Shown: in pieces, positions 1-61,756 of the stretch | Position numbering within the stretch: the stretch's first letter is position 1 | How the letters are laid out: the number at the start of each line of letters is the position of its first letter | Assembly: GCA_017960525.1 (NCBI GenBank) | Contig: JAGCZA010000022.1 | Coordinates: 1-61,756 of the forward strand | DNA from: Prevotella sp. | GTDB taxonomy: Bacteria > Bacteroidota > Bacteroidia > Bacteroidales > Bacteroidaceae | DNA: 61,756 nucleotides | Reading direction: 5' to 3' | The notes under the pieces: generated by a model | What the model was told of the DNA's origin: nothing | What the model saw: the letters and a program-made list of their open reading frames with translations, nothing else | Database searches by the model: none | Made by a program: the position numbers and the translations under genes

Positions 1-466
1 CTCCACACTTGGTGGTTTCCTCGGCTGGGGTGGTTCTTTCGGCAGTTATGTCTCTGCAGAAGGTACCGACTACACCATTCACTTCGACACGGCGATTGCC
101 ACTACGAGTACGGTTATTGCCATCCTGAGCATCTGTCTCGCCACCTATATCTATAAAGGTGAGAGCCAGCCCATCGCCGACCGTCTGTACAAGACGTTCC
201 CGAAACTGCACCGTGCTGCCTACAAGCGTTTCTATCAGGACGAGATTTGGCAGTTCGTCACCCATCGCATCATCTTCGCCTGTGTCTCCACGCCCATCGC
301 CTGGTTCGACCGCCACGTCGTTGACGGCACGTTCAACTTCCTGGCCTGGGGTGCCAACGAGGCCGGCGAGAGTCTGCGCCCCTGGCAGAGCGGCGATGTG
401 CGCAAGTATGCCGTCTGGTTCCTCACCGGCACCGTGGCACTGACGCTCGTTCTTCTCGCCTTGTAA
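1..466 (+). CDS. nuoL: NADH-quinone oxidoreductase subunit L, C-terminal part
   Basis: The open frame enters from the left edge (first full codon at base 2) and ends at TAA 464-466. It encodes the last ~154 residues of a NuoL-like membrane arm subunit. Visible are a hydrophobic stretch (TVIAILSICLATYIYKG), the segment KRFYQDEIWQFV, a DRHVVDGTFNF stretch and a final transmembrane helix. NuoL is the distal antiporter-like subunit of complex I and takes part in proton pumping. Identification rests on the C-terminal pattern and on nuoM and nuoN following directly in the same direction. The 5' part lies outside the window. Confidence 0.9.
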   Translation, partial: STLGGFLGWGGSFGSYVSAEGTDYTIHFDTAIATTSTVIAILSICLATYIYKGESQPIADRLYKTFPKLHRAAYKRFYQDEIWQFVTHRIIFACVSTPIAWFDRHVVDGTFNFLAWGANEAGESLRPWQSGDVRKYAVWFLTGTVALTLVLLAL

Positions 467-506
467 TGTCGTGATAATGAAATAACGTGATAACGATATA
501 ACGAAA

Positions 507-2015
507 ATGAATATATTATCATTATTTGTGTTAATTCCCGCCCTGATGTTGCTCGGCCTTTGGATTGCCCGCAACCTCAATCAGGTGCGTGGCGTGATGG
601 TGGCAGGCTCATCGTGTCTGCTCGTCCTGTCCATCTGGCTGACCTATTACTTCGTCACAGAGCGTGCCGCCGGCAATACCGACGAAATGCTGCTCGTGGC
701 CAGCACGCCTTGGTTCAAGCCTCTGAACATCGCCTATTCAGTTGGTGTCGACGGCATCAGCGTGGTCATGCTCCTGCTTTCGAGCATCATCGTCTTCACC
801 GGCACCTTCGCCTCATGGCAGCTGAAGCCCCTCACCAAGGAGTATTTCCTTTGGTTCACGCTTCTCTCCACGGGTGTGTTCGGCTTCTTCATCTGCACCG
901 ACATGTTCACCATGTTCATGTTCTATGAGGTAGCCCTTATCCCCATGTACCTGCTCATCGGCGTCTGGGGCAGCGGCCATAAGGAGTACTCGGCCATGAA
1001 GCTCACCCTGATGCTGATGGGCGGCTCGGCTCTCCTTATCCTCGGCATCCTCGGCATCTACTATTTCAGTGGCCACACCACGATGAACGTCAACGAGATT
1101 GCCGCCATGCACAACATCCCCGAAGAGATTCAGAACGCCTTCTTCCCGTTCATCTTCGTTGGTTTCGGCGTGCTGGGCGCTCTCTTCCCGTTCCACACAT
1201 GGTCGCCCGACGGTCATGCTTCGGCCCCCACGGCAGTGTCAATGCTCCACGCCGGCGTGCTGATGAAGCTTGGAGGCTACGGCTGCTTCCGCCTGGCCAT
1301 GTACCTGCTGCCCGAGGCCGCACAGAACCTGGCCTGGATATTCATCATCCTGACCACCATCTCTGTGGTCTATGGCGCCCTCTCGGCCTGCGTGCAGACC
1401 GACCTGAAGTACATCAACGCCTACTCGTCAGTGTCACACTGCGGCCTGGTGCTCTTCGCCCTGCTGATGATGAGTCAGACGGCAGTCACCGGCGCCATCC
1501 TGCAGATGCTCTCACACGGTCTGATGACGGCCCTCTTCTTCGCCCTGATTGGTATGATTTACGGTCGTACACACACCCGTGACATCCGCCAGCTGGCCGG
1601 TCTGATGAAGATTATGCCGTTCCTCGCCGTGGGCTATGTCATCGCTGGTCTGGCCAACCTCGGTCTGCCTGGCTTCTCGGGCTTCATCGCCGAGATGACC
1701 ATCTTCGTGGGTTCCTTCGGTGCCGCACCGCTTGCCGGCGACCCGAACACGTCGTTCCGCATGGTCTGCACCATCATCGCCTGTATGTCGATTGTCGTCA
1801 CAGCAGTCTACATCCTCCGCGTCGTCGGCAAGATTCTCTACGGCGAGGTGGAGAACAAGCACTATCTGGAGCTGACCGATGCCACCTGGGACGAGCGCGT
1901 CGCCGTCATCAGCCTCATCTTCTGTGTGGCTGGTCTGGGCTGCCTGCCCTTCTTCTTCAGCGACATGATTTCGCCTGCAGCAGGCAATATCCTTCATTCT
2001 ATTGGTGTAATGTAA
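507..2015 (+). CDS. nuoM: NADH-quinone oxidoreductase subunit M
   Basis: The 502-residue polytopic membrane protein matches the usual NuoM length. It belongs to the antiporter-like subunits of complex I that couple quinone reduction to proton translocation. Diagnostic stretches are MFMFYEVALIPMYLLIG (membrane Glu), FPFHTWSPDGHASAPTAVS and LKYINAYSSVSHCGLV. The ATG at 507 lies 40 bases after the nuoL stop, in an AT-rich spacer without a strong Shine-Dalgarno, as is normal for Bacteroidetes. It lies between nuoL and nuoN and is presumably cotranscribed with them. Confidence 0.96.
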   Translation: MNILSLFVLIPALMLLGLWIARNLNQVRGVMVAGSSCLLVLSIWLTYYFVTERAAGNTDEMLLVASTPWFKPLNIAYSVGVDGISVVMLLLSSIIVFTGTFASWQLKPLTKEYFLWFTLLSTGVFGFFICTDMFTMFMFYEVALIPMYLLIGVWGSGHKEYSAMKLTLMLMGGSALLILGILGIYYFSGHTTMNVNEIAAMHNIPEEIQNAFFPFIFVGFGVLGALFPFHTWSPDGHASAPTAVSMLHAGVLMKLGGYGCFRLAMYLLPEAAQNLAWIFIILTTISVVYGALSACVQTDLKYINAYSSVSHCGLVLFALLMMSQTAVTGAILQMLSHGLMTALFFALIGMIYGRTHTRDIRQLAGLMKIMPFLAVGYVIAGLANLGLPGFSGFIAEMTIFVGSFGAAPLAGDPNTSFRMVCTIIACMSIVVTAVYILRVVGKILYGEVENKHYLELTDATWDERVAVISLIFCVAGLGCLPFFFSDMISPAAGNILHSIGVM

Positions 2016-2028
2016 ATTTGTAGGAAAT

Positions 2029-3495
2029 ATGAACTATTCACAATTCTTAAATATGATTCCTGAGGCCACCCTCACACTGGCCTTGATAATAGTGTTCTTC
2101 GCAGATTTCGCATTGCACAAGAGCGAGCGTAAAAGCTTTGTGCTGGGCGTTCTCACAGGTGCCCTGCTGCTCTGCCAGCTCGTCCCCTGCTTCATGTCTG
2201 GTCCGGCAACGGCTTTCGGCGGTCTTTACGTCACTACGCCCATCGTGAACGTGATGAAGACCATCCTCACGCTCGGTACCTTCATCGTCGTGGTGATGTC
2301 GCAGAAGTGGCTGGAAGGACCTGCCAAGAAGTTGTCAGGTGAGTATTATATGCTGACTCTGAGCACTCTCCTCGGCATGTACGTCATGATGTCCAGCGGC
2401 CACTTCCTCCTGTTCTTCCTCGGACTGGAGATGGCTTCGGTGCCTATGGCCTGCCTTGTCGCGTTCGACAAGTACAAGCAGCAGAGTGCTGAGGCAGCCG
2501 CGAAGTATATCCTCACCGCAACGTTCTCCAGCGGCGTGATGCTCTACGGCATCTCGTTCCTCTACGGCGTCTGCGGCACGCTCTACTTCGACGACATGGC
2601 CACCATCATCGCTGACAAGAACCACATCATTTGGGGACAGGGCACAATGCTCATCATGGGTATGGTGTTCTTCTTCAGCGGCCTAGGCTTCAAGATTTCA
2701 TTGGTGCCCTTCCACTTCTGGACGGCTGACACCTACCAGGGAGCGCCCACGCCCGTCACGGGTTATCTGAGCGTCGTATCCAAGGGAGCCGCCACGCTCA
2801 CGCTGGCCATTATCCTGATGAAGGTATTCGCCTCGATGGTCGACTTCTGGGAGCCGCTGCTCTGGATTGTCATCATACTCACCATCACGGTTGGTAACCT
2901 CTTCGCCATCCGCCAGACGGAACTGAAGCGATTCATGGCCTTCTCATCCATCTCGCAGGCTGGTTACATCATGCTTGCCGTCGTTGGCAACAGCACCGTG
3001 GGCCTCTCCGCCCTCACTTTCTACGTCCTTGTCTACGTAGCCGCCAACCTCGCAGTCTTCACCGTCATTTCAGCCGTAGAGCACAATGGGGGCAACACGC
3101 AGATGAGTGCCTACAACGGCCTCTACCAGACCAACCCGAAGCTGGCCCTGCTCATGACGCTGGCCCTCTTCTCATTGGCCGGCATCCCGCCCTTCGCCGG
3201 CATGTTCTCGAAGTTCTTCGTCTTCATGGCAGCCGTCGGCGGTCACGAGAGTGCGCCCTTCTGGCCCTACTTCGTAGTACTGGTAGCCCTGGTCAACACG
3301 GTCATCTCCCTCTACTACTACCTGCTCATCGTCAAGGCTATGTACATCACCAAGGAGGACAATCCACTGCCCGATTTCCGCAATGGCGCCGCCATCAACT
3401 GGTCTCTCGCCATCTGCACCGCCGGCATCCTCCTCTTCGGCATCTGCTCCTGCATCTACGAGTGGATTGACAAAGCTGCCACCGCCGCGATGTAG
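2029..3495 (+). CDS. nuoN: NADH-quinone oxidoreductase subunit N
   Basis: The 488-residue multi-spanning protein starts 13 bases after nuoM and is the last gene of the nuo operon. The stretch FKISLVPFHFWTADTYQGAP is typical of NuoN, and LFAIRQTELKRFMAFSSIS carries the conserved lysine region. It is the third antiporter-like subunit of the complex I membrane arm. A strong intrinsic terminator follows at 3539, consistent with the operon ending here. Confidence 0.96.
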   Translation: MNYSQFLNMIPEATLTLALIIVFFADFALHKSERKSFVLGVLTGALLLCQLVPCFMSGPATAFGGLYVTTPIVNVMKTILTLGTFIVVVMSQKWLEGPAKKLSGEYYMLTLSTLLGMYVMMSSGHFLLFFLGLEMASVPMACLVAFDKYKQQSAEAAAKYILTATFSSGVMLYGISFLYGVCGTLYFDDMATIIADKNHIIWGQGTMLIMGMVFFFSGLGFKISLVPFHFWTADTYQGAPTPVTGYLSVVSKGAATLTLAIILMKVFASMVDFWEPLLWIVIILTITVGNLFAIRQTELKRFMAFSSISQAGYIMLAVVGNSTVGLSALTFYVLVYVAANLAVFTVISAVEHNGGNTQMSAYNGLYQTNPKLALLMTLALFSLAGIPPFAGMFSKFFVFMAAVGGHESAPFWPYFVVLVALVNTVISLYYYLLIVKAMYITKEDNPLPDFRNGAAINWSLAICTAGILLFGICSCIYEWIDKAATAAM

Positions 3496-3538
3496 TAGGG
3501 GCAGGCCCCGTGCCAGCCCGCACCATTATCACATGCCT

Positions 3539-3574
3539 CCCGATTGCTTTTGTCGCAGTCGGGTGGCTTTTTCT
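3539..3574 (+). terminator. Intrinsic terminator of the nuo operon
   Basis: CCCGATTGC (3539-3547) can pair with GCAGTCGGG (3555-3563), including one G-U pair, to give a 9-bp stem. TGG and a run of T follow. It lies 44 bases after the nuoN stop. Confidence 0.8.
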
Positions 3575-3603
3575 GCCATTATTCTTCTTTTTTCTTTCTT
3601 TTC

Positions 3604-3635
3604 TTTGCCCATTCCAACTTTTCTTTGTAATTTTG
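3604..3635 (+). promoter_or_regulatory. Bacteroidetes-type promoter upstream of the toxin-antitoxin pair
   Basis: TTTG at 3604-3607 and TAATTTTG at 3628-3635 are separated by 20 bases and match the TTTG / TAnnTTTG consensus. The resulting leader to the ATG at 3710 would be about 70 nt. Confidence 0.6.
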
Positions 3636-3681
3636 CACCAAATCTATCTAAACGAGTAGTATATGTGCACTTATTAATTCC

Positions 3682-3689
3682 TAAATTTG
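3682..3689 (+). promoter_or_regulatory. Second possible -7 element for the toxin-antitoxin pair
   Basis: TAAATTTG matches TAnnTTTG and lies 20 bases before the ATG, but no good TTTG is present at the -33 distance. It may be an alternative or stronger proximal start than the promoter at 3604. Confidence 0.35.
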
Positions 3690-3709
3690 CAAGGTAAAAC
3701 AGTAACAGG

Positions 3710-4021
3710 ATGAAAACAAGGGATGAATACATCAACACATTGCACGCCCATGCGGGCGAATTGCAATTGAGGTTTGGCATTACTTCCATGCGCCTTTTCG
3801 GTTCTGTAGCCCGAAATGAGCACAACGAAAATAGTGATGTCGACCTGTTTGTCACCATGCCGCCTAAGTTTTACAACTACATCGCTGCCTCTCAATATCT
3901 TCAAGAACTGCTTGGCTGTGGGGTAGACCTTGTTTCAAATCATAAGAATATTCGTCCATTCTTTAGAAGCCAGATAGAGCATGATGGAATCGATATCTTT
4001 ACAACAGCTTCAGGTAGTTGA
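3710..4021 (+). CDS. mntA: MNT-type nucleotidyltransferase antitoxin (MntA-like)
   Basis: This 103-residue minimal nucleotidyltransferase carries GSVARNEHNENSDVDLFV, which fits the GSX10DXD signature of MNT antitoxins. The two Asp bind the catalytic metal. In characterised HEPN/MNT pairs the MNT protein inactivates the HEPN toxin by adding AMP to a Tyr near the toxin active site. The 3' end overlaps the HepT gene by 41 bases, showing translational coupling. Local base composition is more AT-rich than the nuo genes, compatible with acquisition by transfer. The function is inferred from the motif and the partner. Confidence 0.88.
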   Translation: MKTRDEYINTLHAHAGELQLRFGITSMRLFGSVARNEHNENSDVDLFVTMPPKFYNYIAASQYLQELLGCGVDLVSNHKNIRPFFRSQIEHDGIDIFTTASGS

Positions 4022-4394
4022 AGACCAGCTGGAACAAATAAAAGAGTCCATAGGCCTCCTTCAGGAATGGAATAAGGAACTGAGGAGCGTCGATGACCTT
4101 CTGATGTCATCTTCTGGCATGAAGACGCTTGCCGCAGACTGCATGCTTATTGAAGCCATTGGGGAAAGTGTCAAGCGTATTGACGAGAAGACAAACGGTC
4201 AATTGTTTGCATTACGGCCAGAGATTCCTTGGAATCAGGTAAAAGGGATGCGCAATCACATTGCGCATGGCTATTTTGACATAAACACAGATTATGTATG
4301 GGATGTCATACAGAACGACTTACTCCCATTACAAGAAGCAATTGATTACCTGCATAAGAATTTGTTCGAGTTAATTCCTTTCAATGAGGAATAA
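3981..4394 (+). CDS. hepT: HEPN-domain RNase toxin (HepT-like)
   Basis: This 137-residue all-alpha protein carries RNHIAHGYF, which is exactly the RX4HXY motif of HepT toxins: Arg and His for RNA cleavage, Tyr as the AMPylation target of MntA. Its length is normal for the family. It overlaps the upstream mntA gene; ATGATG at 3981 gives two adjacent possible starts. The intact motifs in both partners suggest a functional module rather than a relic. The cellular RNA target cannot be read from the sequence. Confidence 0.88.
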   Translation: MMESISLQQLQVVEDQLEQIKESIGLLQEWNKELRSVDDLLMSSSGMKTLAADCMLIEAIGESVKRIDEKTNGQLFALRPEIPWNQVKGMRNHIAHGYFDINTDYVWDVIQNDLLPLQEAIDYLHKNLFELIPFNEE

Positions 4395-4541
4395 TTATAA
4401 TTGAACCCAAAAAATCAAGTAATGCGTATGCCACCATAGCAAGACAATAATAGGACATATAAGACTGGACGTCCACTTTTGATTCTTGTTTCGGACAATT
4501 GGGGAATTGGAAGAAATATTGCAAGAACTGAAGTAGATAGT

Positions 4542-4558
4542 TCACGCTGATGGCGTGA
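4542..4558. other. Small hairpin in the hepT-BspA spacer
   Basis: TCACGC (4542-4547) and GCGTGA (4553-4558) form a 6-bp stem with a 5-base loop. It is not followed by a T-run. Further right, at 4605-4645, an imperfect ACGTAAGC/GCTCACGT inverted pair followed by TTTTTTATTT could end the hepT transcript. Otherwise the 4395-4667 spacer shows no gene. Confidence 0.3.
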
Positions 4559-4667
4559 GCATTTACTCGTTTAAGCAATATAGGTTTTCCCCAATACCTC
4601 CGAAACGTAAGCGATGTAATCTGCTCACGTTTTTTATTTACAAATAATAATAAACTCTAATACTATA

Positions 4668-6338
4668 ATGAATATGAAGAAGTTATTATTTACATTAGTT
4701 ACATTGCTCCTGCCACTCATATCGAGTGCTGATAGCGTGTTAATTGACGGCATCTACTACAATCTGATTGCAAAAGCCAGAGAAGCCGAGGTAATACAAA
4801 ACCCTAACAAATATACAGGATGTATAGAAATACCTAATTCTGTCATATATAACGATGTTGTTTACCATGTGAAAAGTATCAGTAATAATGCTTTCTTTGA
4901 GTGTCCAAACGTAACAAAAGTAATCATGCCAAATAGCGTGACTTCTATTGGTAAGGCTGCTTTTTATTATTGCGGAGCAGATTCCATAATAATAAGTGAG
5001 AACGTGACTTCTATTTCTGATATGGCTTTCGCTTGTTGCCAGAACATGACATCGATAGAGATACCTGAAAGTGTTACATTTATTGACAATTCTGCATTTA
5101 ATGGCTGTGTTAGTTTGACTGGGATTTCTATTCCCGACCATGTTGCAACAATTGAAGATTGGGCATTCGCAGGTTGTAAAAATCTATCGACAGTAAACAT
5201 TGGTTGTGGCTTGAACTATGTAGGACAAGGAGCATTTGGTGATTGTCCTTCTTTGACATCTGTCAATATTTCCGATATTGCGGCATGGTGTATGATTACT
5301 TTTAATAATTACAATGCGACTCCTTTGTATCAGTCTCACCATCTTTATCTTAATGGAGAGGAGATTGTAAATTTAGTTATTCCAGATAATGTTACATCTA
5401 TTGGCGATAGAACTTTCTCTTGTCTCACAAATTTAAATACTGTGAGTATAAGTAATAGTGTAAACTTTATAGGTAGCTGTGCATTCTCAGGTTGCAGCAA
5501 TTTAAACTCTGTAACTATTGGTAGAAATGTAACGTCTATAGGTGAATGGGCTTTCTCTGGTTGCAACAAATTAGTAACTATAAAAATTCCATCGGGGGTT
5601 TCCTACGTCGGTAGATCTGCTTTCGAAAGCTGCGGATTAACAGAGTTGATAATACCTAATAATGTAACTATCATTGGCCATTCTGCATTTAAAAACTGTA
5701 GCAAGTTATCACAAGTGACTCTTGGTAGTAAGATTAATAGCATTGGAAGTCTTGCTTTTGCTTCATGTCAAGAGCTAACAGACGTATATTGCTATGCAAA
5801 GAATGTACCTAACGCAAACATTGATGCCTTTCAGAATTCCTATGTTGAGTACACGACACTCCATGTTCCTAAAGCAAGTTTACCATTATATAAAGGGTGT
5901 GAACCTTGGAACAGCTTTAAGAGCATAGAAGCGTTAACTCAAGAGGTAATAGATAATGTGGACAAATGCGCCACGCCTACCATCGCCTACGACAAGGGCG
6001 AGTTAGTGTTCTCGTGCGAGACGGAGGGCGTGAAGTTCTTCAGCGAGGTGAAAGCGGCCGATGCGAAGAGCAATGAAGGCGAGCGGGTGCAGTTGATGCC
6101 GACGTACGAAATCAGTTTCTATGCCACGAAAGAGGGCTTTGACGACAGCGACGTGGCGACGGCCACCATCACGTGGCGGGACGGACGGCCATTGTTCACT
6201 GGCTTCAGCAGCGTGACGACAGACGGGAAGGCTGCTAACGACACTAATGGCGACGTCAAGGTGGATGTGGCCGACATTGCCACTATCCTCAGCGAAATGG
6301 CGGCGCAGTCACGGAGTCAGGGCAATACAGACATGTAA
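4668..6338 (+). CDS. BspA-like leucine-rich repeat surface protein
   Basis: The 556-residue protein has an N-terminal signal peptide (MNMKKLLFTLVTLLLPLISS). About 13 BspA-type repeats of roughly 23 residues follow (pattern VTSIGxxAFxxCxxLxxVxIP, residues ~60-420). Next come a beta-sandwich-like tail domain starting near ATPTIAYDKGELVFSC (~433-510) and a dockerin/EF-hand-like end (NDTNGDVKVDVADIATILSE). BspA relatives are secreted adhesins or carbohydrate-contact proteins of Prevotella and Tannerella. The gene is chimeric in composition: the repeat part is AT-rich, and from about base 5955 the DNA abruptly becomes GC-rich with different codon use. No consensus promoter was seen just upstream. 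The ligand is unknown. Confidence 0.88.
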   Translation: MNMKKLLFTLVTLLLPLISSADSVLIDGIYYNLIAKAREAEVIQNPNKYTGCIEIPNSVIYNDVVYHVKSISNNAFFECPNVTKVIMPNSVTSIGKAAFYYCGADSIIISENVTSISDMAFACCQNMTSIEIPESVTFIDNSAFNGCVSLTGISIPDHVATIEDWAFAGCKNLSTVNIGCGLNYVGQGAFGDCPSLTSVNISDIAAWCMITFNNYNATPLYQSHHLYLNGEEIVNLVIPDNVTSIGDRTFSCLTNLNTVSISNSVNFIGSCAFSGCSNLNSVTIGRNVTSIGEWAFSGCNKLVTIKIPSGVSYVGRSAFESCGLTELIIPNNVTIIGHSAFKNCSKLSQVTLGSKINSIGSLAFASCQELTDVYCYAKNVPNANIDAFQNSYVEYTTLHVPKASLPLYKGCEPWNSFKSIEALTQEVIDNVDKCATPTIAYDKGELVFSCETEGVKFFSEVKAADAKSNEGERVQLMPTYEISFYATKEGFDDSDVATATITWRDGRPLFTGFSSVTTDGKAANDTNGDVKVDVADIATILSEMAAQSRSQGNTDM

Positions 6339-6371
6339 TCCGCCCTCTCTCACCGCTGCCCCTGCAACGGT

Positions 6372-6402
6372 CTCCCGCCAAGCAAGTTAGGCTTGTCGGG
6401 AG
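6372..6402. terminator. Hairpin between convergent genes
   Basis: CTCCCG-C-CAAGC (6372-6383) pairs with GCTTG-T-CGGGAG (6391-6402) around a 7-base loop, with one mismatch. It lies between the converging BspA and GNAT genes. It has no long T-run, so termination is likely but not certain. Confidence 0.5.
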
Positions 6403-6433
6403 GCTGTTGTTACGTTCACTATGTTGGGTGTTC

Positions 6434-6895
6434 TCAGAGTATCACCTCCATTGTGGTTTTCCGCACTTGCATACCCATGTTTTTATAGAAGGCAAGCGCC
6501 GGGTCGTTTCCCTCCCACACGTTCAGGGTAATGTTATTGCAGCCTACAGACAAGGCATAGTCGCGGACATACTCATACAATGCCTTGCCAACGTGCTTGC
6601 CACGAGCCGCTTCATCGACACAGATGTCATCAATGTAGAGCGTCTTGTTGTCCTGTAGCAGTTGGTCGCCCCTGACCTCGGTAATCTGGCAGAAGGCATA
6701 GCCCTGCACGGTTCCGTCGTCGTAGACGAATACGGGCTTGCTGTCATCGCCGAGAAGGTTCTCCAGTTCCTGCTCGTTATACTTGGTTGTATAGGGCTTA
6801 AACAGGTCTGGTCGCAACCTGTAGTGCACCATATTCACCTGATGCAATAGTTCAATGATTCGCCCGATGTCTTCTTTGCTTGCTTTTCTAATCAT
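6434..6895 (-). CDS. GNAT family N-acetyltransferase
   Basis: The 153-residue protein has the GNAT fold signature. The acetyl-CoA binding motif A region is LYIDDICVDEAARGKHVGKA (R/Q-x-x-G-x-G/A type, here RGKHVGKA), followed by the motif B segment NVWEGNDPALAFYKNMGM. It resembles small single-domain acetyltransferases of the Gcn5 class. The substrate cannot be deduced. It is a monocistronic gene with its own promoter (TATCTTTG on the minus strand at 6930-6923), divergent from the ABC operon on the right. Confidence 0.88.
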   Translation of the reverse strand: MIRKASKEDIGRIIELLHQVNMVHYRLRPDLFKPYTTKYNEQELENLLGDDSKPVFVYDDGTVQGYAFCQITEVRGDQLLQDNKTLYIDDICVDEAARGKHVGKALYEYVRDYALSVGCNNITLNVWEGNDPALAFYKNMGMQVRKTTMEVIL

Positions 6896-6922
6896 AGTTG
6901 TATTGTGTTGTCAGTACGATGG

Positions 6923-6930
6923 CAAAGATA
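6923..6930 (-). promoter_or_regulatory. -7 promoter element of the GNAT gene
   Basis: The minus-strand sequence TATCTTTG matches TAnnTTTG and lies 27 bases upstream of the GNAT start. The -33 element is not clear. Confidence 0.5.
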
Positions 6931-6984
6931 ATCATTTCTGACCGATTATTCGCATTTTTTCATCAATTATTAGGATAGTTTATG

Positions 6985-7065
6985 AAAGGTTCGTCCTAAC
7001 TCGCAGTTTGGTTCGTCCAAACTCCCACTTTGGTTCGTCCAAACTCATAGTTTGGTTCGTCCAAA
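6985..7065 (+). repeat. 22-bp periodic array A (quasi-palindrome TTTGGTTCGTCCAAA)
   Basis: Three perfect copies of TTTGGTTCGTCCAAA are at 7007-7021, 7029-7043 and 7051-7065. A degenerate copy in phase is at 6985-6999 (AAAGGTTCGTCCTAA). The 7-base spacers are CTCGCAG, CTCCCAC and CTCATAG, so every start is 22 bp apart. Each core has TTTGG/CCAAA arms around 5 bases. It sits in the 315-bp divergent spacer (6896-7210) between the GNAT gene and the ABC operon, upstream of the ABC promoter. Apart from the two promoters and this array the spacer shows nothing else. Confidence 0.92.
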
Positions 7066-7121
7066 TTTTGAGCCTGATTTTTCCCCCAATTGTTAATACT
7101 TGGTTAAAACCTGGAAAAAGC

Positions 7122-7152
7122 TTGGTGGGAAGTCTGGAATTGCCTACCTTTG
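7122..7152 (+). promoter_or_regulatory. Promoter of the GntR-ABC operon
   Basis: TTGG at 7122 and TACCTTTG at 7145-7152 are about 20 bases apart. The -33 side reads TTGGTGGG, shared with other promoters in the window. The leader to the ATG at 7211 is about 50 nt. Confidence 0.7.
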
Positions 7153-7210
7153 CGGTGTGCTATTATACTATTACACATAAACACTATAGTTTTAACTACA
7201 CGAGAATGAT

Positions 7211-8029
7211 ATGATAGACGTAAACAACATCAGTTTCAGCTACCCGCACCAGAAGGAGCGGGTGTTTGACGGATTCAGCCTCAAACTGGAAGAAAACAAG
7301 ATTTACGGGCTGCTGGGCAAGAACGGGACAGGAAAGTCGACCCTGCTGTACCTCATCGCCGGCCTATTGCGGCCCAAGACGGGTACAGTATGTTGCGATG
7401 GCATCGCAACCTACGAGCGAAGGGCGGAGACGCTGGCGGAGATATTCCTTGTGCCAGAGGAGTTCGACCTGCCCTCGATGACACTGAAACGGTACGTGGA
7501 ACTGAACGCGCCGTTCTACCCCCGCTTCAGCCAGGAACGGCTGGAAGCCTGTCTGAGTGACTTCGAACTGGAGACAGACCTGCAATTGCACGCGCTGTCG
7601 ATGGGCCAGAAGAAGAAAGTGTTCATGTCTTTCGCCCTGGCCACGAACACGCGCCTGCTGCTGATGGACGAACCGACCAACGGGCTGGACATCCCCTCGA
7701 AAAGCCAGTTCCGCAAGACGGTGGCACAGAACATGAGCGAGGAGCAGACCATCATCATCTCCACCCACCAGGTGCACGATGTGGAGGCCCTGCTCGACCA
7801 TATCCTGATGCTGAACCAGCGGCAGCTGCTGCTTAACGCCTCTGTGCAGGAGATTATGGAGAAATATGTCTTCGAGTATCGACTGCCGACGGAAATGGAC
7901 AACGTGCTCTATGCCGAGCCGACGCTGCAAGGCAATGCCGTGATGGCCCTCCGGCAGGAAGGCCAGGCCGAGACACAGGTGAATCTGGAACTATTGTTTA
8001 ACGCTGTAACAAAAGGAGTTGTAAAATGA
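7211..8029 (+). CDS. ABC transporter ATP-binding protein
   Basis: The 272-residue ATPase has Walker A GLLGKNGTGKSTLL (~31-44), an unusual signature LSMGQKKKVFMSF and Walker B LLLMDEPTNGLD. It resembles the YtrB/CcmA-like ATPases paired with YtrA-family GntR regulators. It starts at ATG 7211 and overlaps the permease gene by ATGA (8026-8029). The GntR gene lies at the operon end instead of the usual first position. The substrate is unknown. Confidence 0.92.
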   Translation: MIDVNNISFSYPHQKERVFDGFSLKLEENKIYGLLGKNGTGKSTLLYLIAGLLRPKTGTVCCDGIATYERRAETLAEIFLVPEEFDLPSMTLKRYVELNAPFYPRFSQERLEACLSDFELETDLQLHALSMGQKKKVFMSFALATNTRLLLMDEPTNGLDIPSKSQFRKTVAQNMSEEQTIIISTHQVHDVEALLDHILMLNQRQLLLNASVQEIMEKYVFEYRLPTEMDNVLYAEPTLQGNAVMALRQEGQAETQVNLELLFNAVTKGVVK

Positions 8030-8829
8030 AAAACTTTGATACAAAACGTTTCGGCCACGTGCTGAAACTTGACTTTGCCGAAGGGCTTAAACCGATGCTG
8101 TGGGGCGCACTCGCCATAACGCTGCTCTATCTGTTCTTCTTCTGGTTTGCCCATAACATTGCCTACGATTCGAGTTGGTACAACAGTCATCCCGAAAAAT
8201 TCTCCCTAAGAGTCTGCGAGGCAGTAGGCGGTTTCAGTACGATTGCCATGCTCTTTTACTTCCTCATTGCCGCCAGCATACTCTACCGCAACGAGCAGAA
8301 GAAGCAGCAGCGCATCGCATGGCTGATGCTGCCCGCCACGAATCTGGAGAAATTCCTGTCAAGATGGCTCTATCTGGTGGCCTTTTCGCTCGTGGGCGGT
8401 TTGCTGACATTCTTCGTGACCGACGCGATACACATGGTGTGGCTATGGTTGGGCGGCAAGCCCGTGATGGCCGCCACGCCCTTCTTCTTCCACACGCTGC
8501 CACACCCAGACAAATACAATCATTTGCTGAGAATCATTGTCGTATACGGAATGATGGTGACCATCCACGCCTTCTTCCTTATGGGCAGTTTGCTGTTCAA
8601 GAAGTATCACTTCATCGTCTCCTCCGCATTGTTTGTCCTGTTCTTTACTGTGATGGCCAGCCTTTACAACACTTCTGGCCTCTATATGTTCAACAGTGAA
8701 TTGTCCAACAGAATCTTCGACATCGTTATGATAGTCCTGGAAACGGGTGCTATCATCCTCTTCACCTGGCTTGCCTATCGTTTGTTCTGCCGCTGGCAGG
8801 TTGTAACCCATAAATTCGTGAACGTATGA
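8026..8829 (+). CDS. ABC transporter membrane protein
   Basis: The 267-residue hydrophobic protein has about six transmembrane segments (for example MLWGALAITLLYLFFFWF and TIAMLFYFLIAASILY). It is the likely permease for the ATPase encoded just before it; the coding sequences overlap by 4 bases at both ends (8026-8029 and 8826-8829). It contains a cytoplasmic basic stretch RNEQKKQQRIAWLMLPA, common in ABC-2-like permeases of Bacteroidetes. The transported molecule is not apparent. Confidence 0.82.
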   Translation: MKNFDTKRFGHVLKLDFAEGLKPMLWGALAITLLYLFFFWFAHNIAYDSSWYNSHPEKFSLRVCEAVGGFSTIAMLFYFLIAASILYRNEQKKQQRIAWLMLPATNLEKFLSRWLYLVAFSLVGGLLTFFVTDAIHMVWLWLGGKPVMAATPFFFHTLPHPDKYNHLLRIIVVYGMMVTIHAFFLMGSLLFKKYHFIVSSALFVLFFTVMASLYNTSGLYMFNSELSNRIFDIVMIVLETGAIILFTWLAYRLFCRWQVVTHKFVNV

Positions 8830-9191
8830 ACTTCAATTCCGACAAAGCAATATTCTTGCAGATGGCCGACAGGCTGTGTGACGAGATTCTGGCGGGAACG
8901 TACAAGGACGACGACCGCGTCCCCAGCATCCGCGAGTACGCCGTGCTGCTCGAGGTGAACACGAACACGGCCGTCAAGGCCTACGAGGAACTCTCTCGTG
9001 CGAACATTATATATAATAAGCGGGGACTGGGCTACTTTGTGACGCCAGGAGCGAAGCAGCAAATACTGACGGAGCGCAAGCAAACGTTTATGAAAGAGCA
9101 GCTGCCAGAACTGTTCCGCCAGATGCGTCTGCTCGGCATCACGTTAGAAGATGTTAAAGTTGCCCACGATATGCAACAATTGCGGCCCTAA
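8826..9191 (+). CDS. GntR-family regulator (YtrA subfamily)
   Basis: The 121-residue regulator carries an N-terminal winged helix-turn-helix (residues ~1-70: IFLQMADRLCDEILAGTY, then RVPSIREYAVLLEVNTNTAV) and a short helical tail. This is the compact YtrA architecture. Such proteins repress their own ABC operon in response to cell-envelope or antibiotic stress. It overlaps the permease gene by ATGA. A macB-like operon starts 54 bases downstream, so it may influence both. Confidence 0.9.
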   Translation: MNFNSDKAIFLQMADRLCDEILAGTYKDDDRVPSIREYAVLLEVNTNTAVKAYEELSRANIIYNKRGLGYFVTPGAKQQILTERKQTFMKEQLPELFRQMRLLGITLEDVKVAHDMQQLRP

Positions 9192-9245
9192 TAGCGTCTA
9201 ACGAATAAACCATAAATCGAAAATCAGTAAATCGAAAATATCACC

Positions 9246-9905
9246 GTGATCCACTTAGAAGACGTAAACAAGACTTACTACGGGGCGCAGCCACTGCACG
9301 TGCTGAAAGGCATCAACCTCGACATCGAGAAGGGCGAGTTCGTCTCGATTATGGGCGCCTCAGGCTCAGGGAAGTCAACGCTGCTGAACATCCTCGGCAT
9401 CCTCGATAATTACGACTCCGGCCTTTACGAACTGGCGGGTGTCCGCATCTGGAACCTGTCGGAGCGCAAGGCGGCCGACTACCGCAACCGCATGATTGGC
9501 TTCATTTTCCAGTCGTTCAACCTCATTTCGTTCAAGACCGCCGTCGAGAACGTGGAGTTGCCGCTGTTCTACCAAGGCGTGAGCCGCCGCAAGCGCCACA
9601 CCCTGGCTCTGGAATATCTGGAACGCTTGGGGCTCCTGGACTGGGCGACCCACTATCCGAATGAACTCTCCGGCGGCCAGCGCCAGCGCGTCGCCATCGC
9701 CAGGGCGCTCATCACCAACCCCAAAATCATCCTCGCCGACGAACCCACGGGCGCCCTCGACTCGAAGACGAGTGTGGAGGTGATGCAGTTGCTGAAACAA
9801 CTGAACGCCGACGAAGGCATGACCCAGATTATCGTCACCCACGACCCGACGGTGGCCGAACAGACCAAACGCATCATACGTATCAAGGATGGAGTTATTG
9901 AATGA
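9246..9905 (+). CDS. MacB/LolD-type ABC transporter ATPase
   Basis: The 219-residue ATPase has Walker A GASGSGKSTLLN, Q-loop FIFQSFNL, signature LSGGQRQRVAIARAL and Walker B ILADEPTGALDS. This is typical of the MacB/LolD/FtsE subfamily, which drives mechanotransmission rather than transmembrane substrate passage. The start is GTG at 9246; no better ATG lies nearby. It overlaps the following permease gene by 17 bases. The context (two FtsX-like permeases, membrane fusion protein, outer-membrane factor) indicates export across the envelope. Confidence 0.93.
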   Translation: MIHLEDVNKTYYGAQPLHVLKGINLDIEKGEFVSIMGASGSGKSTLLNILGILDNYDSGLYELAGVRIWNLSERKAADYRNRMIGFIFQSFNLISFKTAVENVELPLFYQGVSRRKRHTLALEYLERLGLLDWATHYPNELSGGQRQRVAIARALITNPKIILADEPTGALDSKTSVEVMQLLKQLNADEGMTQIIVTHDPTVAEQTKRIIRIKDGVIE

Positions 9906-11145
9906 AATCTGGCAGACGGCGCGGCGCAACAAACTGCGTACCACGCTCACGGGTTTCGCCGTGGCGTGGGGCATCTTTATGCTCATCGTCCTGCTGGGCG
10001 CCGGCAATGGCCTGATTAACGCAAACCTCAAGCAGAGCGACCGCTTCCTCAACAGTTCAATGGTGGTGTTTGGCGGTTGGACGTCGAAGGCTTACCAGGG
10101 CCTGAAGGAGGGTCGTGACATCCGTCTGCACGAGCGCGACATGGAGATTACGGCCACAGAATTCACCCAGAACGTCGACGAGGTGGGTGCGCAGTACAAC
10201 ACCAGCGCAACCATCAGCCTGGGCCAACAGTACATCTCGTCGACCATCAGCGGCGTCTATCCGAACCATACAAAGATTAACAAGGTGTCCATACTGTATG
10301 GCCGCTTCATCAACGACATCGACATACGCGAAAGCCGCAAGGTGCTCGTGCTCGGCAACAAGCAGGCGCAGGAGCTGCTGGGCGGCAAGGGCGCAGACCG
10401 TCTCGTAGGGCGGTTTGTGAACGTCGGTTCGCTGGCGTTCAGAGTTGTTGGCATCTACAAGGAGAACGAGAACGGGCGTGCCGACATCTTCGGCAGCTAC
10501 ACGGCCATCAAGCGCATCTACGGAGCAAACACCGACGACATCGGGCGTTTGGAGTTCACCTTCCACGGCCTGCCGACGGAGGAGGCCAACGAGGCTTTCG
10601 AGACAAAATACCGCCACCGCCTCAATGCTGAACACCAGGCGCACCCCGACGATGAGGATGCCGTCTGGCTGTGGAACCGCTTCACACAGAACCTGCAGAT
10701 GGAGCAGGGCATCGGCATCATCCGCACCGCCCTCTGGATCATCGGCCTCTTCACGCTGCTGAGTGGCATCGTCGGCGTGTCGAACATCATGCTTATCACC
10801 GTGAAGGAGCGCACCCATGAGTTCGGCATCCGAAAGGCCATCGGCGCACGCCCGTGGTCCATCCTGAGGCTCATCATCGTGGAGAGCGTCATCATCACCA
10901 CCTTCTTCGGCTATATCGGGATGGTGCTCGGCGTAGCGGCCAACGAATATATGGACGCGACCATCGGCCACGAGACGATAGACACCGGCCTCTTCCGCGC
11001 CACCATGTTCCTCGACCCCACCGTCGGACTCGACGTCTGCTTCGAGGCAACGATGGTGATGATTATCGCCGGCACCATCGCCGGACTCATCCCCGCCTAC
11101 AAGGCATCGCGCATACGTCCCATTGAAGCATTAAGAGCAGAATAA
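9889..11145 (+). CDS. MacB-like FtsX-family permease, first
   Basis: The 418-residue protein has an N-terminal membrane helix, a large periplasmic MacB_PCD-like domain (~50-280) and three C-terminal transmembrane helices (FtsX domain with GVSNIMLITVKERTHEFGIR). The ATG at 9889 overlaps the ATPase gene. A paralogous permease follows 3 bases after the stop, so the transporter core is probably a heterodimer served by one ATPase. Confidence 0.9.
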   Translation: MELLNEIWQTARRNKLRTTLTGFAVAWGIFMLIVLLGAGNGLINANLKQSDRFLNSSMVVFGGWTSKAYQGLKEGRDIRLHERDMEITATEFTQNVDEVGAQYNTSATISLGQQYISSTISGVYPNHTKINKVSILYGRFINDIDIRESRKVLVLGNKQAQELLGGKGADRLVGRFVNVGSLAFRVVGIYKENENGRADIFGSYTAIKRIYGANTDDIGRLEFTFHGLPTEEANEAFETKYRHRLNAEHQAHPDDEDAVWLWNRFTQNLQMEQGIGIIRTALWIIGLFTLLSGIVGVSNIMLITVKERTHEFGIRKAIGARPWSILRLIIVESVIITTFFGYIGMVLGVAANEYMDATIGHETIDTGLFRATMFLDPTVGLDVCFEATMVMIIAGTIAGLIPAYKASRIRPIEALRAE

Positions 11146-11148
11146 GCC

Positions 11149-12396
11149 ATGAGAATAGACATTGACAGCTACCGCGAGGTGCTCGACACCCTGACCCGCA
11201 ACAAGAGCCGCAGCTTCCTGACTGGTTTCGGCGTGTTCTGGGGCGTGTTCATGCTCGTCGCATTGATGGGCGGCGGCGCCGGACTGAAGGAACTGCTCGA
11301 ACAGAACTTCGCAGGTTTCGCCACCAATAGTGCCATGGTCTGGGCACAGCCCACAAGCAAGGCGTACAAAGGCTTCCGCAAGGGCCGCTACTGGTATATG
11401 GACTACAAGGATGTCGACCGCATCCGCCGTAGCGTCCCAGAACTCGACGTCGTCACACCTATACTCTTCAGCAACGGCGGCACCGCTTACTACGGCGACC
11501 GGAAGTCTTCGGTAGGCGTTACAGGTGCTATGCCCGACTTCCGCCGCGTCAACGAACCAAAGATGTACTATGGCCGCTTTATCGACGAGGCCGACATCCG
11601 CGACCACCGCAAAGTCTGCGTCATCCAGAAGAAGACCTACAAGGAACTGTTCCCTGGCGGCGGCGACCCCTGCGGCAAGCGCATCCGCATCGACAACATC
11701 TACTACCAAATCGTCGGTGTCGACTACAATATGGGTGAAGGCATCAACTTCAGCGGCGAGACCGGCACAGGTGTCACCCTGCCGCTCACCTTTATGCAAC
11801 AGGCCTACAGCCGTGGCAATGCCGTCGATATGATTGCCGTCACGGGCCGAAAAGGGGTGGTTATGTCGAGTATCACCGACCGTATTCGTGAGACCATCGC
11901 CCGTGCCCATACCATCGACCCCACCGACGAGCAGGGCGCAATGGTGTTCAATACCGAAGTGCTCTTCCAACTGCTCGACAACCTGTTCCGAGGGGTCAAC
12001 TTCCTCATCTGGCTGGTCGGTCTTGGCACACTTTTGGCCGGTTCCATCGGTGTGTCGAACATTATGATGGTCACCGTCCGCGAGCGCACCACCGAGATTG
12101 GCATCCGCCGCGCCATTGGCGCCACGCCGCGCAACATCCTTGGCCAGATCATCTCAGAAAGCATTGTCCTCACACTGGTCGCAGGAATGAGCGGCATCCT
12201 CTTCGCCGTCCTCATCCTGCAGATGCTGGAACTGGCAAATACCGAGGACGGCATCCTCGCCGCCCATTTCCAGGTGGGCTTCTGGACGGCCATCATCGCC
12301 GCGCTCCTGGTCAGCGCTATGGGCGTCATCGCCGGCCTCGCCCCCGCAGCCCGGGCTATGTCGATAAAGCCTGTCGATGCTATGAGAGACGAGTAG
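11149..12396 (+). CDS. MacB-like FtsX-family permease, second
   Basis: The 415-residue paralogue of the preceding gene has the same layout: TM1 (SFLTGFGVFWGVFMLVALMG), periplasmic domain, and FtsX block with GVSNIMMVTVRERTTEIGIR. With the preceding protein it likely forms an asymmetric permease pair. A 34-base spacer leads to the membrane fusion protein gene. Substrate candidates for this family include peptides, glycolipids and macrolide-like compounds; none can be chosen here. Confidence 0.9.
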   Translation: MRIDIDSYREVLDTLTRNKSRSFLTGFGVFWGVFMLVALMGGGAGLKELLEQNFAGFATNSAMVWAQPTSKAYKGFRKGRYWYMDYKDVDRIRRSVPELDVVTPILFSNGGTAYYGDRKSSVGVTGAMPDFRRVNEPKMYYGRFIDEADIRDHRKVCVIQKKTYKELFPGGGDPCGKRIRIDNIYYQIVGVDYNMGEGINFSGETGTGVTLPLTFMQQAYSRGNAVDMIAVTGRKGVVMSSITDRIRETIARAHTIDPTDEQGAMVFNTEVLFQLLDNLFRGVNFLIWLVGLGTLLAGSIGVSNIMMVTVRERTTEIGIRRAIGATPRNILGQIISESIVLTLVAGMSGILFAVLILQMLELANTEDGILAAHFQVGFWTAIIAALLVSAMGVIAGLAPAARAMSIKPVDAMRDE

Positions 12397-12430
12397 CAGA
12401 GTTAAAGATTTAGAGTTAAGAATAACAATT

Positions 12431-13552
12431 ATGAAAAAGTACAGCAAACTCATCGTCGCAATTATCATTGCCGCGATTTTCATCGGAACCTTCGTGTTCC
12501 TATGGCAGAAGAGCCAGCCAAAGGAAGTCCATTACTCCGTGCTGGAGGCCAAAATGGACAGCATCCAGAAAACGACCATCATCACAGGCAAAATAGAGCC
12601 GCGCAACGAGGTGAGCGTCAAGCCGCAAATCTCAGGCATCATCGCCGAACTCCTTAAAGAGCCTGGACAGTACGTGCAGCAAGGCGAAGTCATTGCCAAG
12701 GTCAAGGTCATCCCCGACATGCAGCAACTGAGCAGCGCCGAGAGCCGTGTACGACTGGCCACAATGAACCTGAAGCAGGCACAGGTGGACTACGACCGTG
12801 AGGAAGCACTGCACAACCAGAAACTTGTCTCCGACGACGAGTTCGACAAGGTCCGCCAACAACTCCGTCAGGCCACAGAGGAACGGAGCGCCGCCGAAGA
12901 GGCCCTGCAGGTGGTGCGCGACGGTGTGAGCAAGTCTAACGCCAGCGCCAGTTCGACGCTCATCCGCGCCACTATCAGCGGCATCATCCTCGACATTCCC
13001 GTCAAGGTGGGCAACTCGGTCATCAACAGCAACACCTTCAACGACGGCACCACCATCGCCACCGTGGCCAATATGAACGACCTCATCTTCCGGGGCAACA
13101 TCGACGAGACAGAGGTCGGCCAACTCATTATCGGTATGCCTATGAAAATCACCATCGGCGCCTTGCAGGACATGACCTTCAACGCCGCCCTGGAGTACAT
13201 CTCGCCAAAGGCCACCGAGAGCAACGGCGCCAACCAGTTTGAAATCAAGGCGGCCGTCCGTCTGGAAAACACGGGCAACACTGCCACCCTCCGCTCTGGC
13301 TACAGTGCCAACGCCGAGATTGTTCTCGCCAGCGCCGACAATGTTCTCACCGTCCCGGAGAGTGCCATCGAGTTCTCGGGCGACAGCACCTTCGTCTATA
13401 TCCTCCAGTCGTCCGGCAAAGATTCGACATACGTCCGCACACCCGTCACCACCGGTCTCTCCGACGGCGTGAACATCCAAATCAAGAGTGGGCTTACTAA
13501 CAACCAGAAAGTGCGAGGCCCGCAAATCATCACTGATGACAACAACGAATAA
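12431..13552 (+). CDS. Membrane fusion protein (MacA/HlyD-like)
   Basis: The 373-residue periplasmic adaptor has an N-terminal anchor (LIVAIIIAAIFIGTFVFLW), a lipoyl-type half motif (ISGIIAELLKEPGQYVQQGE), an alpha-helical hairpin (~90-165), then a second lipoyl half and beta-barrel (DLIFRGNIDETEVGQL) and a membrane-proximal domain. It bridges the inner-membrane permeases to the outer-membrane factor encoded next. A separate alternative signal peptidase site is not seen. Confidence 0.92.
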   Translation: MKKYSKLIVAIIIAAIFIGTFVFLWQKSQPKEVHYSVLEAKMDSIQKTTIITGKIEPRNEVSVKPQISGIIAELLKEPGQYVQQGEVIAKVKVIPDMQQLSSAESRVRLATMNLKQAQVDYDREEALHNQKLVSDDEFDKVRQQLRQATEERSAAEEALQVVRDGVSKSNASASSTLIRATISGIILDIPVKVGNSVINSNTFNDGTTIATVANMNDLIFRGNIDETEVGQLIIGMPMKITIGALQDMTFNAALEYISPKATESNGANQFEIKAAVRLENTGNTATLRSGYSANAEIVLASADNVLTVPESAIEFSGDSTFVYILQSSGKDSTYVRTPVTTGLSDGVNIQIKSGLTNNQKVRGPQIITDDNNE

Positions 13553-13555
13553 GCC

Positions 13556-14890
13556 ATGAACAGAAGTCTTGTATGCTGCTGTATCATAGCAGCAACCTTC
13601 GCCATCCCCGCTACGGCACAGAAACAATGGACTCTCCGCGAGTGCTGCGACTACGCCGTGAGCCACAATATCGCCATCCGACAGCAGGAGAACCAATGCC
13701 GGCAGCAGGAACTGAACCTCTCCAATGCCCGCAACAGCCGCTTGCCTGACCTCAGCGGTTCCGTGGGCCAGAACTTCAGTTTCGGACGCGGCCTCACCGC
13801 CGACAACACGTACTCGAACACGAACACCAGTTCGACGAGTTTCAGTCTCGGCGCCAGCGTTCCCATCTTTACTGGTTTCCAAATCCCCAACCAGATTAAG
13901 ATGAGCCAACTGAACCTTGAAGCCGCCACCGCCGACCTGGAGAAGGCCAAGAACGATGTCCGTATGCAGGTGGCCCAGGCCTACGTCCAAATCCTGTACG
14001 ATACGGAAATCGCCGATGTCGCCCACCGCCAGATTACCATCGACAGTCTGCAGGTTGTCCGCCTCGCCGCCCTCGTCGACAACGGCAAGGCCAGCGGCGC
14101 CCAACTTTCGCAGCAGCAGGCCTCCCTTGCCAGCAGCCGCCTCACCGCCACGCAGGCCGACAACAACCTCGCCCTCGCTCTTCTCAACCTCAGTCAGTTG
14201 CTTGAACTGCCCACCGCCGACGGTTTCTCCATCGTCAAGCCGACTTATGCCGTGCCTGTAGGTTTTGCCGACGGCTCCGCCGCGCCCGCACCAGAAATCA
14301 TCTACGCCGAAGCCCTCGGCATCAAGCCCGAAATCGCCGCCCAGCAACTCCGCCTCAGGGCCACCGACCACAATATCGCCATCGCACGCGCCGGCTATAT
14401 GCCCACGCTCAGCCTGAGCGGCGGCCTCGGTTCCAACTATTACACCACCAGCAAATTCCCCTCCGACGCCTTCGGCACCCAGTTGAAGAACAATTTCTCA
14501 CAGTATGTCGGCCTGAATCTCAACATCCCCATCTTCAACCGCTTCCAGACGCGAAACAGCATCCGCAGCGCCAAGATTGAACAGGAAAACCAGCAATTGG
14601 CCCTCGACAACACGAAGAAAACTCTCTTCAAGGAAATCCAGCAAGTCTGCCTCAACGCCACCGCCGCCCGCGCCAAATACGAAAGCAGCACCGCAGCCGC
14701 ACAAAGCAGCAACGACGCTTTCACGCTGATGCAGGCAAAATACGAGAACGGAAAGGCCAACATCACTGAGTTCAACGAGTCGAAAAACGCCTATCTCCGC
14801 GCTGAGAGCGACCTTGTCCAGGCCCGCTACGAATTGATTTACCAGCAAGCCCTCATCCAGTTCTACAGAGGCCTCCCGCTGGAACTGTAA
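13556..14890 (+). CDS. TolC-family outer membrane efflux protein
   Basis: The 444-residue protein has a signal peptide (SLVCCCIIAATFAIPATA). Two internally homologous coiled-coil/beta halves typical of OEP proteins follow: WTLRECCDYAVSHNIAIRQQ opens the first, PEIAAQQLRLRATDHNIAIA the second. It provides the outer-membrane channel for the MacAB-like exporter and is the last gene of the operon. It converges on trmH with only 3 bases between stop codons. Confidence 0.93.
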   Translation: MNRSLVCCCIIAATFAIPATAQKQWTLRECCDYAVSHNIAIRQQENQCRQQELNLSNARNSRLPDLSGSVGQNFSFGRGLTADNTYSNTNTSSTSFSLGASVPIFTGFQIPNQIKMSQLNLEAATADLEKAKNDVRMQVAQAYVQILYDTEIADVAHRQITIDSLQVVRLAALVDNGKASGAQLSQQQASLASSRLTATQADNNLALALLNLSQLLELPTADGFSIVKPTYAVPVGFADGSAAPAPEIIYAEALGIKPEIAAQQLRLRATDHNIAIARAGYMPTLSLSGGLGSNYYTTSKFPSDAFGTQLKNNFSQYVGLNLNIPIFNRFQTRNSIRSAKIEQENQQLALDNTKKTLFKEIQQVCLNATAARAKYESSTAAAQSSNDAFTLMQAKYENGKANITEFNESKNAYLRAESDLVQARYELIYQQALIQFYRGLPLEL

Positions 14891-14893
14891 ACG

Positions 14894-15613
14894 TTACCTC
14901 CGCCGGAATTCCGAGCAGACGATAGCGGTGGCGATGGCCACATTGAGGCTCTCCGGCCCCTCGTGGAAAGCAGGAATGAGCAACTTGTGGCTGACGAGGC
15001 GGCGAATGGGCTGGGAAATGCCGTTGCCCTCGTTGCCCATCACGATGATGCCTTCTGCGGCCAACGGCTGTGTATAGATATTTTCACCATCGAGCAGGGT
15101 GCCATAGACAGGCACCTTTGCTTTTTCCAGGAGTGCAGCCAAATCGGTATAAACTATGTTTACACGGGCTATGCTGCCCATCGTGGCCTGCACCACTTTT
15201 GGGTTCCAAGCGTCGGCAGTATCTTCAGAGCAATAGATGTCAGTGATGCCAAACCAGTCGGCCACACGAATGATGGTCCCCAGATTACCAGGGTCCTGCA
15301 CGCCGTCTAGAGCCAGCGCCAACCCTCTGACGTCTGCGGCCTCTTCTTTGGCAGAAGGCATTTCAAACACGGCCACCACCTGTTGCGGATGTTGCAGGAA
15401 ACTCAGACGGCGGAGTTCCTCGTCGGTCACTTCCTGGAAAGCAGTACCGTGACTCTCCCAATCTTTCGTGGCAAACAACTGGCGGCAGCGGAAGCCGCTT
15501 GCCAACAAATCGCCCACAACCTTGGGGCCTTCGGCCACGAAACAATCTTCACGACGGCGGTTCTTCTTCAGTTCCAACTGTCGCACATATTTTATCTGGC
15601 TCTTGCTTATCAT
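14894..15613 (-). CDS. TrmH/SpoU-family RNA 2'-O-methyltransferase
   Basis: The 239-residue SPOUT methyltransferase has an N-terminal L30e-like substrate-binding domain (~10-85) and a C-terminal knotted domain with the three SpoU motifs: ALDGVQDPGNLGTIIRVADW, IIVMGNEGNGIS and LLIPAFHEGPESLNVAIATA. It methylates a ribose 2'-OH in rRNA or tRNA using S-adenosylmethionine; the exact target is not readable. It is transcribed after the lipoprotein gene with a 21-base gap. Confidence 0.92.
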   Translation of the reverse strand: MISKSQIKYVRQLELKKNRRREDCFVAEGPKVVGDLLASGFRCRQLFATKDWESHGTAFQEVTDEELRRLSFLQHPQQVVAVFEMPSAKEEAADVRGLALALDGVQDPGNLGTIIRVADWFGITDIYCSEDTADAWNPKVVQATMGSIARVNIVYTDLAALLEKAKVPVYGTLLDGENIYTQPLAAEGIIVMGNEGNGISQPIRRLVSHKLLIPAFHEGPESLNVAIATAIVCSEFRRR

Positions 15614-15634
15614 CGTTATGCTAATTCCTGCTGG

Positions 15635-16273
15635 TCAGCGGGGTGTCTTTGCCGTCGGCACCTTGAAACTGCGACGCTGCGAAGTCACCTCGTTGCGCCC
15701 TTGTGCCACACCGACCGACACGATGATTTCACCGTCTTTCAGTTTCTTGTCGGCCACGATGGTGGCAGAATAGCGCACGCCCTGATGCGGCTCAATGCTT
15801 TCAATGAGCAGGTTCTCCGATATTTTCACGTGCCTATTGCCGGTTTCATCGCTCACCAGCGGTCGCACGTCGAAGATAGGATGGTCGGAAGTGTTGAAAA
15901 TCTCAAACCTTACGATGCATTTCTCCCCACGTGTGAGGACGCCGTCGCGCTGCGTCTCCTCAACCCCGGCGTTCCTTATCTCCAAGGCAGCCTCGCGAAA
16001 ATTGTTAATAGTACGCGCTGTCTCTTTGCGGTCCAACAAGTCACTCCTGTGCGATTTCTCAACGGCAGACCCGATGGCAGCGCCGGCAACAGCACCACCC
16101 ACAACGCCTGCAAGTGAGCCGACTTGCTCGCCTCGCCAGCCGCCAGTCAGACCGCCAATGGCCGAACCAATGATGTGTCCGAAATAGCCGCCATTCACTG
16201 CCCCCTGTTCCATACTGCCGCAACTGCCTAATAGCAGGGCCGCGCATAATATCCAAAAAATACTGTTCTTCAT
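15635..16273 (-). CDS. Glycine-zipper lipoprotein
   Basis: The ATG at 16273 is preferred over the upstream in-frame start at 16315, because it gives a classic lipoprotein signal (IFWILCAALLLGSCGS, lipobox LGSC, Cys ~19). A glycine-zipper segment follows (GHIIGSAIGGLTGGW ... AGVVGGAVAGAAIGSAV), then a soluble domain of ~130 residues with an Ig-like beta pattern (EKCIVRFEIFNTSDHPIFDV). Total length is 212 residues. It is probably anchored in the outer membrane; the function is unknown. Its own promoter is at 16349-16342. Confidence 0.82.
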   Translation of the reverse strand: MKNSIFWILCAALLLGSCGSMEQGAVNGGYFGHIIGSAIGGLTGGWRGEQVGSLAGVVGGAVAGAAIGSAVEKSHRSDLLDRKETARTINNFREAALEIRNAGVEETQRDGVLTRGEKCIVRFEIFNTSDHPIFDVRPLVSDETGNRHVKISENLLIESIEPHQGVRYSATIVADKKLKDGEIIVSVGVAQGRNEVTSQRRSFKVPTAKTPR

Positions 16274-16341
16274 CGTTTCTTCTTTTTGCTTAATCGTTCT
16301 CAGATTTGAGGCCAATTTGTGTTCATTATTGATTGATGGTG

Positions 16342-16349
16342 CAAAGATA
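16342..16349 (-). promoter_or_regulatory. -7 promoter element of the lipoprotein-trmH pair
   Basis: The minus-strand sequence TATCTTTG lies 69 bases upstream of the chosen start at 16273 and matches TAnnTTTG. The -33 element is weak. Confidence 0.45.
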
Positions 16350-16388
16350 GCACTTTTTCATAAAACAGAAAAGGAAATAGGCCGAAAT

Positions 16389-16420
16389 TTTGGTGGTTTC
16401 GGAAATAAGTTGTAACTTTG
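16389..16420 (+). promoter_or_regulatory. Promoter of the glycosyltransferase gene
   Basis: TTTG at 16389-16392 (within TTTTGGTGG) and TAACTTTG at 16413-16420 are separated by exactly 20 bases. The leader is about 27 nt. Confidence 0.75.
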
Positions 16421-16452
16421 CAAGCGGAATAACTGTAAAACAAAGTTAAGCC

Positions 16453-17202
16453 ATGAACCAAAGCGACTGCATAGTCATCATTCCTACCTATAACGAGAAG
16501 GAGAACATCGAGAAAATCACTCGTGCCGTCTTCGGCTTGGAGAAATGTTTCCACATCCTCGTCATCGACGACGGTTCGCCCGACGGCACCGCCGCCATCG
16601 TGAAGCGCCTGATGGCCGACGAGTTTGCCGACCGCCTGTTCCTCTTGGAGCGCAGTGGCAAGCAAGGGCTTGGCACGGCCTACATTGCCGGCTTCAAGTG
16701 GGCGTTGGAGCACAACTACGACTATGTCTTCGAGATGGATGCCGACTTCAGTCACGACCCCAACGACTTGCCGCGTCTCTACGCTGCCTGCCACGACGAG
16801 GGTTACGACGTGGCCATCGGCTCGCGCTACGTCAGCGGCGTGAATGTGGTGAACTGGCCTATGGGGCGCGTGCTGATGAGTTATTTTGCTTCCCAGTACG
16901 TGCGACTGGTCACGGGCTTCAAGATCCACGACACCACCGCCGGCTTCAAGTGCTACCGCCGCCGTGTGCTGAAGACCATTGAGTTGGACAAAATCCGCTT
17001 CAAGGGCTACGGCTTCCAGATAGAAATGAAGTTCACGGCCTGGAAGATTGGCTTCCGCATCAAGGAGGTGCCGGTCATCTTCGTGAACCGTCGCGAGGGA
17101 ACGTCGAAGATGTCGGGCGGCATCTTCGGTGAGGCTTTCTTCGGCGTCATACGTCTGCGCTGGGATGGCTGGACACGCCGCTACCCTGCAATCGTGGAAT
17201 AG
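16453..17202 (+). CDS. Polyprenol-phosphate mannosyltransferase-like GT2
   Basis: The 249-residue single-domain family 2 glycosyltransferase resembles Dpm1/Ppm synthases. It has CIVIIPTYNEKENI at the N-terminus, IDDGSPDGTA (nucleotide binding), the catalytic metal motif EMDADFSHDP, and GSRYVSGVNVVNWPMGR typical of dolichyl-phosphate mannose synthases. It transfers a sugar, probably mannose from GDP-mannose, to polyprenyl phosphate at the cytoplasmic membrane face. No C-terminal membrane helices are present, as in the soluble class. Confidence 0.92.
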   Translation: MNQSDCIVIIPTYNEKENIEKITRAVFGLEKCFHILVIDDGSPDGTAAIVKRLMADEFADRLFLLERSGKQGLGTAYIAGFKWALEHNYDYVFEMDADFSHDPNDLPRLYAACHDEGYDVAIGSRYVSGVNVVNWPMGRVLMSYFASQYVRLVTGFKIHDTTAGFKCYRRRVLKTIELDKIRFKGYGFQIEMKFTAWKIGFRIKEVPVIFVNRREGTSKMSGGIFGEAFFGVIRLRWDGWTRRYPAIVE

Positions 17203-17231
17203 ATTGTTGTCTTGCGACAAATCCATTGAAG

Positions 17232-17286
17232 AAACGTTTGCAAAAGTGCGCAAAGACAAGCTTGCACACTTTTGCAAACGTTTTTT
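17232..17286 (+). terminator. Very strong intrinsic terminator
   Basis: The 17-base arm 17232-17248 (AAACGTTTGCAAAAGTG) is perfectly complementary to 17267-17283. T17281-17286 follows the stem. It ends the glycosyltransferase transcript just before the promoter of the next gene. Confidence 0.92.
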
Positions 17287-17287
17287 C

Positions 17288-17318
17288 TTGGAGAAAACGC
17301 AAATAATTCATAACTTTG
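17288..17318 (+). promoter_or_regulatory. Promoter of the membrane-anchored HTH gene
   Basis: TTG at 17288-17290 and TAACTTTG at 17311-17318 are separated by 20 bases. The leader is about 20 nt. Confidence 0.7.
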
Positions 17319-17342
17319 CATCAACAAAACGAAAGAACGACA

Positions 17343-17852
17343 ATGATACTGACCAACCGCGAACTGTTTCTGCTCATCATCTGCACCGTGTTCTACATCA
17401 CCCTATTTATATTAGTGGTGCAATCGAACCGCCGCAAGATTCAATTGCTGCAAAGCCGACTGGACAATATCCACGCCATGCAGAAACTGGCCGTCATTGA
17501 GCAACGGCAGCAGGACGATAGCGGCATCTACGCCTCTGAGGCCTACCGCCGTATGAAGCAATGTCTGGCCGAAGGGCGAAGCATGGGCGAAAACGACTGG
17601 GCCGAACTGACAGAGGCGGTGAACAGCGTCTACTCCGGCTTCACCGACCGTCTGTACAGCCTCTACCGTATGAGCGAGCAGGACATGCGCGTCAGCCTGC
17701 TCATCAAACTGAGAATGCAACCGAAAGACATTGCCACCCTGACCGCCCACTCGAAGGAGAGCGTAGCCTCAACGCGCAGCCGCCTCTACCAGAAAGTCTT
17801 CGGCAAGAAAGGGTCCACACGCGATTGGGACGACTTCATCTTATCAATTTAA
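17343..17852 (+). CDS. Membrane-anchored HTH protein
   Basis: The 169-residue protein has one N-terminal transmembrane helix (LFLLIICTVFYITLFILVV), a short coiled segment (RRKIQLLQSRLDNIHAMQKL) and a C-terminal helix-turn-helix resembling those at the end of Bacteroidetes TPR sensor-regulators (MRVSLLIKLRMQPKDIATLT, then STRSRLYQKVFG). The TPR sensing part of such proteins is missing, so it looks like a minimal membrane-tethered version. An in-frame TTG at 17316 lies inside the promoter and is rejected as start. It precedes nfeD by 45 bases. Confidence 0.75.
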   Translation: MILTNRELFLLIICTVFYITLFILVVQSNRRKIQLLQSRLDNIHAMQKLAVIEQRQQDDSGIYASEAYRRMKQCLAEGRSMGENDWAELTEAVNSVYSGFTDRLYSLYRMSEQDMRVSLLIKLRMQPKDIATLTAHSKESVASTRSRLYQKVFGKKGSTRDWDDFILSI

Positions 17853-17897
17853 ATCGAAATAAATAGTAAATCGTAAATTTATAAATAGTAAATAACT

Positions 17898-18341
17898 ATG
17901 ATTGAGTATCTTATTCACAATTCCTGGCAGGTATGGGCCGTCATTGCCGTACTTTGCCTGATTATGGAACTTTCGTCGGGTGATTTTTTCATCATCTGCT
18001 TCTCCATCGGAGCCGTTGCGGCGGTCATCGGGGCTGCTGTGGGGCTGAGTGTCTATTGGCAGATTGCCGTCTTCGCGCTGTTCTCCTTGCTGGCCATCTT
18101 CACCGTCAGGCCTGTGGCCCTGCGCTGGCTGCACAAGAACGAACCCGACCGGCGGAGCAATGCCGACGCCCTGCTGGGCCGCACAGGTCGCGTGGTCGAA
18201 CCCATCCATGCTGGCAGGAACGGCTACGTGCAGATTGACGGCGATATGTGGAAGGCAGTAAGCAGCACGGACATTGCCGTCGGCACCACCGTGCGGGTGA
18301 TTGGCCGTGAGAGCACCATCATCACGGTGGAGCAATTGTAA
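17898..18341 (+). CDS. NfeD-family membrane protein
   Basis: This 147-residue short NfeD has about three transmembrane helices (residues ~10-70) and a C-terminal OB-fold (LLGRTGRVVEPIHAGRNGYV ... VIGRESTIITVEQL). NfeD proteins of this class are encoded next to SPFH/stomatin genes and are thought to modulate membrane microdomains with them. That arrangement is seen here with the SPFH gene 107 bases downstream. Array B lies between the two genes. Confidence 0.9.
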   Translation: MIEYLIHNSWQVWAVIAVLCLIMELSSGDFFIICFSIGAVAAVIGAAVGLSVYWQIAVFALFSLLAIFTVRPVALRWLHKNEPDRRSNADALLGRTGRVVEPIHAGRNGYVQIDGDMWKAVSSTDIAVGTTVRVIGRESTIITVEQL

Positions 18342-18362
18342 AGGGCCAAAGCGGCCCAAAAG

Positions 18363-18421
18363 TTTGGACGAACCAAACTCACACTTTGGACGAACCAAAC
18401 TCCTACTTTGGACGAACCAAA
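18363..18421 (+). repeat. 22-bp periodic array B (TTTGGACGAACCAAA)
   Basis: Three perfect copies of TTTGGACGAACCAAA (the reverse complement of array A's core) are at 18363-18377, 18385-18399 and 18407-18421, with spacers CTCACAC and CTCCTAC. It occupies most of the nfeD-SPFH gap. A short GGGCC/GGCCC hairpin (18343-18357) precedes it, so it could also affect transcription between the two genes. Confidence 0.92.
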
Positions 18422-18448
18422 CTCTGTATAACAAAATTTATCAAAACT

Positions 18449-19399
18449 ATGGACATTATGACTTATGTACTGATAGCCATCGTTGTGCTGGTGGTTATCT
18501 TCGCCAAAATGGCACTGGTGATTATCCCTCAGTCGGAAACCAAGATTATTGAGCGCCTGGGCCGCTACTATGCCACGCTCAATCCGGGCATCAACATCAT
18601 CATCCCCTTCATCGACCGCGCCAAGGACATCGTGGTGCTGAACCGTGGGCGCTATGCCTACTCGAACAGCATCGACCTGCGCGAACAGGTGTACGACTTC
18701 CCCTCGCAGAACGTGATTACGAAGGACAACATCCAGATGGAAATCAATGCCCTGCTCTATTTCCAGATTGTGGACCCCTTCAAGGCCGTCTATGAAATCT
18801 CGAACCTTCCCAACGCCATTGAGAAACTGACACAGACAACGCTGCGTAACATCATCGGTGAGATGGAACTGGACGAGACGCTGACCTCACGCGACACTAT
18901 CAACACAAAACTGCGTGCCGTGCTGGACGATGCCACCGACAAGTGGGGCGTGAAAGTGAACCGTGTGGAACTGCAGGACATCATCCCGCCCGCCACCGTG
19001 CTCAATGCGATGGAGAAGCAGATGCAGGCAGAGCGCAACAAGCGTGCCCAAATTCTGACCTCAGAGGGTGAAAAGGCCGCAGAAATCCTGGCCTCCGAGG
19101 GTGAGAAGACAGCCATCGTCAACAAGGCCGAAGCCGCCAAGCAGCAGGCCATCCTGCACGCCGAGGGTGAAGCCCAGGCGCGCATCCGCAAGGCCGAGGC
19201 CGAAGCCAGAGCCATCGAACTGATAACGGAAGCCGTGGGCAAGAGCACCAACCCCGCCAACTATCTGCTTGCGCAGAAGTATATCCAGATGATGCAGGAA
19301 CTGGCCCAGGGCGACAAGACCAAGACCGTCTATCTGCCCTACGAGGCCACCAATCTGCTGGGCAGCATTGGCGGCATCAAGGACTTGTTCAAACAGTAA
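18449..19399 (+). CDS. SPFH/stomatin-like band 7 protein (QmcA-like)
   Basis: The 316-residue protein has an N-terminal membrane helix (TYVLIAIVVLVVIFAKMAL), an SPFH domain (ETKIIERLGRYYATLNPGIN to KVNRVELQDIIPP), an alanine/glutamate-rich coiled coil (~195-265) and a C-terminal tail. The ATG at 18449 is chosen: a longer in-frame start at 18386 would translate array B and lacks support. A second ATG at 18458 is also possible. Such proteins scaffold membrane microdomains and pair functionally with NfeD. Confidence 0.93.
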   Translation: MDIMTYVLIAIVVLVVIFAKMALVIIPQSETKIIERLGRYYATLNPGINIIIPFIDRAKDIVVLNRGRYAYSNSIDLREQVYDFPSQNVITKDNIQMEINALLYFQIVDPFKAVYEISNLPNAIEKLTQTTLRNIIGEMELDETLTSRDTINTKLRAVLDDATDKWGVKVNRVELQDIIPPATVLNAMEKQMQAERNKRAQILTSEGEKAAEILASEGEKTAIVNKAEAAKQQAILHAEGEAQARIRKAEAEARAIELITEAVGKSTNPANYLLAQKYIQMMQELAQGDKTKTVYLPYEATNLLGSIGGIKDLFKQ

Positions 19400-19402
19400 A
19401 CC

Positions 19403-19449
19403 AAGGCGCTTCGCTAGTGAAAAGTGAAGAGTGAAGAGTGAAAAGTGAA
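19403..19449 (+). repeat. Dispersed short repeat, copy 1
   Basis: AAGGCGCTTCGCTAGTGA followed by tandem GTGAA-type words (AAAGTGAAGAGTGAAGAGTG). The opening word recurs at 19813 on the other side of the ferredoxin gene. Such low-complexity intergenic words are common in Bacteroidales; the function is unknown. Confidence 0.55.
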
Positions 19450-19456
19450 TAAAAAG

Positions 19457-19497
19457 AAACAGGTCGGGAAGCAAAAGTTTCCCGACCTGTTTGTTTT
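19457..19497. terminator. Bidirectional intrinsic terminator
   Basis: AAACAGGTCGGGAA (19457-19470) pairs perfectly with TTCCCGACCTGTTT (19479-19492), and TTGTTTT follows. It lies between the converging SPFH and ferredoxin genes. Confidence 0.9.
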
Positions 19498-19522
19498 GGT
19501 TTATAAAACTAAGCCAGTGAGA

Positions 19523-19690
19523 TTAGCCCAGGCTGATTGCCTCCGACGGGCAAACACTTGCGCAAGTGCCGCACTCTGTGCAGAGGTCAGCGTCAATCAC
19601 GTACTTCTCACCTTCGGAAATTGCCTCAACGGGGCACTCACCCTGACATGTACCACAAGCGATACAATCGTCACCAATTACGTATGCCAT
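19523..19690 (-). CDS. 2[4Fe-4S] ferredoxin
   Basis: The 55-residue bacterial-type ferredoxin has two cluster motifs, CIACGTCQGECP and CTECGTCASVCP, each CxxCxxCxxxCP. It carries low-potential electrons for anaerobic oxidoreductases. The ATG at 19690 gives the canonical MAYVIGDDC start; the upstream in-frame extension to 19759 contains the promoter. It is monocistronic and convergent with the SPFH gene. Confidence 0.96.
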   Translation of the reverse strand: MAYVIGDDCIACGTCQGECPVEAISEGEKYVIDADLCTECGTCASVCPSEAISLG

Positions 19691-19737
19691 AATCTTTTTG
19701 TTTAAATTTGTTTGGTTAATACTAACTTTTGAGGTTG

Positions 19738-19745
19738 CAAAGGTA
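19738..19745 (-). promoter_or_regulatory. -7 promoter element of the ferredoxin gene
   Basis: The minus-strand sequence TACCTTTG lies about 48 bases upstream of the ferredoxin ATG. Confidence 0.65.
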
Positions 19746-19812
19746 CGAACTTTTTCCAAAACAATACCAACATTTTGGGATGTTTTTTCTCAATTTATAC
19801 ATTGTCGAAATT

Positions 19813-19840
19813 AAGGCGCTTCGCTGGTGATGAGTGAAAA
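19813..19840 (+). repeat. Dispersed short repeat, copy 2
   Basis: AAGGCGCTTCGCTGGTGA matches the copy at 19403 with one change in 18 bases. It sits between the ferredoxin promoter and the porT-like gene. Confidence 0.5.
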
Positions 19841-19903
19841 TTATAGGGTCTTTTGTCCGAAAACATAATAAGAGCGGCTTTCCGGCGTTATTATCTTGAG
19901 ATT

Positions 19904-20638
19904 ATGAGACGAATAACAACAGCCATCATCGTGACCCTCGTTGCCACAATGACGATGGCGCAGACGAGAAAGGTGCAGAACAAACCCTACATCGACCTGC
20001 GCCCTATGCACTTTGGCATCAGCATCGGCCTCAACCTTCAGGATGTGGAACTGCAAAATGTGGGGCCGCAATTGCTGGAGACAGGCGAGACACGCACCAT
20101 TGTCTGCGATGCCGACACTTGGAACCCGGGCTTCAGCGTGGGCGTGCTGGCCGATATGAGGCTGGGGCAGCACTTCAACGTCCGCCTCACGCCGGCGCTC
20201 CACTTTGGCTCCAAGCGCCTGACCTTCCGCGACCTTGACGTGATGAACGAGAGCGGGAAACCCACAGAGTCTACGCAAGACCTAAAGAACACTTACATCT
20301 CCATACCCATCGACCTGAAGTTCTCTTCCCAACGCTTCAACAACTACCGCCCCTATATGCTGGCAGGCGTCAGTCCGATGATCAACCTTGCGGGCAAGGA
20401 CCAGGAGTATGTGCAACTGAAGCGCTTCGACCTGATGGTGGAAGCCGGCATTGGCTGCGACTTCTACCTGCCCTTCTTCAAGCTCATCCCTGAACTGAAG
20501 TTCTGCTATAACCTGACAAATGCGCTCGACAAGACTCACGTTTCAGAACTGACCGACATCAACAAGCGCCTCTATGCGCAGAGCGTGTCCAACGCCACTC
20601 CCACAAAAATGTTCCTCCTTACGCTCTACTTCGAGTAA
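19904..20638 (+). CDS. porT: PorT-like outer membrane beta-barrel protein
   Basis: The 244-residue protein has a signal peptide (RRITTAIIVTLVATMTMAQ) and then an 8-stranded-barrel pattern of the OMP_b-brl_2/PorT family (GISIGLNLQDVELQNVG, YISIPIDLKFSSQRFNNYRP). PorT is required for type IX secretion in Porphyromonas. The assignment is supported by the nearby sprA gene but not proven by sequence alone, because general OmpA-like barrels look similar. The ATG at 19904 is preferred over an upstream TTG. The 3' end is followed after 31 bases by aroA. Confidence 0.65.
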   Translation: MRRITTAIIVTLVATMTMAQTRKVQNKPYIDLRPMHFGISIGLNLQDVELQNVGPQLLETGETRTIVCDADTWNPGFSVGVLADMRLGQHFNVRLTPALHFGSKRLTFRDLDVMNESGKPTESTQDLKNTYISIPIDLKFSSQRFNNYRPYMLAGVSPMINLAGKDQEYVQLKRFDLMVEAGIGCDFYLPFFKLIPELKFCYNLTNALDKTHVSELTDINKRLYAQSVSNATPTKMFLLTLYFE

Positions 20639-20669
20639 GGATTACCCCCAATATATCACACCCACGCCT

Positions 20670-21944
20670 ATGTCCACATACTGCTTCACCCCGCCAGAGC
20701 GACTCCAAACCACCATCAAACTGCCTGCCTCAAAAAGCATCTCCAACAGGGTGCTCATCATTCATGCGCTGACTGGCGGCGACACGCTGCCACAGAACCT
20801 GAGCGACTGCGACGACACAGAGGTCATCATCCGTGCAATGCAGACAATGCCCGACGTCATTGACATCAAGGCGGCAGGCACCGCTATGCGCTTCATGACC
20901 GCCTATCTTGCCGTTATGCCCTCTGCTGCCCCCCATCTTCTTACTGGCACAGAGCGGATGAAGCACCGCCCCATCAAGGTGCTCGTCGATGCTTTGCGCA
21001 GCCTGGGCGCCAACATCAACTATGCCGGAGAGAAAGGCTTTCCCCCGCTAAACATCAGAGGGAAAAGGCTGGAGGGAGGCGAACTGACGGTGGCCGGCAA
21101 CATTTCATCGCAGTTCATTTCGGCACTCCTGCTCATCGGCCCGGCCCTGAAGCAAGGCCTCACCCTGCGACTGACGGGCGACATCATTTCCAGGCCCTAC
21201 ATCGACCTCACCTTGTGGACGATGCGCGAGTTCGGAGCCGACGCCGAATGGACTTCCATAGACACCATCGAAGTGAAGCCCAAGCCCTACACGCCCCGCC
21301 CCTACCTCATTGAGAACGACTGGAGCGCTGCCAGTTACTGGTATGAAATGGTGGCCCTTTCGCCCGACGACGAGGCGCAAGTGGTACTGGAAGGGCTGAT
21401 GGACGGCTCGAAGCAGGGCGACTCCAGCGTGCGCTACATCTTCAGCCTGCTGGGTGTCAAGACCAAGTTCAGGAGCCGCAAGCCCGGCGTGCCTACCACC
21501 GTGACACTCAGCAAGAGCGGCCACCGCGTGACCCATCTCGACTACGACTTCACCAACGCCCCCGACCTGGCCCAGACCATCGTCTGCACGTGCTGCGCCC
21601 TGGGCGTGCCATTCCATTTCACTGGCCTTCAGACGCTGCGCATCAAGGAGACCGACCGCATTATGGCACTGAAGACCGAACTGCGCAAGTTGGGCTTCGT
21701 GCTCCACGACAAGGACGGACGCGAACTCACATGGACTGGCGAAATGGAAGAAACCGTTGCCGCACCCTCCACAATCGACACCTACGACGACCACCGCATG
21801 GCACTGGCCTTTGCGCCTATGTCGCTGCTGATGCCCATTGCCATCCGCCACCCCGAGGTGGTCACAAAGTCATATCCCCATTTCTGGCACGACCTGCAAC
21901 AGGCCGGATTCACCATCGACAATGACGAACTTCGCCCTCATTAG
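20670..21944 (+). CDS. aroA: 3-phosphoshikimate 1-carboxyvinyltransferase (EPSP synthase)
   Basis: The 424-residue enzyme has family motifs LPASKSISNRVLIIHAL (substrate-binding Lys, Ser and Arg), GTAMRFMTAYLAV, LQTLRIKETDRI and DDHRMALAFA. It transfers the enolpyruvyl group from PEP to shikimate-3-phosphate in chorismate biosynthesis. The start at MSTYCFTPPERL (20670) is chosen over an upstream in-frame ATG that lies inside porT. The 3' end overlaps the next gene by 23 bases. Confidence 0.96.
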   Translation: MSTYCFTPPERLQTTIKLPASKSISNRVLIIHALTGGDTLPQNLSDCDDTEVIIRAMQTMPDVIDIKAAGTAMRFMTAYLAVMPSAAPHLLTGTERMKHRPIKVLVDALRSLGANINYAGEKGFPPLNIRGKRLEGGELTVAGNISSQFISALLLIGPALKQGLTLRLTGDIISRPYIDLTLWTMREFGADAEWTSIDTIEVKPKPYTPRPYLIENDWSAASYWYEMVALSPDDEAQVVLEGLMDGSKQGDSSVRYIFSLLGVKTKFRSRKPGVPTTVTLSKSGHRVTHLDYDFTNAPDLAQTIVCTCCALGVPFHFTGLQTLRIKETDRIMALKTELRKLGFVLHDKDGRELTWTGEMEETVAAPSTIDTYDDHRMALAFAPMSLLMPIAIRHPEVVTKSYPHFWHDLQQAGFTIDNDELRPH

Positions 21945-22314
21945 CATCCTTGTGCTGGTAGCGCTGGGATGCCTGCTGGCGTTGCTTCACCGCAGGGGCG
22001 AAGAGACACCCATCGTGGTGGCACAAGGCGACTGTGCCACTTGCGACGGCACGCCGCAGGCCAAGTGTGAACAAGAATGTATGATGGAAGCCGCCGTCCG
22101 CCCCGTGGAGTATTTCGACGACGAGGAACTGGACGCTTATCGTGGCCGCCCTTCCGATGCCTATACCGACGACGAAGCCGAGCAGTTCCGCGACGTGATG
22201 CTCACCATGCGTCAAGATGAAATACCGGTATGGGGACGCAGTCTTAACTTGCGCGGCATCAGCCTGCCCGACCAGGTAAAGGACGACTATATGCTCCTCG
22301 TCACTGGCCAGTAA
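21922..22314 (+). CDS. Small membrane-anchored protein, unknown
   Basis: The 130-residue protein starts inside the end of aroA. One N-terminal transmembrane helix (ALISILVLVALGCLLALL) is followed by a cysteine cluster (CATCDGTPQAKCEQEC, four Cys) and an acidic tail. The Cys pattern might bind a metal or form disulfides; this is inference. Coupling to aroA is implied by the overlap. The stop codon directly abuts the stop of convergent sprA (22314/22315), so no terminator separates them. Confidence 0.75.
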   Translation: MTNFALISILVLVALGCLLALLHRRGEETPIVVAQGDCATCDGTPQAKCEQECMMEAAVRPVEYFDDEELDAYRGRPSDAYTDDEAEQFRDVMLTMRQDEIPVWGRSLNLRGISLPDQVKDDYMLLVTGQ

Positions 22315-25300
22315 CTATCTGGTGAGTGCAAACTTCATCGAGAAGCCAAAGTCCTGAGTGGTAGTGGGATAGCTGCTGGCAGAGAGCAGCGGCGTGTTGG
22401 TCTGACGGTCGTAGTAGGCAGTCAGGGTGAGGAAGCGCGAGAGGGTGTAGTCAGCCGAGAACGAAATCTTCAGGGCAGAATTGCCGCTGCTGGCCGACGA
22501 AACGCCAGTAGCGATGTCGCGGGTGATGCTGGCTTGCTTACGGAATGAGATGTCGATTCGCGTGTTCAGGTCGCGGTTGATGCCTCCCTTCGAATTGTTC
22601 TTCGAGCCGTTCTTCGTCTGGCTGTCATCCTTGTTTCCTCCCTTCTTGCTGCCTTTCGCCTTGCGACTGCCAGAACCAAATATGTTGAAATTAGAAATCT
22701 TATAGCCTAAGCCGACGACCCAATCCTTTGAAAGAGCCTCGTTTATCTGCACGCTGGTCATCGAGAGGTTCAGCACACGGGTGGTCTTGTACTCCACCTT
22801 GGCAGTAAGGTTGTTATTAAGCGTCACATCGAGTCCCAACAGGGGCGAGAAAGCCTCGTTAATGCTCACCGTAGAAATATTGAATCGAGACGAGGGTGAG
22901 TAACTGCCATCGGCGGCCTGCACAAATCCCAGGTCACCCATATATTCCACCCACGAACTATAACTGGCGTACGAGCCTACGCTGTAAACCGACTTGTAGG
23001 AGTGGTTGATATTAACGCTCTTGAAGTGGTCACGGAACCACGGCAGTTTTGACAGTCCCGAATAGCGCAGCGTCCAGTTGGGCAGCAGCCGCGTGATGGC
23101 TGGGAAAATGTCGAGCGAGCCGCCAGCCCCCAACGTATAGGTGTCGAGGAAAGCAGGCACAAGCACGTCGGCGCTGTAGGGGTCCACTTGGTTTGCCCCG
23201 GCAAAGCGGCCTTCGCCCTGGGTGGGATATTGCGCCTGCACACGGTCGCGGAAACCATTGACGTTGGCACAGAAGCGGTCGAAGGATGCGGAATGATAAC
23301 CATTGTTGGCATCGCCCATGCCTTCGAGTGCGGAACGAAGTGAAATGGTGGTCATAGTAAATGTTCCGCCGTAGGTGGTGGGCATGCCTTCATAGACGAA
23401 CTGCACGGTGCGGCTCTGGTTGGTGGTGCGCGTGGCGGTTAGGTCAATCTTCAGGTCGCGCACAGGCTCCAGCGTGGCACGTATCTGAAGGTCTTCAGTT
23501 GCCTGCGACGAGGCCGACGTGGTGGTGACGGTACGGGTGCTGTCGGAGCCGCTACTGGAGAGTAGCCAGCCGTTGTCCATAGCCTTGTCGATGTAACTGT
23601 CGCCAGTAAAGCCGAAGGCGAAGTCGAGGCCGGGCGCCATCACACTGCCTGTACGCTGGCCAAACATGTCGCCCACAGTAGGCATAAAGCCGGGCAGCGA
23701 CATACTGCGCTGGTTGCGGTAGGTCACATTGACCGAGCGCACCATCATCAGGAAGCGGGCCGCCTGCTGGGCGGGATTGTACCACCACTGGTTTTCCAGC
23801 GGCTCCTTGGGGGTGACACTGAGTTTCAGGGCTATCTGGTTGTCGTCTGCCGGGGACTGGGGCTTCAGGGCATCCTTGTCTTTTGGCCTCATCCTTTGGA
23901 TGCGGCCCTTTCCACGGTTGGCTACGTTTTTTCCTAGATTCAAACTGTCGGCGGCAATACTGTCAGGTGGCAGGGCACCCGCCAAGAGGCTGTCAACAAC
24001 AATGCTGTCAGCGACAATACTGTCCGCAGGAACGGCCTTGGCGCGCTTTGGCTTTTTGGTCTTCTCCTTGGGCAGCCACACCTTGATTTTGTTCTCGTCG
24101 ATGGCTTTCCATTTCAACTGCACGGCCTTGCCATCCTTGTTTTTGGCCGAAATGAGCAGACGCTTCGACTTCTTGCCGTGCTGCACCTCGATGACGGTAT
24201 CGGGTGTGAGCGTGATTTCCTGCTGGAAGGTATTCTTGTTCTTCGGCAGTTCTGCTTTCTCCTTCTCGGCGGCCTTTCCTTCAAGTGCAGATGCCTTGTC
24301 GTCGGCACCCTTAGCCTTCTTTTCTTGTGCTTTCTTCTCCTGTGCTTTCTTCTTGTCGTCTTTGATGTTATTGTTGTTGGTCTGTTTCTTGAATCGCTCG
24401 TTGGTCTTCTTCAGGAAAGGAATGTGGTTGTAAAGCGTCTCCATATTGAAGGCACCGTTGATGTCCACAGAGCGGTTGTTCGAGATGGTGTTTCCCAGCG
24501 ATGTGCCGTCTTCCAACTCTGTGCCTCGCAGCCAGGAGTAAGAGGAACTGTATTTCGCGTCGGCCTTCACCCAGTCGAAGATGGGCGTCTTGTCGAGGGG
24601 CACCTGATAACTGGCCGAAAACGACTGCCGGTAGTCAAGGGGCGTACCCCAGTGGCGCAGGCTGGTCCAGACGGAGTCCTTCCAAGCCGTGTACTGGTCG
24701 GGATAGAGGTCCTTGTTTATAGGCGTGTAAGGCTCCTCAATCTCGGCGTGGGTAGCACTCTGGAAGTTCATGTGCAGGTTCTTGGTGAAATCCCAGCGCA
24801 AGGAGAACTCACGGTTCCAAAGGAACTGCTCCGAGAAGGTAAGCGGCAGGTTGGGGTCTTCGGTGTTCTCCAGGTCACGCTCCTGCAGTTCGTAGTAACT
24901 GCGCTGCCATTCCGAACTGAACGAAATACTCTGGGGCAGATAGTTGATGCCGATGGCCTTGGGGAATTGCGCCCACTTGCTTTGTGACTTTTGGGAAGAC
25001 TGCGATTTCTGGTTCTTCTGCGACTTCTGGTCCTTATCCGCCTTTTGGCCCTTCTGCGTCTTATTGAACGGTTCCCACGTCTTATAGACAGGCGAGTAAC
25101 TGTAATTCAGCGCCCCGCGCCATTCGTCGCGGTTTTCGTAGATGGTGGTCTCGCCCGTGTTATGGCTGTGGGAATGGCTGTAACTGAACGAGAAGTTGGC
25201 GGGGTCGATGGGCAGCGGGTGTTTCTTGTTCTTGATGTCCACGCGGACATTTGAGAGCGAGAAGTTGCTGGTGATACGCTTGCTGACGGCTATCGACTCG

Positions 25301-28300
25301 ATGCTGTCGCGCTCACGGCTGTCGGCAGCACTTTCCAGCGCGTCGTCCAGATTCATATCAGTATCCAAGGGGTTGTACTTGGGACTGACAATCTGCTTGG
25401 AATATGAATAATAGAGCGGTGCATTGACTTTGGCCTTGTCGGGGAAGAACTTGCCCAACTCCAGACTGGCCGTGATGCTGTAACTCTTCTCGGTGTCGGT
25501 GCGCCGCTGTATCACGGTCTCCTCCAGTCCGCCGAAGCCGTCGCTCAAGTAGCGGCCAGAGACGTCTACACGGCCGATGTCGCTCAGTTGCAGGTTCATG
25601 GCGCCGCTGGCAGCCCATCCGCCCTCGGTCACGGCATCCTTCAATCTGAGTTCGTTCACCCAGACTTCGCCGCTCTTCAGGCTGTTGGAAAGGTTGCGCA
25701 CACCGATAATCATAGTCTTCACCTCGCCGAGCGACGGGTTACCCACGATAGAGATTTTGTTGTTGGGCTTGTCGGGGTCGTAGTCGCTGAACACCTGCGT
25801 ATAACTGGCGTTGCCCTCTGCACGGGCAATGTTGCGCTGCTTCTTCAGTTGGGTGAAGATATCAAGGTCGAGGTCGAGCATATTCTCCTCCGGCCACACC
25901 AACGGGCGGTCGCTGGGCACGTTCCAGCGGTAGTGGCCTTCGGGCGTGATTTTCAGCGGGATGAGGTACTCGTAATAGTTGTTCTTGTAGTCGCTGCCCA
26001 AACGGATAAAGACGGCCAACTGGTTGTCCTCCAACTGCGTGTTGTTTGGCACGAGGTAGTTGGCGTGGACAAACATCTGGAGACGCTTGTACTGGCGGAG
26101 GTCGAGATTGGTGTTCTTGTAGACGGCCTTAGACTCGTTCTGGCTCAGGTTCTTCACCACCAGACAGAGGGCCTGCTCGTTATTTTCGGTGAGTTGCGGC
26201 TGGTTGGGGTCGGTCACACGGGTGATGCCCGGCGGCAGCACGTAGGCCACGGGCTGGCGCTCAGTGTTCTCCTCCACGTTGACGGCACTCATCTCCAGCG
26301 TGCCCGTCTCGGCCCCTGCACCAGTCTGCAGATTCTGCTTGTACTGGCGCCAGGTGCCACGCACCAGGTCGAGCGAACCGAAGCGCAGCACGATGTCCTC
26401 CTCGAAGCCGGTGAGGAACATACGCATAAAGCGGATAGAAGTGAAGTCGCTGATGGAGCCTTCACGCTTCTGGTAGGCCGTGAGCGGGATGCGGTACTGG
26501 TACCAGCGCACGGTGATGCTGTCGCCGTTGCGCAGTTTGGCGGTATAGTCGCGATGGTCCACGATGTAACTCTTTTCCGACTTCTGCCCACGGTTGTAGG
26601 CCTGCAGTTCGTCGTCGCTGATGGGGATGCGGTACTGGTAGTAACGCTCATACTCGTTCAGGGTGTAGTCCTGGTTCAAGTCTTCCACATCGGGGCCAGT
26701 CTTGTAACTGGTGTCGTAACTTTCGTTCTGGTTGTCGCTGGCGGGCGAGTTTCCCTGCGGATTGTTGATGCGCTTGTAGCGGTCCATAATGCTCCTCTGC
26801 TCCGCGTCGAAGTCGCTACCACGGAAGTAGTGGTAGTTGTCGCCGGCGGGGTCGTTGCGCCAGACATTGAGCAGCGAGTCGTTCTGCACGATGGCGCTGA
26901 CGGAACTCAGCCAGTCGGCGTATGCGCCGTAAGTCTGCTCTTCCTGGTCGGTCAGGCCGTTCAGACCCACGTCCTGCAGTTCGCGCGAGCCGCTACTGGT
27001 GGCGAAAGCATACTGCTGGGTAGGCTTGACGGGAATCTTGCCCCATTGCGATGTTTCAAACGACGACGTGCCATCGACGGGCATAGCACTCTCGTCGACC
27101 TTCTTGCCGTCGCGCAACACATCCTCCGACACCTCGCCCAGGTTGATGTAGAGTTCGCCGGCGTGGCGCGAGGCAGTACCCTCCTTGCGGGTATAGATGA
27201 AGGGGTCGAGCATCCAGAACTCCACATACTCGATGTTGGCCTGCTCGAAGTCGGTGGTCTCCAGACGGCGCATCATGCCACCCCACTTCTGGGCGGGATT
27301 CATCAGCGTGCCGTCTGGGTTGAACTGCGTGGTCAGGTTGTAGGGGCCGCGCTCCTTGGGATAGTAGGCCAGATTGAGCACCGGCAGGGTCGAGACAGCT
27401 CCGTTGTACGACGACTGGTCACGATTGGGGTAGAGTTCGCGCACGTAGACCTCGCGCACATAGTGGTTCGACAGCTGCTCCAAGTCGCTCTTGATGTGGC
27501 CGGGCGTAAGACTGGAGGAGCGGCGGGTGAAGATGGGGTCGACGTTATACCAGGCGAGCAGGGCGCGGTCGTAGCCGCTGGCCACAGTAGTCTTGTCGCT
27601 GCTGTTGGGGAACATCGGGGGCACACTCGACAGCACCCACGCCTTCGGGTCGGAGACGTCGTACAGGTCCTTGGCGCTCTCGAAGTCGTCCAGATACGAG
27701 GCATTGTCCTGTGTGCCGCTGGCCTTGCCCGCAATGAGGTGGGCAAACTCGCCGGTGAGTGTCAGGGTGGAGGGCTGGGTGCAATGGAGCAGGGGCAGGC
27801 GGTCGAGCATATTGGTGAGCCACTGGCTCTGCTGCTTCCAGTTCAGGTTAAGCCCCCAGATAGTATTGTTCAGCGGCTCCTCGCCCATATTCACCTTGGT
27901 GGTGAGGGCCTGCTCTGAGAGGTGCATAAAGGTTCCCCCCAAGGTGAAGTTCTTGTTAAAGTTGTACTCCCAGTTCACGCCCAGCATCGTCTTTCGCTGC
28001 ATACCGTAGTTGGTGTTGTCCTCGTAGGATACGCTCACGTCGGTATGGGCGTCGAGGATGCTCTGGTTCAGGATGGTCACCTCGCCGGCCGAATAGTCCA
28101 CGCTATAGTCGCTGCCCTCCTGCAACTCCACGCCGCCGGCGACGACCTTCACAGAACCTCGCGGCACGTTGTAGGCGCCCAGCGAATAGGTGCTGCCGCT
28201 GCGGCCCTTGTACTGGCCGGTCATGATGAACTTGTCTTTCTCGGCATTCTGCTTGGCCACCGTCTTGGTCGAGTCGTAGAGTTGGTCGAAGCAGTACTTG

Positions 28301-30297
28301 TCGGCCAGATGGCCCATTCCCTTGCTTTCAAGAAAATTGCGCAGGTAGTCGCCGAAAGGCTCTGCCGAGGGCAGGAAGATGCGCCCGTTGGAAATGGTGT
28401 AGCCATTGACGAAGTCGAACTGGCCGTTGCTGTGGTTCTTGTTGTTGGCATCCAAGCGGTCCAGGTTCATCACCTTGAGCAGGGTGGTCTGCTTCAGGGC
28501 CTCCTCGGGCAGATAGGTGAGATAGGTGCCGGTGGTGTCGCTCTGGTACTTGATGTCGAGGCGGAACTTGTCTTTCTCCACGCTGGTGGCCAGGTAGTAG
28601 ACGTTCTTCATCATCAGGTCCCAGTTTCCTTGCTGGGGATTGTTCGACGTGTTCTTCAGCGACTTCACAAAGAGGCAGCGGTTGGCCTGGGTCACGTCGG
28701 TCGAGAACTCGCCTACCTGGTAGGTTTGGCCGCCGTAGGTGTACTCGAAGGCCACGGCCAGCACCTGGTCGGTCTGCAAGCCGGTCTTCAGCGACACATA
28801 GCCCAGGGCGGTGTTCACGGTGTACTCGCTGGAGTTGAGCAGACGTGCCGCCGAAAGTTTCTCGTAGTCCACGCCGCCGACGAGTTTGGTGTAGGTCTCC
28901 AACTCGGCCGTGACGCTCTCCATCGAGCGTGAGGCGGTGTCGATATGGGCCACCAGCGAAGTGTACTCCGTATTGGCCAGGTTGCTGGGCACGCTCATGC
29001 CCGTGGGTTTCCAGAAGTCGTTCTTGATGACCGCATTCTCGCCCAGGTCGCTGAAGGCCACGATATTACGGGTGTTCGACGTGGTGCTCGTCTTGTTGGT
29101 CATCCATATCTCCACGCGATTGATTTGTATGCCCGTGGTCACGTTGGGCAGGGTGCTCATGGCCCTGTCGTACTGCTGGCGGAAGAAGTGGGAGAGGAAG
29201 AAGTGGCGGTTCTCCTCGTAGTCGGCGGCGTTGATTTCAAAGGCCGTCGTCTGCGTGCCCCCACGCGACGAGACGCTCTTCGACGTGGATTTCTTCTGCG
29301 ACACCACCGTCTGGAGTTTCAGTTTGCCAAACTGCCAGTCGGTGCGTATGCCGAAGAGGCTGCTGGCACCGTGCACCAGCGAGTTGTTCGAGGGGAAGGT
29401 CACGTTGCCGGCCTCCACCAGTTTGATCATTTCGTCCTCCTTGCCGTCGTACTTCAGTTTCAGGTTCTTCGTGTCGAAGTCGAAGGTGGCATCGGTGTTG
29501 TAGTTCAGGTTCAGGTTCACCTTGTCGCCCACCTTGCCGTTCACCGAGAGGTTGATTTTCTCGTCGAAGTCGAAACTCGTGGTCTTGCGGTTGCGGATGG
29601 GTAGCGAGGGGTTCTCGATGTTCTTCAGCGTGGCGCCCACTTTCAGTTCGGCGCTTCCCTGCGTCTTCACACGTACGCCACCCGGGCCGAAAATCTTCTC
29701 AGCCGGACCCAGGTCGAACTGCATATCGGAGAAATCGAACTTGTTCTCGCCCTTGGTTTTCACATTCTCAGCATCCTTCTCGCGGAAGAACTGGTAGCGG
29801 GCGCGCCGCTCGCTCCACTTCATATATTCCTCGGGCGACATCACGATAGGGGCATTCAGGTAGCCCTCGCCCATTTTCGAGCCAATGTAATAGACACCTA
29901 ATGAGTCATCGTAGACAGCCTCCTGCTTGATGTTCTCAGGCATCTTCAGGTCGAGCGCGCTGGAGTCCAGGTCGTGGGTGAGCACAGGGGCCGTGGGCTG
30001 GATGCGCCAGCGGGCGTTGAGCAGCGAGTCGGGGATGCTTTCGTCCACCACCGTGAGCGCCTTGGGCTGGGCCTTCGGCGTGGCGCGCCGCGTCCGCGTC
30101 GAGTCGGCCTGAGCACCCCCAGCGACACCGCGACGGGCAGCCGGACCACTACGCTCACCACCCGCCGCACCACCGGCACGGCGCGACTCGGCACCACGGG
30201 GCTGGCCGCTACCCGTGCGCGTCTTGTCGTCTTGCGGGGGCATGGCCAGGGCGGTAATGCCCAGCAATAATATAAATATGTACGCGAAGCGTTTCAT
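22315..30297 (-). CDS. sprA: T9SS outer membrane translocon SprA (Sov)
   Basis: The 2660-residue protein is among the largest barrels known; family members are about 2400-2500 residues. SprA forms the 36-strand outer-membrane translocon of the type IX secretion system. A signal peptide (FAYIFILLLGITALAM) is followed by an Arg/Gly-rich low-complexity linker (~22-75), then SprA_N regions beginning near YDDSLGVYYIGSKMGEGYLN, and repeated beta strands to the end (FGFSMKFALTR). Inserts enlarge it: KDQKSQKNQKSQ (~1762), DDKKKAQEKKAQEKKAKG (~1990) and a degenerate ADSIVADSIVVDSL repeat (~2085-2115). No clear TAnnTTTG promoter was found just upstream. Confidence 0.95.
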   Translation of the reverse strand: MKRFAYIFILLLGITALAMPPQDDKTRTGSGQPRGAESRRAGGAAGGERSGPAARRGVAGGAQADSTRTRRATPKAQPKALTVVDESIPDSLLNARWRIQPTAPVLTHDLDSSALDLKMPENIKQEAVYDDSLGVYYIGSKMGEGYLNAPIVMSPEEYMKWSERRARYQFFREKDAENVKTKGENKFDFSDMQFDLGPAEKIFGPGGVRVKTQGSAELKVGATLKNIENPSLPIRNRKTTSFDFDEKINLSVNGKVGDKVNLNLNYNTDATFDFDTKNLKLKYDGKEDEMIKLVEAGNVTFPSNNSLVHGASSLFGIRTDWQFGKLKLQTVVSQKKSTSKSVSSRGGTQTTAFEINAADYEENRHFFLSHFFRQQYDRAMSTLPNVTTGIQINRVEIWMTNKTSTTSNTRNIVAFSDLGENAVIKNDFWKPTGMSVPSNLANTEYTSLVAHIDTASRSMESVTAELETYTKLVGGVDYEKLSAARLLNSSEYTVNTALGYVSLKTGLQTDQVLAVAFEYTYGGQTYQVGEFSTDVTQANRCLFVKSLKNTSNNPQQGNWDLMMKNVYYLATSVEKDKFRLDIKYQSDTTGTYLTYLPEEALKQTTLLKVMNLDRLDANNKNHSNGQFDFVNGYTISNGRIFLPSAEPFGDYLRNFLESKGMGHLADKYCFDQLYDSTKTVAKQNAEKDKFIMTGQYKGRSGSTYSLGAYNVPRGSVKVVAGGVELQEGSDYSVDYSAGEVTILNQSILDAHTDVSVSYEDNTNYGMQRKTMLGVNWEYNFNKNFTLGGTFMHLSEQALTTKVNMGEEPLNNTIWGLNLNWKQQSQWLTNMLDRLPLLHCTQPSTLTLTGEFAHLIAGKASGTQDNASYLDDFESAKDLYDVSDPKAWVLSSVPPMFPNSSDKTTVASGYDRALLAWYNVDPIFTRRSSSLTPGHIKSDLEQLSNHYVREVYVRELYPNRDQSSYNGAVSTLPVLNLAYYPKERGPYNLTTQFNPDGTLMNPAQKWGGMMRRLETTDFEQANIEYVEFWMLDPFIYTRKEGTASRHAGELYINLGEVSEDVLRDGKKVDESAMPVDGTSSFETSQWGKIPVKPTQQYAFATSSGSRELQDVGLNGLTDQEEQTYGAYADWLSSVSAIVQNDSLLNVWRNDPAGDNYHYFRGSDFDAEQRSIMDRYKRINNPQGNSPASDNQNESYDTSYKTGPDVEDLNQDYTLNEYERYYQYRIPISDDELQAYNRGQKSEKSYIVDHRDYTAKLRNGDSITVRWYQYRIPLTAYQKREGSISDFTSIRFMRMFLTGFEEDIVLRFGSLDLVRGTWRQYKQNLQTGAGAETGTLEMSAVNVEENTERQPVAYVLPPGITRVTDPNQPQLTENNEQALCLVVKNLSQNESKAVYKNTNLDLRQYKRLQMFVHANYLVPNNTQLEDNQLAVFIRLGSDYKNNYYEYLIPLKITPEGHYRWNVPSDRPLVWPEENMLDLDLDIFTQLKKQRNIARAEGNASYTQVFSDYDPDKPNNKISIVGNPSLGEVKTMIIGVRNLSNSLKSGEVWVNELRLKDAVTEGGWAASGAMNLQLSDIGRVDVSGRYLSDGFGGLEETVIQRRTDTEKSYSITASLELGKFFPDKAKVNAPLYYSYSKQIVSPKYNPLDTDMNLDDALESAADSRERDSIESIAVSKRITSNFSLSNVRVDIKNKKHPLPIDPANFSFSYSHSHSHNTGETTIYENRDEWRGALNYSYSPVYKTWEPFNKTQKGQKADKDQKSQKNQKSQSSQKSQSKWAQFPKAIGINYLPQSISFSSEWQRSYYELQERDLENTEDPNLPLTFSEQFLWNREFSLRWDFTKNLHMNFQSATHAEIEEPYTPINKDLYPDQYTAWKDSVWTSLRHWGTPLDYRQSFSASYQVPLDKTPIFDWVKADAKYSSSYSWLRGTELEDGTSLGNTISNNRSVDINGAFNMETLYNHIPFLKKTNERFKKQTNNNNIKDDKKKAQEKKAQEKKAKGADDKASALEGKAAEKEKAELPKNKNTFQQEITLTPDTVIEVQHGKKSKRLLISAKNKDGKAVQLKWKAIDENKIKVWLPKEKTKKPKRAKAVPADSIVADSIVVDSLLAGALPPDSIAADSLNLGKNVANRGKGRIQRMRPKDKDALKPQSPADDNQIALKLSVTPKEPLENQWWYNPAQQAARFLMMVRSVNVTYRNQRSMSLPGFMPTVGDMFGQRTGSVMAPGLDFAFGFTGDSYIDKAMDNGWLLSSSGSDSTRTVTTTSASSQATEDLQIRATLEPVRDLKIDLTATRTTNQSRTVQFVYEGMPTTYGGTFTMTTISLRSALEGMGDANNGYHSASFDRFCANVNGFRDRVQAQYPTQGEGRFAGANQVDPYSADVLVPAFLDTYTLGAGGSLDIFPAITRLLPNWTLRYSGLSKLPWFRDHFKSVNINHSYKSVYSVGSYASYSSWVEYMGDLGFVQAADGSYSPSSRFNISTVSINEAFSPLLGLDVTLNNNLTAKVEYKTTRVLNLSMTSVQINEALSKDWVVGLGYKISNFNIFGSGSRKAKGSKKGGNKDDSQTKNGSKNNSKGGINRDLNTRIDISFRKQASITRDIATGVSSASSGNSALKISFSADYTLSRFLTLTAYYDRQTNTPLLSASSYPTTTQDFGFSMKFALTR

Positions 30298-30445
30298 TAT
30301 TTACAACATTATAATTAACGCGCCATCGCCCCGTTTTATTGCACGTAGCCCGCTTTTTAGGCCAGATAGGCTGTCGGAGCCAGAAGGTGGGTGCCGATGA
30401 AAAAGATGCGGAGATGGCAAAATGGCCATTAGGGCGGTTCAGAAG

Positions 30446-30504
30446 TTTGGACGAACCAAAGTCATAGTTTGGACGGAGCAAACTGGTAGTTTGGACGAAC
30501 CAAA
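30446..30504 (+). repeat. 22-bp periodic array C (TTTGGACGAACCAAA)
   Basis: The copies are at 30446-30460, 30468-30482 (TTTGGACGGAGCAAA, two changes) and 30490-30504, with spacers GTCATAG and CTGGTAG and a period of 22. The first spacer with its flanks forms near-perfect CCAAA..TTTGG arms as well, so hairpins could form in two registers. It lies about 150 bp upstream of sprA and 126 bp before the rightward promoter. Confidence 0.9.
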
Positions 30505-30629
30505 CTTTGGGGCTTGATTTTCACGATTTACAGGCACGAATTCCTGCAAAACACATCTTTTCAATTACCCCGATTCTTTGACTTTCATCAAAAATAGTGG
30601 CTGTTTCCGCACACAATGGGCAAAATCCT

Positions 30630-30660
30630 TTTGGTGGGAACAAAAACCGCCGTACCTTTG
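30630..30660 (+). promoter_or_regulatory. Promoter of the small secreted protein gene
   Basis: TTTG at 30630-30633 (in TTTTGGTGGG) and TACCTTTG at 30653-30660 are 19 bases apart, a full Bacteroidetes consensus. Confidence 0.8.
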
Positions 30661-30692
30661 CACCGTCGAAAGGAACAAAAACCCTGACGACT

Positions 30693-30792
30693 AAGGATAA
30701 CACAATTATTAAAGTAGGAGCGGCCTGCTCTCACAAAATTAAAAAAATAAAATAATAAAAAGGATAACACAAAACACAAATGCGGGCCGCTC
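30693..30792 (+). promoter_or_regulatory. Repeat-rich 5' leader
   Basis: A 13-base direct repeat AAGGATAACACAA is at 30693-30705 and 30760-30772. An inverted pair GAGCGGCC (30718-30725) / GGCCGCTC (30785-30792) encloses an A-rich stretch. Together they fill the ~155-nt leader between promoter and ATG and could form a long-range stem upstream of the start. The function is unknown. Confidence 0.55.
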
Positions 30793-30820
30793 TGAGTAAA
30801 GAAGAGAAAGGAAAAAAAGT

Positions 30821-31180
30821 ATGAAAAAGATTGTTTTGATGGTAGCAGCCATGATGACGATGACCATGAGCTTCGCCGAAAACGAGAACAACAGCGCCGT
30901 GAAGAGCGTGGAGGCCTACAACATGAACATCAACATGCGCAAACTGGCAGTCACCCTCGGTCTGAATTACGACCAGATGGAGGCCGTGGAGGACATACAC
31001 CGTCAGTTCAGCAATGAAATGATGATGGCGGCCGCAGCTGAAGGTGAAGAGCGCGACACGCTGGTGGACAATGCCGTGAAGAAGGACATCCGCTACATGC
31101 ACTACGTGCTCAACGACAAGCAGTACCACACCTACCTGATGCTGCTCAACGCCACCCTCCAAAACCGTGGCCTGAAATAA
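30821..31180 (+). CDS. Small secreted Met-rich protein, unknown
   Basis: The 119-residue protein has a signal peptide (MKKIVLMVAAMMTMTMSFA) and a mature helical domain of ~100 residues (MRKLAVTLGLNYDQMEAVED ... IRYMHYVLNDKQYHTYLMLL). It is methionine-rich and probably periplasmic. It resembles small conserved Bacteroidales proteins of unknown function. It has its own strong promoter, a long leader and a strong terminator, so it is probably abundantly expressed as a single gene. Confidence 0.82.
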   Translation: MKKIVLMVAAMMTMTMSFAENENNSAVKSVEAYNMNINMRKLAVTLGLNYDQMEAVEDIHRQFSNEMMMAAAAEGEERDTLVDNAVKKDIRYMHYVLNDKQYHTYLMLLNATLQNRGLK

Positions 31181-31208
31181 GAAATCATTTGAATGTCCAA
31201 AATTAGCC

Positions 31209-31245
31209 GTGGGGCTTCCCTGAGAGGGGAGGCCCCACATTTTTT
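31209..31245 (+). terminator. Intrinsic terminator
   Basis: GTGGGGC...GCCCCAC arms (31209 to 31238) with an inner CCC/GGG pairing are followed by ATTTTTT. The hairpin lies 29 bases after the stop at 31180. Confidence 0.9.
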
Positions 31246-31372
31246 CGGCCCATTGTTCGGTTCCCGCTGCCCTGTTCATCCACTCAAGCCCGTTTTCGAT
31301 GAAAAAAGACTTCCATAAGAAACTTTTTCGACCACAACGCAACATATTTCATAAAAATGTCGTACCTTTGCA

Positions 31373-31380
31373 ATCAAAGA
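31373..31380 (+). promoter_or_regulatory. -7 promoter element of the restriction-modification operon
   Basis: TACCTTTG ends only 7 bases before the methyltransferase ATG at 31388. Transcription would then start about 2-4 nt before the ATG, giving a nearly leaderless mRNA. No good -33 TTTG is seen. Confidence 0.55.
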
Positions 31381-31387
31381 AACAAAA

Positions 31388-32569
31388 ATGACAAGACAAC
31401 TGACACATATCGATTGTTTTGCTGGCCCCGGCGGTATCTGTACGGGGCTACATGCAGCTGGGATGAAAACGTTGATTGCCATTGAGTTTATTAAGAGCTG
31501 CTGCGATACTTACAAAGCAAACCATCCGGAAGTGCATGTGATTCATTCCGATATCCGAAAGGTGACAGAAAAGCAAATCATACCGTATGTTCCTGAGGAT
31601 GGTGTTGACTTGGTGACATCAGGTATGCCTTGCGAGACTTTTTCAACAGCAGGCAACACCTCTCGTTCATTCTATGACGACCGGCAGTTCTTGTTTCGCG
31701 AAGGAATACGCATTGCGAAAATCAGCAATGCGAAAATGATTCTATTTGAGAACGTGCCAGCCATCACGTCAAAGAAAGCTGCGAAGGACTCCAATCAGCT
31801 GATAGTAGATGTTCTGAAGAAGGAGTTGAAGGAGGCTGGATATGAGAACTTCATAGAGGTAATCCTTGATTCCACAAAGTTCGGTGTGCCGCAGAAGCGC
31901 AACCGTTTTTTCATTCTTGCCTGCCGCTTTCCTGATTGGTGGTTGCAGGCTCCTGAACAGCACCACCGTCCTATCGGCGTGGGCGATGCGCTGGCAGGTC
32001 TGCCCAACGTAATTGCCAACAGCGGCATTGAGGGAACTGAATATACGGATATTCATTCGGACTATGAGCGATTGATGCGCGATGATTTTTTCTGGAAGCG
32101 TGAAAGGCTGGCAAAGGCCCAAATCACGAACCACATGCCAATGAAGCATCGGGATTGCACGTTGAAACGGTTTGCCCTTTTGAAGCCTGGAGAGAGCCTG
32201 AAGACGCTATTCGACAGATATACAGGCGATGAACGGGAGAAACTTCAGTCCGAAAGGATTCTACCGAAGAAGATGTTCATTAAACGAAATTATCGACTGA
32301 AAGCCACAGAGCCGTCGCCCACTGTGACGAGCCATTGCCTTGACGAGTTCGTGCACCCCCAATACGACCGTGCACTGACTGTCCGTGAATGTGCCCGTCT
32401 TCAGTCGTTCCCTGATTCATACGATTTCGTCGGTGGCCCGTATATTGTGCCTCACATCGACCGTACCGTACAGGACAAGTACGAGCAGATAGGCGATGCT
32501 GTTCCGCCACTACTGGCATACGCTTGGGGCGAGCAAATCAATCGACTTTTTGAAATCAACGAGAAATGA
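31388..32569 (+). CDS. DNA (cytosine-5-)-methyltransferase
   Basis: The 393-residue m5C methyltransferase has the family motifs in order: motif I HIDCFAGPGGICTGL, motif IV GMPCETFS with the catalytic Cys (~80), motif VI FENVPAI, motif VIII QKRNRFF, a variable target-recognition region (~185-300), then motif IX/X (ECARLQSFPD and IGDAVPPLLA). It protects host DNA for the endonuclease encoded next (ATGA overlap at 32566). The pair is more AT-rich than its neighbours, suggesting horizontal acquisition. The recognition sequence is not directly readable. Confidence 0.94.
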   Translation: MTRQLTHIDCFAGPGGICTGLHAAGMKTLIAIEFIKSCCDTYKANHPEVHVIHSDIRKVTEKQIIPYVPEDGVDLVTSGMPCETFSTAGNTSRSFYDDRQFLFREGIRIAKISNAKMILFENVPAITSKKAAKDSNQLIVDVLKKELKEAGYENFIEVILDSTKFGVPQKRNRFFILACRFPDWWLQAPEQHHRPIGVGDALAGLPNVIANSGIEGTEYTDIHSDYERLMRDDFFWKRERLAKAQITNHMPMKHRDCTLKRFALLKPGESLKTLFDRYTGDEREKLQSERILPKKMFIKRNYRLKATEPSPTVTSHCLDEFVHPQYDRALTVRECARLQSFPDSYDFVGGPYIVPHIDRTVQDKYEQIGDAVPPLLAYAWGEQINRLFEINEK

Positions 32570-33429
32570 AAAACGATTATTACAAGTTTTGCCTGAATGC
32601 TTACAGGAATGAGTACACGCGAAGCCTTCGGATACAGATTAAGGATTATAAAGGCCGGGAAGTGCCAGACAATAAGATGGATGACTTCGACCGCGAGGCA
32701 CAGAAGTCGGCCATCCGCATTGCAATCACTAAAGCTTTGCAGGAATTTCCAAATGAACCCGTAGCCGAGTTGTGGAGAGCCATCTATAGGGCGTACCTAT
32801 TCCGCAAATCAGGTATCTCTGATTTGGAAACCATAAACAAAGTCATCAGCGCAGACCAGAGCTGGAAGAAATCAAGCGGCCACGCATTCGAGGAAATGGT
32901 GAAAGAGCTGGCATCGCTGGCACTTCACGGAACTGGCGTGGAGGTGATTCTGCAACGCGACCTGAATACACTGATCAAAGCCGACGAACTAGCAAACGAA
33001 CCACGTGACATCAGCTGGCTGCGTGAGCAAATCAAGGCCAACATATTCGATTTGTACTTCATCTTGAATATCAATGGGAAGAAGTATTGCTTCGGCTGTG
33101 TCCAAGCAAAGACTAGCATCCGCGACCGTGTTACCCGTGACCGCGAGCCGTCCATCCATGCTATGCAGTCGTTCTTCTGGAGCGTCGTATTCGTACTTGA
33201 TGGAGATTTCCTCCGCCTGCCTAAGTTCGTAAGTATGATAAACGGCGGTTCTGAAGAGTTCCGAGAAAATGGCTGCCACGGTATGTATGTGCTTTCAGCC
33301 AAGCAGCAGCGCGACCGTATCTATCCACTGACGATGGACTTTAACATCTTCAAATCGCACACGCTTCAGGCCGCCGAGCAATGGCAGAAGCGACGCCAGT
33401 GGTTCGACAGAAACTGGAAAGCGGAATAG
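32566..33429 (+). CDS. Type II restriction endonuclease, BsaWI/CCGG-like
   Basis: The 287-residue protein is translationally coupled to the methyltransferase. SWKKSSGHAFEEMVKELA resembles the KSSG..FE helix of CCGG-family enzymes (BsaWI, Bse634I type). The stretch IFDLYFILNINGKKYCFGCV, followed by QAKTSIRDRV, could supply Asp and Lys of a PD-(D/E)XK-like site. Family placement is from pattern recognition and is uncertain; the endonuclease role is strongly supported by coupling to a cytosine methyltransferase. A WCCGGW-like site would be a testable guess. Confidence 0.75.
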   Translation: MKNDYYKFCLNAYRNEYTRSLRIQIKDYKGREVPDNKMDDFDREAQKSAIRIAITKALQEFPNEPVAELWRAIYRAYLFRKSGISDLETINKVISADQSWKKSSGHAFEEMVKELASLALHGTGVEVILQRDLNTLIKADELANEPRDISWLREQIKANIFDLYFILNINGKKYCFGCVQAKTSIRDRVTRDREPSIHAMQSFFWSVVFVLDGDFLRLPKFVSMINGGSEEFRENGCHGMYVLSAKQQRDRIYPLTMDFNIFKSHTLQAAEQWQKRRQWFDRNWKAE

Positions 33430-33458
33430 AAATAAAAGTCCAAACTGATACTCCCAAA

Positions 33459-34937
33459 ATGAAACGACTACTGACCTTTCTTTTCGTAATGATGGCCCTG
33501 GGTGCTATCCAAGCAGCTAACGGTATTTACAACGTGCGGGACTTCGGGGCTAAGGGCGACGGGCGCACACTCGACACGCCGGCCATCAATGCGGCCATCG
33601 AGGCGGCTTCCAAGGATGGGGGCGGACAGGTGCTACTGCCCGCAGGCACGTACCTCAGCGGCAGCATCCGACTGAAGTCGGACATCGACCTGCATATCGC
33701 GGCTGGGGCAAAGATTCTGGCGGCCAACCCCAAGAAAGTAAAGACACCCGACGGCACGCCTGTCTACGACGAGAGCGAGTCGTTTGGCGGATTCCCCGAA
33801 TACCAGGACGGCGGCCACACCTATTTCCACAATTCGCTCATCTGGGCCGAGGGGCAGGTGAACGTCTCCATCACAGGCCACGGCATAATTGACGGCGAAG
33901 GGCTCACAAAAAAGGACACCGAAAAGGCCGGACAAGTGCAGGGAGGCTCGATAGGCACAGGCGACAAAGCCATCGCCCTGAAGTTGTGCCGCCGTGTCAC
34001 CCTGCGCGACATCACCATCTTCCGAGGCGGACATTTCGGCATCATCATGACCGGCTGCGACCTGGCTACTGTCGACAACGTCACCATCGACACCAACCGC
34101 GACGGCTTCGACATTGACTGCTGCAAGTATATGACTATCAGCAACTGCCGCATCAACACGCCAAGCGACGACGCCCTGGTGCTCAAGTCGAGTTACGCCC
34201 TGAAGCGGCCCGTGCTATGCGAGCATATCGCCATCACCAACTGCAACATCACAGGCTTCAAGTGCGGCACGCTGCTCGACGGCACCTACGTGCCAGAGCC
34301 GGTAGGATGGGTGTGCGGGCGCTTCAAGTTGGGCACAGAGTCGAATGGCGGCTACCGCAACATCTCGCTCACCAACTGCACCTTCATGTACAGCAGCGGC
34401 CTGGCTTTCGAGGAAGTGGACCAGGGGCGCATGGAGAACATCGTCGTGAGCAACATCACGATGAGCCACGTCCACCACTACCCCATCTACATCACCACCG
34501 GCTGCCGCAACCGAGGACCGAAGGAAGTGACACGCCCCTCGTCGGCACGCGACATACAAATCAGCAACATCGTGGCCGACGACTGTGACTCGCTCTGCTC
34601 CATCATCGTCACGGGACTGCCCGAAGAACCCATCCGTAATGTGTGGCTCTCTGACATCCGCCTGCAGTTCAAGGGAGGCGGCACTAAGGAACTTGTCAAC
34701 AAATCGTATCGCGAGCAGGGCAAGAACTACCCCGAGCCGAAGTTTGCCGGCTGGACGCCAGCCTACGGACTCTACGCCCGACACGTGGACGGCCTGCATG
34801 TGAACAACGTCACCTTCCGCTATGAAAGGCCCGACTACCGCCCCGCCGTGGTGCTCGATGACGTGAAAAATGTCACTCTCGACGACATCGATGCCCAACT
34901 GGAAGATGGCATCGACAAAGTGGTCACTTTCCATTGA
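33459..34937 (+). CDS. GH28 polygalacturonase-like glycoside hydrolase
   Basis: The 492-residue secreted enzyme has a signal peptide (RLLTFLFVMMALGAIQAANG), the family opening YNVRDFGAKGDGRTLDTPAI, and then a right-handed parallel beta-helix. Candidate catalytic stretches are NRDGFDIDCC (in place of NTDG) and SDDALVLKSS (Asp pair). RFKLGTES corresponds to the RIK region. GH28 enzymes hydrolyse galacturonan or rhamnogalacturonan in pectin. The ATG at 33459 begins the signal peptide, 29 bases after the endonuclease stop; the upstream in-frame ATG at 33381 lies inside the endonuclease gene. Confidence 0.88.
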   Translation: MKRLLTFLFVMMALGAIQAANGIYNVRDFGAKGDGRTLDTPAINAAIEAASKDGGGQVLLPAGTYLSGSIRLKSDIDLHIAAGAKILAANPKKVKTPDGTPVYDESESFGGFPEYQDGGHTYFHNSLIWAEGQVNVSITGHGIIDGEGLTKKDTEKAGQVQGGSIGTGDKAIALKLCRRVTLRDITIFRGGHFGIIMTGCDLATVDNVTIDTNRDGFDIDCCKYMTISNCRINTPSDDALVLKSSYALKRPVLCEHIAITNCNITGFKCGTLLDGTYVPEPVGWVCGRFKLGTESNGGYRNISLTNCTFMYSSGLAFEEVDQGRMENIVVSNITMSHVHHYPIYITTGCRNRGPKEVTRPSSARDIQISNIVADDCDSLCSIIVTGLPEEPIRNVWLSDIRLQFKGGGTKELVNKSYREQGKNYPEPKFAGWTPAYGLYARHVDGLHVNNVTFRYERPDYRPAVVLDDVKNVTLDDIDAQLEDGIDKVVTFH

Positions 34938-35014
34938 TTTTGTTCCTTTATCGGACACCACCCCCATACTGTGCGCCTGCACATTGATTTTTATCAAAAA
35001 AAGTTCACAAAAAG

Positions 35015-35046
35015 TTTGGTGGGTATAAATATTTTACCTACCTTTG
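35015..35046 (+). promoter_or_regulatory. Consensus promoter of the candidate small RNA
   Basis: TTTG at 35015-35018 (TTTGGTGGG) and TACCTTTG at 35039-35046 are separated by exactly 20 bases, one of the best promoters in the window. No ORF follows it. Confidence 0.8.
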
Positions 35047-35049
35047 CAC

Positions 35050-35142
35050 CGTTATCCTGAAAACAATCTTTTTACCTTAAAAGAACTAATACCTATTGAA
35101 GATAAAGCGACCGGCTGTGAAGCCCGTCGCTTTTCGGTTTTT
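35050..35142 (+). ncRNA. Candidate free-standing small RNA (~90 nt)
   Basis: A strong promoter leads into ~90 bases without any ATG. They end in a terminator hairpin (AAAGCGAC at 35104-35111 pairing with GTCGCTTT at 35126-35133, inner GGC/GCC) and TTTTCGGTTTTT. The RNA lies between the convergent GH28 and DUF4421 genes, so it is not a leader for either. The unpaired 5' part (about 50 nt, containing CTTTTTACCTTAAAAG) could base-pair with targets. I do not recognise an Rfam family. Confidence 0.6.
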
Positions 35143-35161
35143 CTGGGAAATAATTATAAAC

Positions 35162-36148
35162 TTATAGCCGCAATCCGAAGAAGGTTCGGATGCGCCATTT
35201 GGTGTTATACACTGTAAAGTCGTCCTTGTCGCCGATATTAGTAAAGTTGTAAACCATCGTCAGGCCAAGGAACTTATTGCCCCACTGGCGCACTACCGCC
35301 CCCCGGCCTGTGATGATGCACTCAGGGAAACGATAACGCATGGACACGCGGTCATCGCCAAAAGTCATAGAAGTATGGCTATAGACGATGAACGTGGGCA
35401 GGGCAGAGAGGTGCAGCAGCCAGCCCCGTCCGGGCACGTAGTTGTAGCCATAGCCCGCCCCTATCCCAATATTCGTCATCTTCAACTGCAGCCCCTGTTC
35501 CCAGTCAAGGGTAGCTCGCTGCCCCATGCCCGAAGCGGCCAAAAGGAAACTGCCGGCAGAGCGGCGCTGGATGTAGCTCTGCGAGAAAGCTGCGGGATAG
35601 GAGAACCGGCGGCAGTTGAATGCGTAGTAGGCATTCAGGTTCAGTGTCTGCACATGCAGCATACCATCAGGCAATTCGATACGCTCCATACCCTCCTGGT
35701 CGTACCATCCCTTGAAATTCTTGGCATCATGATAGATGACATCGAAGCCAAAGTTGCGACGGTAACAATTGAAGTTTAGCTCGTAGTCGTTGTACTTACC
35801 CATCAGTTTGGCCGGGTTAAGTGCCAAACTGAGCGAGAAACCTTGATAGCCGACACCTAAACTGAACGTAGCCTTACTGTTGGCTTCCATCTCAGTCACA
35901 AAGTGCTGTCCATTATCGATGCCTTCAGACTCAATAAGTGCCCCCGACACGTTCAACCGCGCCATAGCAGTCCACCTTGTTGGCGGTCGCACGATGTAGG
36001 CCGTGTCGTAATTGATCTTACGGTAATTCGTGGTCAGCATACTGTCTAAACGCTGGAAAAGGTTCTGCGCTGACAATGACTGACCCCCGCCCCACATCAA
36101 TGCAGGAACCATCATTGCAAAAAGTCTCCTCAACACCAGTAATCTCAT
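35162..36148 (-). CDS. DUF4421 outer membrane protein
   Basis: The 328-residue protein has a signal peptide (LFAMMVPALMWGGGQSLSAQ) and alternating beta strands to a terminal aromatic-containing strand (RIRTFFGLRL). It fits the DUF4421 family of Bacteroidetes outer-membrane proteins, whose function is unknown. The ATG at 36148 is preferred over a GTG at 36163 that overlaps the antiporter gene. It is the last gene of a three-gene minus-strand run, 4 bases after the antiporter stop. Confidence 0.8.
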   Translation of the reverse strand: MRLLVLRRLFAMMVPALMWGGGQSLSAQNLFQRLDSMLTTNYRKINYDTAYIVRPPTRWTAMARLNVSGALIESEGIDNGQHFVTEMEANSKATFSLGVGYQGFSLSLALNPAKLMGKYNDYELNFNCYRRNFGFDVIYHDAKNFKGWYDQEGMERIELPDGMLHVQTLNLNAYYAFNCRRFSYPAAFSQSYIQRRSAGSFLLAASGMGQRATLDWEQGLQLKMTNIGIGAGYGYNYVPGRGWLLHLSALPTFIVYSHTSMTFGDDRVSMRYRFPECIITGRGAVVRQWGNKFLGLTMVYNFTNIGDKDDFTVYNTKWRIRTFFGLRL

Positions 36149-36152
36149 CTTA

Positions 36153-37871
36153 TCACTTATCACTATTCAAATTATCGGTAAAGGTCTTGGTCATTATATC
36201 ACTCTTCTTCTCAAGCCGTGGCGAGTAGAAGATATAGAGCGCAACAGCTATGACGGCGAAAATGCCATACATGCCAAGCTTGGGCAAAGTATTACCAATA
36301 ATATAGGCAATGAAGGCGGCACCGATGGCAAGGCGCAGCAGCCCAAATGCCGTGAGTTTGATGCGTTCAGCACGCCCCCCTTCATACCAGAGTCTGTTGA
36401 CGTTGTCACTGTTGCCGCCTTGACGCATCAGAGACCAGAGGAAGGGGCCGCAGACAGATAGTGTGACAAAGGCGGTGACAACACCTGACCAGGGGTCGGG
36501 CAGCAAATCGTAAATCAGAGGCACGCCGTAATAGTACATAGTTGCGATAATAGCCACACAGAGCACACTGTTAATCAACAAGATGAAAACATACTTTTTG
36601 AATTCAGCACGCCAGAGCTGGCGCATCTCATTGGCGTCAGAATCTTCCGCTCCATCCGAGGCGTTGTGTTCCAGCCATGCTATCCACTTGGCCGGCAGCA
36701 CACGTGCCACCACGTTGTAGGCAGGCACAGCCAGACGAATCATATAAGGCGTGGTAAACGTCGTGAAGACGGAGACGGCAACGACAATGGGGTAAAGATA
36801 ATTGCTGGTAACACCAAGCGAGGTGCCAAGGGTGGCCAGGATGAAAGCGAACTCACCAATCTGAGTCAGCGAGAAAGAGCACTGCATAGCTGTCTTCAGC
36901 GACTGGCCGGAAAGCAGGAAGCCGCAGGTGCTCAGCACGGTCTGACCCAGCATAATGGCCGCAATGATGCAGAGGATGGGCACGATATACTGGATGATAA
37001 GCGACACATCGACCATCATACCGACCGACACGAAGAAAATGGCGCCAAAGAGATTCTTGACGGGGGCGACCAGGTGTTCTATCTGCTTGGCCTCGACGGT
37101 CTCAGCCAGAATGCTGCCCATAACAAAGGCACCGAAGGCAGCCGAGAAACCTACTGCTGAGGCAAACACCACCATACCGAAGCAAAGGGCAAGTGCCGTG
37201 ATGAGCAGCGTCTCTTCGTTCATCAGCGGCTTTGCCTTCTTTAGGAAGAGCGGGATGAGGTAGATGCCTACGGTGAACCAGAGGATGAGGAAAAAGCCTA
37301 ATTGAAGGATGGAGATGAGCATCTGCGTGCCCTCAAACTCCTTGCTGACCGCCAGCGTGGAGAGCATCACCATAAGGACGATGGCGAGAATGTCTTCGAT
37401 GATGAGCACACTAAGCACGAGACCGGCAAAACGCTCCTGCCGCAGGCCCATGTCGTCGAAAGCCTTGAAAATGATGGTGGTCGATGACATAGCGAGCATA
37501 CCGCCTAAATAGATGCAGTCCATATCGCTCCAGCCGAAAAGTGAGCCAGTCAGCGAGCCAACGTACATCATACTAAGGATGATGGCGATGGCGGCAACGA
37601 TGGGGGTCGCTCCCATCTTCAGAATTTTCTTGAATGAGAATTCCAAACCAAGGGCGAAGAGCAGAAATACAACGCCGATGTCGCTCCACAGATGGATGCC
37701 TTCCATATCCGTGACACTGGGCATATAGGGCATATTAGGCGAGGCGAGGAATCCCGCCACGATGTAACCCAGGACAATTGGCTGTTTAAGGCTCTTAAAA
37801 AGGAGCGTCATAAAACCTGCGCAGATGAGAATCAGCGCAAGATCGGCCATAAGGGGTTCAAGTTGTGACAT
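36153..37871 (-). CDS. Kef-type cation:proton antiporter (CPA2)
   Basis: The 572-residue protein has about 12 N-terminal transmembrane helices (ADLALILICAGFMTLLF onward). The CPA2 pattern is visible in LGLEFSFKKILKMG and FSAAFGAFVMGSILAET. An additional C-terminal hydrophobic region (~400-545, several helices) follows instead of the cytosolic RCK/TrkA domain of KefB/KefC. It probably exchanges K+ or Na+ for protons. It is transcribed after the small ORF at 38153. Confidence 0.9.
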   Translation of the reverse strand: MSQLEPLMADLALILICAGFMTLLFKSLKQPIVLGYIVAGFLASPNMPYMPSVTDMEGIHLWSDIGVVFLLFALGLEFSFKKILKMGATPIVAAIAIILSMMYVGSLTGSLFGWSDMDCIYLGGMLAMSSTTIIFKAFDDMGLRQERFAGLVLSVLIIEDILAIVLMVMLSTLAVSKEFEGTQMLISILQLGFFLILWFTVGIYLIPLFLKKAKPLMNEETLLITALALCFGMVVFASAVGFSAAFGAFVMGSILAETVEAKQIEHLVAPVKNLFGAIFFVSVGMMVDVSLIIQYIVPILCIIAAIMLGQTVLSTCGFLLSGQSLKTAMQCSFSLTQIGEFAFILATLGTSLGVTSNYLYPIVVAVSVFTTFTTPYMIRLAVPAYNVVARVLPAKWIAWLEHNASDGAEDSDANEMRQLWRAEFKKYVFILLINSVLCVAIIATMYYYGVPLIYDLLPDPWSGVVTAFVTLSVCGPFLWSLMRQGGNSDNVNRLWYEGGRAERIKLTAFGLLRLAIGAAFIAYIIGNTLPKLGMYGIFAVIAVALYIFYSPRLEKKSDIMTKTFTDNLNSDK

Positions 37872-37904
37872 TACAAATTAATCTTTATGAATTGGCATTA
37901 TGAA

Positions 37905-38153
37905 TTACTTCGAGCCGCCGCCCAGCGCAATATCAAGCGCCATAACGGCCTGGGCACCGCTGTACATATTCGAAGCCTCGTTGAGCTGGACATTGAGGAG
38001 CGACTCCTGGGCGGTGGTCAACTGTAAACTCACCTGAGGGCTAATCAGCACGTCGGTACGTCCCTTCATCTTGGCACTGTACTTCACAGGCACGATGATG
38101 TCCTGTTTCTTGACTGTCAGGGTATTGAACGAACTTTTCTTCTCTACTGGCAT
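37905..38153 (-). CDS. Small orphan protein, unknown
   Basis: The 82-residue ORF starts at ATG 38153; the GTG at 38177 is possible but less likely. It is predicted soluble (VEKKSSFNTLTVKKQDIIVP ... NMYSGAQAVMALDIALGGG). I do not recognise a family. It could be a real small gene leading the antiporter operon (33-base gap) or the remnant of a longer one. Confidence 0.45.
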   Translation of the reverse strand: MPVEKKSSFNTLTVKKQDIIVPVKYSAKMKGRTDVLISPQVSLQLTTAQESLLNVQLNEASNMYSGAQAVMALDIALGGGSK

Positions 38154-38288
38154 ATTCACATCACAAGAACCTGACACAGCTCGTCATAAACCCCCGACCC
38201 GCATGTTGCATCGTAGTCGGCCTTTGGCCTCAAAATGATTAAAAAATCCAGCAGAACCTTTATTTACGAAAGAATGAATCTCCATGAA

Positions 38289-40694
38289 TCAGAAGTCAAG
38301 GCGATAGAATATATTGGGGAATGAGAGGCCGCCATCGTCGATGCGCACATCGAGAGTACTCAAATCGAAACGCTGGAACTGAGGAACCTTATTACCCAAT
38401 ACGTTCAAACCCTCAAAGGCGATGGTGTGGCTCACCTTGCGCTTGTTAATCTTGTAGCTCACGGTCAGGTCGACGATGCCTGTAGGATCGAAACGCTTTG
38501 TGAATACCTCACTATCCTTATAGATAGGACTATCGTCGATGATGCCTGCAGCAACGTTGGCACGCATCTGGTCTACGTCGACAGGTGAATAGCGCAGACC
38601 GCCCTGAATGCTGTACTTGGCACTAACGTTGAGCACGTTCTTGCCTATCATCCACTCCTTACCACCCAAGATCTTGAACATGAAACAGCGGTCGTAAAGC
38701 TGATTGTGCCACACCTTGTCTTGTCCGCGATACTCTGCCTTATAGAGCGAGAAGTTAACCTGTCCGAAGAAACCACGTGTCATATAATGCTCCAAGGTGA
38801 CATCTCCACCATAGTTACGGGTGTTGCCCTTGCCAACCAGTGGCTCGTCGGTATAGTTGTAATAGCGGTTGGTAACGCAATAGGTGCTGCCATTAATGCC
38901 TACTGGGGTGTTGAAGCCATACTCGTAGTAGGCATTCAGGCGCAGGGTGAGATTGCTGTTAAACTTATGTATATAGGTGGCATGCAGGTGGTGAGCCTTG
39001 CTCAATCCGAGGTCCTTGTTAGGCGTATTGCCTGCAGTGTCGCGATAGAAGTAGGTGTCGAGTTTCTCTATCATGGAGTGCAGACCGTAGCCAATAGAAA
39101 AACTGTTACTCTCGTTTGGATCCCACTTCATGCTTACGCGTGGCTCAACAGAGAAGTCTTTTGATAGCAGGAAGTAGTTGCCTGCAACGCCCAGCGACAG
39201 GCTGAACTTATCGCTCAGAGTCAGCAGGTTCTGCCAGAACACGTTAGCCAGACCAGTATTATCCTTCATCCTCGAGTACTCTGTCATCGGGTTCACCGTG
39301 TCATAGAGTCGGTCGTGCGATCTATAGTAGAGATTGAAGAAACGGTGCGAGTATTCGCCACCGAACTGCATAAGCCACTTGGAGGTTACCTGCTTGGACA
39401 GCTCAGTGTTAAACACCAGACGGTCTTCGTTCATCTGCTGCTGGCTGAAGGCGTACTTCTTATCCTTTGGATTAGCAGCATCCTCATAAGCCAGTGGTGT
39501 CTTGATAACGCCGTTATCGTGAGCAAATCCATAGTAGAACATATCGCTCTTCAGATGCTGCGTATTGTAGGCCACAGTAGTACGCCAGGTCCATTTGTTG
39601 CCAAAATGCATTTTATGCGATGCACCTGCCAAAATCTGCGTCAGTCTACTTTCATTATCTGAGGCATCGTAAACCGAATGAACATCTTCCAGCTTTAAGG
39701 GGTCATCATGGTTAGTATCGAAGAGACCCACTCCAAAAATAGAGAACGTGCCTGCACGCTTGGTAGGGAAGTTCAGCTTGACTGAGAAGTCCTGGAAGCC
39801 CATGTGTGAACCCTCCGTGTCTACCAGACCCAGCTTATCTACAAGCGATGTGAAACCGTAGCGGTAGTTGATGATGTAGCTGCTGTTGTTCTTGCGCGAG
39901 ATAGGACCCTCGAGTGTCAACTCCTCCGATACAGTACCAATCTGCAGGATATTCTCGTGCTTGGAGTTATTACCCGAGCGCATCTTTACGTCGAACACCC
40001 CGCTCAGGGCATTGTTGTAGTTGGCGTTAAAGGTAGAGGTAAAGAAGTCGCTATTGCCAATGACGTTCGAGTTCAAACCGCTCACCAGTCCGTAACCAGC
40101 ATTCCACATGTCGTTATAGTGGTTTGGTGTAAATACCTCAACACCTTCGATACGGTACTGCATGCGCTCTGGTGCATTTCCGTGGATTGACAGTCCGCTT
40201 CCGCCGCCATCACCGGACACACCTGCAAATGACATTACCAATCGGGCAGGGTCGTTGTAGCCACCTGCAAATCGGCTGGCCTCCTCCATCGAAAGCATTA
40301 CGCCACCAGTCAGTACAACGGGGTTGACGGTTGCCTCCTTGTTCACACGGGGTTTTATTACCACCTCCTTCAGTTCGGTGCTATTTTCACGCAGGGCGAT
40401 GTCAATCACCACCTCTTTGGCACCCGAAATCATAATTTCTTTCATCACACTCGACTCGTAGCCAATGTAGTTAGCTTCGACGGTGTAGCGTCCACCCTTA
40501 CTGATGTTAATAAGAAAGTTACCGTCGATGTCAGACACAGCAGTCGCATTTTCCAACTCAGCTATTTTCACCGTTGCTCCAATCAATGGCTCTCCAGTAA
40601 TAGCGTCCTTCACAGTTCCACGCAGGGTCTCTGCCTGTATGTTCACACCGCATAAGACAAGGATGGCGGCGAGCATCCAATTCATAATCTTCAT
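38289..40694 (-). CDS. TonB-dependent outer membrane receptor
   Basis: The 801-residue receptor has a signal peptide (MNWMLAAILVLCGVNIQA) and then a carboxypeptidase-regulatory-like Ig domain (LRGTVKDAITGEPLIGATVK, ~22-105). A plug-like region (GGYNDPARLVMSFAGVSGDG and IHGNAPERMQYRIEGVEVF) and a 22-strand barrel ending FPNIFYRLDF follow. No SusD partner lies alongside, so it is a stand-alone TonB receptor or related OMP rather than a Sus pair. The substrate is unknown. It follows a membrane protein gene on the same strand. Confidence 0.88.
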   Translation of the reverse strand: MKIMNWMLAAILVLCGVNIQAETLRGTVKDAITGEPLIGATVKIAELENATAVSDIDGNFLINISKGGRYTVEANYIGYESSVMKEIMISGAKEVVIDIALRENSTELKEVVIKPRVNKEATVNPVVLTGGVMLSMEEASRFAGGYNDPARLVMSFAGVSGDGGGSGLSIHGNAPERMQYRIEGVEVFTPNHYNDMWNAGYGLVSGLNSNVIGNSDFFTSTFNANYNNALSGVFDVKMRSGNNSKHENILQIGTVSEELTLEGPISRKNNSSYIINYRYGFTSLVDKLGLVDTEGSHMGFQDFSVKLNFPTKRAGTFSIFGVGLFDTNHDDPLKLEDVHSVYDASDNESRLTQILAGASHKMHFGNKWTWRTTVAYNTQHLKSDMFYYGFAHDNGVIKTPLAYEDAANPKDKKYAFSQQQMNEDRLVFNTELSKQVTSKWLMQFGGEYSHRFFNLYYRSHDRLYDTVNPMTEYSRMKDNTGLANVFWQNLLTLSDKFSLSLGVAGNYFLLSKDFSVEPRVSMKWDPNESNSFSIGYGLHSMIEKLDTYFYRDTAGNTPNKDLGLSKAHHLHATYIHKFNSNLTLRLNAYYEYGFNTPVGINGSTYCVTNRYYNYTDEPLVGKGNTRNYGGDVTLEHYMTRGFFGQVNFSLYKAEYRGQDKVWHNQLYDRCFMFKILGGKEWMIGKNVLNVSAKYSIQGGLRYSPVDVDQMRANVAAGIIDDSPIYKDSEVFTKRFDPTGIVDLTVSYKINKRKVSHTIAFEGLNVLGNKVPQFQRFDLSTLDVRIDDGGLSFPNIFYRLDF

Positions 40695-40751
40695 AATTGT
40701 TTGTGGTTTTATTAATGAATTATTATTTTACTGTTGTGCTTTGTTGGTACA

Positions 40752-41318
40752 TTAAACATTGTTGTCGTTTTCCGTCACAAAGCAGGCCACGAGGCTGTAA
40801 GTGATGGTGGGCCGGATCCAGATTTCCGTCAGCAAGTAGTTGGTGTACTCGCTGAAGGGTTCTAAGCAGATGTCCAAGTTGTAGAGTGCGGCAATGAGAA
40901 TGTCGATGATGAAAATCATCCACAGGTTGCGTTTGGTGTAGCTCTTCCAGTTCTTGCGGGCATAGAAGAACGTGAGCATGCAGAGCAGCAGCACCGAGAG
41001 TGTGAGACAGGCCAGATGCAAAGCATAATAGGACAAGGGCGGCGCGAAAAGGATGTCGCGCAGCAGCACCGTCACGCCCACCGAGACTGAGCACCAGTAG
41101 TTGAACTGCTGGGTGGTGATGCGGGGCGAGTTGAAAAAGTACATCCAGATCATCGTCAGGCATGCAATGTAGAACAGATTGAGCAAAAGTTCGGGCCACG
41201 CTTCGTGCAGTCCGAAATGAGAAACGCCATAGAGCATAATGCCCACCGAGAGCATTGCAGCCACGAAAGCGATGACAATGTCGGCAATTTTAGCTTTTTT
41301 ATTGAATCTTTTCTGCAT
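40752..41318 (-). CDS. Polytopic membrane protein, unknown
   Basis: The 188-residue protein has about six transmembrane helices (ADIVIAFVAAMLSVGIMLYG, LLNLFYIACLTMIWMYFF and others). I do not recognise a named family. It is encoded 57 bases upstream of the TonB receptor in the same direction and has its own -7 element at 41366-41359, so the two are probably cotranscribed. Confidence 0.75.
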   Translation of the reverse strand: MQKRFNKKAKIADIVIAFVAAMLSVGIMLYGVSHFGLHEAWPELLLNLFYIACLTMIWMYFFNSPRITTQQFNYWCSVSVGVTVLLRDILFAPPLSYYALHLACLTLSVLLLCMLTFFYARKNWKSYTKRNLWMIFIIDILIAALYNLDICLEPFSEYTNYLLTEIWIRPTITYSLVACFVTENDNNV

Positions 41319-41358
41319 AATGCTTTTTCAGCCGTATTAGGGGTATGGTTTAACTCTA

Positions 41359-41366
41359 CAAAGGTA
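41359..41366 (-). promoter_or_regulatory. -7 promoter element of the membrane-protein/TonB-receptor pair
   Basis: The minus-strand sequence TACCTTTG lies about 41 bases upstream of the ATG at 41318. Confidence 0.6.
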
Positions 41367-41413
41367 CGCAAAAACCCGCATTTCTCCGCGCCCAAAATGT
41401 CCACCCCGAAAGA

Positions 41414-41501
41414 TTTTGCAAATTTTGAAACATAATTTGATTATTTTAAGAGTTGCCGGCTGGTTTTTGCACATTTTGAAATATAAATTGTATATTTTGA
41501 A
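41414..41501 (+). repeat. Pair of AT-rich ~37-bp direct repeats
   Basis: The segments at 41414-41450 and 41465-41501 share the framework TTTTGCAnATTTTGAAAnAT, then AAnTTG and ATTTT, about 80 percent identical and 51 bp apart. They lie 48-135 bp upstream of the leftward promoter, where activator or repressor sites would be expected. Confidence 0.6.
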
Positions 41502-41637
41502 AAACTTCCCTACCCTCTCTCGTCGCTGTTTCATCTCGTTTGAGAGAATAAGAGAATCCACCGAGCCCATCTTTCGATGTCTCGGCGGATATGATGAATA
41601 CACATTTTGGGAACGAAGTCATTAGCGAAATGACAGG

Positions 41638-44600
41638 TCAGAACGCTGCAATGATGTTGAGGATGGTAACCACATCAGCGTAGTCGGTCTGGCCGTCGCC
41701 ATTCACATCTGCTGCCGCACTATGGGTGGCGGAGGCGACAGCCTGAAGGATGGCCCACACGTCGCCCATATTCTTCACTCCGTCGCCGTTCACGTCGCCA
41801 CGGGTGCTCTCGGTGACGGTGAGTGTGCCAGGCGTGTAGACGAACTCATAGTTCTCGGCCTCGGCTCCATCGGCACTAATTTCATACTGTCCGACAGGGC
41901 TTACAGGCGTTGCGGCACAGGTGGCCATGGGCTGCTTGAGGAGCACCTCGCTGGTCTCCTTGTTGCGGAATCCCGTGAAGGTGAAGTCGAACACAGGGTT
42001 CTGCTGTCCCTTCTCACGGCTGTAGTTTTTGGCCTTGACGGTGACGGTAGCCGGCGTGATGGTGAGCAGACTGTCACCATACTCCACACTGCTGTTGGTG
42101 ATAGTGCCTGGTGTCAGTTTGATAGTGTAGATACCCACGGGCGTTGCAGCAGCCAGGCCTTCAGGGCAGGTAAGCTGCGGGATGCCATTGACAGGAGCTC
42201 CCGTGACGGTGTACTTGAGCTGCGTCGGTGTGATGGTGCGCCCATACTCGCGTGTGGCTGACAAGGCGGTGACAACAGGCTTTCCCGTGTAGGGCATAAA
42301 TGTGACTGTACTCCACTGGCCCGTCTCGCCGTACTTGTCAATCATGCCGGCAGGAACAAACATCGTGCCCCTGATTTGGCTCGACTTGTTGCACACAGGC
42401 TGGCTCGTGTTGAGCAGAGCCACATACTTTAGGTCGTAACACCTGCTGAAGGCACCAATAAAGATGGTGTCCACCTGTTCGGGAATGTAGATGGAAACAA
42501 GGCCCGAACAGCCGCTGAAGGCATTGGCAGGAATGGCTTTCAGACCAGTAAAGTAGCGCAGTTCCTCGAAGCTCTTAATTGTGGTGTTGTTGCGGAAAAT
42601 TTCGCCAATGTCGGTGACCTCTGCTACCTCACTCTCGGTGAGTTCGCCGTCGCCGTCGGCATCCCATGCGGCAACACTCATCTGGCGGACCTTGTCGTCA
42701 GCAAAGGTGATGAAATGGAGCTTGCTTCTTAGGGTTGCAATGGCTTCCTCCATCTGTGCAGCAGTGCTCGCCGGGTTGTCGTAGACGGCCTGTTCGTTGT
42801 GGGTTTCTATACCTTCTGCGTTGGCCTTGCCAATCAGTTCAATCAGATTGGCAGCCAGGTTGTCCAGATTCTTTGCGCCCTCCATGTCTTCCTGAGCGAT
42901 GAAGACCCATTGTGAAGCCTTTGTGCCACTTGGCACATCCCAGTAGGTGCCGTAGGTGGGGCTTGCCACACCGCTCGTATGGTTGGCGTCGATGCCTAAG
43001 AACGGGTTGTCGGCGTCGGCAGAGCCAGGCACTCTCAACGTATAGACAGGGCCTTCGGCCACGGAGTCGAGCTGCCAATAGGCTTTTGCTGACAGCGTAC
43101 CGTCGACAAAGCAGGCCTTCACTCCTTTACCAACCTTTGTGTCGGTATCGGTACGGAAGAGCACCTTGCCTTCTGAACTTGCCTGGTCGGAATAGAGATA
43201 ATAGGTGTCGTCGGCCATACTATTAGTCCGCTTAAACTGATAGAGCAACCCGTTAGCAGCCACAACCGACTGTGTGCCGTATGCCTCGCCCTTGGCAAGG
43301 AACTTCCTCGTGGCCAAATTCATCAGATAGCCAGGCGTGTTGGCCTGGATTGCCGATGGCTGCAGATGGGTCTTCATACGCATCTCGACAATGTTGCCAA
43401 AGTCTTGCCATACCGGGGCTGCAGCGTAAGCCTCTTTCGACCCGAAGGGTACATATAGGGTGCACTCGGCCAGGGGAACGCCGCTGAACACATTGCTGCC
43501 CAGGACGATAGTCGATGGGTCGGGGCTGTCCACTCTCACAGAGCGCAAGGCCTTACAGTTGCTGAAACAATCGTCACCCACCAGCACCACCAGTTCGGGA
43601 ATATTGATGGATGTCAGGCTGGTGCAGTTGCGAAAAGCCCAATAGTAAATGTTGGTGATGTTCTTTGGCAGCACCACGGAGGTGAGTTTCTTGCAGCCGT
43701 CGAAGGTTCTGCCATAGATGTCGGGAATGTTGGTGAAGTATTGCAATTCGTCAAAGCTGGTGATATTTGTACCCTGGAAGTAGGAGGTGAAGTCGGCAAT
43801 TTGTGCCGCCTCGGCAAAACCGATTTCTCCGTCGGTGTTGATGTCGTATTCAGTCCGACAGGTTGCAGCCACCAAGTCATCGGCAAAGTCGATGAGGTTC
43901 AGCTTTTTGCGCAACGAGGAAAGTGCCTGTTTGAGTTCTTCGATGGTACTCTCCAAATTGTCGCAGACAGCCTGCTCGTCGTCGACCTTCAAATTCCGCT
44001 TATGGGCTATGTTCAGCAGTTGCTCCAGCGTAGAGGCAGCATCATATCGCTTGCTGGCTTCCTCGTTGTAGAGGACGAGGCTCCACTGGCAGTTGAGCTT
44101 GTGGCTCTCATAGTCTACGTCGCTGTAGACACCATACGTGGGCGAAGCGGCTCCGCTCTGGTGGTCGGTCTGGACACCCCAGTAGAGCCCGGCCTCATAG
44201 CCCGTTCCGTTTGCGGGAATCTGGAAGGTGTAGACGGGCTGCGTCTCTGTCGACGCTTCACACTCGGCCAAGGCCCAATATGCGTTGGCTGACAGGCTAT
44301 TGCCGTCGACGAAGGTCGCTTTCACGCCATTACCTACGTTGGAGTCGGTACTGGTGCGGAAGAGGTATTTGCCGCTATTGCCCGTGTCTTCCGACGTGAG
44401 GTAATAGGAGCCTTCTGGCATAGAGCTGGTGCGGTTGAACACGAAGCGCATAGGTTCGGAACCCACTATGGCCTGTGTGCCGTAAGCTTCACCCTTTGTG
44501 AGATAACGGCCAGTGCCTATATTATAGATATAGTATTTCTTTCCCTTCTCTAACTTGGCAAACTTACCGCCGGAGCGGTCGCGCAGTTCGCGTATGGTGC

Positions 44601-46392
44601 CAAAGTCCTGCCACTGGTCGGCGGTGGTGAAGTAAGTGCGAGTACCTTGTGCCACGGTTAGTGTGGCCTTTGTCAGGTCAATGCCCTCGAAGATACCGCT
44701 GCCCAAGGCTATGCTCTGTGGCTGGTAAGTTCTCAAGGTCACACTGGCCAGTTTGGCACAGTCCTTGAATGTGCCCTCGCCAATGGCGGTGACGGCTAAA
44801 GGAATTTCCATGGCGGTCAAAGCGGCACATCCCTCGAAGGTGCGCGCCTCGATGGCTCCCAACTCCTCTGGCAGCACAAGTCCGGCAAGCGCCTTGCAAC
44901 CGCTGAAGGCTTCCTCGCCAATGGCGGTCACACTATTAGGCAGAGACAACTGTGACAGTTTGGTACAGCCCTTGAACGCCCTGGCACCAATCGTCTTCAC
45001 GTTTTTCGACATCCTCACTGTGGTGAGCCGTGTGCACCCGTTGAAGGCATCATCGGAAATGTTGGTCAGGCTGGTAAAGTAGTAGAGTTCCTTGAACGTC
45101 TGGATGCTCTTCCCCTTGAAAACGTCGCCCAGCGAGGTTACAGCAGCAGCATCGTTGTAGGTGAACTTTCCGTCGCCGTCGACATCAAAATTGTTTTTGC
45201 ACAAGTTCCTCACCGTTACATCGGCAATGCTCATGGCTTTGTCGCCATAGTTCTCCGGCTCCAGGCCGATGATGATTTGGCGTCCTTCGTTATAGCCGTC
45301 GCTGCTGCCGCCAATACCCTGTCCCTGGCCGGGGGTGAGGTTCGTCAGGTAGTAGTAGCCGTCGCTCTGTCCGCCCCAGCCCCAGTTGATGTGGTAACGC
45401 AGGTTGCCGTCGTAGCCGTCGGTGACAAAAGCATGGCCGCCACTATTGTTGTATCCGCTAAGGTAGACAGGCCGTCCGGCAGCCAACTCGGCATAAACGA
45501 TTTCATCCCACTCGGCATCGTCAGCGGCACTAGTCACGTAGCGTGTCGATGACCCGTAGCCGAAGTAAGTTTTAAAGGCTTCATAGGCATCGTACACTTG
45601 TGCGCCGGAGGAAGCGTTGGTATAGTCCATCTTTACCGCCACGCCGCAATAGTGCATCAGGTCGGCCACAGCCAGCCGTTGCAGATCGTTGGCCGAGCCG
45701 TAGCTGTCCTTCATATTATCCCAGTCGATAGGCGATCCGGCCGGGATGCCCTCCACGTGGAGCGTTCCGTAGGTGGGGTGCGACGTCCAGGTGTCGTAGG
45801 CGGGCATAGCGGCCTGCGTCTCAGTGACCGACTTCTCGCGATTGTAGTAGAGTATCTGCGCCATGGCCGTAGCCACACAACCCGTCACTGAGCGGCCCAG
45901 CGTGAAGTACTCCGGACAGGTGAGGTTGTAGGGGTAGCCCTGACTCCACGTGCTCTTCATCAACTGCTCCACCTTGGGATGGGTGGAGACGGCCACCTTG
46001 GCCGGTGCGGCCTGACGCGACTGTATGGCAGCAATCTGCGTAGCGTAGAAGTCGAGCCATTCGCGCATATTGGGAGGCAGGGCATCGTAGTCGAAAGTGC
46101 CCCGGTCAGTATAGCCCAGCACGTCGACGATGGTCTCGTCATCGCCCGAAACGATGACGTAGCCCTCGTCGCTGCCACGGTCGAAGACATAATAGGGTTC
46201 AACTGCCGAGGCACTGGGAGCCAATCGCTTTTGCCCCTTGGCAGGAGTGAGTTCTGCGGCTCCCGGCACTTGCTTCACAAAGAGCGAAGCCTTTTGGCGG
46301 GCCTGTTCGCGAGTGATTGGTTTGGCGAATGATGTCTGTGCCACCGTCATACAGAGCAGCAGAATAGCGGTAAACGACTTTGTGAGTTTCAT
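41638..46392 (-). CDS. C10 (streptopain-like) peptidase with BspA repeats, MBG and dockerin-like end
   Basis: The 1584-residue secreted modular protein starts at the ATG at 46392, which gives the signal peptide TAILLLCMTVAQTSFA. A SpeB-type propeptide (~24-140) precedes the C10 domain, which has catalytic Cys172 (SVTGCVATAMAQ), His320 (SGGHAFVTDGYDG) and HINWGWGGQSDGYY. EF-hand-like plus BspA-LRR modules then begin at DVDGDGKFTYND (~403), DINTDGEIGFAEA and DADGDGELTESEV. Two copies of a ~160-residue lectin-like domain (YIYNIGTGRYLTKGEAYGTQ; YLMNLATRKFLAKGEAYGTQ) are interleaved. MBG-like domains (YSREKGQQNPVFDFTFTGF) and a dockerin-like pair (DVNGDGVKNMGDV, DVNGDGQTDYADV) close it. No T9SS C-terminal domain is recognised. 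Confidence 0.92.
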   Translation of the reverse strand: MKLTKSFTAILLLCMTVAQTSFAKPITREQARQKASLFVKQVPGAAELTPAKGQKRLAPSASAVEPYYVFDRGSDEGYVIVSGDDETIVDVLGYTDRGTFDYDALPPNMREWLDFYATQIAAIQSRQAAPAKVAVSTHPKVEQLMKSTWSQGYPYNLTCPEYFTLGRSVTGCVATAMAQILYYNREKSVTETQAAMPAYDTWTSHPTYGTLHVEGIPAGSPIDWDNMKDSYGSANDLQRLAVADLMHYCGVAVKMDYTNASSGAQVYDAYEAFKTYFGYGSSTRYVTSAADDAEWDEIVYAELAAGRPVYLSGYNNSGGHAFVTDGYDGNLRYHINWGWGGQSDGYYYLTNLTPGQGQGIGGSSDGYNEGRQIIIGLEPENYGDKAMSIADVTVRNLCKNNFDVDGDGKFTYNDAAAVTSLGDVFKGKSIQTFKELYYFTSLTNISDDAFNGCTRLTTVRMSKNVKTIGARAFKGCTKLSQLSLPNSVTAIGEEAFSGCKALAGLVLPEELGAIEARTFEGCAALTAMEIPLAVTAIGEGTFKDCAKLASVTLRTYQPQSIALGSGIFEGIDLTKATLTVAQGTRTYFTTADQWQDFGTIRELRDRSGGKFAKLEKGKKYYIYNIGTGRYLTKGEAYGTQAIVGSEPMRFVFNRTSSMPEGSYYLTSEDTGNSGKYLFRTSTDSNVGNGVKATFVDGNSLSANAYWALAECEASTETQPVYTFQIPANGTGYEAGLYWGVQTDHQSGAASPTYGVYSDVDYESHKLNCQWSLVLYNEEASKRYDAASTLEQLLNIAHKRNLKVDDEQAVCDNLESTIEELKQALSSLRKKLNLIDFADDLVAATCRTEYDINTDGEIGFAEAAQIADFTSYFQGTNITSFDELQYFTNIPDIYGRTFDGCKKLTSVVLPKNITNIYYWAFRNCTSLTSINIPELVVLVGDDCFSNCKALRSVRVDSPDPSTIVLGSNVFSGVPLAECTLYVPFGSKEAYAAAPVWQDFGNIVEMRMKTHLQPSAIQANTPGYLMNLATRKFLAKGEAYGTQSVVAANGLLYQFKRTNSMADDTYYLYSDQASSEGKVLFRTDTDTKVGKGVKACFVDGTLSAKAYWQLDSVAEGPVYTLRVPGSADADNPFLGIDANHTSGVASPTYGTYWDVPSGTKASQWVFIAQEDMEGAKNLDNLAANLIELIGKANAEGIETHNEQAVYDNPASTAAQMEEAIATLRSKLHFITFADDKVRQMSVAAWDADGDGELTESEVAEVTDIGEIFRNNTTIKSFEELRYFTGLKAIPANAFSGCSGLVSIYIPEQVDTIFIGAFSRCYDLKYVALLNTSQPVCNKSSQIRGTMFVPAGMIDKYGETGQWSTVTFMPYTGKPVVTALSATREYGRTITPTQLKYTVTGAPVNGIPQLTCPEGLAAATPVGIYTIKLTPGTITNSSVEYGDSLLTITPATVTVKAKNYSREKGQQNPVFDFTFTGFRNKETSEVLLKQPMATCAATPVSPVGQYEISADGAEAENYEFVYTPGTLTVTESTRGDVNGDGVKNMGDVWAILQAVASATHSAAADVNGDGQTDYADVVTILNIIAAF

Positions 46393-46429
46393 AATAAATA
46401 GTGTAACAGTTTCAGGTTTCTTATGATAG

Positions 46430-46478
46430 AAAAAGGATGCCAGGCAAGGCCTTCTTGTGCGGCCGGCACCTGGCATCC
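46430..46478 (-). terminator. Intrinsic terminator of the rimP-nusA-infB operon
   Basis: On the minus strand GGATGCCAGG (46478-46469) pairs with CCTGGCATCC (46444-46435), with GGCC/GGCC pairing inside, and TTTTTCTA follows. It lies 14 bases after the infB stop. Confidence 0.9.
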
Positions 46479-46491
46479 TCGGATGACTATG

Positions 46492-49371
46492 CTACAGCGT
46501 CTGCTGCACCTCGATTTCCTGGAAGGTCTCGATGATGTCGCCCTGCTGGATATCGTTGAAGTTGACAAGCGAAATGCCGCACTCGAAGTTGGTGGCCACC
46601 TCCTTGACATCGTCCTTGAAGCGCTTGAGTGCATTGATGGAGCCGGTAAAGACGACGATACCGTCGCGGATGAGGCGGGCCTTGTCGGTGCGGTGCACCT
46701 TGCCCTCGGTGACCATAGCACCAGCCACGGTGCCGACCTTGGAAATCTTGAACACCTCGCGCACCTCAATCTGTCCGGTGACTTCTTCCTTGATGACCTT
46801 GTCGAGCATACCCTCCATTGTGGAGCGGACGTCCTCGATGGCATCGTAGATGATGCTGTAGGTGTTGATTTCCACACCCTCGGTGTCGGCCAGCTTGCGG
46901 GCCGCCGTCGACGGGCGCACCTGGAAGCCGATGATGATGGCATCGGAGGCGCCGGCCAGCGTGACGTCGTTCTCGGAAATCTGTCCCACGGCCTTGTGTA
47001 TGACATTGACCTTGATTTTCTCGGTGGAAAGCTTGATGAACGAGTCGCTGAGGGCCTCGATGGAGCCGTCGGTGTCGCCCTTGACGATAAGGTTGAGTTC
47101 CTTGAACTCGCCAAGTGCAATGCGGTGGCTGATGTCGGAGAGGGTGAGGCGCGTCTGTGTGCGCAGTCCCTGTTCGCGTGCCAACTGTTCGCGCTTGTTG
47201 GCAATCTCGCGAGCCTCCTGCTCGCTGTCCATCACGTGGAAAGCATCGCCGGCGGTAGGTGCGCCGTCGAGGCCGAGGATGATGGCCGGTTCGGCCGGCT
47301 TGGCCTCCTGGATGCGTGCACCACGCTCGTTGAACATTGCCTTGATGCGTCCGTGGCTCGTTCCTGCAATGACGACGTCACCCACACGGAGCGTACCGTT
47401 AGAAACGAGCACCGTTGAGACGTAGCCGCGACCCTTGTCAAGACTCGACTCGATGATGGAGCCAGTAGCCTTGCGGTTGGGGTTGGCCTTCAACTCCAGC
47501 ATTTCGGCTTCGAGCAGTACTTTCTCCAGCAACTCTTCCACGCCAACACCCTTCTTTGCCGAAATTTCCTGACACTGGTACTTGCCGCCCCAGTCTTCGA
47601 CCAAGAGGTTCATATTGGCCAGGTCCTCACGGATTTTGTCGGGATTGGCTCCGGGCTTGTCTATCTTGTTGATGGCAAAGACCATCGGCACGTTGGCGGC
47701 CTGTGCATGGGCGATGGCCTCCTTGGTGGTGGGCATGACGCTGTCGTCGGCAGCCACGATGATGATGGCGATATCGGTGACCTGTGCACCACGGGCACGC
47801 ATGGCCGTAAAGGCTTCGTGTCCAGGGGTGTCGAGGAACGTGATTTCGCGCCCGTCGGGCAGTTCCACATTGTAGGCGCCGATGTGCTGGGTGATGCCGC
47901 CTGCCTCACCGGCAATGACGTTGGTCTTACGGATATAGTCGAGGAGAGATGTCTTACCGTGGTCCACATGACCCATCACGGTCACGATGGGTGCGCGGGG
48001 CTGCAGGTCGTTCTCGTCGTCCTCGTCCTCCTGAATGGCGTTCTGCACTTCAGCCGATACGTATTCAGTGGTGAAGCCAAACTCCTCGGCCACGATATTG
48101 ATGGTCTCGGCCTCCAGGCGCTGGTTGATGCTGGCCATGATGCCAATAGCCATACAGGTGCTGATGACCTTGACCACGGGCACGTTCATCATCGTGGCCA
48201 ACTCTGACACGGTGACGAACTCGGTGAGCTTGAGCACCTTGCTCTTTGCTGCCTCGGCGGCCATCTCCTCAGAGAGTCGCTCGGCCACGGCGTCGCGCTT
48301 CTCCTTGCGATACTTGGCACCCTTCTTGTTGAGGGTGGTCTTCGAGGTCAGACGTGCGAGCGTCTCCTTGACCTGACGTGCCACATCCTCGTCGGTGCCC
48401 TCCAGCATCTTCACGGGCTGGCGGCCTTTCGTCTTCTGCTTCTTGCCTTGAGCCTGCTGCGGGTCGCTGAAGTTCTGGTTGCCACCCTTGTTCTTCTTCT
48501 TGCCCTGGCCCTGCTGCGGCTGTTGCTGCTGCTGGCGGGCTGCGGCCTCTATATCGACCTTTCCGGAGCGTATGCGCTCCCTCTTCTTCTTCTCACCGCC
48601 CTGGGCGTTGGAGCCGGCGCGCTGCTGTGCAGCCTTCTCTTCACGCTGTTTGCGCTTCTCTTCCTTCGATTTCTTCTTGGGCCTGGTGCTCTGGTTGATG
48701 GTGGAAAGGTCTATCTTGCCCAGCACGTTCACCTTCGGGGCCAGTTTGGCCTCGCTCTTGAGGGTGTAGATTTCCTTGACAGGAGCGGGAAGTTCCTGCT
48801 TGTCGTCAATATCGACAAACTCGTCAACGTCATCCTCCTGACCAGAAATGTCTTCAACATCCTTCTCGTCGTCGGGTTCGTCAACTGGAACATCTTCGAC
48901 CTTTGGGGCAACAGTAACCTCTGGGGCAGCAGGGGCCTTTGCGACCTCTGGCGTTTCTTCGACCTCTGGAGCAGCAACTTTAGTGCTCTTCTTTGAGGAC
49001 GAGGAGGGGGCTGGAGCCTCTGGGGCAGCAGGGGCAGCCTTTGGCTTGCCAATGGTGCCAAGGTCAATCTTGCCCAGCGGCTTGAACTGCTGGCGCTGGG
49101 CCATCTGCTCCTCGGTCTTGGTGACGGCCTTAGCCTCTTCGGTCTTTTTCTCCTTGGGCTTCTTGGCAAAGAGTTTTTCGGCCTGGGTCTTCACGGCCTT
49201 GTCGCCACTGAACTCCTGCACCAAGGCCTCGTACTGTTCGTCGGTGATCTTGGTGTTGGTAGTGGTGTCGTCGCGAATCTCGCCCAGACTGCTTTTCTTT
49301 TTCAGGAAATCAACTGCCGTTTGAAGTCCTATATTCAATTCTGTCAGTACTTTGTATAATCTTACGCCCAT
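46492..49371 (-). CDS. infB: Translation initiation factor IF-2
   Basis: The 959-residue protein starts at [15 protein letters not shown] (ATG 49371); the longer in-frame start at 49413 would translate the inverted-repeat element. A long charged, Lys/Glu/Pro-rich N-terminal region (~90-370) precedes the GTPase domain, with [14 protein letters not shown] (G1), [10 protein letters not shown] (G2), DTPGHEAF (G3), NKID (G4) and SAKKGVG (G5). Domains II-IV that bind fMet-tRNA follow. It is the last gene of rimP-nusA-infB. Confidence 0.97.
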
Positions 49372-49379
49372 TCTTTCTA

Positions 49380-49506
49380 AGCCCCCTAATTTGGGGGGTG
49401 GGGGTCTGAACATCCCCCGTTAAAGTTAAAAATATTTCTTCTGCTAATACCCTTCAGATAGGCTGGCTGGCTCGTTCAGACCCCCAACCCCCTAACTTAG
49501 GGGGCT
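49380..49506. repeat. REP-doublet-like inverted repeat element, copy 1
   Basis: The left arm (49380-49411, beginning AGCCCCCTAATTTGGGGGG) is the near-perfect reverse complement of the right arm (49474-49506, ending CCCCCTAACTTAGGGGGCT). 62 bp lie between them. Each arm itself contains a small CCCCCTAA/TTAGGGGG palindrome. It fills the nusA-infB gap and is transcribed in the operon mRNA. It resembles a REPIN, a REP doublet; the mobilising RAYT is not in this window. Confidence 0.85.
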
Positions 49507-49511
49507 AAGGA

Positions 49512-50771
49512 TTATTCAAACTCTGCCTTCAGCACTTCAAGCAGATGGTCTACGGTTTCCTCTTCCAGGTCGGCCTTCTCTATGAGCAGTTCACGTGGTG
49601 CATTGAGCACTTCGCGTGCGGTGTCGTAGCCAAGAGACTTGATGGCGTCGATGACCCACTGGTCTATCTCGTCGCTGAACTCGTCGAGATAGATGTCCTC
49701 GTCGTCCTCGCCTTCCTTCACCACACGGAACACGTCGATGGTGTACTCTGTCAGCATCGATGCAAGTTTGATGTTCATACCGCTCTTACCGATGGCGAGA
49801 CTCACCTCTTCAGGCTGCAGATAGACCTCGGCCTTGTGGTTCTCCTCGTCGAGGGTGATGCTCGTAATCTTAGCGGGCGACAATGCGCGCTGGATGAAGA
49901 GTTGCGTGTTGGTGGTATAGTTGATGACGTCGATGTTCTCGTTCTGCAACTCTCTCACAATGCCGTGCACACGCGAACCCTTCACGCCGACGCAAGCGCC
50001 TACAGGGTCGATGCGGTCGTCGAAACTCTCCACGGCCACCTTGGCCCTCTCGCCCGGCATACGGGCCACCTTGCGAATGGCAATGAGGCCGTCGTTGATT
50101 TCGGGCACCTCGGCCTCCATCAGCCTCTTGAGGAATTCGGGGCTGGTGCGCGAAAGCATAATGCGGGGGTTGTTGTTCTCGTTGTTCACCTCCTTCACAA
50201 TGGCGCGGATGGTCTCGCCCTTGCGGTAATTGTCGCTGGGAATCTGGTCGCCCTTGAGCAGATGCAGTTCATTGCCCTCATCGTCCATCAGGAGCACTTC
50301 ACGCTTCCACATCTGGTAGACCTCGCCACTGACGATGGTGCCCACGCGATCCTTGTACTTCTGGTAAAGGGCATCGTGGTCCAACTCCAGAATCTTCGAG
50401 GCCAGCGTCTGGCGGAGGTTCAGGATGGCGCGGCGTCCGAACTTGGTGAAGTCGACAGCCTCGCTCACATTCTCGCCCACCTCATAGTCGGGCTCTATCT
50501 TCAGGGCCTCGGAGAGTGCTATCTCCTTGTTCTCGTCCTGCACATCGCCATCCTCGACAACGGTGCGGTGGCGGTGAATCTCAAAGTCACCCTTGTCGGG
50601 ATTGACAATCACGTCGAAGTTCTCGTCGGAGCCGAAAATCTTGGCCAGCACGTTGCGGAAACTCTCTTCAAGCACGCTCACGAGCGTGGTGCGGTCGATG
50701 TTCTTCGTCTCTTTGAACTCCTGGAAGGTCTCAAACATACTTGGACCATTCGCTTGTTTTTTTGTTGCCAT
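49512..50771 (-). CDS. nusA: Transcription termination/antitermination factor NusA
   Basis: The 419-residue protein has an N-terminal RNA polymerase-binding domain (MFETFQEFKETKNID onward), an S1 domain (~130-200) and KH1/KH2 domains (GVKGSRVHGIVRELQNENID; IGKSGMNIKLASMLTEYTID). A short C-terminal acidic tail lacks the extra AR domains of E. coli. It regulates pausing, termination and rRNA antitermination. It is flanked on both sides by REP-like elements within the operon. Confidence 0.97.
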   Translation of the reverse strand: MATKKQANGPSMFETFQEFKETKNIDRTTLVSVLEESFRNVLAKIFGSDENFDVIVNPDKGDFEIHRHRTVVEDGDVQDENKEIALSEALKIEPDYEVGENVSEAVDFTKFGRRAILNLRQTLASKILELDHDALYQKYKDRVGTIVSGEVYQMWKREVLLMDDEGNELHLLKGDQIPSDNYRKGETIRAIVKEVNNENNNPRIMLSRTSPEFLKRLMEAEVPEINDGLIAIRKVARMPGERAKVAVESFDDRIDPVGACVGVKGSRVHGIVRELQNENIDVINYTTNTQLFIQRALSPAKITSITLDEENHKAEVYLQPEEVSLAIGKSGMNIKLASMLTEYTIDVFRVVKEGEDDEDIYLDEFSDEIDQWVIDAIKSLGYDTAREVLNAPRELLIEKADLEEETVDHLLEVLKAEFE

Positions 50772-50779
50772 CTTGTCTG

Positions 50780-50975
50780 AGCCCCCTAAGTTTGGGGGTT
50801 GGGGGTCTGAACACCCCCCTTTAGTTAATAATGTAATTTGTCTGAGCCCCCTAAGTTAGGGGGTTGGGGGTTTGAACACCCCATTTTATTAATAATGGAT
50901 TATCAATATTATTTTTGCACCCTAAGATAGGCTGGTTGGTTCGTTCAGACCCCCAACCCCCTAACTTAGGGGGCT
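50780..50975. repeat. REP-doublet-like inverted repeat element, copy 2
   Basis: Two tandem left arms (50780-50812 and 50845-50877, 65 bp apart) face one right arm (50943-50975). The right arm and its left flank (GATAGGCTGG onward, from 50927) match copy 1 almost exactly. The element fills the rimP-nusA gap, ending 3 bp from the rimP stop codon. The duplicated arm distinguishes it from copy 1. Confidence 0.88.
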
Positions 50976-50978
50976 AAA

Positions 50979-51446
50979 TTATTTAAAGTTGAGCAGATAC
51001 TTTGTCGACTTCACCTCGTCCATAGAGAACTGCTTGTCGACGTCCACCTTTACGGGGCGCTTCTTGCCTTCGGGCACTTGCTTCTCCTGGGTGGTGACCA
51101 CAAACTGCCGGCCGTCCACAGCCTTGAGCAGGCCCGTCACCTTCTTGCCCTCGGCATCGACCACCTCCACCTGGTCACCCACGTGGCACTCATACTGCTG
51201 GGCCACCTTGAAGGGCTGCCCCAGGCCGGCAGAGCCGACCTCCAGTTCATAGTCGCCCAACTCGTCGCCAAGGCGCTCTTGCAGGAAACGGCTTAGTGTG
51301 GCACAGTCTTCCACCCATACACCGTCGGCATGGTCAATCTCAATGACGATGCGGTCATCGTCTGTCATTTGGATGTCTACAAGGAAATAGTCGCCCCCCT
51401 GGAGCCACTCTTCCACCAATTGCTTAACATTCTCTTTTGTTATCAT
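50979..51446 (-). CDS. rimP: Ribosome maturation factor RimP
   Basis: This 155-residue RimP has an N-terminal alpha/beta domain (DYFLVDIQMTDDDRIVIEID, then GVWVEDCATLSRFLQERLG) and a C-terminal SH3-like domain (QQYECHVGDQVEVVDAEGKK). It assists 30S subunit assembly. It is the first gene of the rimP-nusA-infB operon, with a consensus promoter at 51542-51511 and a hairpin followed by five U residues in the leader. Confidence 0.95.
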   Translation of the reverse strand: MITKENVKQLVEEWLQGGDYFLVDIQMTDDDRIVIEIDHADGVWVEDCATLSRFLQERLGDELGDYELEVGSAGLGQPFKVAQQYECHVGDQVEVVDAEGKKVTGLLKAVDGRQFVVTTQEKQVPEGKKRPVKVDVDKQFSMDEVKSTKYLLNFK

Positions 51447-51462
51447 CAGTAACTGTTTTTAT

Positions 51463-51495
51463 AAAAAGATGAGGGACTTTCGAGAAGCCCCTCAT
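51463..51495 (-). terminator. Attenuator-like hairpin in the rimP leader
   Basis: On the minus strand the arms 51495-51485 and 51479-51469 form an 11-position stem with one mismatch and the loop CTCGA. After one C, TTTTT follows. It lies between the promoter (51511-51542) and the rimP ATG (51446), where a terminator would make transcription of the operon conditional. Confidence 0.65.
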
Positions 51496-51510
51496 TCCAC
51501 TGAACGGGTG

Positions 51511-51542
51511 CAAAGGTACGACTTTTCCCCGAACTGGCCAAA
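51511..51542 (-). promoter_or_regulatory. Promoter of the rimP-nusA-infB operon
   Basis: The minus strand has TTTG (51542-51539), 20 bases, then TACCTTTG (51518-51511), a full consensus. The leader is about 60 nt. Confidence 0.8.
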
Positions 51543-51773
51543 CTTTTCTCTCATTATTTTCATTTTTCCGTGAAAATAGTGACGATTCAGATCTCACCTC
51601 CGAGGCAGAACTTACATTATATCTGTCGTTATTGTAGGATAACCACCAACTCGCATACCGCCCCACGCCTCCTTTTGGTTGTCATTAGAATTGAATAGGA
51701 GATTTTTTGCAACGATACGACAAATTTCCCGAACCGCCAAACAATTCTGGGGGGGGAATAACGGGGTTCGGAG

Positions 51774-51832
51774 TTTGGTTCGTCCAAACTACGGGTTTGG
51801 TTCGTCCAAAGTGGGAGTTTGGTTCGTCCAAA
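51774..51832 (+). repeat. 22-bp periodic array D (TTTGGTTCGTCCAAA)
   Basis: Three perfect copies are at 51774-51788, 51796-51810 and 51818-51832, with spacers CTACGGG and GTGGGAG and a period of 22. The array ends 3 bases from the DUF5686 stop codon, so it lies in that gene's 3' untranslated region and downstream of its operon. Confidence 0.92.
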
Positions 51833-51835
51833 TTT

Positions 51836-53935
51836 TTACCAGCGGCGGAAGAGCTCGAAAGTGAACTTGCAGCCTGTCTCCTGGAAGCGGGTGCGGTCGA
51901 AGCTGGCGAAAAAGCCCATTGAGAAATAACGGCTGGTGAAGCTGTAGCCCAACTCAGAGTAGAGTGCGGTGCGAGAGGTGTTTAGCGTGCTCAGATAAAT
52001 GCGCTCGCGCTCGACGTAACGGCCCAGGATTGGCACCATCGAGACGGCGAGCAGGGGCGACTCATAGGAGATGTTGCCCCGGACGTAGTAGTCGGAAGCA
52101 TTGTAGAGTTCGGACGAGAGGAGCTGGAAGCTGCCTGTCCAGTCATCATCCCACCCTTCAGGCAAGTTGTCGTCGCGGAAGTTGCTGAAATCGAGGAAGT
52201 AGTTCTTGTTGCGATTGGTGTAGAATCCGCCTCCCATACGCAGGTTGAGGGTCTGCAAGCGGCGCATCTTGTGCTTCAGGCTCAAGTCGGCCTCCCAGCG
52301 CTCGTAGGCAATGTTGGCATCGCTGCCCTTGATGCCGCGCTCATAGTCAACGCTCAACACGGGACCTTTCTGCCAGGGTCGGAATTTCAGCTCGACCGAT
52401 GGGGCGAAGGATCGGTAGATGGTGGGTTTTCCGAAGCGTTCCATTTCACTGGCGTTCAGGGATTTGCGACGATGGTAGACGAGTCCGGCCTCGACGTTGA
52501 GCCACCGCAGGGGGGCTATGTTGTGACTGAAGCGCATATACTGGTCGTCGAAGATGTCGAGCTGCTTGTCTGCCAGTTCGGGTATGTCGCCGTGTTCCTG
52601 TTTGATTTCGTCGAGCACACCGGCATTGCCTATGCGGTTGTCGTTACCCCAAGTCAGCTGGAAGCGTCCGTCCAAGCGCGGGTTGTAGACAAAGTACAAC
52701 GGCACGGTCCAGTAGAACTCGTGCAGCTTGAAGTTGTAACCCACGCTGGGGTTCACCTCAACAGACACTTTGGGGCTGAAGTTGTAGCGTGCGCCCATCT
52801 TCATCTTGTAGGAGAAGCCCTTGCGATGGCTGTAGCTGATGTATTGCGGGTTGAGTATGGGCGAGAGCTTCACGTAGCCGTTGTCGTTCTCGACCCTCAG
52901 ACTGCGCAAAAGGTTCTCGCCGATGAGATCCCAGCCTATCTCCTTCCAATAATTGTGATGGGATGGCGGGGATTGCAAATCCTCTTGAACAGGGGTTTCT
53001 GTGGCATCTGCGACAGCTGGGGCTGCCGATGTCTCTGCGACTTCTGAAGAATCGGGAGACTCCGTGTACGCATCGTTTCTCCGCTTGTATGAGGCATAGA
53101 CGAAACGCTCCTCGTCGGAGAGGGGGACAGGCCGCAGCGAGTCGATGAGCTGCTCGTCGCCCTCGATGTCGATGGAGTCGGGCAGCGTGATGGGGCAGTC
53201 GAAGATTGACTCGATGTTGGTGGTGATATGGTTTCCGGCAAACTTGAACTCGCCGTACAACTGGGTGATTCTAGGCAAGAAGGCGCGTATACTGTCGGTT
53301 CCCATCATTGTACGGGTGCGGAAGTGTATCATATCGAACTCCCCCTCCAACTCCACCTGTTCGAGTCGGCCCGTGGCTATTTCAACCAGAGCCTGACCAC
53401 GGACGAGCTGGGTGTTGTTCACGAAACGGGGGCGGAAGCGAAGGCGTGCCTGACGGTCGGAAACGCGATCGATGACATAACGGTAGAAGACGCGGTTATC
53501 CCTGTTGAAGGGTGAGAGTATGTGGTCGCGGTAGATGGTGGTTCTGTAAAAGGTAGGCATAAGGTACTCCACGATGACATTCATGGTACTGCGGTTGCGC
53601 GGGATGGTTGTGTAGTAGACCTGGCGGTGGTTCTCAAACTGGCCGAAGTCATTGAAGGTGAAACGGTTGTACTGCTCGCTCATAAAGGTGCGGCGGCCCT
53701 TGGCGATGGTGTACATAGTCGGCACAGTCCAGAGGCTGAAGTTTCGGCGGTGGGTCTGGTGGAACAGTTTGGTGTAGACGTTGGTGGAGTAGCCCTTGAT
53801 GTCGGGAGAATGGACGTCTTGGTAGTTGAACAAGCGGGTGAGCACCAGCGAATCCAGTCCAATCAGCTTGCGTGCGGGGAAAGCCTGGGTAAGCAGGGCC
53901 AGAAGGCAGACCAGCAATGCGAGTGTGCGTCTCAT
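51836..53935 (-). CDS. DUF5686-family outer membrane beta-barrel protein
   Basis: The 699-residue protein has a signal peptide (RTLALLVCLLALLTQAFP), a mostly beta N-terminal region, a low-complexity Ala/Glu/Pro linker (EVAETSAAPAVADATETPVQ, ~300) and a large C-terminal barrel (RYFSMGFFASFDRTRFQETG near the end) typical of DUF5686. The carboxypeptidase-regulatory domain often found at the N-terminus of this family is absent. It overlaps tamB by ATGA, which implies a joint role in outer-membrane assembly or transport. Confidence 0.85.
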   Translation of the reverse strand: MRRTLALLVCLLALLTQAFPARKLIGLDSLVLTRLFNYQDVHSPDIKGYSTNVYTKLFHQTHRRNFSLWTVPTMYTIAKGRRTFMSEQYNRFTFNDFGQFENHRQVYYTTIPRNRSTMNVIVEYLMPTFYRTTIYRDHILSPFNRDNRVFYRYVIDRVSDRQARLRFRPRFVNNTQLVRGQALVEIATGRLEQVELEGEFDMIHFRTRTMMGTDSIRAFLPRITQLYGEFKFAGNHITTNIESIFDCPITLPDSIDIEGDEQLIDSLRPVPLSDEERFVYASYKRRNDAYTESPDSSEVAETSAAPAVADATETPVQEDLQSPPSHHNYWKEIGWDLIGENLLRSLRVENDNGYVKLSPILNPQYISYSHRKGFSYKMKMGARYNFSPKVSVEVNPSVGYNFKLHEFYWTVPLYFVYNPRLDGRFQLTWGNDNRIGNAGVLDEIKQEHGDIPELADKQLDIFDDQYMRFSHNIAPLRWLNVEAGLVYHRRKSLNASEMERFGKPTIYRSFAPSVELKFRPWQKGPVLSVDYERGIKGSDANIAYERWEADLSLKHKMRRLQTLNLRMGGGFYTNRNKNYFLDFSNFRDDNLPEGWDDDWTGSFQLLSSELYNASDYYVRGNISYESPLLAVSMVPILGRYVERERIYLSTLNTSRTALYSELGYSFTSRYFSMGFFASFDRTRFQETGCKFTFELFRRW

Positions 53936-56900
53936 TTCTTCCTCCTCCTTGAATGGAACAGGTCGCCAAGGCCGTTGAAGTCTTTCTTCATGATAAGGCC
54001 TATGCCCTGCGTGTTGAGCGACGAGCGCGTGAAGTAGCGGTCGTTGGTCTGGTTGTACACCTTCAGTGCCAGATTGCCGTTGGCATTTAGCAGGTATCGG
54101 ATGTCGAAGTCACCTATGAACGACGGCGTGGCTGTGGTGGCATTGTCGCGGTAGCCAAACTGGCCGTTGATGAGCAGTCGGTTGTTCAGCATACGCCCGC
54201 TCACCATACCCTCGTATTCGGCGTTGCGCCATCCCTCGTTGCCCGTGGAGATGTTGGCGCCGAAGTTCCAGTCGTTGGTGCGTATGACCTGCGAGAGCAC
54301 TTCGTTGATTTGCGTAGAGACGGTGCCTGAAAGGAACGACTGCATAGCCAGGGTGGTCTGGCCGTACTCCTGTGTGCTCTCATTGTTGGCCCCTTGCGTA
54401 TAGAAGCGTCCTATACCGAGCAAGTAGAGCACCTGCTGGTTCATTTCCTGCTCGCTGGCAATGACAGAGCGTATCATCTGCGCCTCTTCGGCATTCACCG
54501 TGGGCATATTGAGGTCGAAGTCCACACGTGGCTGCCCTGGCGTGCCGTGGATGTTCATCAGGCAGTTGACACGCACGGTATTGTTGGAGAACGAGCCGGC
54601 TAAATTGAGGTCAGAGAGCGACACGCCGTTCACGGTGTAGCTGGCCTGCATATTGAGCGTGGCATCGAAGGGGTCGCCGCCAAAGACGATGGTGCCTCCG
54701 GGCTGGAAGTTGAAGTTCTTCTTGATGATGTTTTGGATGGTGATGCCATAAGTGCCGTGGTCCACGTTGTAGGTGCCGAACATGTGGAAGGGGCCTTTAT
54801 CGTAGAACGAGGCTCGGATGACCCCGTCGCCGCAAAGCGTGATATAGTCGCCCGTACGGGCATCCATCAGCACTTGCAGGGTGGCGTCCTGTGTGGCGTT
54901 GATGATGAAGTTGATGCGGATGTCGGTGCTGGGCTGGGCACTTGGAGCCAAGGGTTGAGAGCCAGCACTTTCATCGCTCAACTCCAAACTCTCAATTCCC
55001 CGTCCTTCTCCCCAGCTGATGAACTCCTGGCGTGAGATGGCATCGGGGTTGGCGGCATCGTAGGCGAAACTGGAGCCACGGGTGGGAGTCACGTTGCAAT
55101 TGATGACCACCTCGCCTGGCCGCCCGTGCAGGTCGGCATTGCCTGTGACGTAAACGGTGCCGCAGACGACGCCGTCGCCAAAGTCGGGGAAGTCGTAGGC
55201 CAGCAGCTGCTCTGCCTCGACATCGAGGTCGAAGGTGAAGTCGCCCAGTTCGTCGTGGTGTATGCCTCCATTCAGGGTTGCCACGTGACCGTCACGGTCT
55301 GTCATCCTGACGCCGTCGAGCACGATGTCGTTGGGTACAAACTTCACTGTGTCGCCCTCCAGCTGATATGTGGTGCCCAGCGCCTTGACGGTGGCTTGAG
55401 CCTTACTGAGAACGGCCTGCCCCTTCATGTTGAGGTGCTTCAGGTCGCCGTAAATGGTCAGGTCGCCGTATGCCTTGCCCGAAACGTTGCTGAGGAAACT
55501 GCTGGTGAACGACTTGCAGAACTCCAGACTGGTGCCCTGTGCCGCGATGTTGAGTTCCATCTCGTTGCGTGTGGGCGAAATGTAGCCTTCCACCACGGTC
55601 TGGTCCTCGTCATTTTCCTCGGCCGTTCCCTCGATGTTGATTTGCTTGTGAATGGCATCCCACTCGGCGTATGCCAGAAGTGTGCCCAGGCTGCCTTCCT
55701 GGAAGTGGAAACGCCCCACACGCAGCCCCACCCAGGCCGTGAAGTCGCCGAAGAGCCGCGTCAGCTCAGCCTGGCCCGTAGCCTGGCCGTCGAAGCTCAC
55801 GGCATCGAATCCGACCACATCAAGGATGTAGCCCACGTCGAGCTGGTTGAAGTCTACGCGCAGCGTGTCGGTGTTCTGTGCAGAGGCCAAGCCGTCGACG
55901 ATGAGGTGCTGCTGTTCGTGGGCTATGCTGAAGTGGTCTATGAGCAGGCGGTTGTCGCTGTAGAGTATGTCGCAGGGTTCCATCTGCCAGGGCTTGCCGC
56001 CGAAGATGAGCACCGATGGCAGCACACGCACATGGGCTTCGGGCTGGCCCTGCTCGTTGGTGTAGAGTTCGGTGATGGTGTTGAGCGTAGAGGGCTGTGA
56101 GTCAGACAGAGCATCTCCTTCCTTGGCAAACCGCAGAGTGGTGTTAAGCTGGTTGTTGGCGGCAATGGCGTCAAGCCTGACGTTTTGCCTCTCATCCTCG
56201 TCACCAATCTTTGTCAAGGCCACCCTGCAGCGGGCGGTGTCGCCCTCGGTGGTCAGGCTCACGTCGGCATTGTGGTAGAGGGTCTGGTCGTAGGAAAATG
56301 CCGACAACTGGCCGTTGAGTGCAATCCTGTGCTCCACGTCGTGGATGCTGGCGTTGAAGCGGAGAGGCTGGTAGAGCGTCAGGGGTACTCCAAGCAGAGC
56401 CGACAGCCACTCTGTGTCGTAGAGCTGCACCTGTACCTCGAAGTTGTTGCTCGATGGTGCAAGCTTAGAGGGCAGCCCCGGCAGCGTAGGCAGTTTCGAG
56501 GCCGTGTAGTTCACGAAACTGCGGGGCAGCGTGGCCCAGTCGAAGTTTCCGCGCAGCAGGGCTTCACCCATATCGCCCTTTACACGGAGGAAATGGACAT
56601 CGTCATCATAGCCCGACTTCACATGCAAATTATCTATATGGTAGAAGCAGGGAAGCGAGTCGGTGCGTGTCATTGAGAAGTTGTCCAGGTCTATGCTGCC
56701 CTCTGCATCGTTCAGGTTACTGGCAGTAAAATCTGCATCGAAGATGCCCGAGAAGACAGCATCACCCCACTGGTCGCTCAAGTGCAACGCCTGCGGACAC
56801 AGCCGCTCCACGGTGCCCATCAGCCTGACGGCTGTCCGCCGAGCCTGTCCATCAACACCCGACAATCTGCACTCGAAGCCCGAAACCACATTGGGGTCAT

Positions 56901-58332
56901 CAATCTGCAAACTGCCAGCCATACTGCCGTGCCTATAGGAGCCGTCCAGGTCGATACCCTGATAGGTATAGCCCTTGTATTGCAGCTGCGACACCTTGCC
57001 ACTGGCATTGTAGTCATTCTCTCTTCCCTTCATACTGACGACAGCCGCTAATTGCCCCAGGTCGGCATTGTCGAGCAACTGCCCCAAGTGCAGGCTGTCG
57101 GTAGTGACCATGCCTGTGAACTGGCGGCTGGCATCCATATCGAAGTTAGCTTCCAGTCGGCCCAGCCCTGTGACCACCCTGGCCTGCGCCTCCATTGTGC
57201 CGTCGGCCAGGCTGAATGCCTCGCCAGTAATGCCGATACTGCCCAGGCGCAACAGCTCAGTTGGCAGTTTCTCGCCAAAGGCCTGCCCCAACTGCGCCAT
57301 CAGCTCGCCCGACACGTCGAGGCGCTCCACCCGTGTCTGCCACGCCACGGCATCTGCCTTCCAGTCGGCCCGCCAGTCGGCCTTTAAAGCCACATCGCCA
57401 GTTTCAGCAAGCACTTGCAAATGTGAACAGTCCAGGCTGTGGCCGGTACCCTGGAGTGTTGCTTCCAGGTCGAGCGTCTGCTCCAAGGGTTCCAGTTGAG
57501 GCAGCAAGGGAACAAAGTCGGCTGTGCTCAGATGGCATCTGTCCAGACGGGTGTCGAAACGCAGCGTCTCGGCCAGACTGTCGGCACGGAAAGTAGCGTG
57601 CAAAGTGTCGATGGCCACCTCTGAACGGGGCAGCTGCAGACTGAAAGCCGTCAGCAGGCCACCCTTGCGTGAAGCCTCCACCTTGGCCGTCAGCCGCTCC
57701 ACCTTGATGCCCGACTGCTCGTCGAGAGCCAGACGCTTCACATTGATCCATAGCGAGTCCTCGGTGAGCGCTTTCAAGATGACGTGGGCACTAATGTTAC
57801 TGAAATTCAGATGGTTGGGATTCAGGCGGCCAGGTGTCTGGGGCTGGTCAAGCTGGTCGTAGTTCAAACTGGCGTGGCGCACGATGAGCGAGTTGAGGCG
57901 AAGGTCGAGCGGACTGCTGTCGGCAGAGTCGTCGGAGGCAAGCGAGTCGAGCACGAACTGGTAGTTTGGCCGCGCTATCGAGTCGGCCTTACAGAGATTG
58001 ACCTTCAGGCCAAAAGCCTGTGCCGACGAGATGCTCACTCGCCCCTCCAACAGCGGCAGCAGCTCCAGCTTCACCGACAGACGGTTGGCCAGCAACAGGT
58101 CGCGGCCCTGCTGGTCACTAATGTGCAGGCTGTCCACGATGAGACGGTTCAGCATACCCAAGTCTATGCGCCCCACAGCCACATCGGTGCCCAGCGTCTT
58201 GCCAACAGCGGCAGCCACCTCGCGACCCAGCCGTCGCTGCACGGCAGGAATATGGACAACTGCCAGCAGCACAATGTAGGCCGCCAGCAGGCTCCAAATA
58301 AGCCAGTTCACCAGATGCTTTAGCTGTTTCAC
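53932..58332 (-). CDS. tamB: TamB-like translocation and assembly module protein
   Basis: The 1466-residue protein has an N-terminal signal-anchor (WLIWSLLAAYIVLLAVVHIP), a long AsmA/TamB-like beta-rich body with repeated 'xxLDGxxxxxD' strands, and a C-terminal DUF490 domain (RVNCLMNIHGTPGQPRVDFD, then QQVLYLLGIGRF). TamB forms a periplasmic hydrophobic groove for lipids or barrel assembly. It starts 2 bases after the GH51 stop and overlaps the DUF5686 gene. Alternating charged tracts such as DESAGSQPLAPSAQPSTD look like translated low-complexity inserts. Confidence 0.9.
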   Translation of the reverse strand: MKQLKHLVNWLIWSLLAAYIVLLAVVHIPAVQRRLGREVAAAVGKTLGTDVAVGRIDLGMLNRLIVDSLHISDQQGRDLLLANRLSVKLELLPLLEGRVSISSAQAFGLKVNLCKADSIARPNYQFVLDSLASDDSADSSPLDLRLNSLIVRHASLNYDQLDQPQTPGRLNPNHLNFSNISAHVILKALTEDSLWINVKRLALDEQSGIKVERLTAKVEASRKGGLLTAFSLQLPRSEVAIDTLHATFRADSLAETLRFDTRLDRCHLSTADFVPLLPQLEPLEQTLDLEATLQGTGHSLDCSHLQVLAETGDVALKADWRADWKADAVAWQTRVERLDVSGELMAQLGQAFGEKLPTELLRLGSIGITGEAFSLADGTMEAQARVVTGLGRLEANFDMDASRQFTGMVTTDSLHLGQLLDNADLGQLAAVVSMKGRENDYNASGKVSQLQYKGYTYQGIDLDGSYRHGSMAGSLQIDDPNVVSGFECRLSGVDGQARRTAVRLMGTVERLCPQALHLSDQWGDAVFSGIFDADFTASNLNDAEGSIDLDNFSMTRTDSLPCFYHIDNLHVKSGYDDDVHFLRVKGDMGEALLRGNFDWATLPRSFVNYTASKLPTLPGLPSKLAPSSNNFEVQVQLYDTEWLSALLGVPLTLYQPLRFNASIHDVEHRIALNGQLSAFSYDQTLYHNADVSLTTEGDTARCRVALTKIGDEDERQNVRLDAIAANNQLNTTLRFAKEGDALSDSQPSTLNTITELYTNEQGQPEAHVRVLPSVLIFGGKPWQMEPCDILYSDNRLLIDHFSIAHEQQHLIVDGLASAQNTDTLRVDFNQLDVGYILDVVGFDAVSFDGQATGQAELTRLFGDFTAWVGLRVGRFHFQEGSLGTLLAYAEWDAIHKQINIEGTAEENDEDQTVVEGYISPTRNEMELNIAAQGTSLEFCKSFTSSFLSNVSGKAYGDLTIYGDLKHLNMKGQAVLSKAQATVKALGTTYQLEGDTVKFVPNDIVLDGVRMTDRDGHVATLNGGIHHDELGDFTFDLDVEAEQLLAYDFPDFGDGVVCGTVYVTGNADLHGRPGEVVINCNVTPTRGSSFAYDAANPDAISRQEFISWGEGRGIESLELSDESAGSQPLAPSAQPSTDIRINFIINATQDATLQVLMDARTGDYITLCGDGVIRASFYDKGPFHMFGTYNVDHGTYGITIQNIIKKNFNFQPGGTIVFGGDPFDATLNMQASYTVNGVSLSDLNLAGSFSNNTVRVNCLMNIHGTPGQPRVDFDLNMPTVNAEEAQMIRSVIASEQEMNQQVLYLLGIGRFYTQGANNESTQEYGQTTLAMQSFLSGTVSTQINEVLSQVIRTNDWNFGANISTGNEGWRNAEYEGMVSGRMLNNRLLINGQFGYRDNATTATPSFIGDFDIRYLLNANGNLALKVYNQTNDRYFTRSSLNTQGIGLIMKKDFNGLGDLFHSRRRKK

Positions 58333-58334
58333 AT

Positions 58335-60824
58335 CTATTGTGTTAAGGGAATGACACGGATAGTGTAAGGCGGAAGCGTAGTGGGTTCGGTGGTCTCCAC
58401 CATCTGTGCCTTGGCCATCTGGTCGTCAATGGCGCCTGTCAACTGCTCGCACTTCACCTTGGCAGTCAGAGTCAGGCCTTCCACCTTTATCTTCAGCGTG
58501 CGGGGCAGGGCGTTGACCAGCTTCAGATAGCGTCGGCCCGTCTTCGAGTCGCGAACCAAACTGGCGCCCACACGGTGAGCCAATTGTGAATTATCAATTG
58601 TCAATTGTGAATTAACATACCTGTCGCCACTATAAACTGAGAACAGGCGCTGCACCTCGTATGCTGGCGTGGTGCGTACGGAGGTGTTTCCAAAGTAGAT
58701 CATATCAGGGTTCCAGTTGGAATGGCCGTCCTTACAGAGCATAGGGGCATAGCTGGTCATTTCGACCACGTCGCCGTTGCGCTCGATGTCGGTCAGGTAG
58801 AGAGCCTCGGCCAGTGCCGTCTCCACATTTGGCCGCTTGGCGCTGGTTGATGCCGCCCACTCGCCTAAGTAAACCTTGGTGCCGCTGCGGTCGTAACAAT
58901 CGTAGTAGTCACGGTTGTTGATAAACCATCCCGTCGACTCATAGTAGTGCTCGTCGGTTATGTATTGCAGGCCGGGATTGCGGCGGCAGAGTTCCCATCC
59001 CTCCAGATAGTCGGCAGAGGGTGTATGGAAGGGGCCGACTGTACCACAAATTTTGATTTCGGGATGACGCTCGCGGATGGCGCGGCAAATCATCTCGTAA
59101 CGCTCCTCGAAGACGGTACTGATGATGTCCTCGTTGCCAATGCCCAAATATTTCAGGTTGAAGGGTGCGGGATGACCGGCATCGGCACGCATCTTTGCCC
59201 ACTTGTTGGTAGCGGGGTCGGAATTAGCCCAGTCGATGAGGTTGCACAGTTCGTCAATGTAGGCCGGCATATCAGCCCATGGAATTCCTCCCTGCTGCCC
59301 GCCCCAGCCCTCAGCATTGTTGGCGGAGTTCTGGCAAGGCACGCCGGCGGCGAGTACCGGCAGCGGCTCTGCGCCGATGTCCTCGCAGAACTGGAAGTAC
59401 TCAAAGAACCCCAGCCCGCGAGTCTGATGGTAGTGCCAGATGTTGAAGTCTGGCTTGCGCTCCTGCAGCGGCCCTACGGTGTGATGCCAGTGGTAGATGT
59501 TGCCCAGGCCTTGTCCGTGGCTCATACAGCCACCGGGGAAGCGGACGAACTTGGGCTTCAAGTCGGCGATGACCTGTGCCAAGTCTCGGCGCAAACCGTT
59601 CTTGCGATTCATAAAGGTCTCCTGTGGGAAAAGCGAAATCATGTCGACACCCACCCGTGCCGCCCTCTGTGGCACGACGGCCAGACGGGCCTTGGTGTCG
59701 GAGGCGGTGGCGGTGAGCACCGCAGCATACTGCTGCCAGTTCCTGGCGCGGGTCTTCAACGTGCTCTTGGCCAACTCAGAGCCATCCTGGCCGACGAGCA
59801 GGATTTGGAAGTCCTGCTTCTGACCACCAGCCAAGACGTACATAGAGAAATCGTATTTCTTGCCTTTCTCTACGACTATACCGTCCCAGCCCTCGTTCCA
59901 CAACGTGTCTTTCGTGAGGATGACATAGTGCGGATTGTTGGGGTGCAGGGGGTGCTCGGTGGCTATTTCCAAGGGGTTCTTCGAGCGCCAGGCGGTGGTG
60001 GCGTTCCATCCGCCGTGGTCTTTCTCAGTATATTCAAAGTCGCGATTCTGTATCAGCTCGGCGTAGAGTCCGCCGTCGGCTGCATAGCTGATGTCCTCGA
60101 AGAAGATGCCGATGAGTTTGTCGCTGATGGTCTTCTCCTTTCCGGCGTCGATTGTAAGGGTGGCCTCAATGGTTTCTGGGAGTTGGGCCAGGTTCTTGGC
60201 ATCGTCGTGCATGCGCTCCGCCGCCTTGCGCCCGTCGTTGGCACGCTTGGCGAAGGTGGTGCGCAGGAGTGCCACCTCGTCGGCACCGACAGCGAAGAGC
60301 TGCCCCTCTACCGCCCTGTCGCCGACGGTGCGTGTGGTGCGGTCGGCGGGAACCACGGCTGAAGCAGGCACGTCAATAGTGAAGTGGCGGAAATCGTAGC
60401 TGGCGCCCACCAAGCGCGGCCCCTGTTCCGACTGGTAGACCACCTCGAAGCCTTGACCGACAGGACGCACCACGGGCTGCAGACACTGGCGTGTGCTCAT
60501 GCGCGGATAGTCCTGCGGACGCCAGTCCACCAGATTGCGGCTATAGGCGGCAGCGAAGACGGGCGAGTGGTCGTTCACCTGGAACACCAGCCGCCACGAC
60601 CCGTCGGCGGCACGGCAGAGCGAGGGGTGAAACATGCGCTTCTCTGCGCCCCAAGTTCCGTAGTCGCTGGAGCAGAGCTGCCCCAGTTCACGCCACCCGT
60701 CGGCCTCATAGGCAGCCACACGCAACCCCGCCCCCTGATTGGGCGAATATATAAAAACAGAGTCAGTCTGCGCCCCAGTTGTCAGGGCAAAGGCCATAGC
60801 CACCATAAGTGTAATTGCTTTCAT
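58335..60824 (-). CDS. GH51 alpha-L-arabinofuranosidase
   Basis: The 829-residue secreted enzyme starts at MKAITLMVAMAFALTTGAQ (ATG 60824); the in-frame extension to 60881 contains the promoter. An N-terminal partial beta-propeller-like region (~25-215; FHPSLCRAADGSWRLVFQVN) precedes the GH51 domain: IGIFFEDISYAADGGLY opening, acid/base Glu in YLGIGNEDI, nucleophile Glu in VYLGEWAAS. A C-terminal beta domain follows. It removes arabinose side chains from arabinoxylan or pectin. It carries an in-frame low-complexity insert (NSQLTIDNSQLAH). It heads the run with tamB and DUF5686. Confidence 0.92.
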   Translation of the reverse strand: MKAITLMVAMAFALTTGAQTDSVFIYSPNQGAGLRVAAYEADGWRELGQLCSSDYGTWGAEKRMFHPSLCRAADGSWRLVFQVNDHSPVFAAAYSRNLVDWRPQDYPRMSTRQCLQPVVRPVGQGFEVVYQSEQGPRLVGASYDFRHFTIDVPASAVVPADRTTRTVGDRAVEGQLFAVGADEVALLRTTFAKRANDGRKAAERMHDDAKNLAQLPETIEATLTIDAGKEKTISDKLIGIFFEDISYAADGGLYAELIQNRDFEYTEKDHGGWNATTAWRSKNPLEIATEHPLHPNNPHYVILTKDTLWNEGWDGIVVEKGKKYDFSMYVLAGGQKQDFQILLVGQDGSELAKSTLKTRARNWQQYAAVLTATASDTKARLAVVPQRAARVGVDMISLFPQETFMNRKNGLRRDLAQVIADLKPKFVRFPGGCMSHGQGLGNIYHWHHTVGPLQERKPDFNIWHYHQTRGLGFFEYFQFCEDIGAEPLPVLAAGVPCQNSANNAEGWGGQQGGIPWADMPAYIDELCNLIDWANSDPATNKWAKMRADAGHPAPFNLKYLGIGNEDIISTVFEERYEMICRAIRERHPEIKICGTVGPFHTPSADYLEGWELCRRNPGLQYITDEHYYESTGWFINNRDYYDCYDRSGTKVYLGEWAASTSAKRPNVETALAEALYLTDIERNGDVVEMTSYAPMLCKDGHSNWNPDMIYFGNTSVRTTPAYEVQRLFSVYSGDRYVNSQLTIDNSQLAHRVGASLVRDSKTGRRYLKLVNALPRTLKIKVEGLTLTAKVKCEQLTGAIDDQMAKAQMVETTEPTTLPPYTIRVIPLTQ

Positions 60825-60850
60825 AGCTGTCGAGTTTTCAGTTAAGGCCA

Positions 60851-60882
60851 CAAAATTACAACTTTTGAGCGAAACGGCCAAA
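60851..60882 (-). promoter_or_regulatory. Promoter of the GH51-tamB-DUF5686 run
   Basis: The minus strand has TTTG (60882-60879), 20 bases, then TAATTTTG (60858-60851). It supports the ATG at 60824 as the GH51 start. Confidence 0.8.
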
Positions 60883-60989
60883 TTTATCGTCTATTATTTC
60901 TAAACCATTCTCTGCGGCGTGTCATTCGACGAGGATACAATGCTTGTCCACAGTTACAGACGATTATCGACGTGTTCAACAAGCAAATT

Positions 60990-61110
60990 GCCATATTCTG
61001 TTCCAACAAACCGCAGTAATACCGATAAGTCGGGCATCTTACTGCCCAACATATTCTACCGTTTGGAATTCTAAAAACAATTATTGCTGTCCGCTAAAAC
61101 GATTTTTTGC
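60990..61110 (+). ncRNA. Candidate tracrRNA
   Basis: TTCTGTTCC-AACAAACCGCAG (60996-61016) resembles the plus-strand CRISPR repeat: TCTGTTCC against TCTTTTCC, and CAACAAACCGCAG against CATCAAACCACAA, with a 3-base gap. Two of the differences are G for A and keep wobble pairing. A GGGCA/TGCCC hairpin (61032-61047) and T-runs at 61103-61108 and 61115-61120 follow. The polarity fits a type II tracrRNA pairing with the 5' half of a crRNA repeat read from the minus strand. No clear promoter was found. Confidence 0.6.
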
Positions 61111-61192
61111 TAAGATTTTTGGTTAGGCGGTGAGCGTAGAGATGTGGGCTATCCACGGAGAATCCCCCTACTCCATTATTTGTATTTGCTTT

Positions 61193-61756
61193 GTTGTTTA
61201 TCTCTCTTTTCCTACATCAAACCACAACTTTGCAGGATTATTTCTCTTTTAGTCATTGTTGTTTATCTCTCTTTTCCTACATCAAACCACAACAGGCGGG
61301 AGGGGCACAGGAGCCGCCCAGTCGTTGTTTATCTCTCTTTTCCTACATCAAACCACAACGGTAGTTAGCGCGTCTTGTGGCGTGTTAAGTTGTTTATCTC
61401 TCTTTTCCTACATCAAACCACAACGACGAGATGGTGCAGTACATCCACCAGTCGGTTGTTTATCTCTCTTTTCCTACATCAAACCACAACGATAGTTAGT
61501 TTTAACCTTACAAAAATCAAGTTGTTTATCTCTCTTTTCCTACATCAAACCACAACTATTGAGATTAACGGTGTTAAATTCGAATTGTTGTTTATCTCTC
61601 TTTTCCTACATCAAACCACAACTAATAATGTGTGCTTTATATTTTTTTTATTGTTGTTTATCTCTCTTTTCCTACATCAAACCACAACACGATAGTCCTC
61701 AATAGCTTGTTTCTGTTGGTTGTTTATCTCTCTTTTCCTACATCAAACCACAACGA
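61193..61756 (-). CRISPR. CRISPR array, nine repeats, probably type II
   Basis: Nine identical 36-bp repeats (plus strand starts GTTGTTTATCTCTC, ends ATCAAACCACAAC) begin at 61193, 61258, 61324, 61389, 61455, 61521, 61587, 61653 and 61719. The eight complete spacers are 29, 30, 29, 30, 30, 30, 30 and 30 bp. The array continues past the window edge. Repeat and spacer lengths and the nearby anti-repeat favour type II; crRNAs would then be read leftward, starting GTTGTGGTTTGATG. No cas genes lie in the window, so they are expected to the right or elsewhere. No spacer was seen to match the rest of this window. Confidence 0.97.

What the first reader, a model, noticed from the sequence alone, without database searches (positions are those of the whole stretch)
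6985..51832. Four dispersed intergenic arrays with an exact 22-bp period
Arrays A (6985-7065), B (18363-18421), C (30446-30504) and D (51774-51832) each hold three or four copies of TTTGGTTCGTCCAAA or its complement. All spacers are 7 bases, so the period is 22 bp at every locus. The core is an imperfect palindrome (TTTGG/CCAAA), and several spacers extend pairing the other way, as in CCAAACT-cat-AGTTTGG. Spacer ends are constrained while middles vary. All four lie in non-coding DNA beside unrelated genes. After the last unit, A and C share similar text ending TGATTTT. The fixed spacing of about two helical turns suggests cooperative binding of one protein to one DNA face, or a folded RNA, rather than random slippage. 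I do not recognise the family.
Basis: seen in the sequence. Interest (0 to 1): 0.8.

Follow-up and report, generated by a model that had tools for sequence, protein, structure and literature searches.

The report
Dispersed 22-base-pair mini-arrays in Prevotella
A rumen-type gut bacterium carries about a hundred tiny non-coding DNA arrays, each usually three or four copies of a 22-base-pair unit, kept well apart along the chromosome, and related species hold arrays of the same build with different letters; they look like an unusual miniature mobile element.

Summary
The four arrays are exact (12 core units; 0.08 expected). The genome holds at least 111 such arrays. In the 578 kb read, 74 arrays have 3 (39), 4 (29), 5 (3) or 2 (3) units at 22 bp, and no unit stands alone. 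Both flanks carry the same degenerate inverted end, about (C/T)TTTtAGGCcGcTTT, which explains the 'TGATTTT' text of A and C. Arrays rarely lie within 10 kb of each other (2 of 42 gaps, 17.2 expected). Some congeners carry the same comb with other letters. In sister genomes with array regions 83-95% identical, arrays stay in place while content is often rewritten. One empty site was found. No association with Y1 transposases, RNA pairing avoided, no predicted curvature. Best reading: a MITE-like non-coding element whose two-turn sites bind an unidentified species-specific protein, with transposition-immunity-like exclusion. Main rival: chromosome-organising sites.

The parts
6985..7065 (+). Array A: four 15-bp units (first degenerate), 7-bp spacers CTCGCAG, CTCCCAC, CTCATAG
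6963..6984 (+). Left end segment of A (poor match to the end matrix, score -2.5)
   Evidence: boundary inferred
7066..7087 (+). Right end segment of A, TTTTGAGCCTGATTTTTCCCCC (score 13.6)
   Evidence: boundary inferred
18363..18421 (-). Array B: three exact units, spacers GTAGGAG and GTGTGAG (read on -)
18341..18362 (-). Right end (read on -) of B, CTTTTGGGCCGCTTTGGCCCTT (score 11.7); touches the stop codon of the upstream NfeD-like gene
   Evidence: boundary inferred
18422..18443 (-). Left end (read on -) of B (poor match, score -4.2)
   Evidence: boundary inferred
30446..30504 (-). Array C: three units, the middle one TTTGCTCCGTCCAAA, a core type of sister species
30424..30445 (-). Right end (read on -) of C, CTTCTGAACCGCCCTAATGGCC (score 3.7); the same 22 bp end an array at an unrelated locus in G406 (L082)
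30505..30526 (-). Left end of C; read outward it is CTTTGGGGCTTGATTTTCACGA (score 9.2)
   Evidence: boundary inferred
51774..51832 (+). Array D: three exact units, spacers CTACGGG and GTGGGAG, ending 3 bp from the end of the DUF5686 gene
51752..51773 (+). Left end segment of D (score 9.9)
   Evidence: boundary inferred
51833..51854 (+). Right end segment of D (score 3.4); overlaps the last codons of the neighbouring gene
   Evidence: boundary inferred

Best explanation
Each array is one copy of a short (about 81-147 bp), non-coding, MITE-like dispersed element. Its body is 2-5, normally 3 or 4, directly repeated sites of 22 bp, each spanning two helical turns (core TTTGG-N5-CCAAA plus a 7-bp spacer). 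On both sides stands a degenerate terminal segment of about 17-22 bp in inverted orientation. The sites most likely bind an unidentified, species-specific DNA-binding protein, probably a transposase-like one supplied in trans. Copies settle in gaps between genes of any arrangement, in either orientation, in co-directional gaps mostly nearer the upstream stop codon. A new copy is rarely tolerated within about 10 kb of an old one; I read this as cis-acting exclusion like the target immunity of Mu/Tn7-type systems. Once in place, arrays persist while their units and spacers are rewritten by exchange with other arrays, so each species homogenises its own core. SHOWN: sequence anatomy, copy number, inverted ends, exclusion, rewriting, one empty site. 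INFERRED: protein binding, mobility in trans, immunity as the cause of exclusion, exchange as the cause of rewriting.
For: At least 111 array loci on 62 contigs. The 74 arrays read have 2-5 units at exactly 22 bp, and none of 239 units with at most 2 mismatches lacks a partner at 22 bp. Left and right ends share a consensus when read outward: column correlation 0.86, against 0.07 +- 0.14 and a maximum of 0.50 in 2,000 permutations; left ends score +3.7 on the right-end matrix against -6.9 for distal flank. Conservation falls to near background beyond about 22 bp. Window C and L082 share the terminal 22 bp, although the two stretches show no DNA similarity outside array and end. Empty site: L056 has an 81-bp array between a DapB and a signal-peptidase (Peptidase_S26) gene, where L154 has 6 bp between stop and start. 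Exclusion: 2 of 42 gaps under 10 kb against 17.2 +- 2.8 expected, 0 of 20,000 simulations as low; a smaller zone in a G186 stretch. Core replacement: L147 mixes two core types; L140 has three units of another core where L072 has its own. Printed precedent for 3 and 4 transposase sites of 22 bp in Tn7 ends and for target immunity: passages of PMC8649781 and PMC11406308.
Against: No target-site duplication at any fixed pair of offsets. No autonomous partner or transposase was seen at the two spots looked at: the closest own pair (5.4 kb) encloses two non-transposase genes, and 2.6 kb of extra DNA next to array L137 is a GH115 hydrolase gene. The 22-bp unit is a near palindrome, unlike what I recall of Mu/Tn7 sites. 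Target immunity does not explain rewriting in place. The two ends of one element do not co-vary, and of the eight window ends two match the end matrix poorly. Only one clean empty site was seen. In a G186 stretch the smallest gap is about 4.3 kb, not 10. Some sister arrays are nearly unchanged (L074/L081).
Confidence: 0.48

Rival explanations
1. Chromosome-organising sites: arrays are bound by a nucleoid or domain-boundary protein and are kept at a minimum spacing by selection; their core drifts together with the protein.
For: Mutual exclusion; placement in all gap classes without orientation preference; persistence at 12 compared orthologous loci in sister genomes although content is often rewritten; one site (L133/L144) also holds an array in L152 at about 71-75% DNA identity; similar combs in other species of the genus.
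Against: At the two loci compared with more distant species the array position is not kept (array A gene in 7 printed relatives; L072/L102); inverted ends and an end shared at unrelated loci look like a mobile element; 276 of 398 genomes of the genus lack the comb at the threshold used.
Confidence: 0.25
2. REP/BIME-like palindromes moved by a REP-associated tyrosine transposase (RAYT, Y1 family).
For: Short, mostly intergenic imperfect palindromes, over a hundred loci, either orientation; no target duplication; the own genome and sisters G165 and G416 do have Y1_Tnp hits (1, 1 and 2).
Against: Y1_Tnp hits in 12 of 30 array-bearing (7 of these 30 chosen for the reversed comb) and 15 of 30 array-free genomes; none in array-rich G186, G229, G143, G407, G392. 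No lone units, direct rather than inverted repetition.
Confidence: 0.07
3. RNA-level elements: tandem hairpins acting as terminators or mRNA stabilisers.
For: Each core and many spacers are dyads; co-directional arrays lie nearer the upstream stop codon (35 of 40); some G165/G416 arrays have fully complementary spacers.
Against: Both orientations are used; adjacent spacers avoid complementarity in G000 (0 perfect of 106 against 3.1 expected); real arrays fold less stably than arrays with swapped spacers (-35.1 against -37.1 +- 0.36); 19 of 74 arrays lie between divergent genes; no Rfam match in the window.
Confidence: 0.06
4. Ordinary minisatellites produced by replication slippage.
For: 9 exact neighbouring spacer repeats against 3.7 expected; unit number differs by one in 4 of 12 compared sister loci.
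Against: Same unit at 111 loci, no lone units in the stretches read, 2-5 copies, shared inverted ends, mutual exclusion.
Confidence: 0.04
5. Operator arrays of one transcription-factor regulon.
For: Dyad sites at two-turn spacing.
Against: In co-directional gaps arrays lie on the stop side rather than the promoter side, they sit between close co-directional genes and, in sisters, inside an outer-membrane efflux protein frame.
Confidence: 0.03
6. Intrinsically curved phased A-tract clusters.
For: AAA/TTT triplets alternate 10 and 12 bp apart, and combs of this kind occur in other species of the genus.
Against: Wedge-model curvature of arrays 0.033, random genomic 0.032, dinucleotide shuffles 0.055 (parameters recalled); a phased A5 control gave 0.296. 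Exact core letters would not be needed.
Confidence: 0.03

Closest known systems
BrickBuilt MITE of Porphyromonas gingivalis (PMC4596501, passages read)
   Same: Same bacterial order (my knowledge); intergenic, dispersed, non-coding, direct repeats of nearly the same length (23 nt), terminal inverted repeats, unit number varies between strains.
   Different: BrickBuilt has 1 to 22.8 repeats, leaders up to 285 and tails up to 318 nt, and 19 loci in one strain; here 2-5 repeats, ends of about 22 bp, at least 111 loci, a near-palindromic unit, other cores in other species, mutual exclusion.
Ends of Tn7-like (and Mu, IS21) transposons
   Same: Several transposase-binding sites per end, 22 bp in Tn7, three left and four right (PMC8649781, PMC11406308, passages); IS21 ends have at least two repeats (PMC11208146, passages); target immunity inhibits a second nearby insertion.
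   Different: No transposase, cargo, target duplication or paired opposite ends seen here; the unit is a near palindrome and the array stands alone.
REP/BIME elements
   Same: Short intergenic palindromes, hundreds of units, species-specific (recalled).
   Different: No lone units in the stretches read, fixed 22-bp direct arrays, no association with Y1 transposases.
Phased A-tract clusters
   Same: A/T runs in phase with the helix (start of the abstract of PMC3940949 seen in the listing).
   Different: Exact repeated words, discrete elements with ends, no predicted curvature.
CRISPR arrays
   Same: Repeat-spacer look.
   Different: Spacers are 7 bp, drawn from a small vocabulary shared between loci (66 words among 180), dispersed over 111 loci.

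Membership tests
MITE (miniature inverted-repeat transposable element) | Short, non-coding, many dispersed copies | tested here: met
   At least 111 loci; array body 37-103 bp
MITE (miniature inverted-repeat transposable element) | Terminal inverted repeats | tested here: met
   Degenerate, 17-22 bp; correlation 0.86 between left and right ends over all ends; left and right of one copy do not co-vary
MITE (miniature inverted-repeat transposable element) | Target-site duplication | tested here: not met
   No fixed-offset direct repeat above shuffle, k = 4-6, 72 arrays
MITE (miniature inverted-repeat transposable element) | Empty sites in relatives | tested here: inconclusive
   One good case, L056 against L154
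MITE (miniature inverted-repeat transposable element) | Autonomous parent with the same ends | not tested
BrickBuilt | 23-nt repeat with long leader and tail | tested here: not met
   22 bp; conservation fades about 22 bp outside the array
REP/BIME | Association with RAYT (Y1 transposase) | tested here: not met
   12 of 30 array-bearing against 15 of 30 array-free genomes; the own genome has one hit
REP/BIME | Singlet and inverted-pair units | tested here: not met
   No lone unit among 239; direct arrays; 7 of 74 contain an inverted unit
Tn7/Mu/IS21 transposon end | Three or four about 22-bp sites in an end | tested here: met
   68 of 74 arrays have 3 or 4 units of 22 bp
Tn7/Mu/IS21 transposon end | Element with two such ends and DDE transposase plus AAA+ ATPase | not tested
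Tn7/Mu/IS21 transposon end | Target immunity | tested here: inconclusive
   Spacing fits but the cause is not shown
CRISPR | Unique spacers of about 20-40 bp | tested here: not met
   7-bp recurring spacers
Structured RNA | Selected base pairing | tested here: not met
   Complementarity avoided in G000; not avoided in G165/G416

The most novel reading that the evidence does not exclude
The arrays form a chromosome-wide grid of protein-binding sites held at a minimum spacing, whose recognition sequence is swept genome-wide within each Prevotella species by an active copying process. They could be a bacterial counterpart of fast-evolving centromere-like satellites, or they could make the whole chromosome immune to a Mu/Tn7-type transposon by mimicking its transposase-binding ends.
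Probability: 0.2. Interest if true: 0.93.

Novelty: new variant of a known kind. Interest (0 to 1): 0.68.

Why it matters
The family shows three things that I do not know together in another bacterial repeat: a strictly phased multi-site body, a measurable exclusion zone between copies, and rewriting of the repeat letters between sister genomes at loci that are kept. If a cognate protein is found, it would show how a DNA-binding specificity and several hundred sites change together in a bacterium. If the exclusion is target immunity, it gives a natural genome-wide record of that process.

Tried and rejected
RNA fold: rejected as the selected feature. Outer stem between flanks: no pairing beyond chance (all |z| at most 1.1). 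REP/RAYT: no association. IS21 next to array L137: the extra 2.6 kb is a GH115 gene. Autonomous element between the closest pair of arrays: a pyruvate-formate-lyase-like gene and a 903-aa protein without a Pfam match over cut-off. Curvature: none by a recalled wedge model. Phage, plasmid or viral origin: no match in viral contigs with three patterns, and none for array A in the plasmid and phage collections. Rfam: none in the window. Literature: no paper of the held library holds the four letter strings tried. Five topic searches listed no paper that I recognised as this family. One search gave BrickBuilt. Absence from print is claimed only for these searches. Comparison of the array A locus with relatives said little, because gene order differs. 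Spacer complementarity in G165/G416 is slightly above, not below, chance (12 against 7.5 +- 2.6 pairs), so the avoidance seen in G000 is not general. Corrected on checking: my notebook (entry 9) named the genes beside the L056 array rsmH- and ftsL-like from their letters; Pfam shows DapB and Peptidase_S26. Notebook entry 2 called L082 an ortholog of array C; one search shows that only array and end match.
Full report
1. Observation. The four arrays are present as described. Twelve core units with at most 2 mismatches are found in the window, against 0.08 expected. A has a fourth, degenerate first unit; the middle unit of C is TTTGCTCCGTCCAAA.

2. Extent in the genome. The window is contig 98 of a 3.97-Mb, 146-contig assembly. 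A two-unit pattern TTTGG-N5-CCAAA at 22-bp period occurs 172 times, and 0 times for the reversed pattern. Splitting the pattern by spacer letter gave all places with an exact unit followed by TTTGG (203 rows). With two arrays that lack such a pair added (C18:7976, window C), this makes 111 arrays on 62 contigs. Arrays without an exact pair elsewhere in the genome are missed, so 111 is a lower bound. I read 578 kb around arrays, window included, of the 3.97 Mb. The 74 arrays in it have 3 (39), 4 (29), 5 (3) or 2 (3) units. Of 239 units with at most 2 mismatches there, none lacks a partner at 22 bp. These stretches were chosen for holding a pair; lone units in the rest of the genome were not looked for. 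One of the two-unit arrays (L068) is cut by a contig end. Seven of 74 arrays contain a unit in the opposite orientation.

3. Spacers. Among 180 spacers in own arrays there are 66 distinct words, against 118 +- 3 when columns are shuffled. Words occur in both orientations (CTATGAC/GTCATAG, CTCCCAC/GTGGGAG). Outer letters are C..G 119, G..G 32, C..C 24, other 5, and G..C 0. Neighbouring spacers avoid complementarity: 0 of 106 perfect against 3.1 expected, and 3 against 10.1 with 6 or more of 7. Exact repeats of a neighbour are in excess, 9 against 3.7. Swapping spacers between arrays makes predicted RNA more stable, -37.1 +- 0.36 against the real -35.1 kcal/mol. Pairing is therefore avoided here, not selected. 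In the sisters G165 and G416 this avoidance is absent (12 pairs against 7.5 +- 2.6 expected).

4. Ends. Information in the flanks falls to near background beyond about 22 bp on each side (72 arrays). Read outward, left and right ends share the consensus (C/T)TTTtAGGCcGcTTT; column correlation is 0.86 against a permutation maximum of 0.50. The 'TGATTTT' text of A and C is such an end; relative to the core it stands on opposite sides in the two arrays. Window C and an array in genome G406 (L082) share 22 identical bp of end sequence; outside array and end no DNA similarity between L082 and the window was found, and L082 lies beside an arginyl-tRNA synthetase gene. No fixed target duplication was found. 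Left and right ends of one element do not co-vary.

5. Gene context. With a simple codon-based gene finder of my own, 40 of 74 arrays lie between co-directional genes, 19 between divergent and 4 between convergent genes; 4 overlap a predicted frame and 7 have a neighbour on one side only. This roughly follows the share of intergenic DNA in the same stretches (58%, 39%, 3%). In co-directional gaps 35 of 40 arrays are nearer the upstream stop than the next start. Array B lies between NfeD and Band_7 genes, C next to SprA, D between DUF5686 and RimP, A between a GNAT and an ABC ATPase gene.

6. Mutual exclusion. Of 49 same-contig gaps, 2 are under 10 kb (5.4 and 9.2 kb) and 14 lie between 10.4 and 13.1 kb. 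On the 42 contigs of known length (84 arrays, 42 gaps), 17.2 +- 2.8 gaps under 10 kb are expected and 2 are seen; none of 20,000 simulations reached so few, the lowest being 7. By hand count, with three mixed arrays left out, neighbours have the same orientation in 20 and opposite in 26 cases; among gaps up to 13.1 kb, 10 and 5. Loss of close direct repeats is therefore not the obvious cause. In 400 kb of G186, 23 merged elements have a smallest gap of 4.3 kb (P = 0.002); one AT-rich comb row, 235 bp from an element, was left out, and counting it would break the result. Six gaps there lie between 5 and 9 kb, so a 10-kb zone does not hold in G186.

7. Genus. The exact core pair with up to 2 mismatches occurs in 4 of 398 genomes, own genome included; the strict two-unit pattern occurs in 1 of 60, the own one. 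A looser three-unit comb TTTG-N7-CAAA at 22 bp with up to 3 mismatches occurs in 122 of 398. Some of these are plainly other tandem repeats (for example G191), and the reversed control also matches in a number of genomes (211 in G392), so 122 is not a clean count. Cores differ by species, for example TTTGGAGGCTTCAAA, TTTGCTCCGGGCAAA and AAAGTTGAACTTT. In G186 the comb lies inside a longer, roughly 215-bp element with a 15-bp direct repeat, ATTGTTCTATTTTTC, near both ends (12 copies aligned). Named relatives are Prevotella MAGs from roe deer rumen and reticulum and RUG13180; matching them to handles rests on equal contig lengths.

8. Evolution in sisters. 13 of 14 fetched G165 array loci pair with a G416 locus at 83-95% DNA identity; L073 found no partner among the fetched loci, and in L138 no array of three units was detected (a two-unit match 156 bp from the contig start), so L130/L138 was not compared. 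In the 12 comparable pairs the array is kept. Unit number is equal in 8 and differs by one in 4. Content is often rewritten: L070/L076 share none of three spacers although the right flank is nearly identical over 60 bp; L140 has three units of another core where L072 has its own; L131/L080 keep two spacers but differ in the cores between them; L127/L136 lose homology of one flank at the array. L074/L081 differ in only one spacer letter, a result against uniformly fast rewriting. L147 mixes two core types in one array. An outer-membrane efflux protein gene (PF02321) carries an array inside its reading frame in L133 and L144, and its relative L152 does so with another core.

9. Insertion. L056, an array between a DapB and a Peptidase_S26 gene, faces an array-free gap of 6 bp in L154. 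This is one case.

10. Rivals. Y1 transposases are no commoner in array-bearing than in array-free genomes, 12 of 30 against 15 of 30, though the own genome has one. Curvature is not raised by a recalled wedge model. No match was found in the phage, plasmid and viral collections with the queries used.

11. Reading. Inverted ends, dispersed copies and an empty site make a miniature non-autonomous mobile element the best class. Three or four 22-bp sites plus an exclusion zone resemble the transposase-site arrays and target immunity of Tn7-type elements (passages of PMC8649781 and PMC11406308; passages of PMC11208146 for IS21); the kilobase range of such immunity is recalled, not read. Missing are a target duplication, a transposase and an autonomous copy. 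The chromosome-organising rival remains open. BrickBuilt of P. gingivalis (passages of PMC4596501) is the nearest printed relative in build that I found.

Noticed in passing
window 61193-61756: Another tandem array of 66/132-bp period runs to the window end (TRF); unrelated to the 22-bp family as far as seen.
   Followed up: no
window 50773-50897: A 65-bp unit repeated almost twice, containing a CCCCCTAAGTTAGGGGG palindrome.
   Followed up: no
L039 3360-3420, L054 2180-2216, L104 4044-4070: Units of a different core (TTATATACCTTCTAA, TTATATGCCTTCTAA, TTAGATGCCTTATAA) stand in register next to 22-bp arrays, perhaps remains of an older core.
   Followed up: partly
G186 C1:2560001-2960000 (L182-L201): A roughly 215-bp interspersed element with 15-bp direct repeats ATTGTTCTATTTTTC near both ends surrounds the comb in this species.
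   Followed up: partly
L133 1058-1116, L144 2971-3029, L152 1970-2028: Arrays inside an outer-membrane efflux protein reading frame (PF02321 for L133 and L152), translated in frame into species-different peptides.
   Followed up: partly
L068 end, L089 start, L093 end, L106 start, L043 start, L069 end: Several contigs of the own assembly end within 300 bp of an array; L068 and L089 share 248 bp of flank and L093 resembles them over the first 60 bp.
   Followed up: partly
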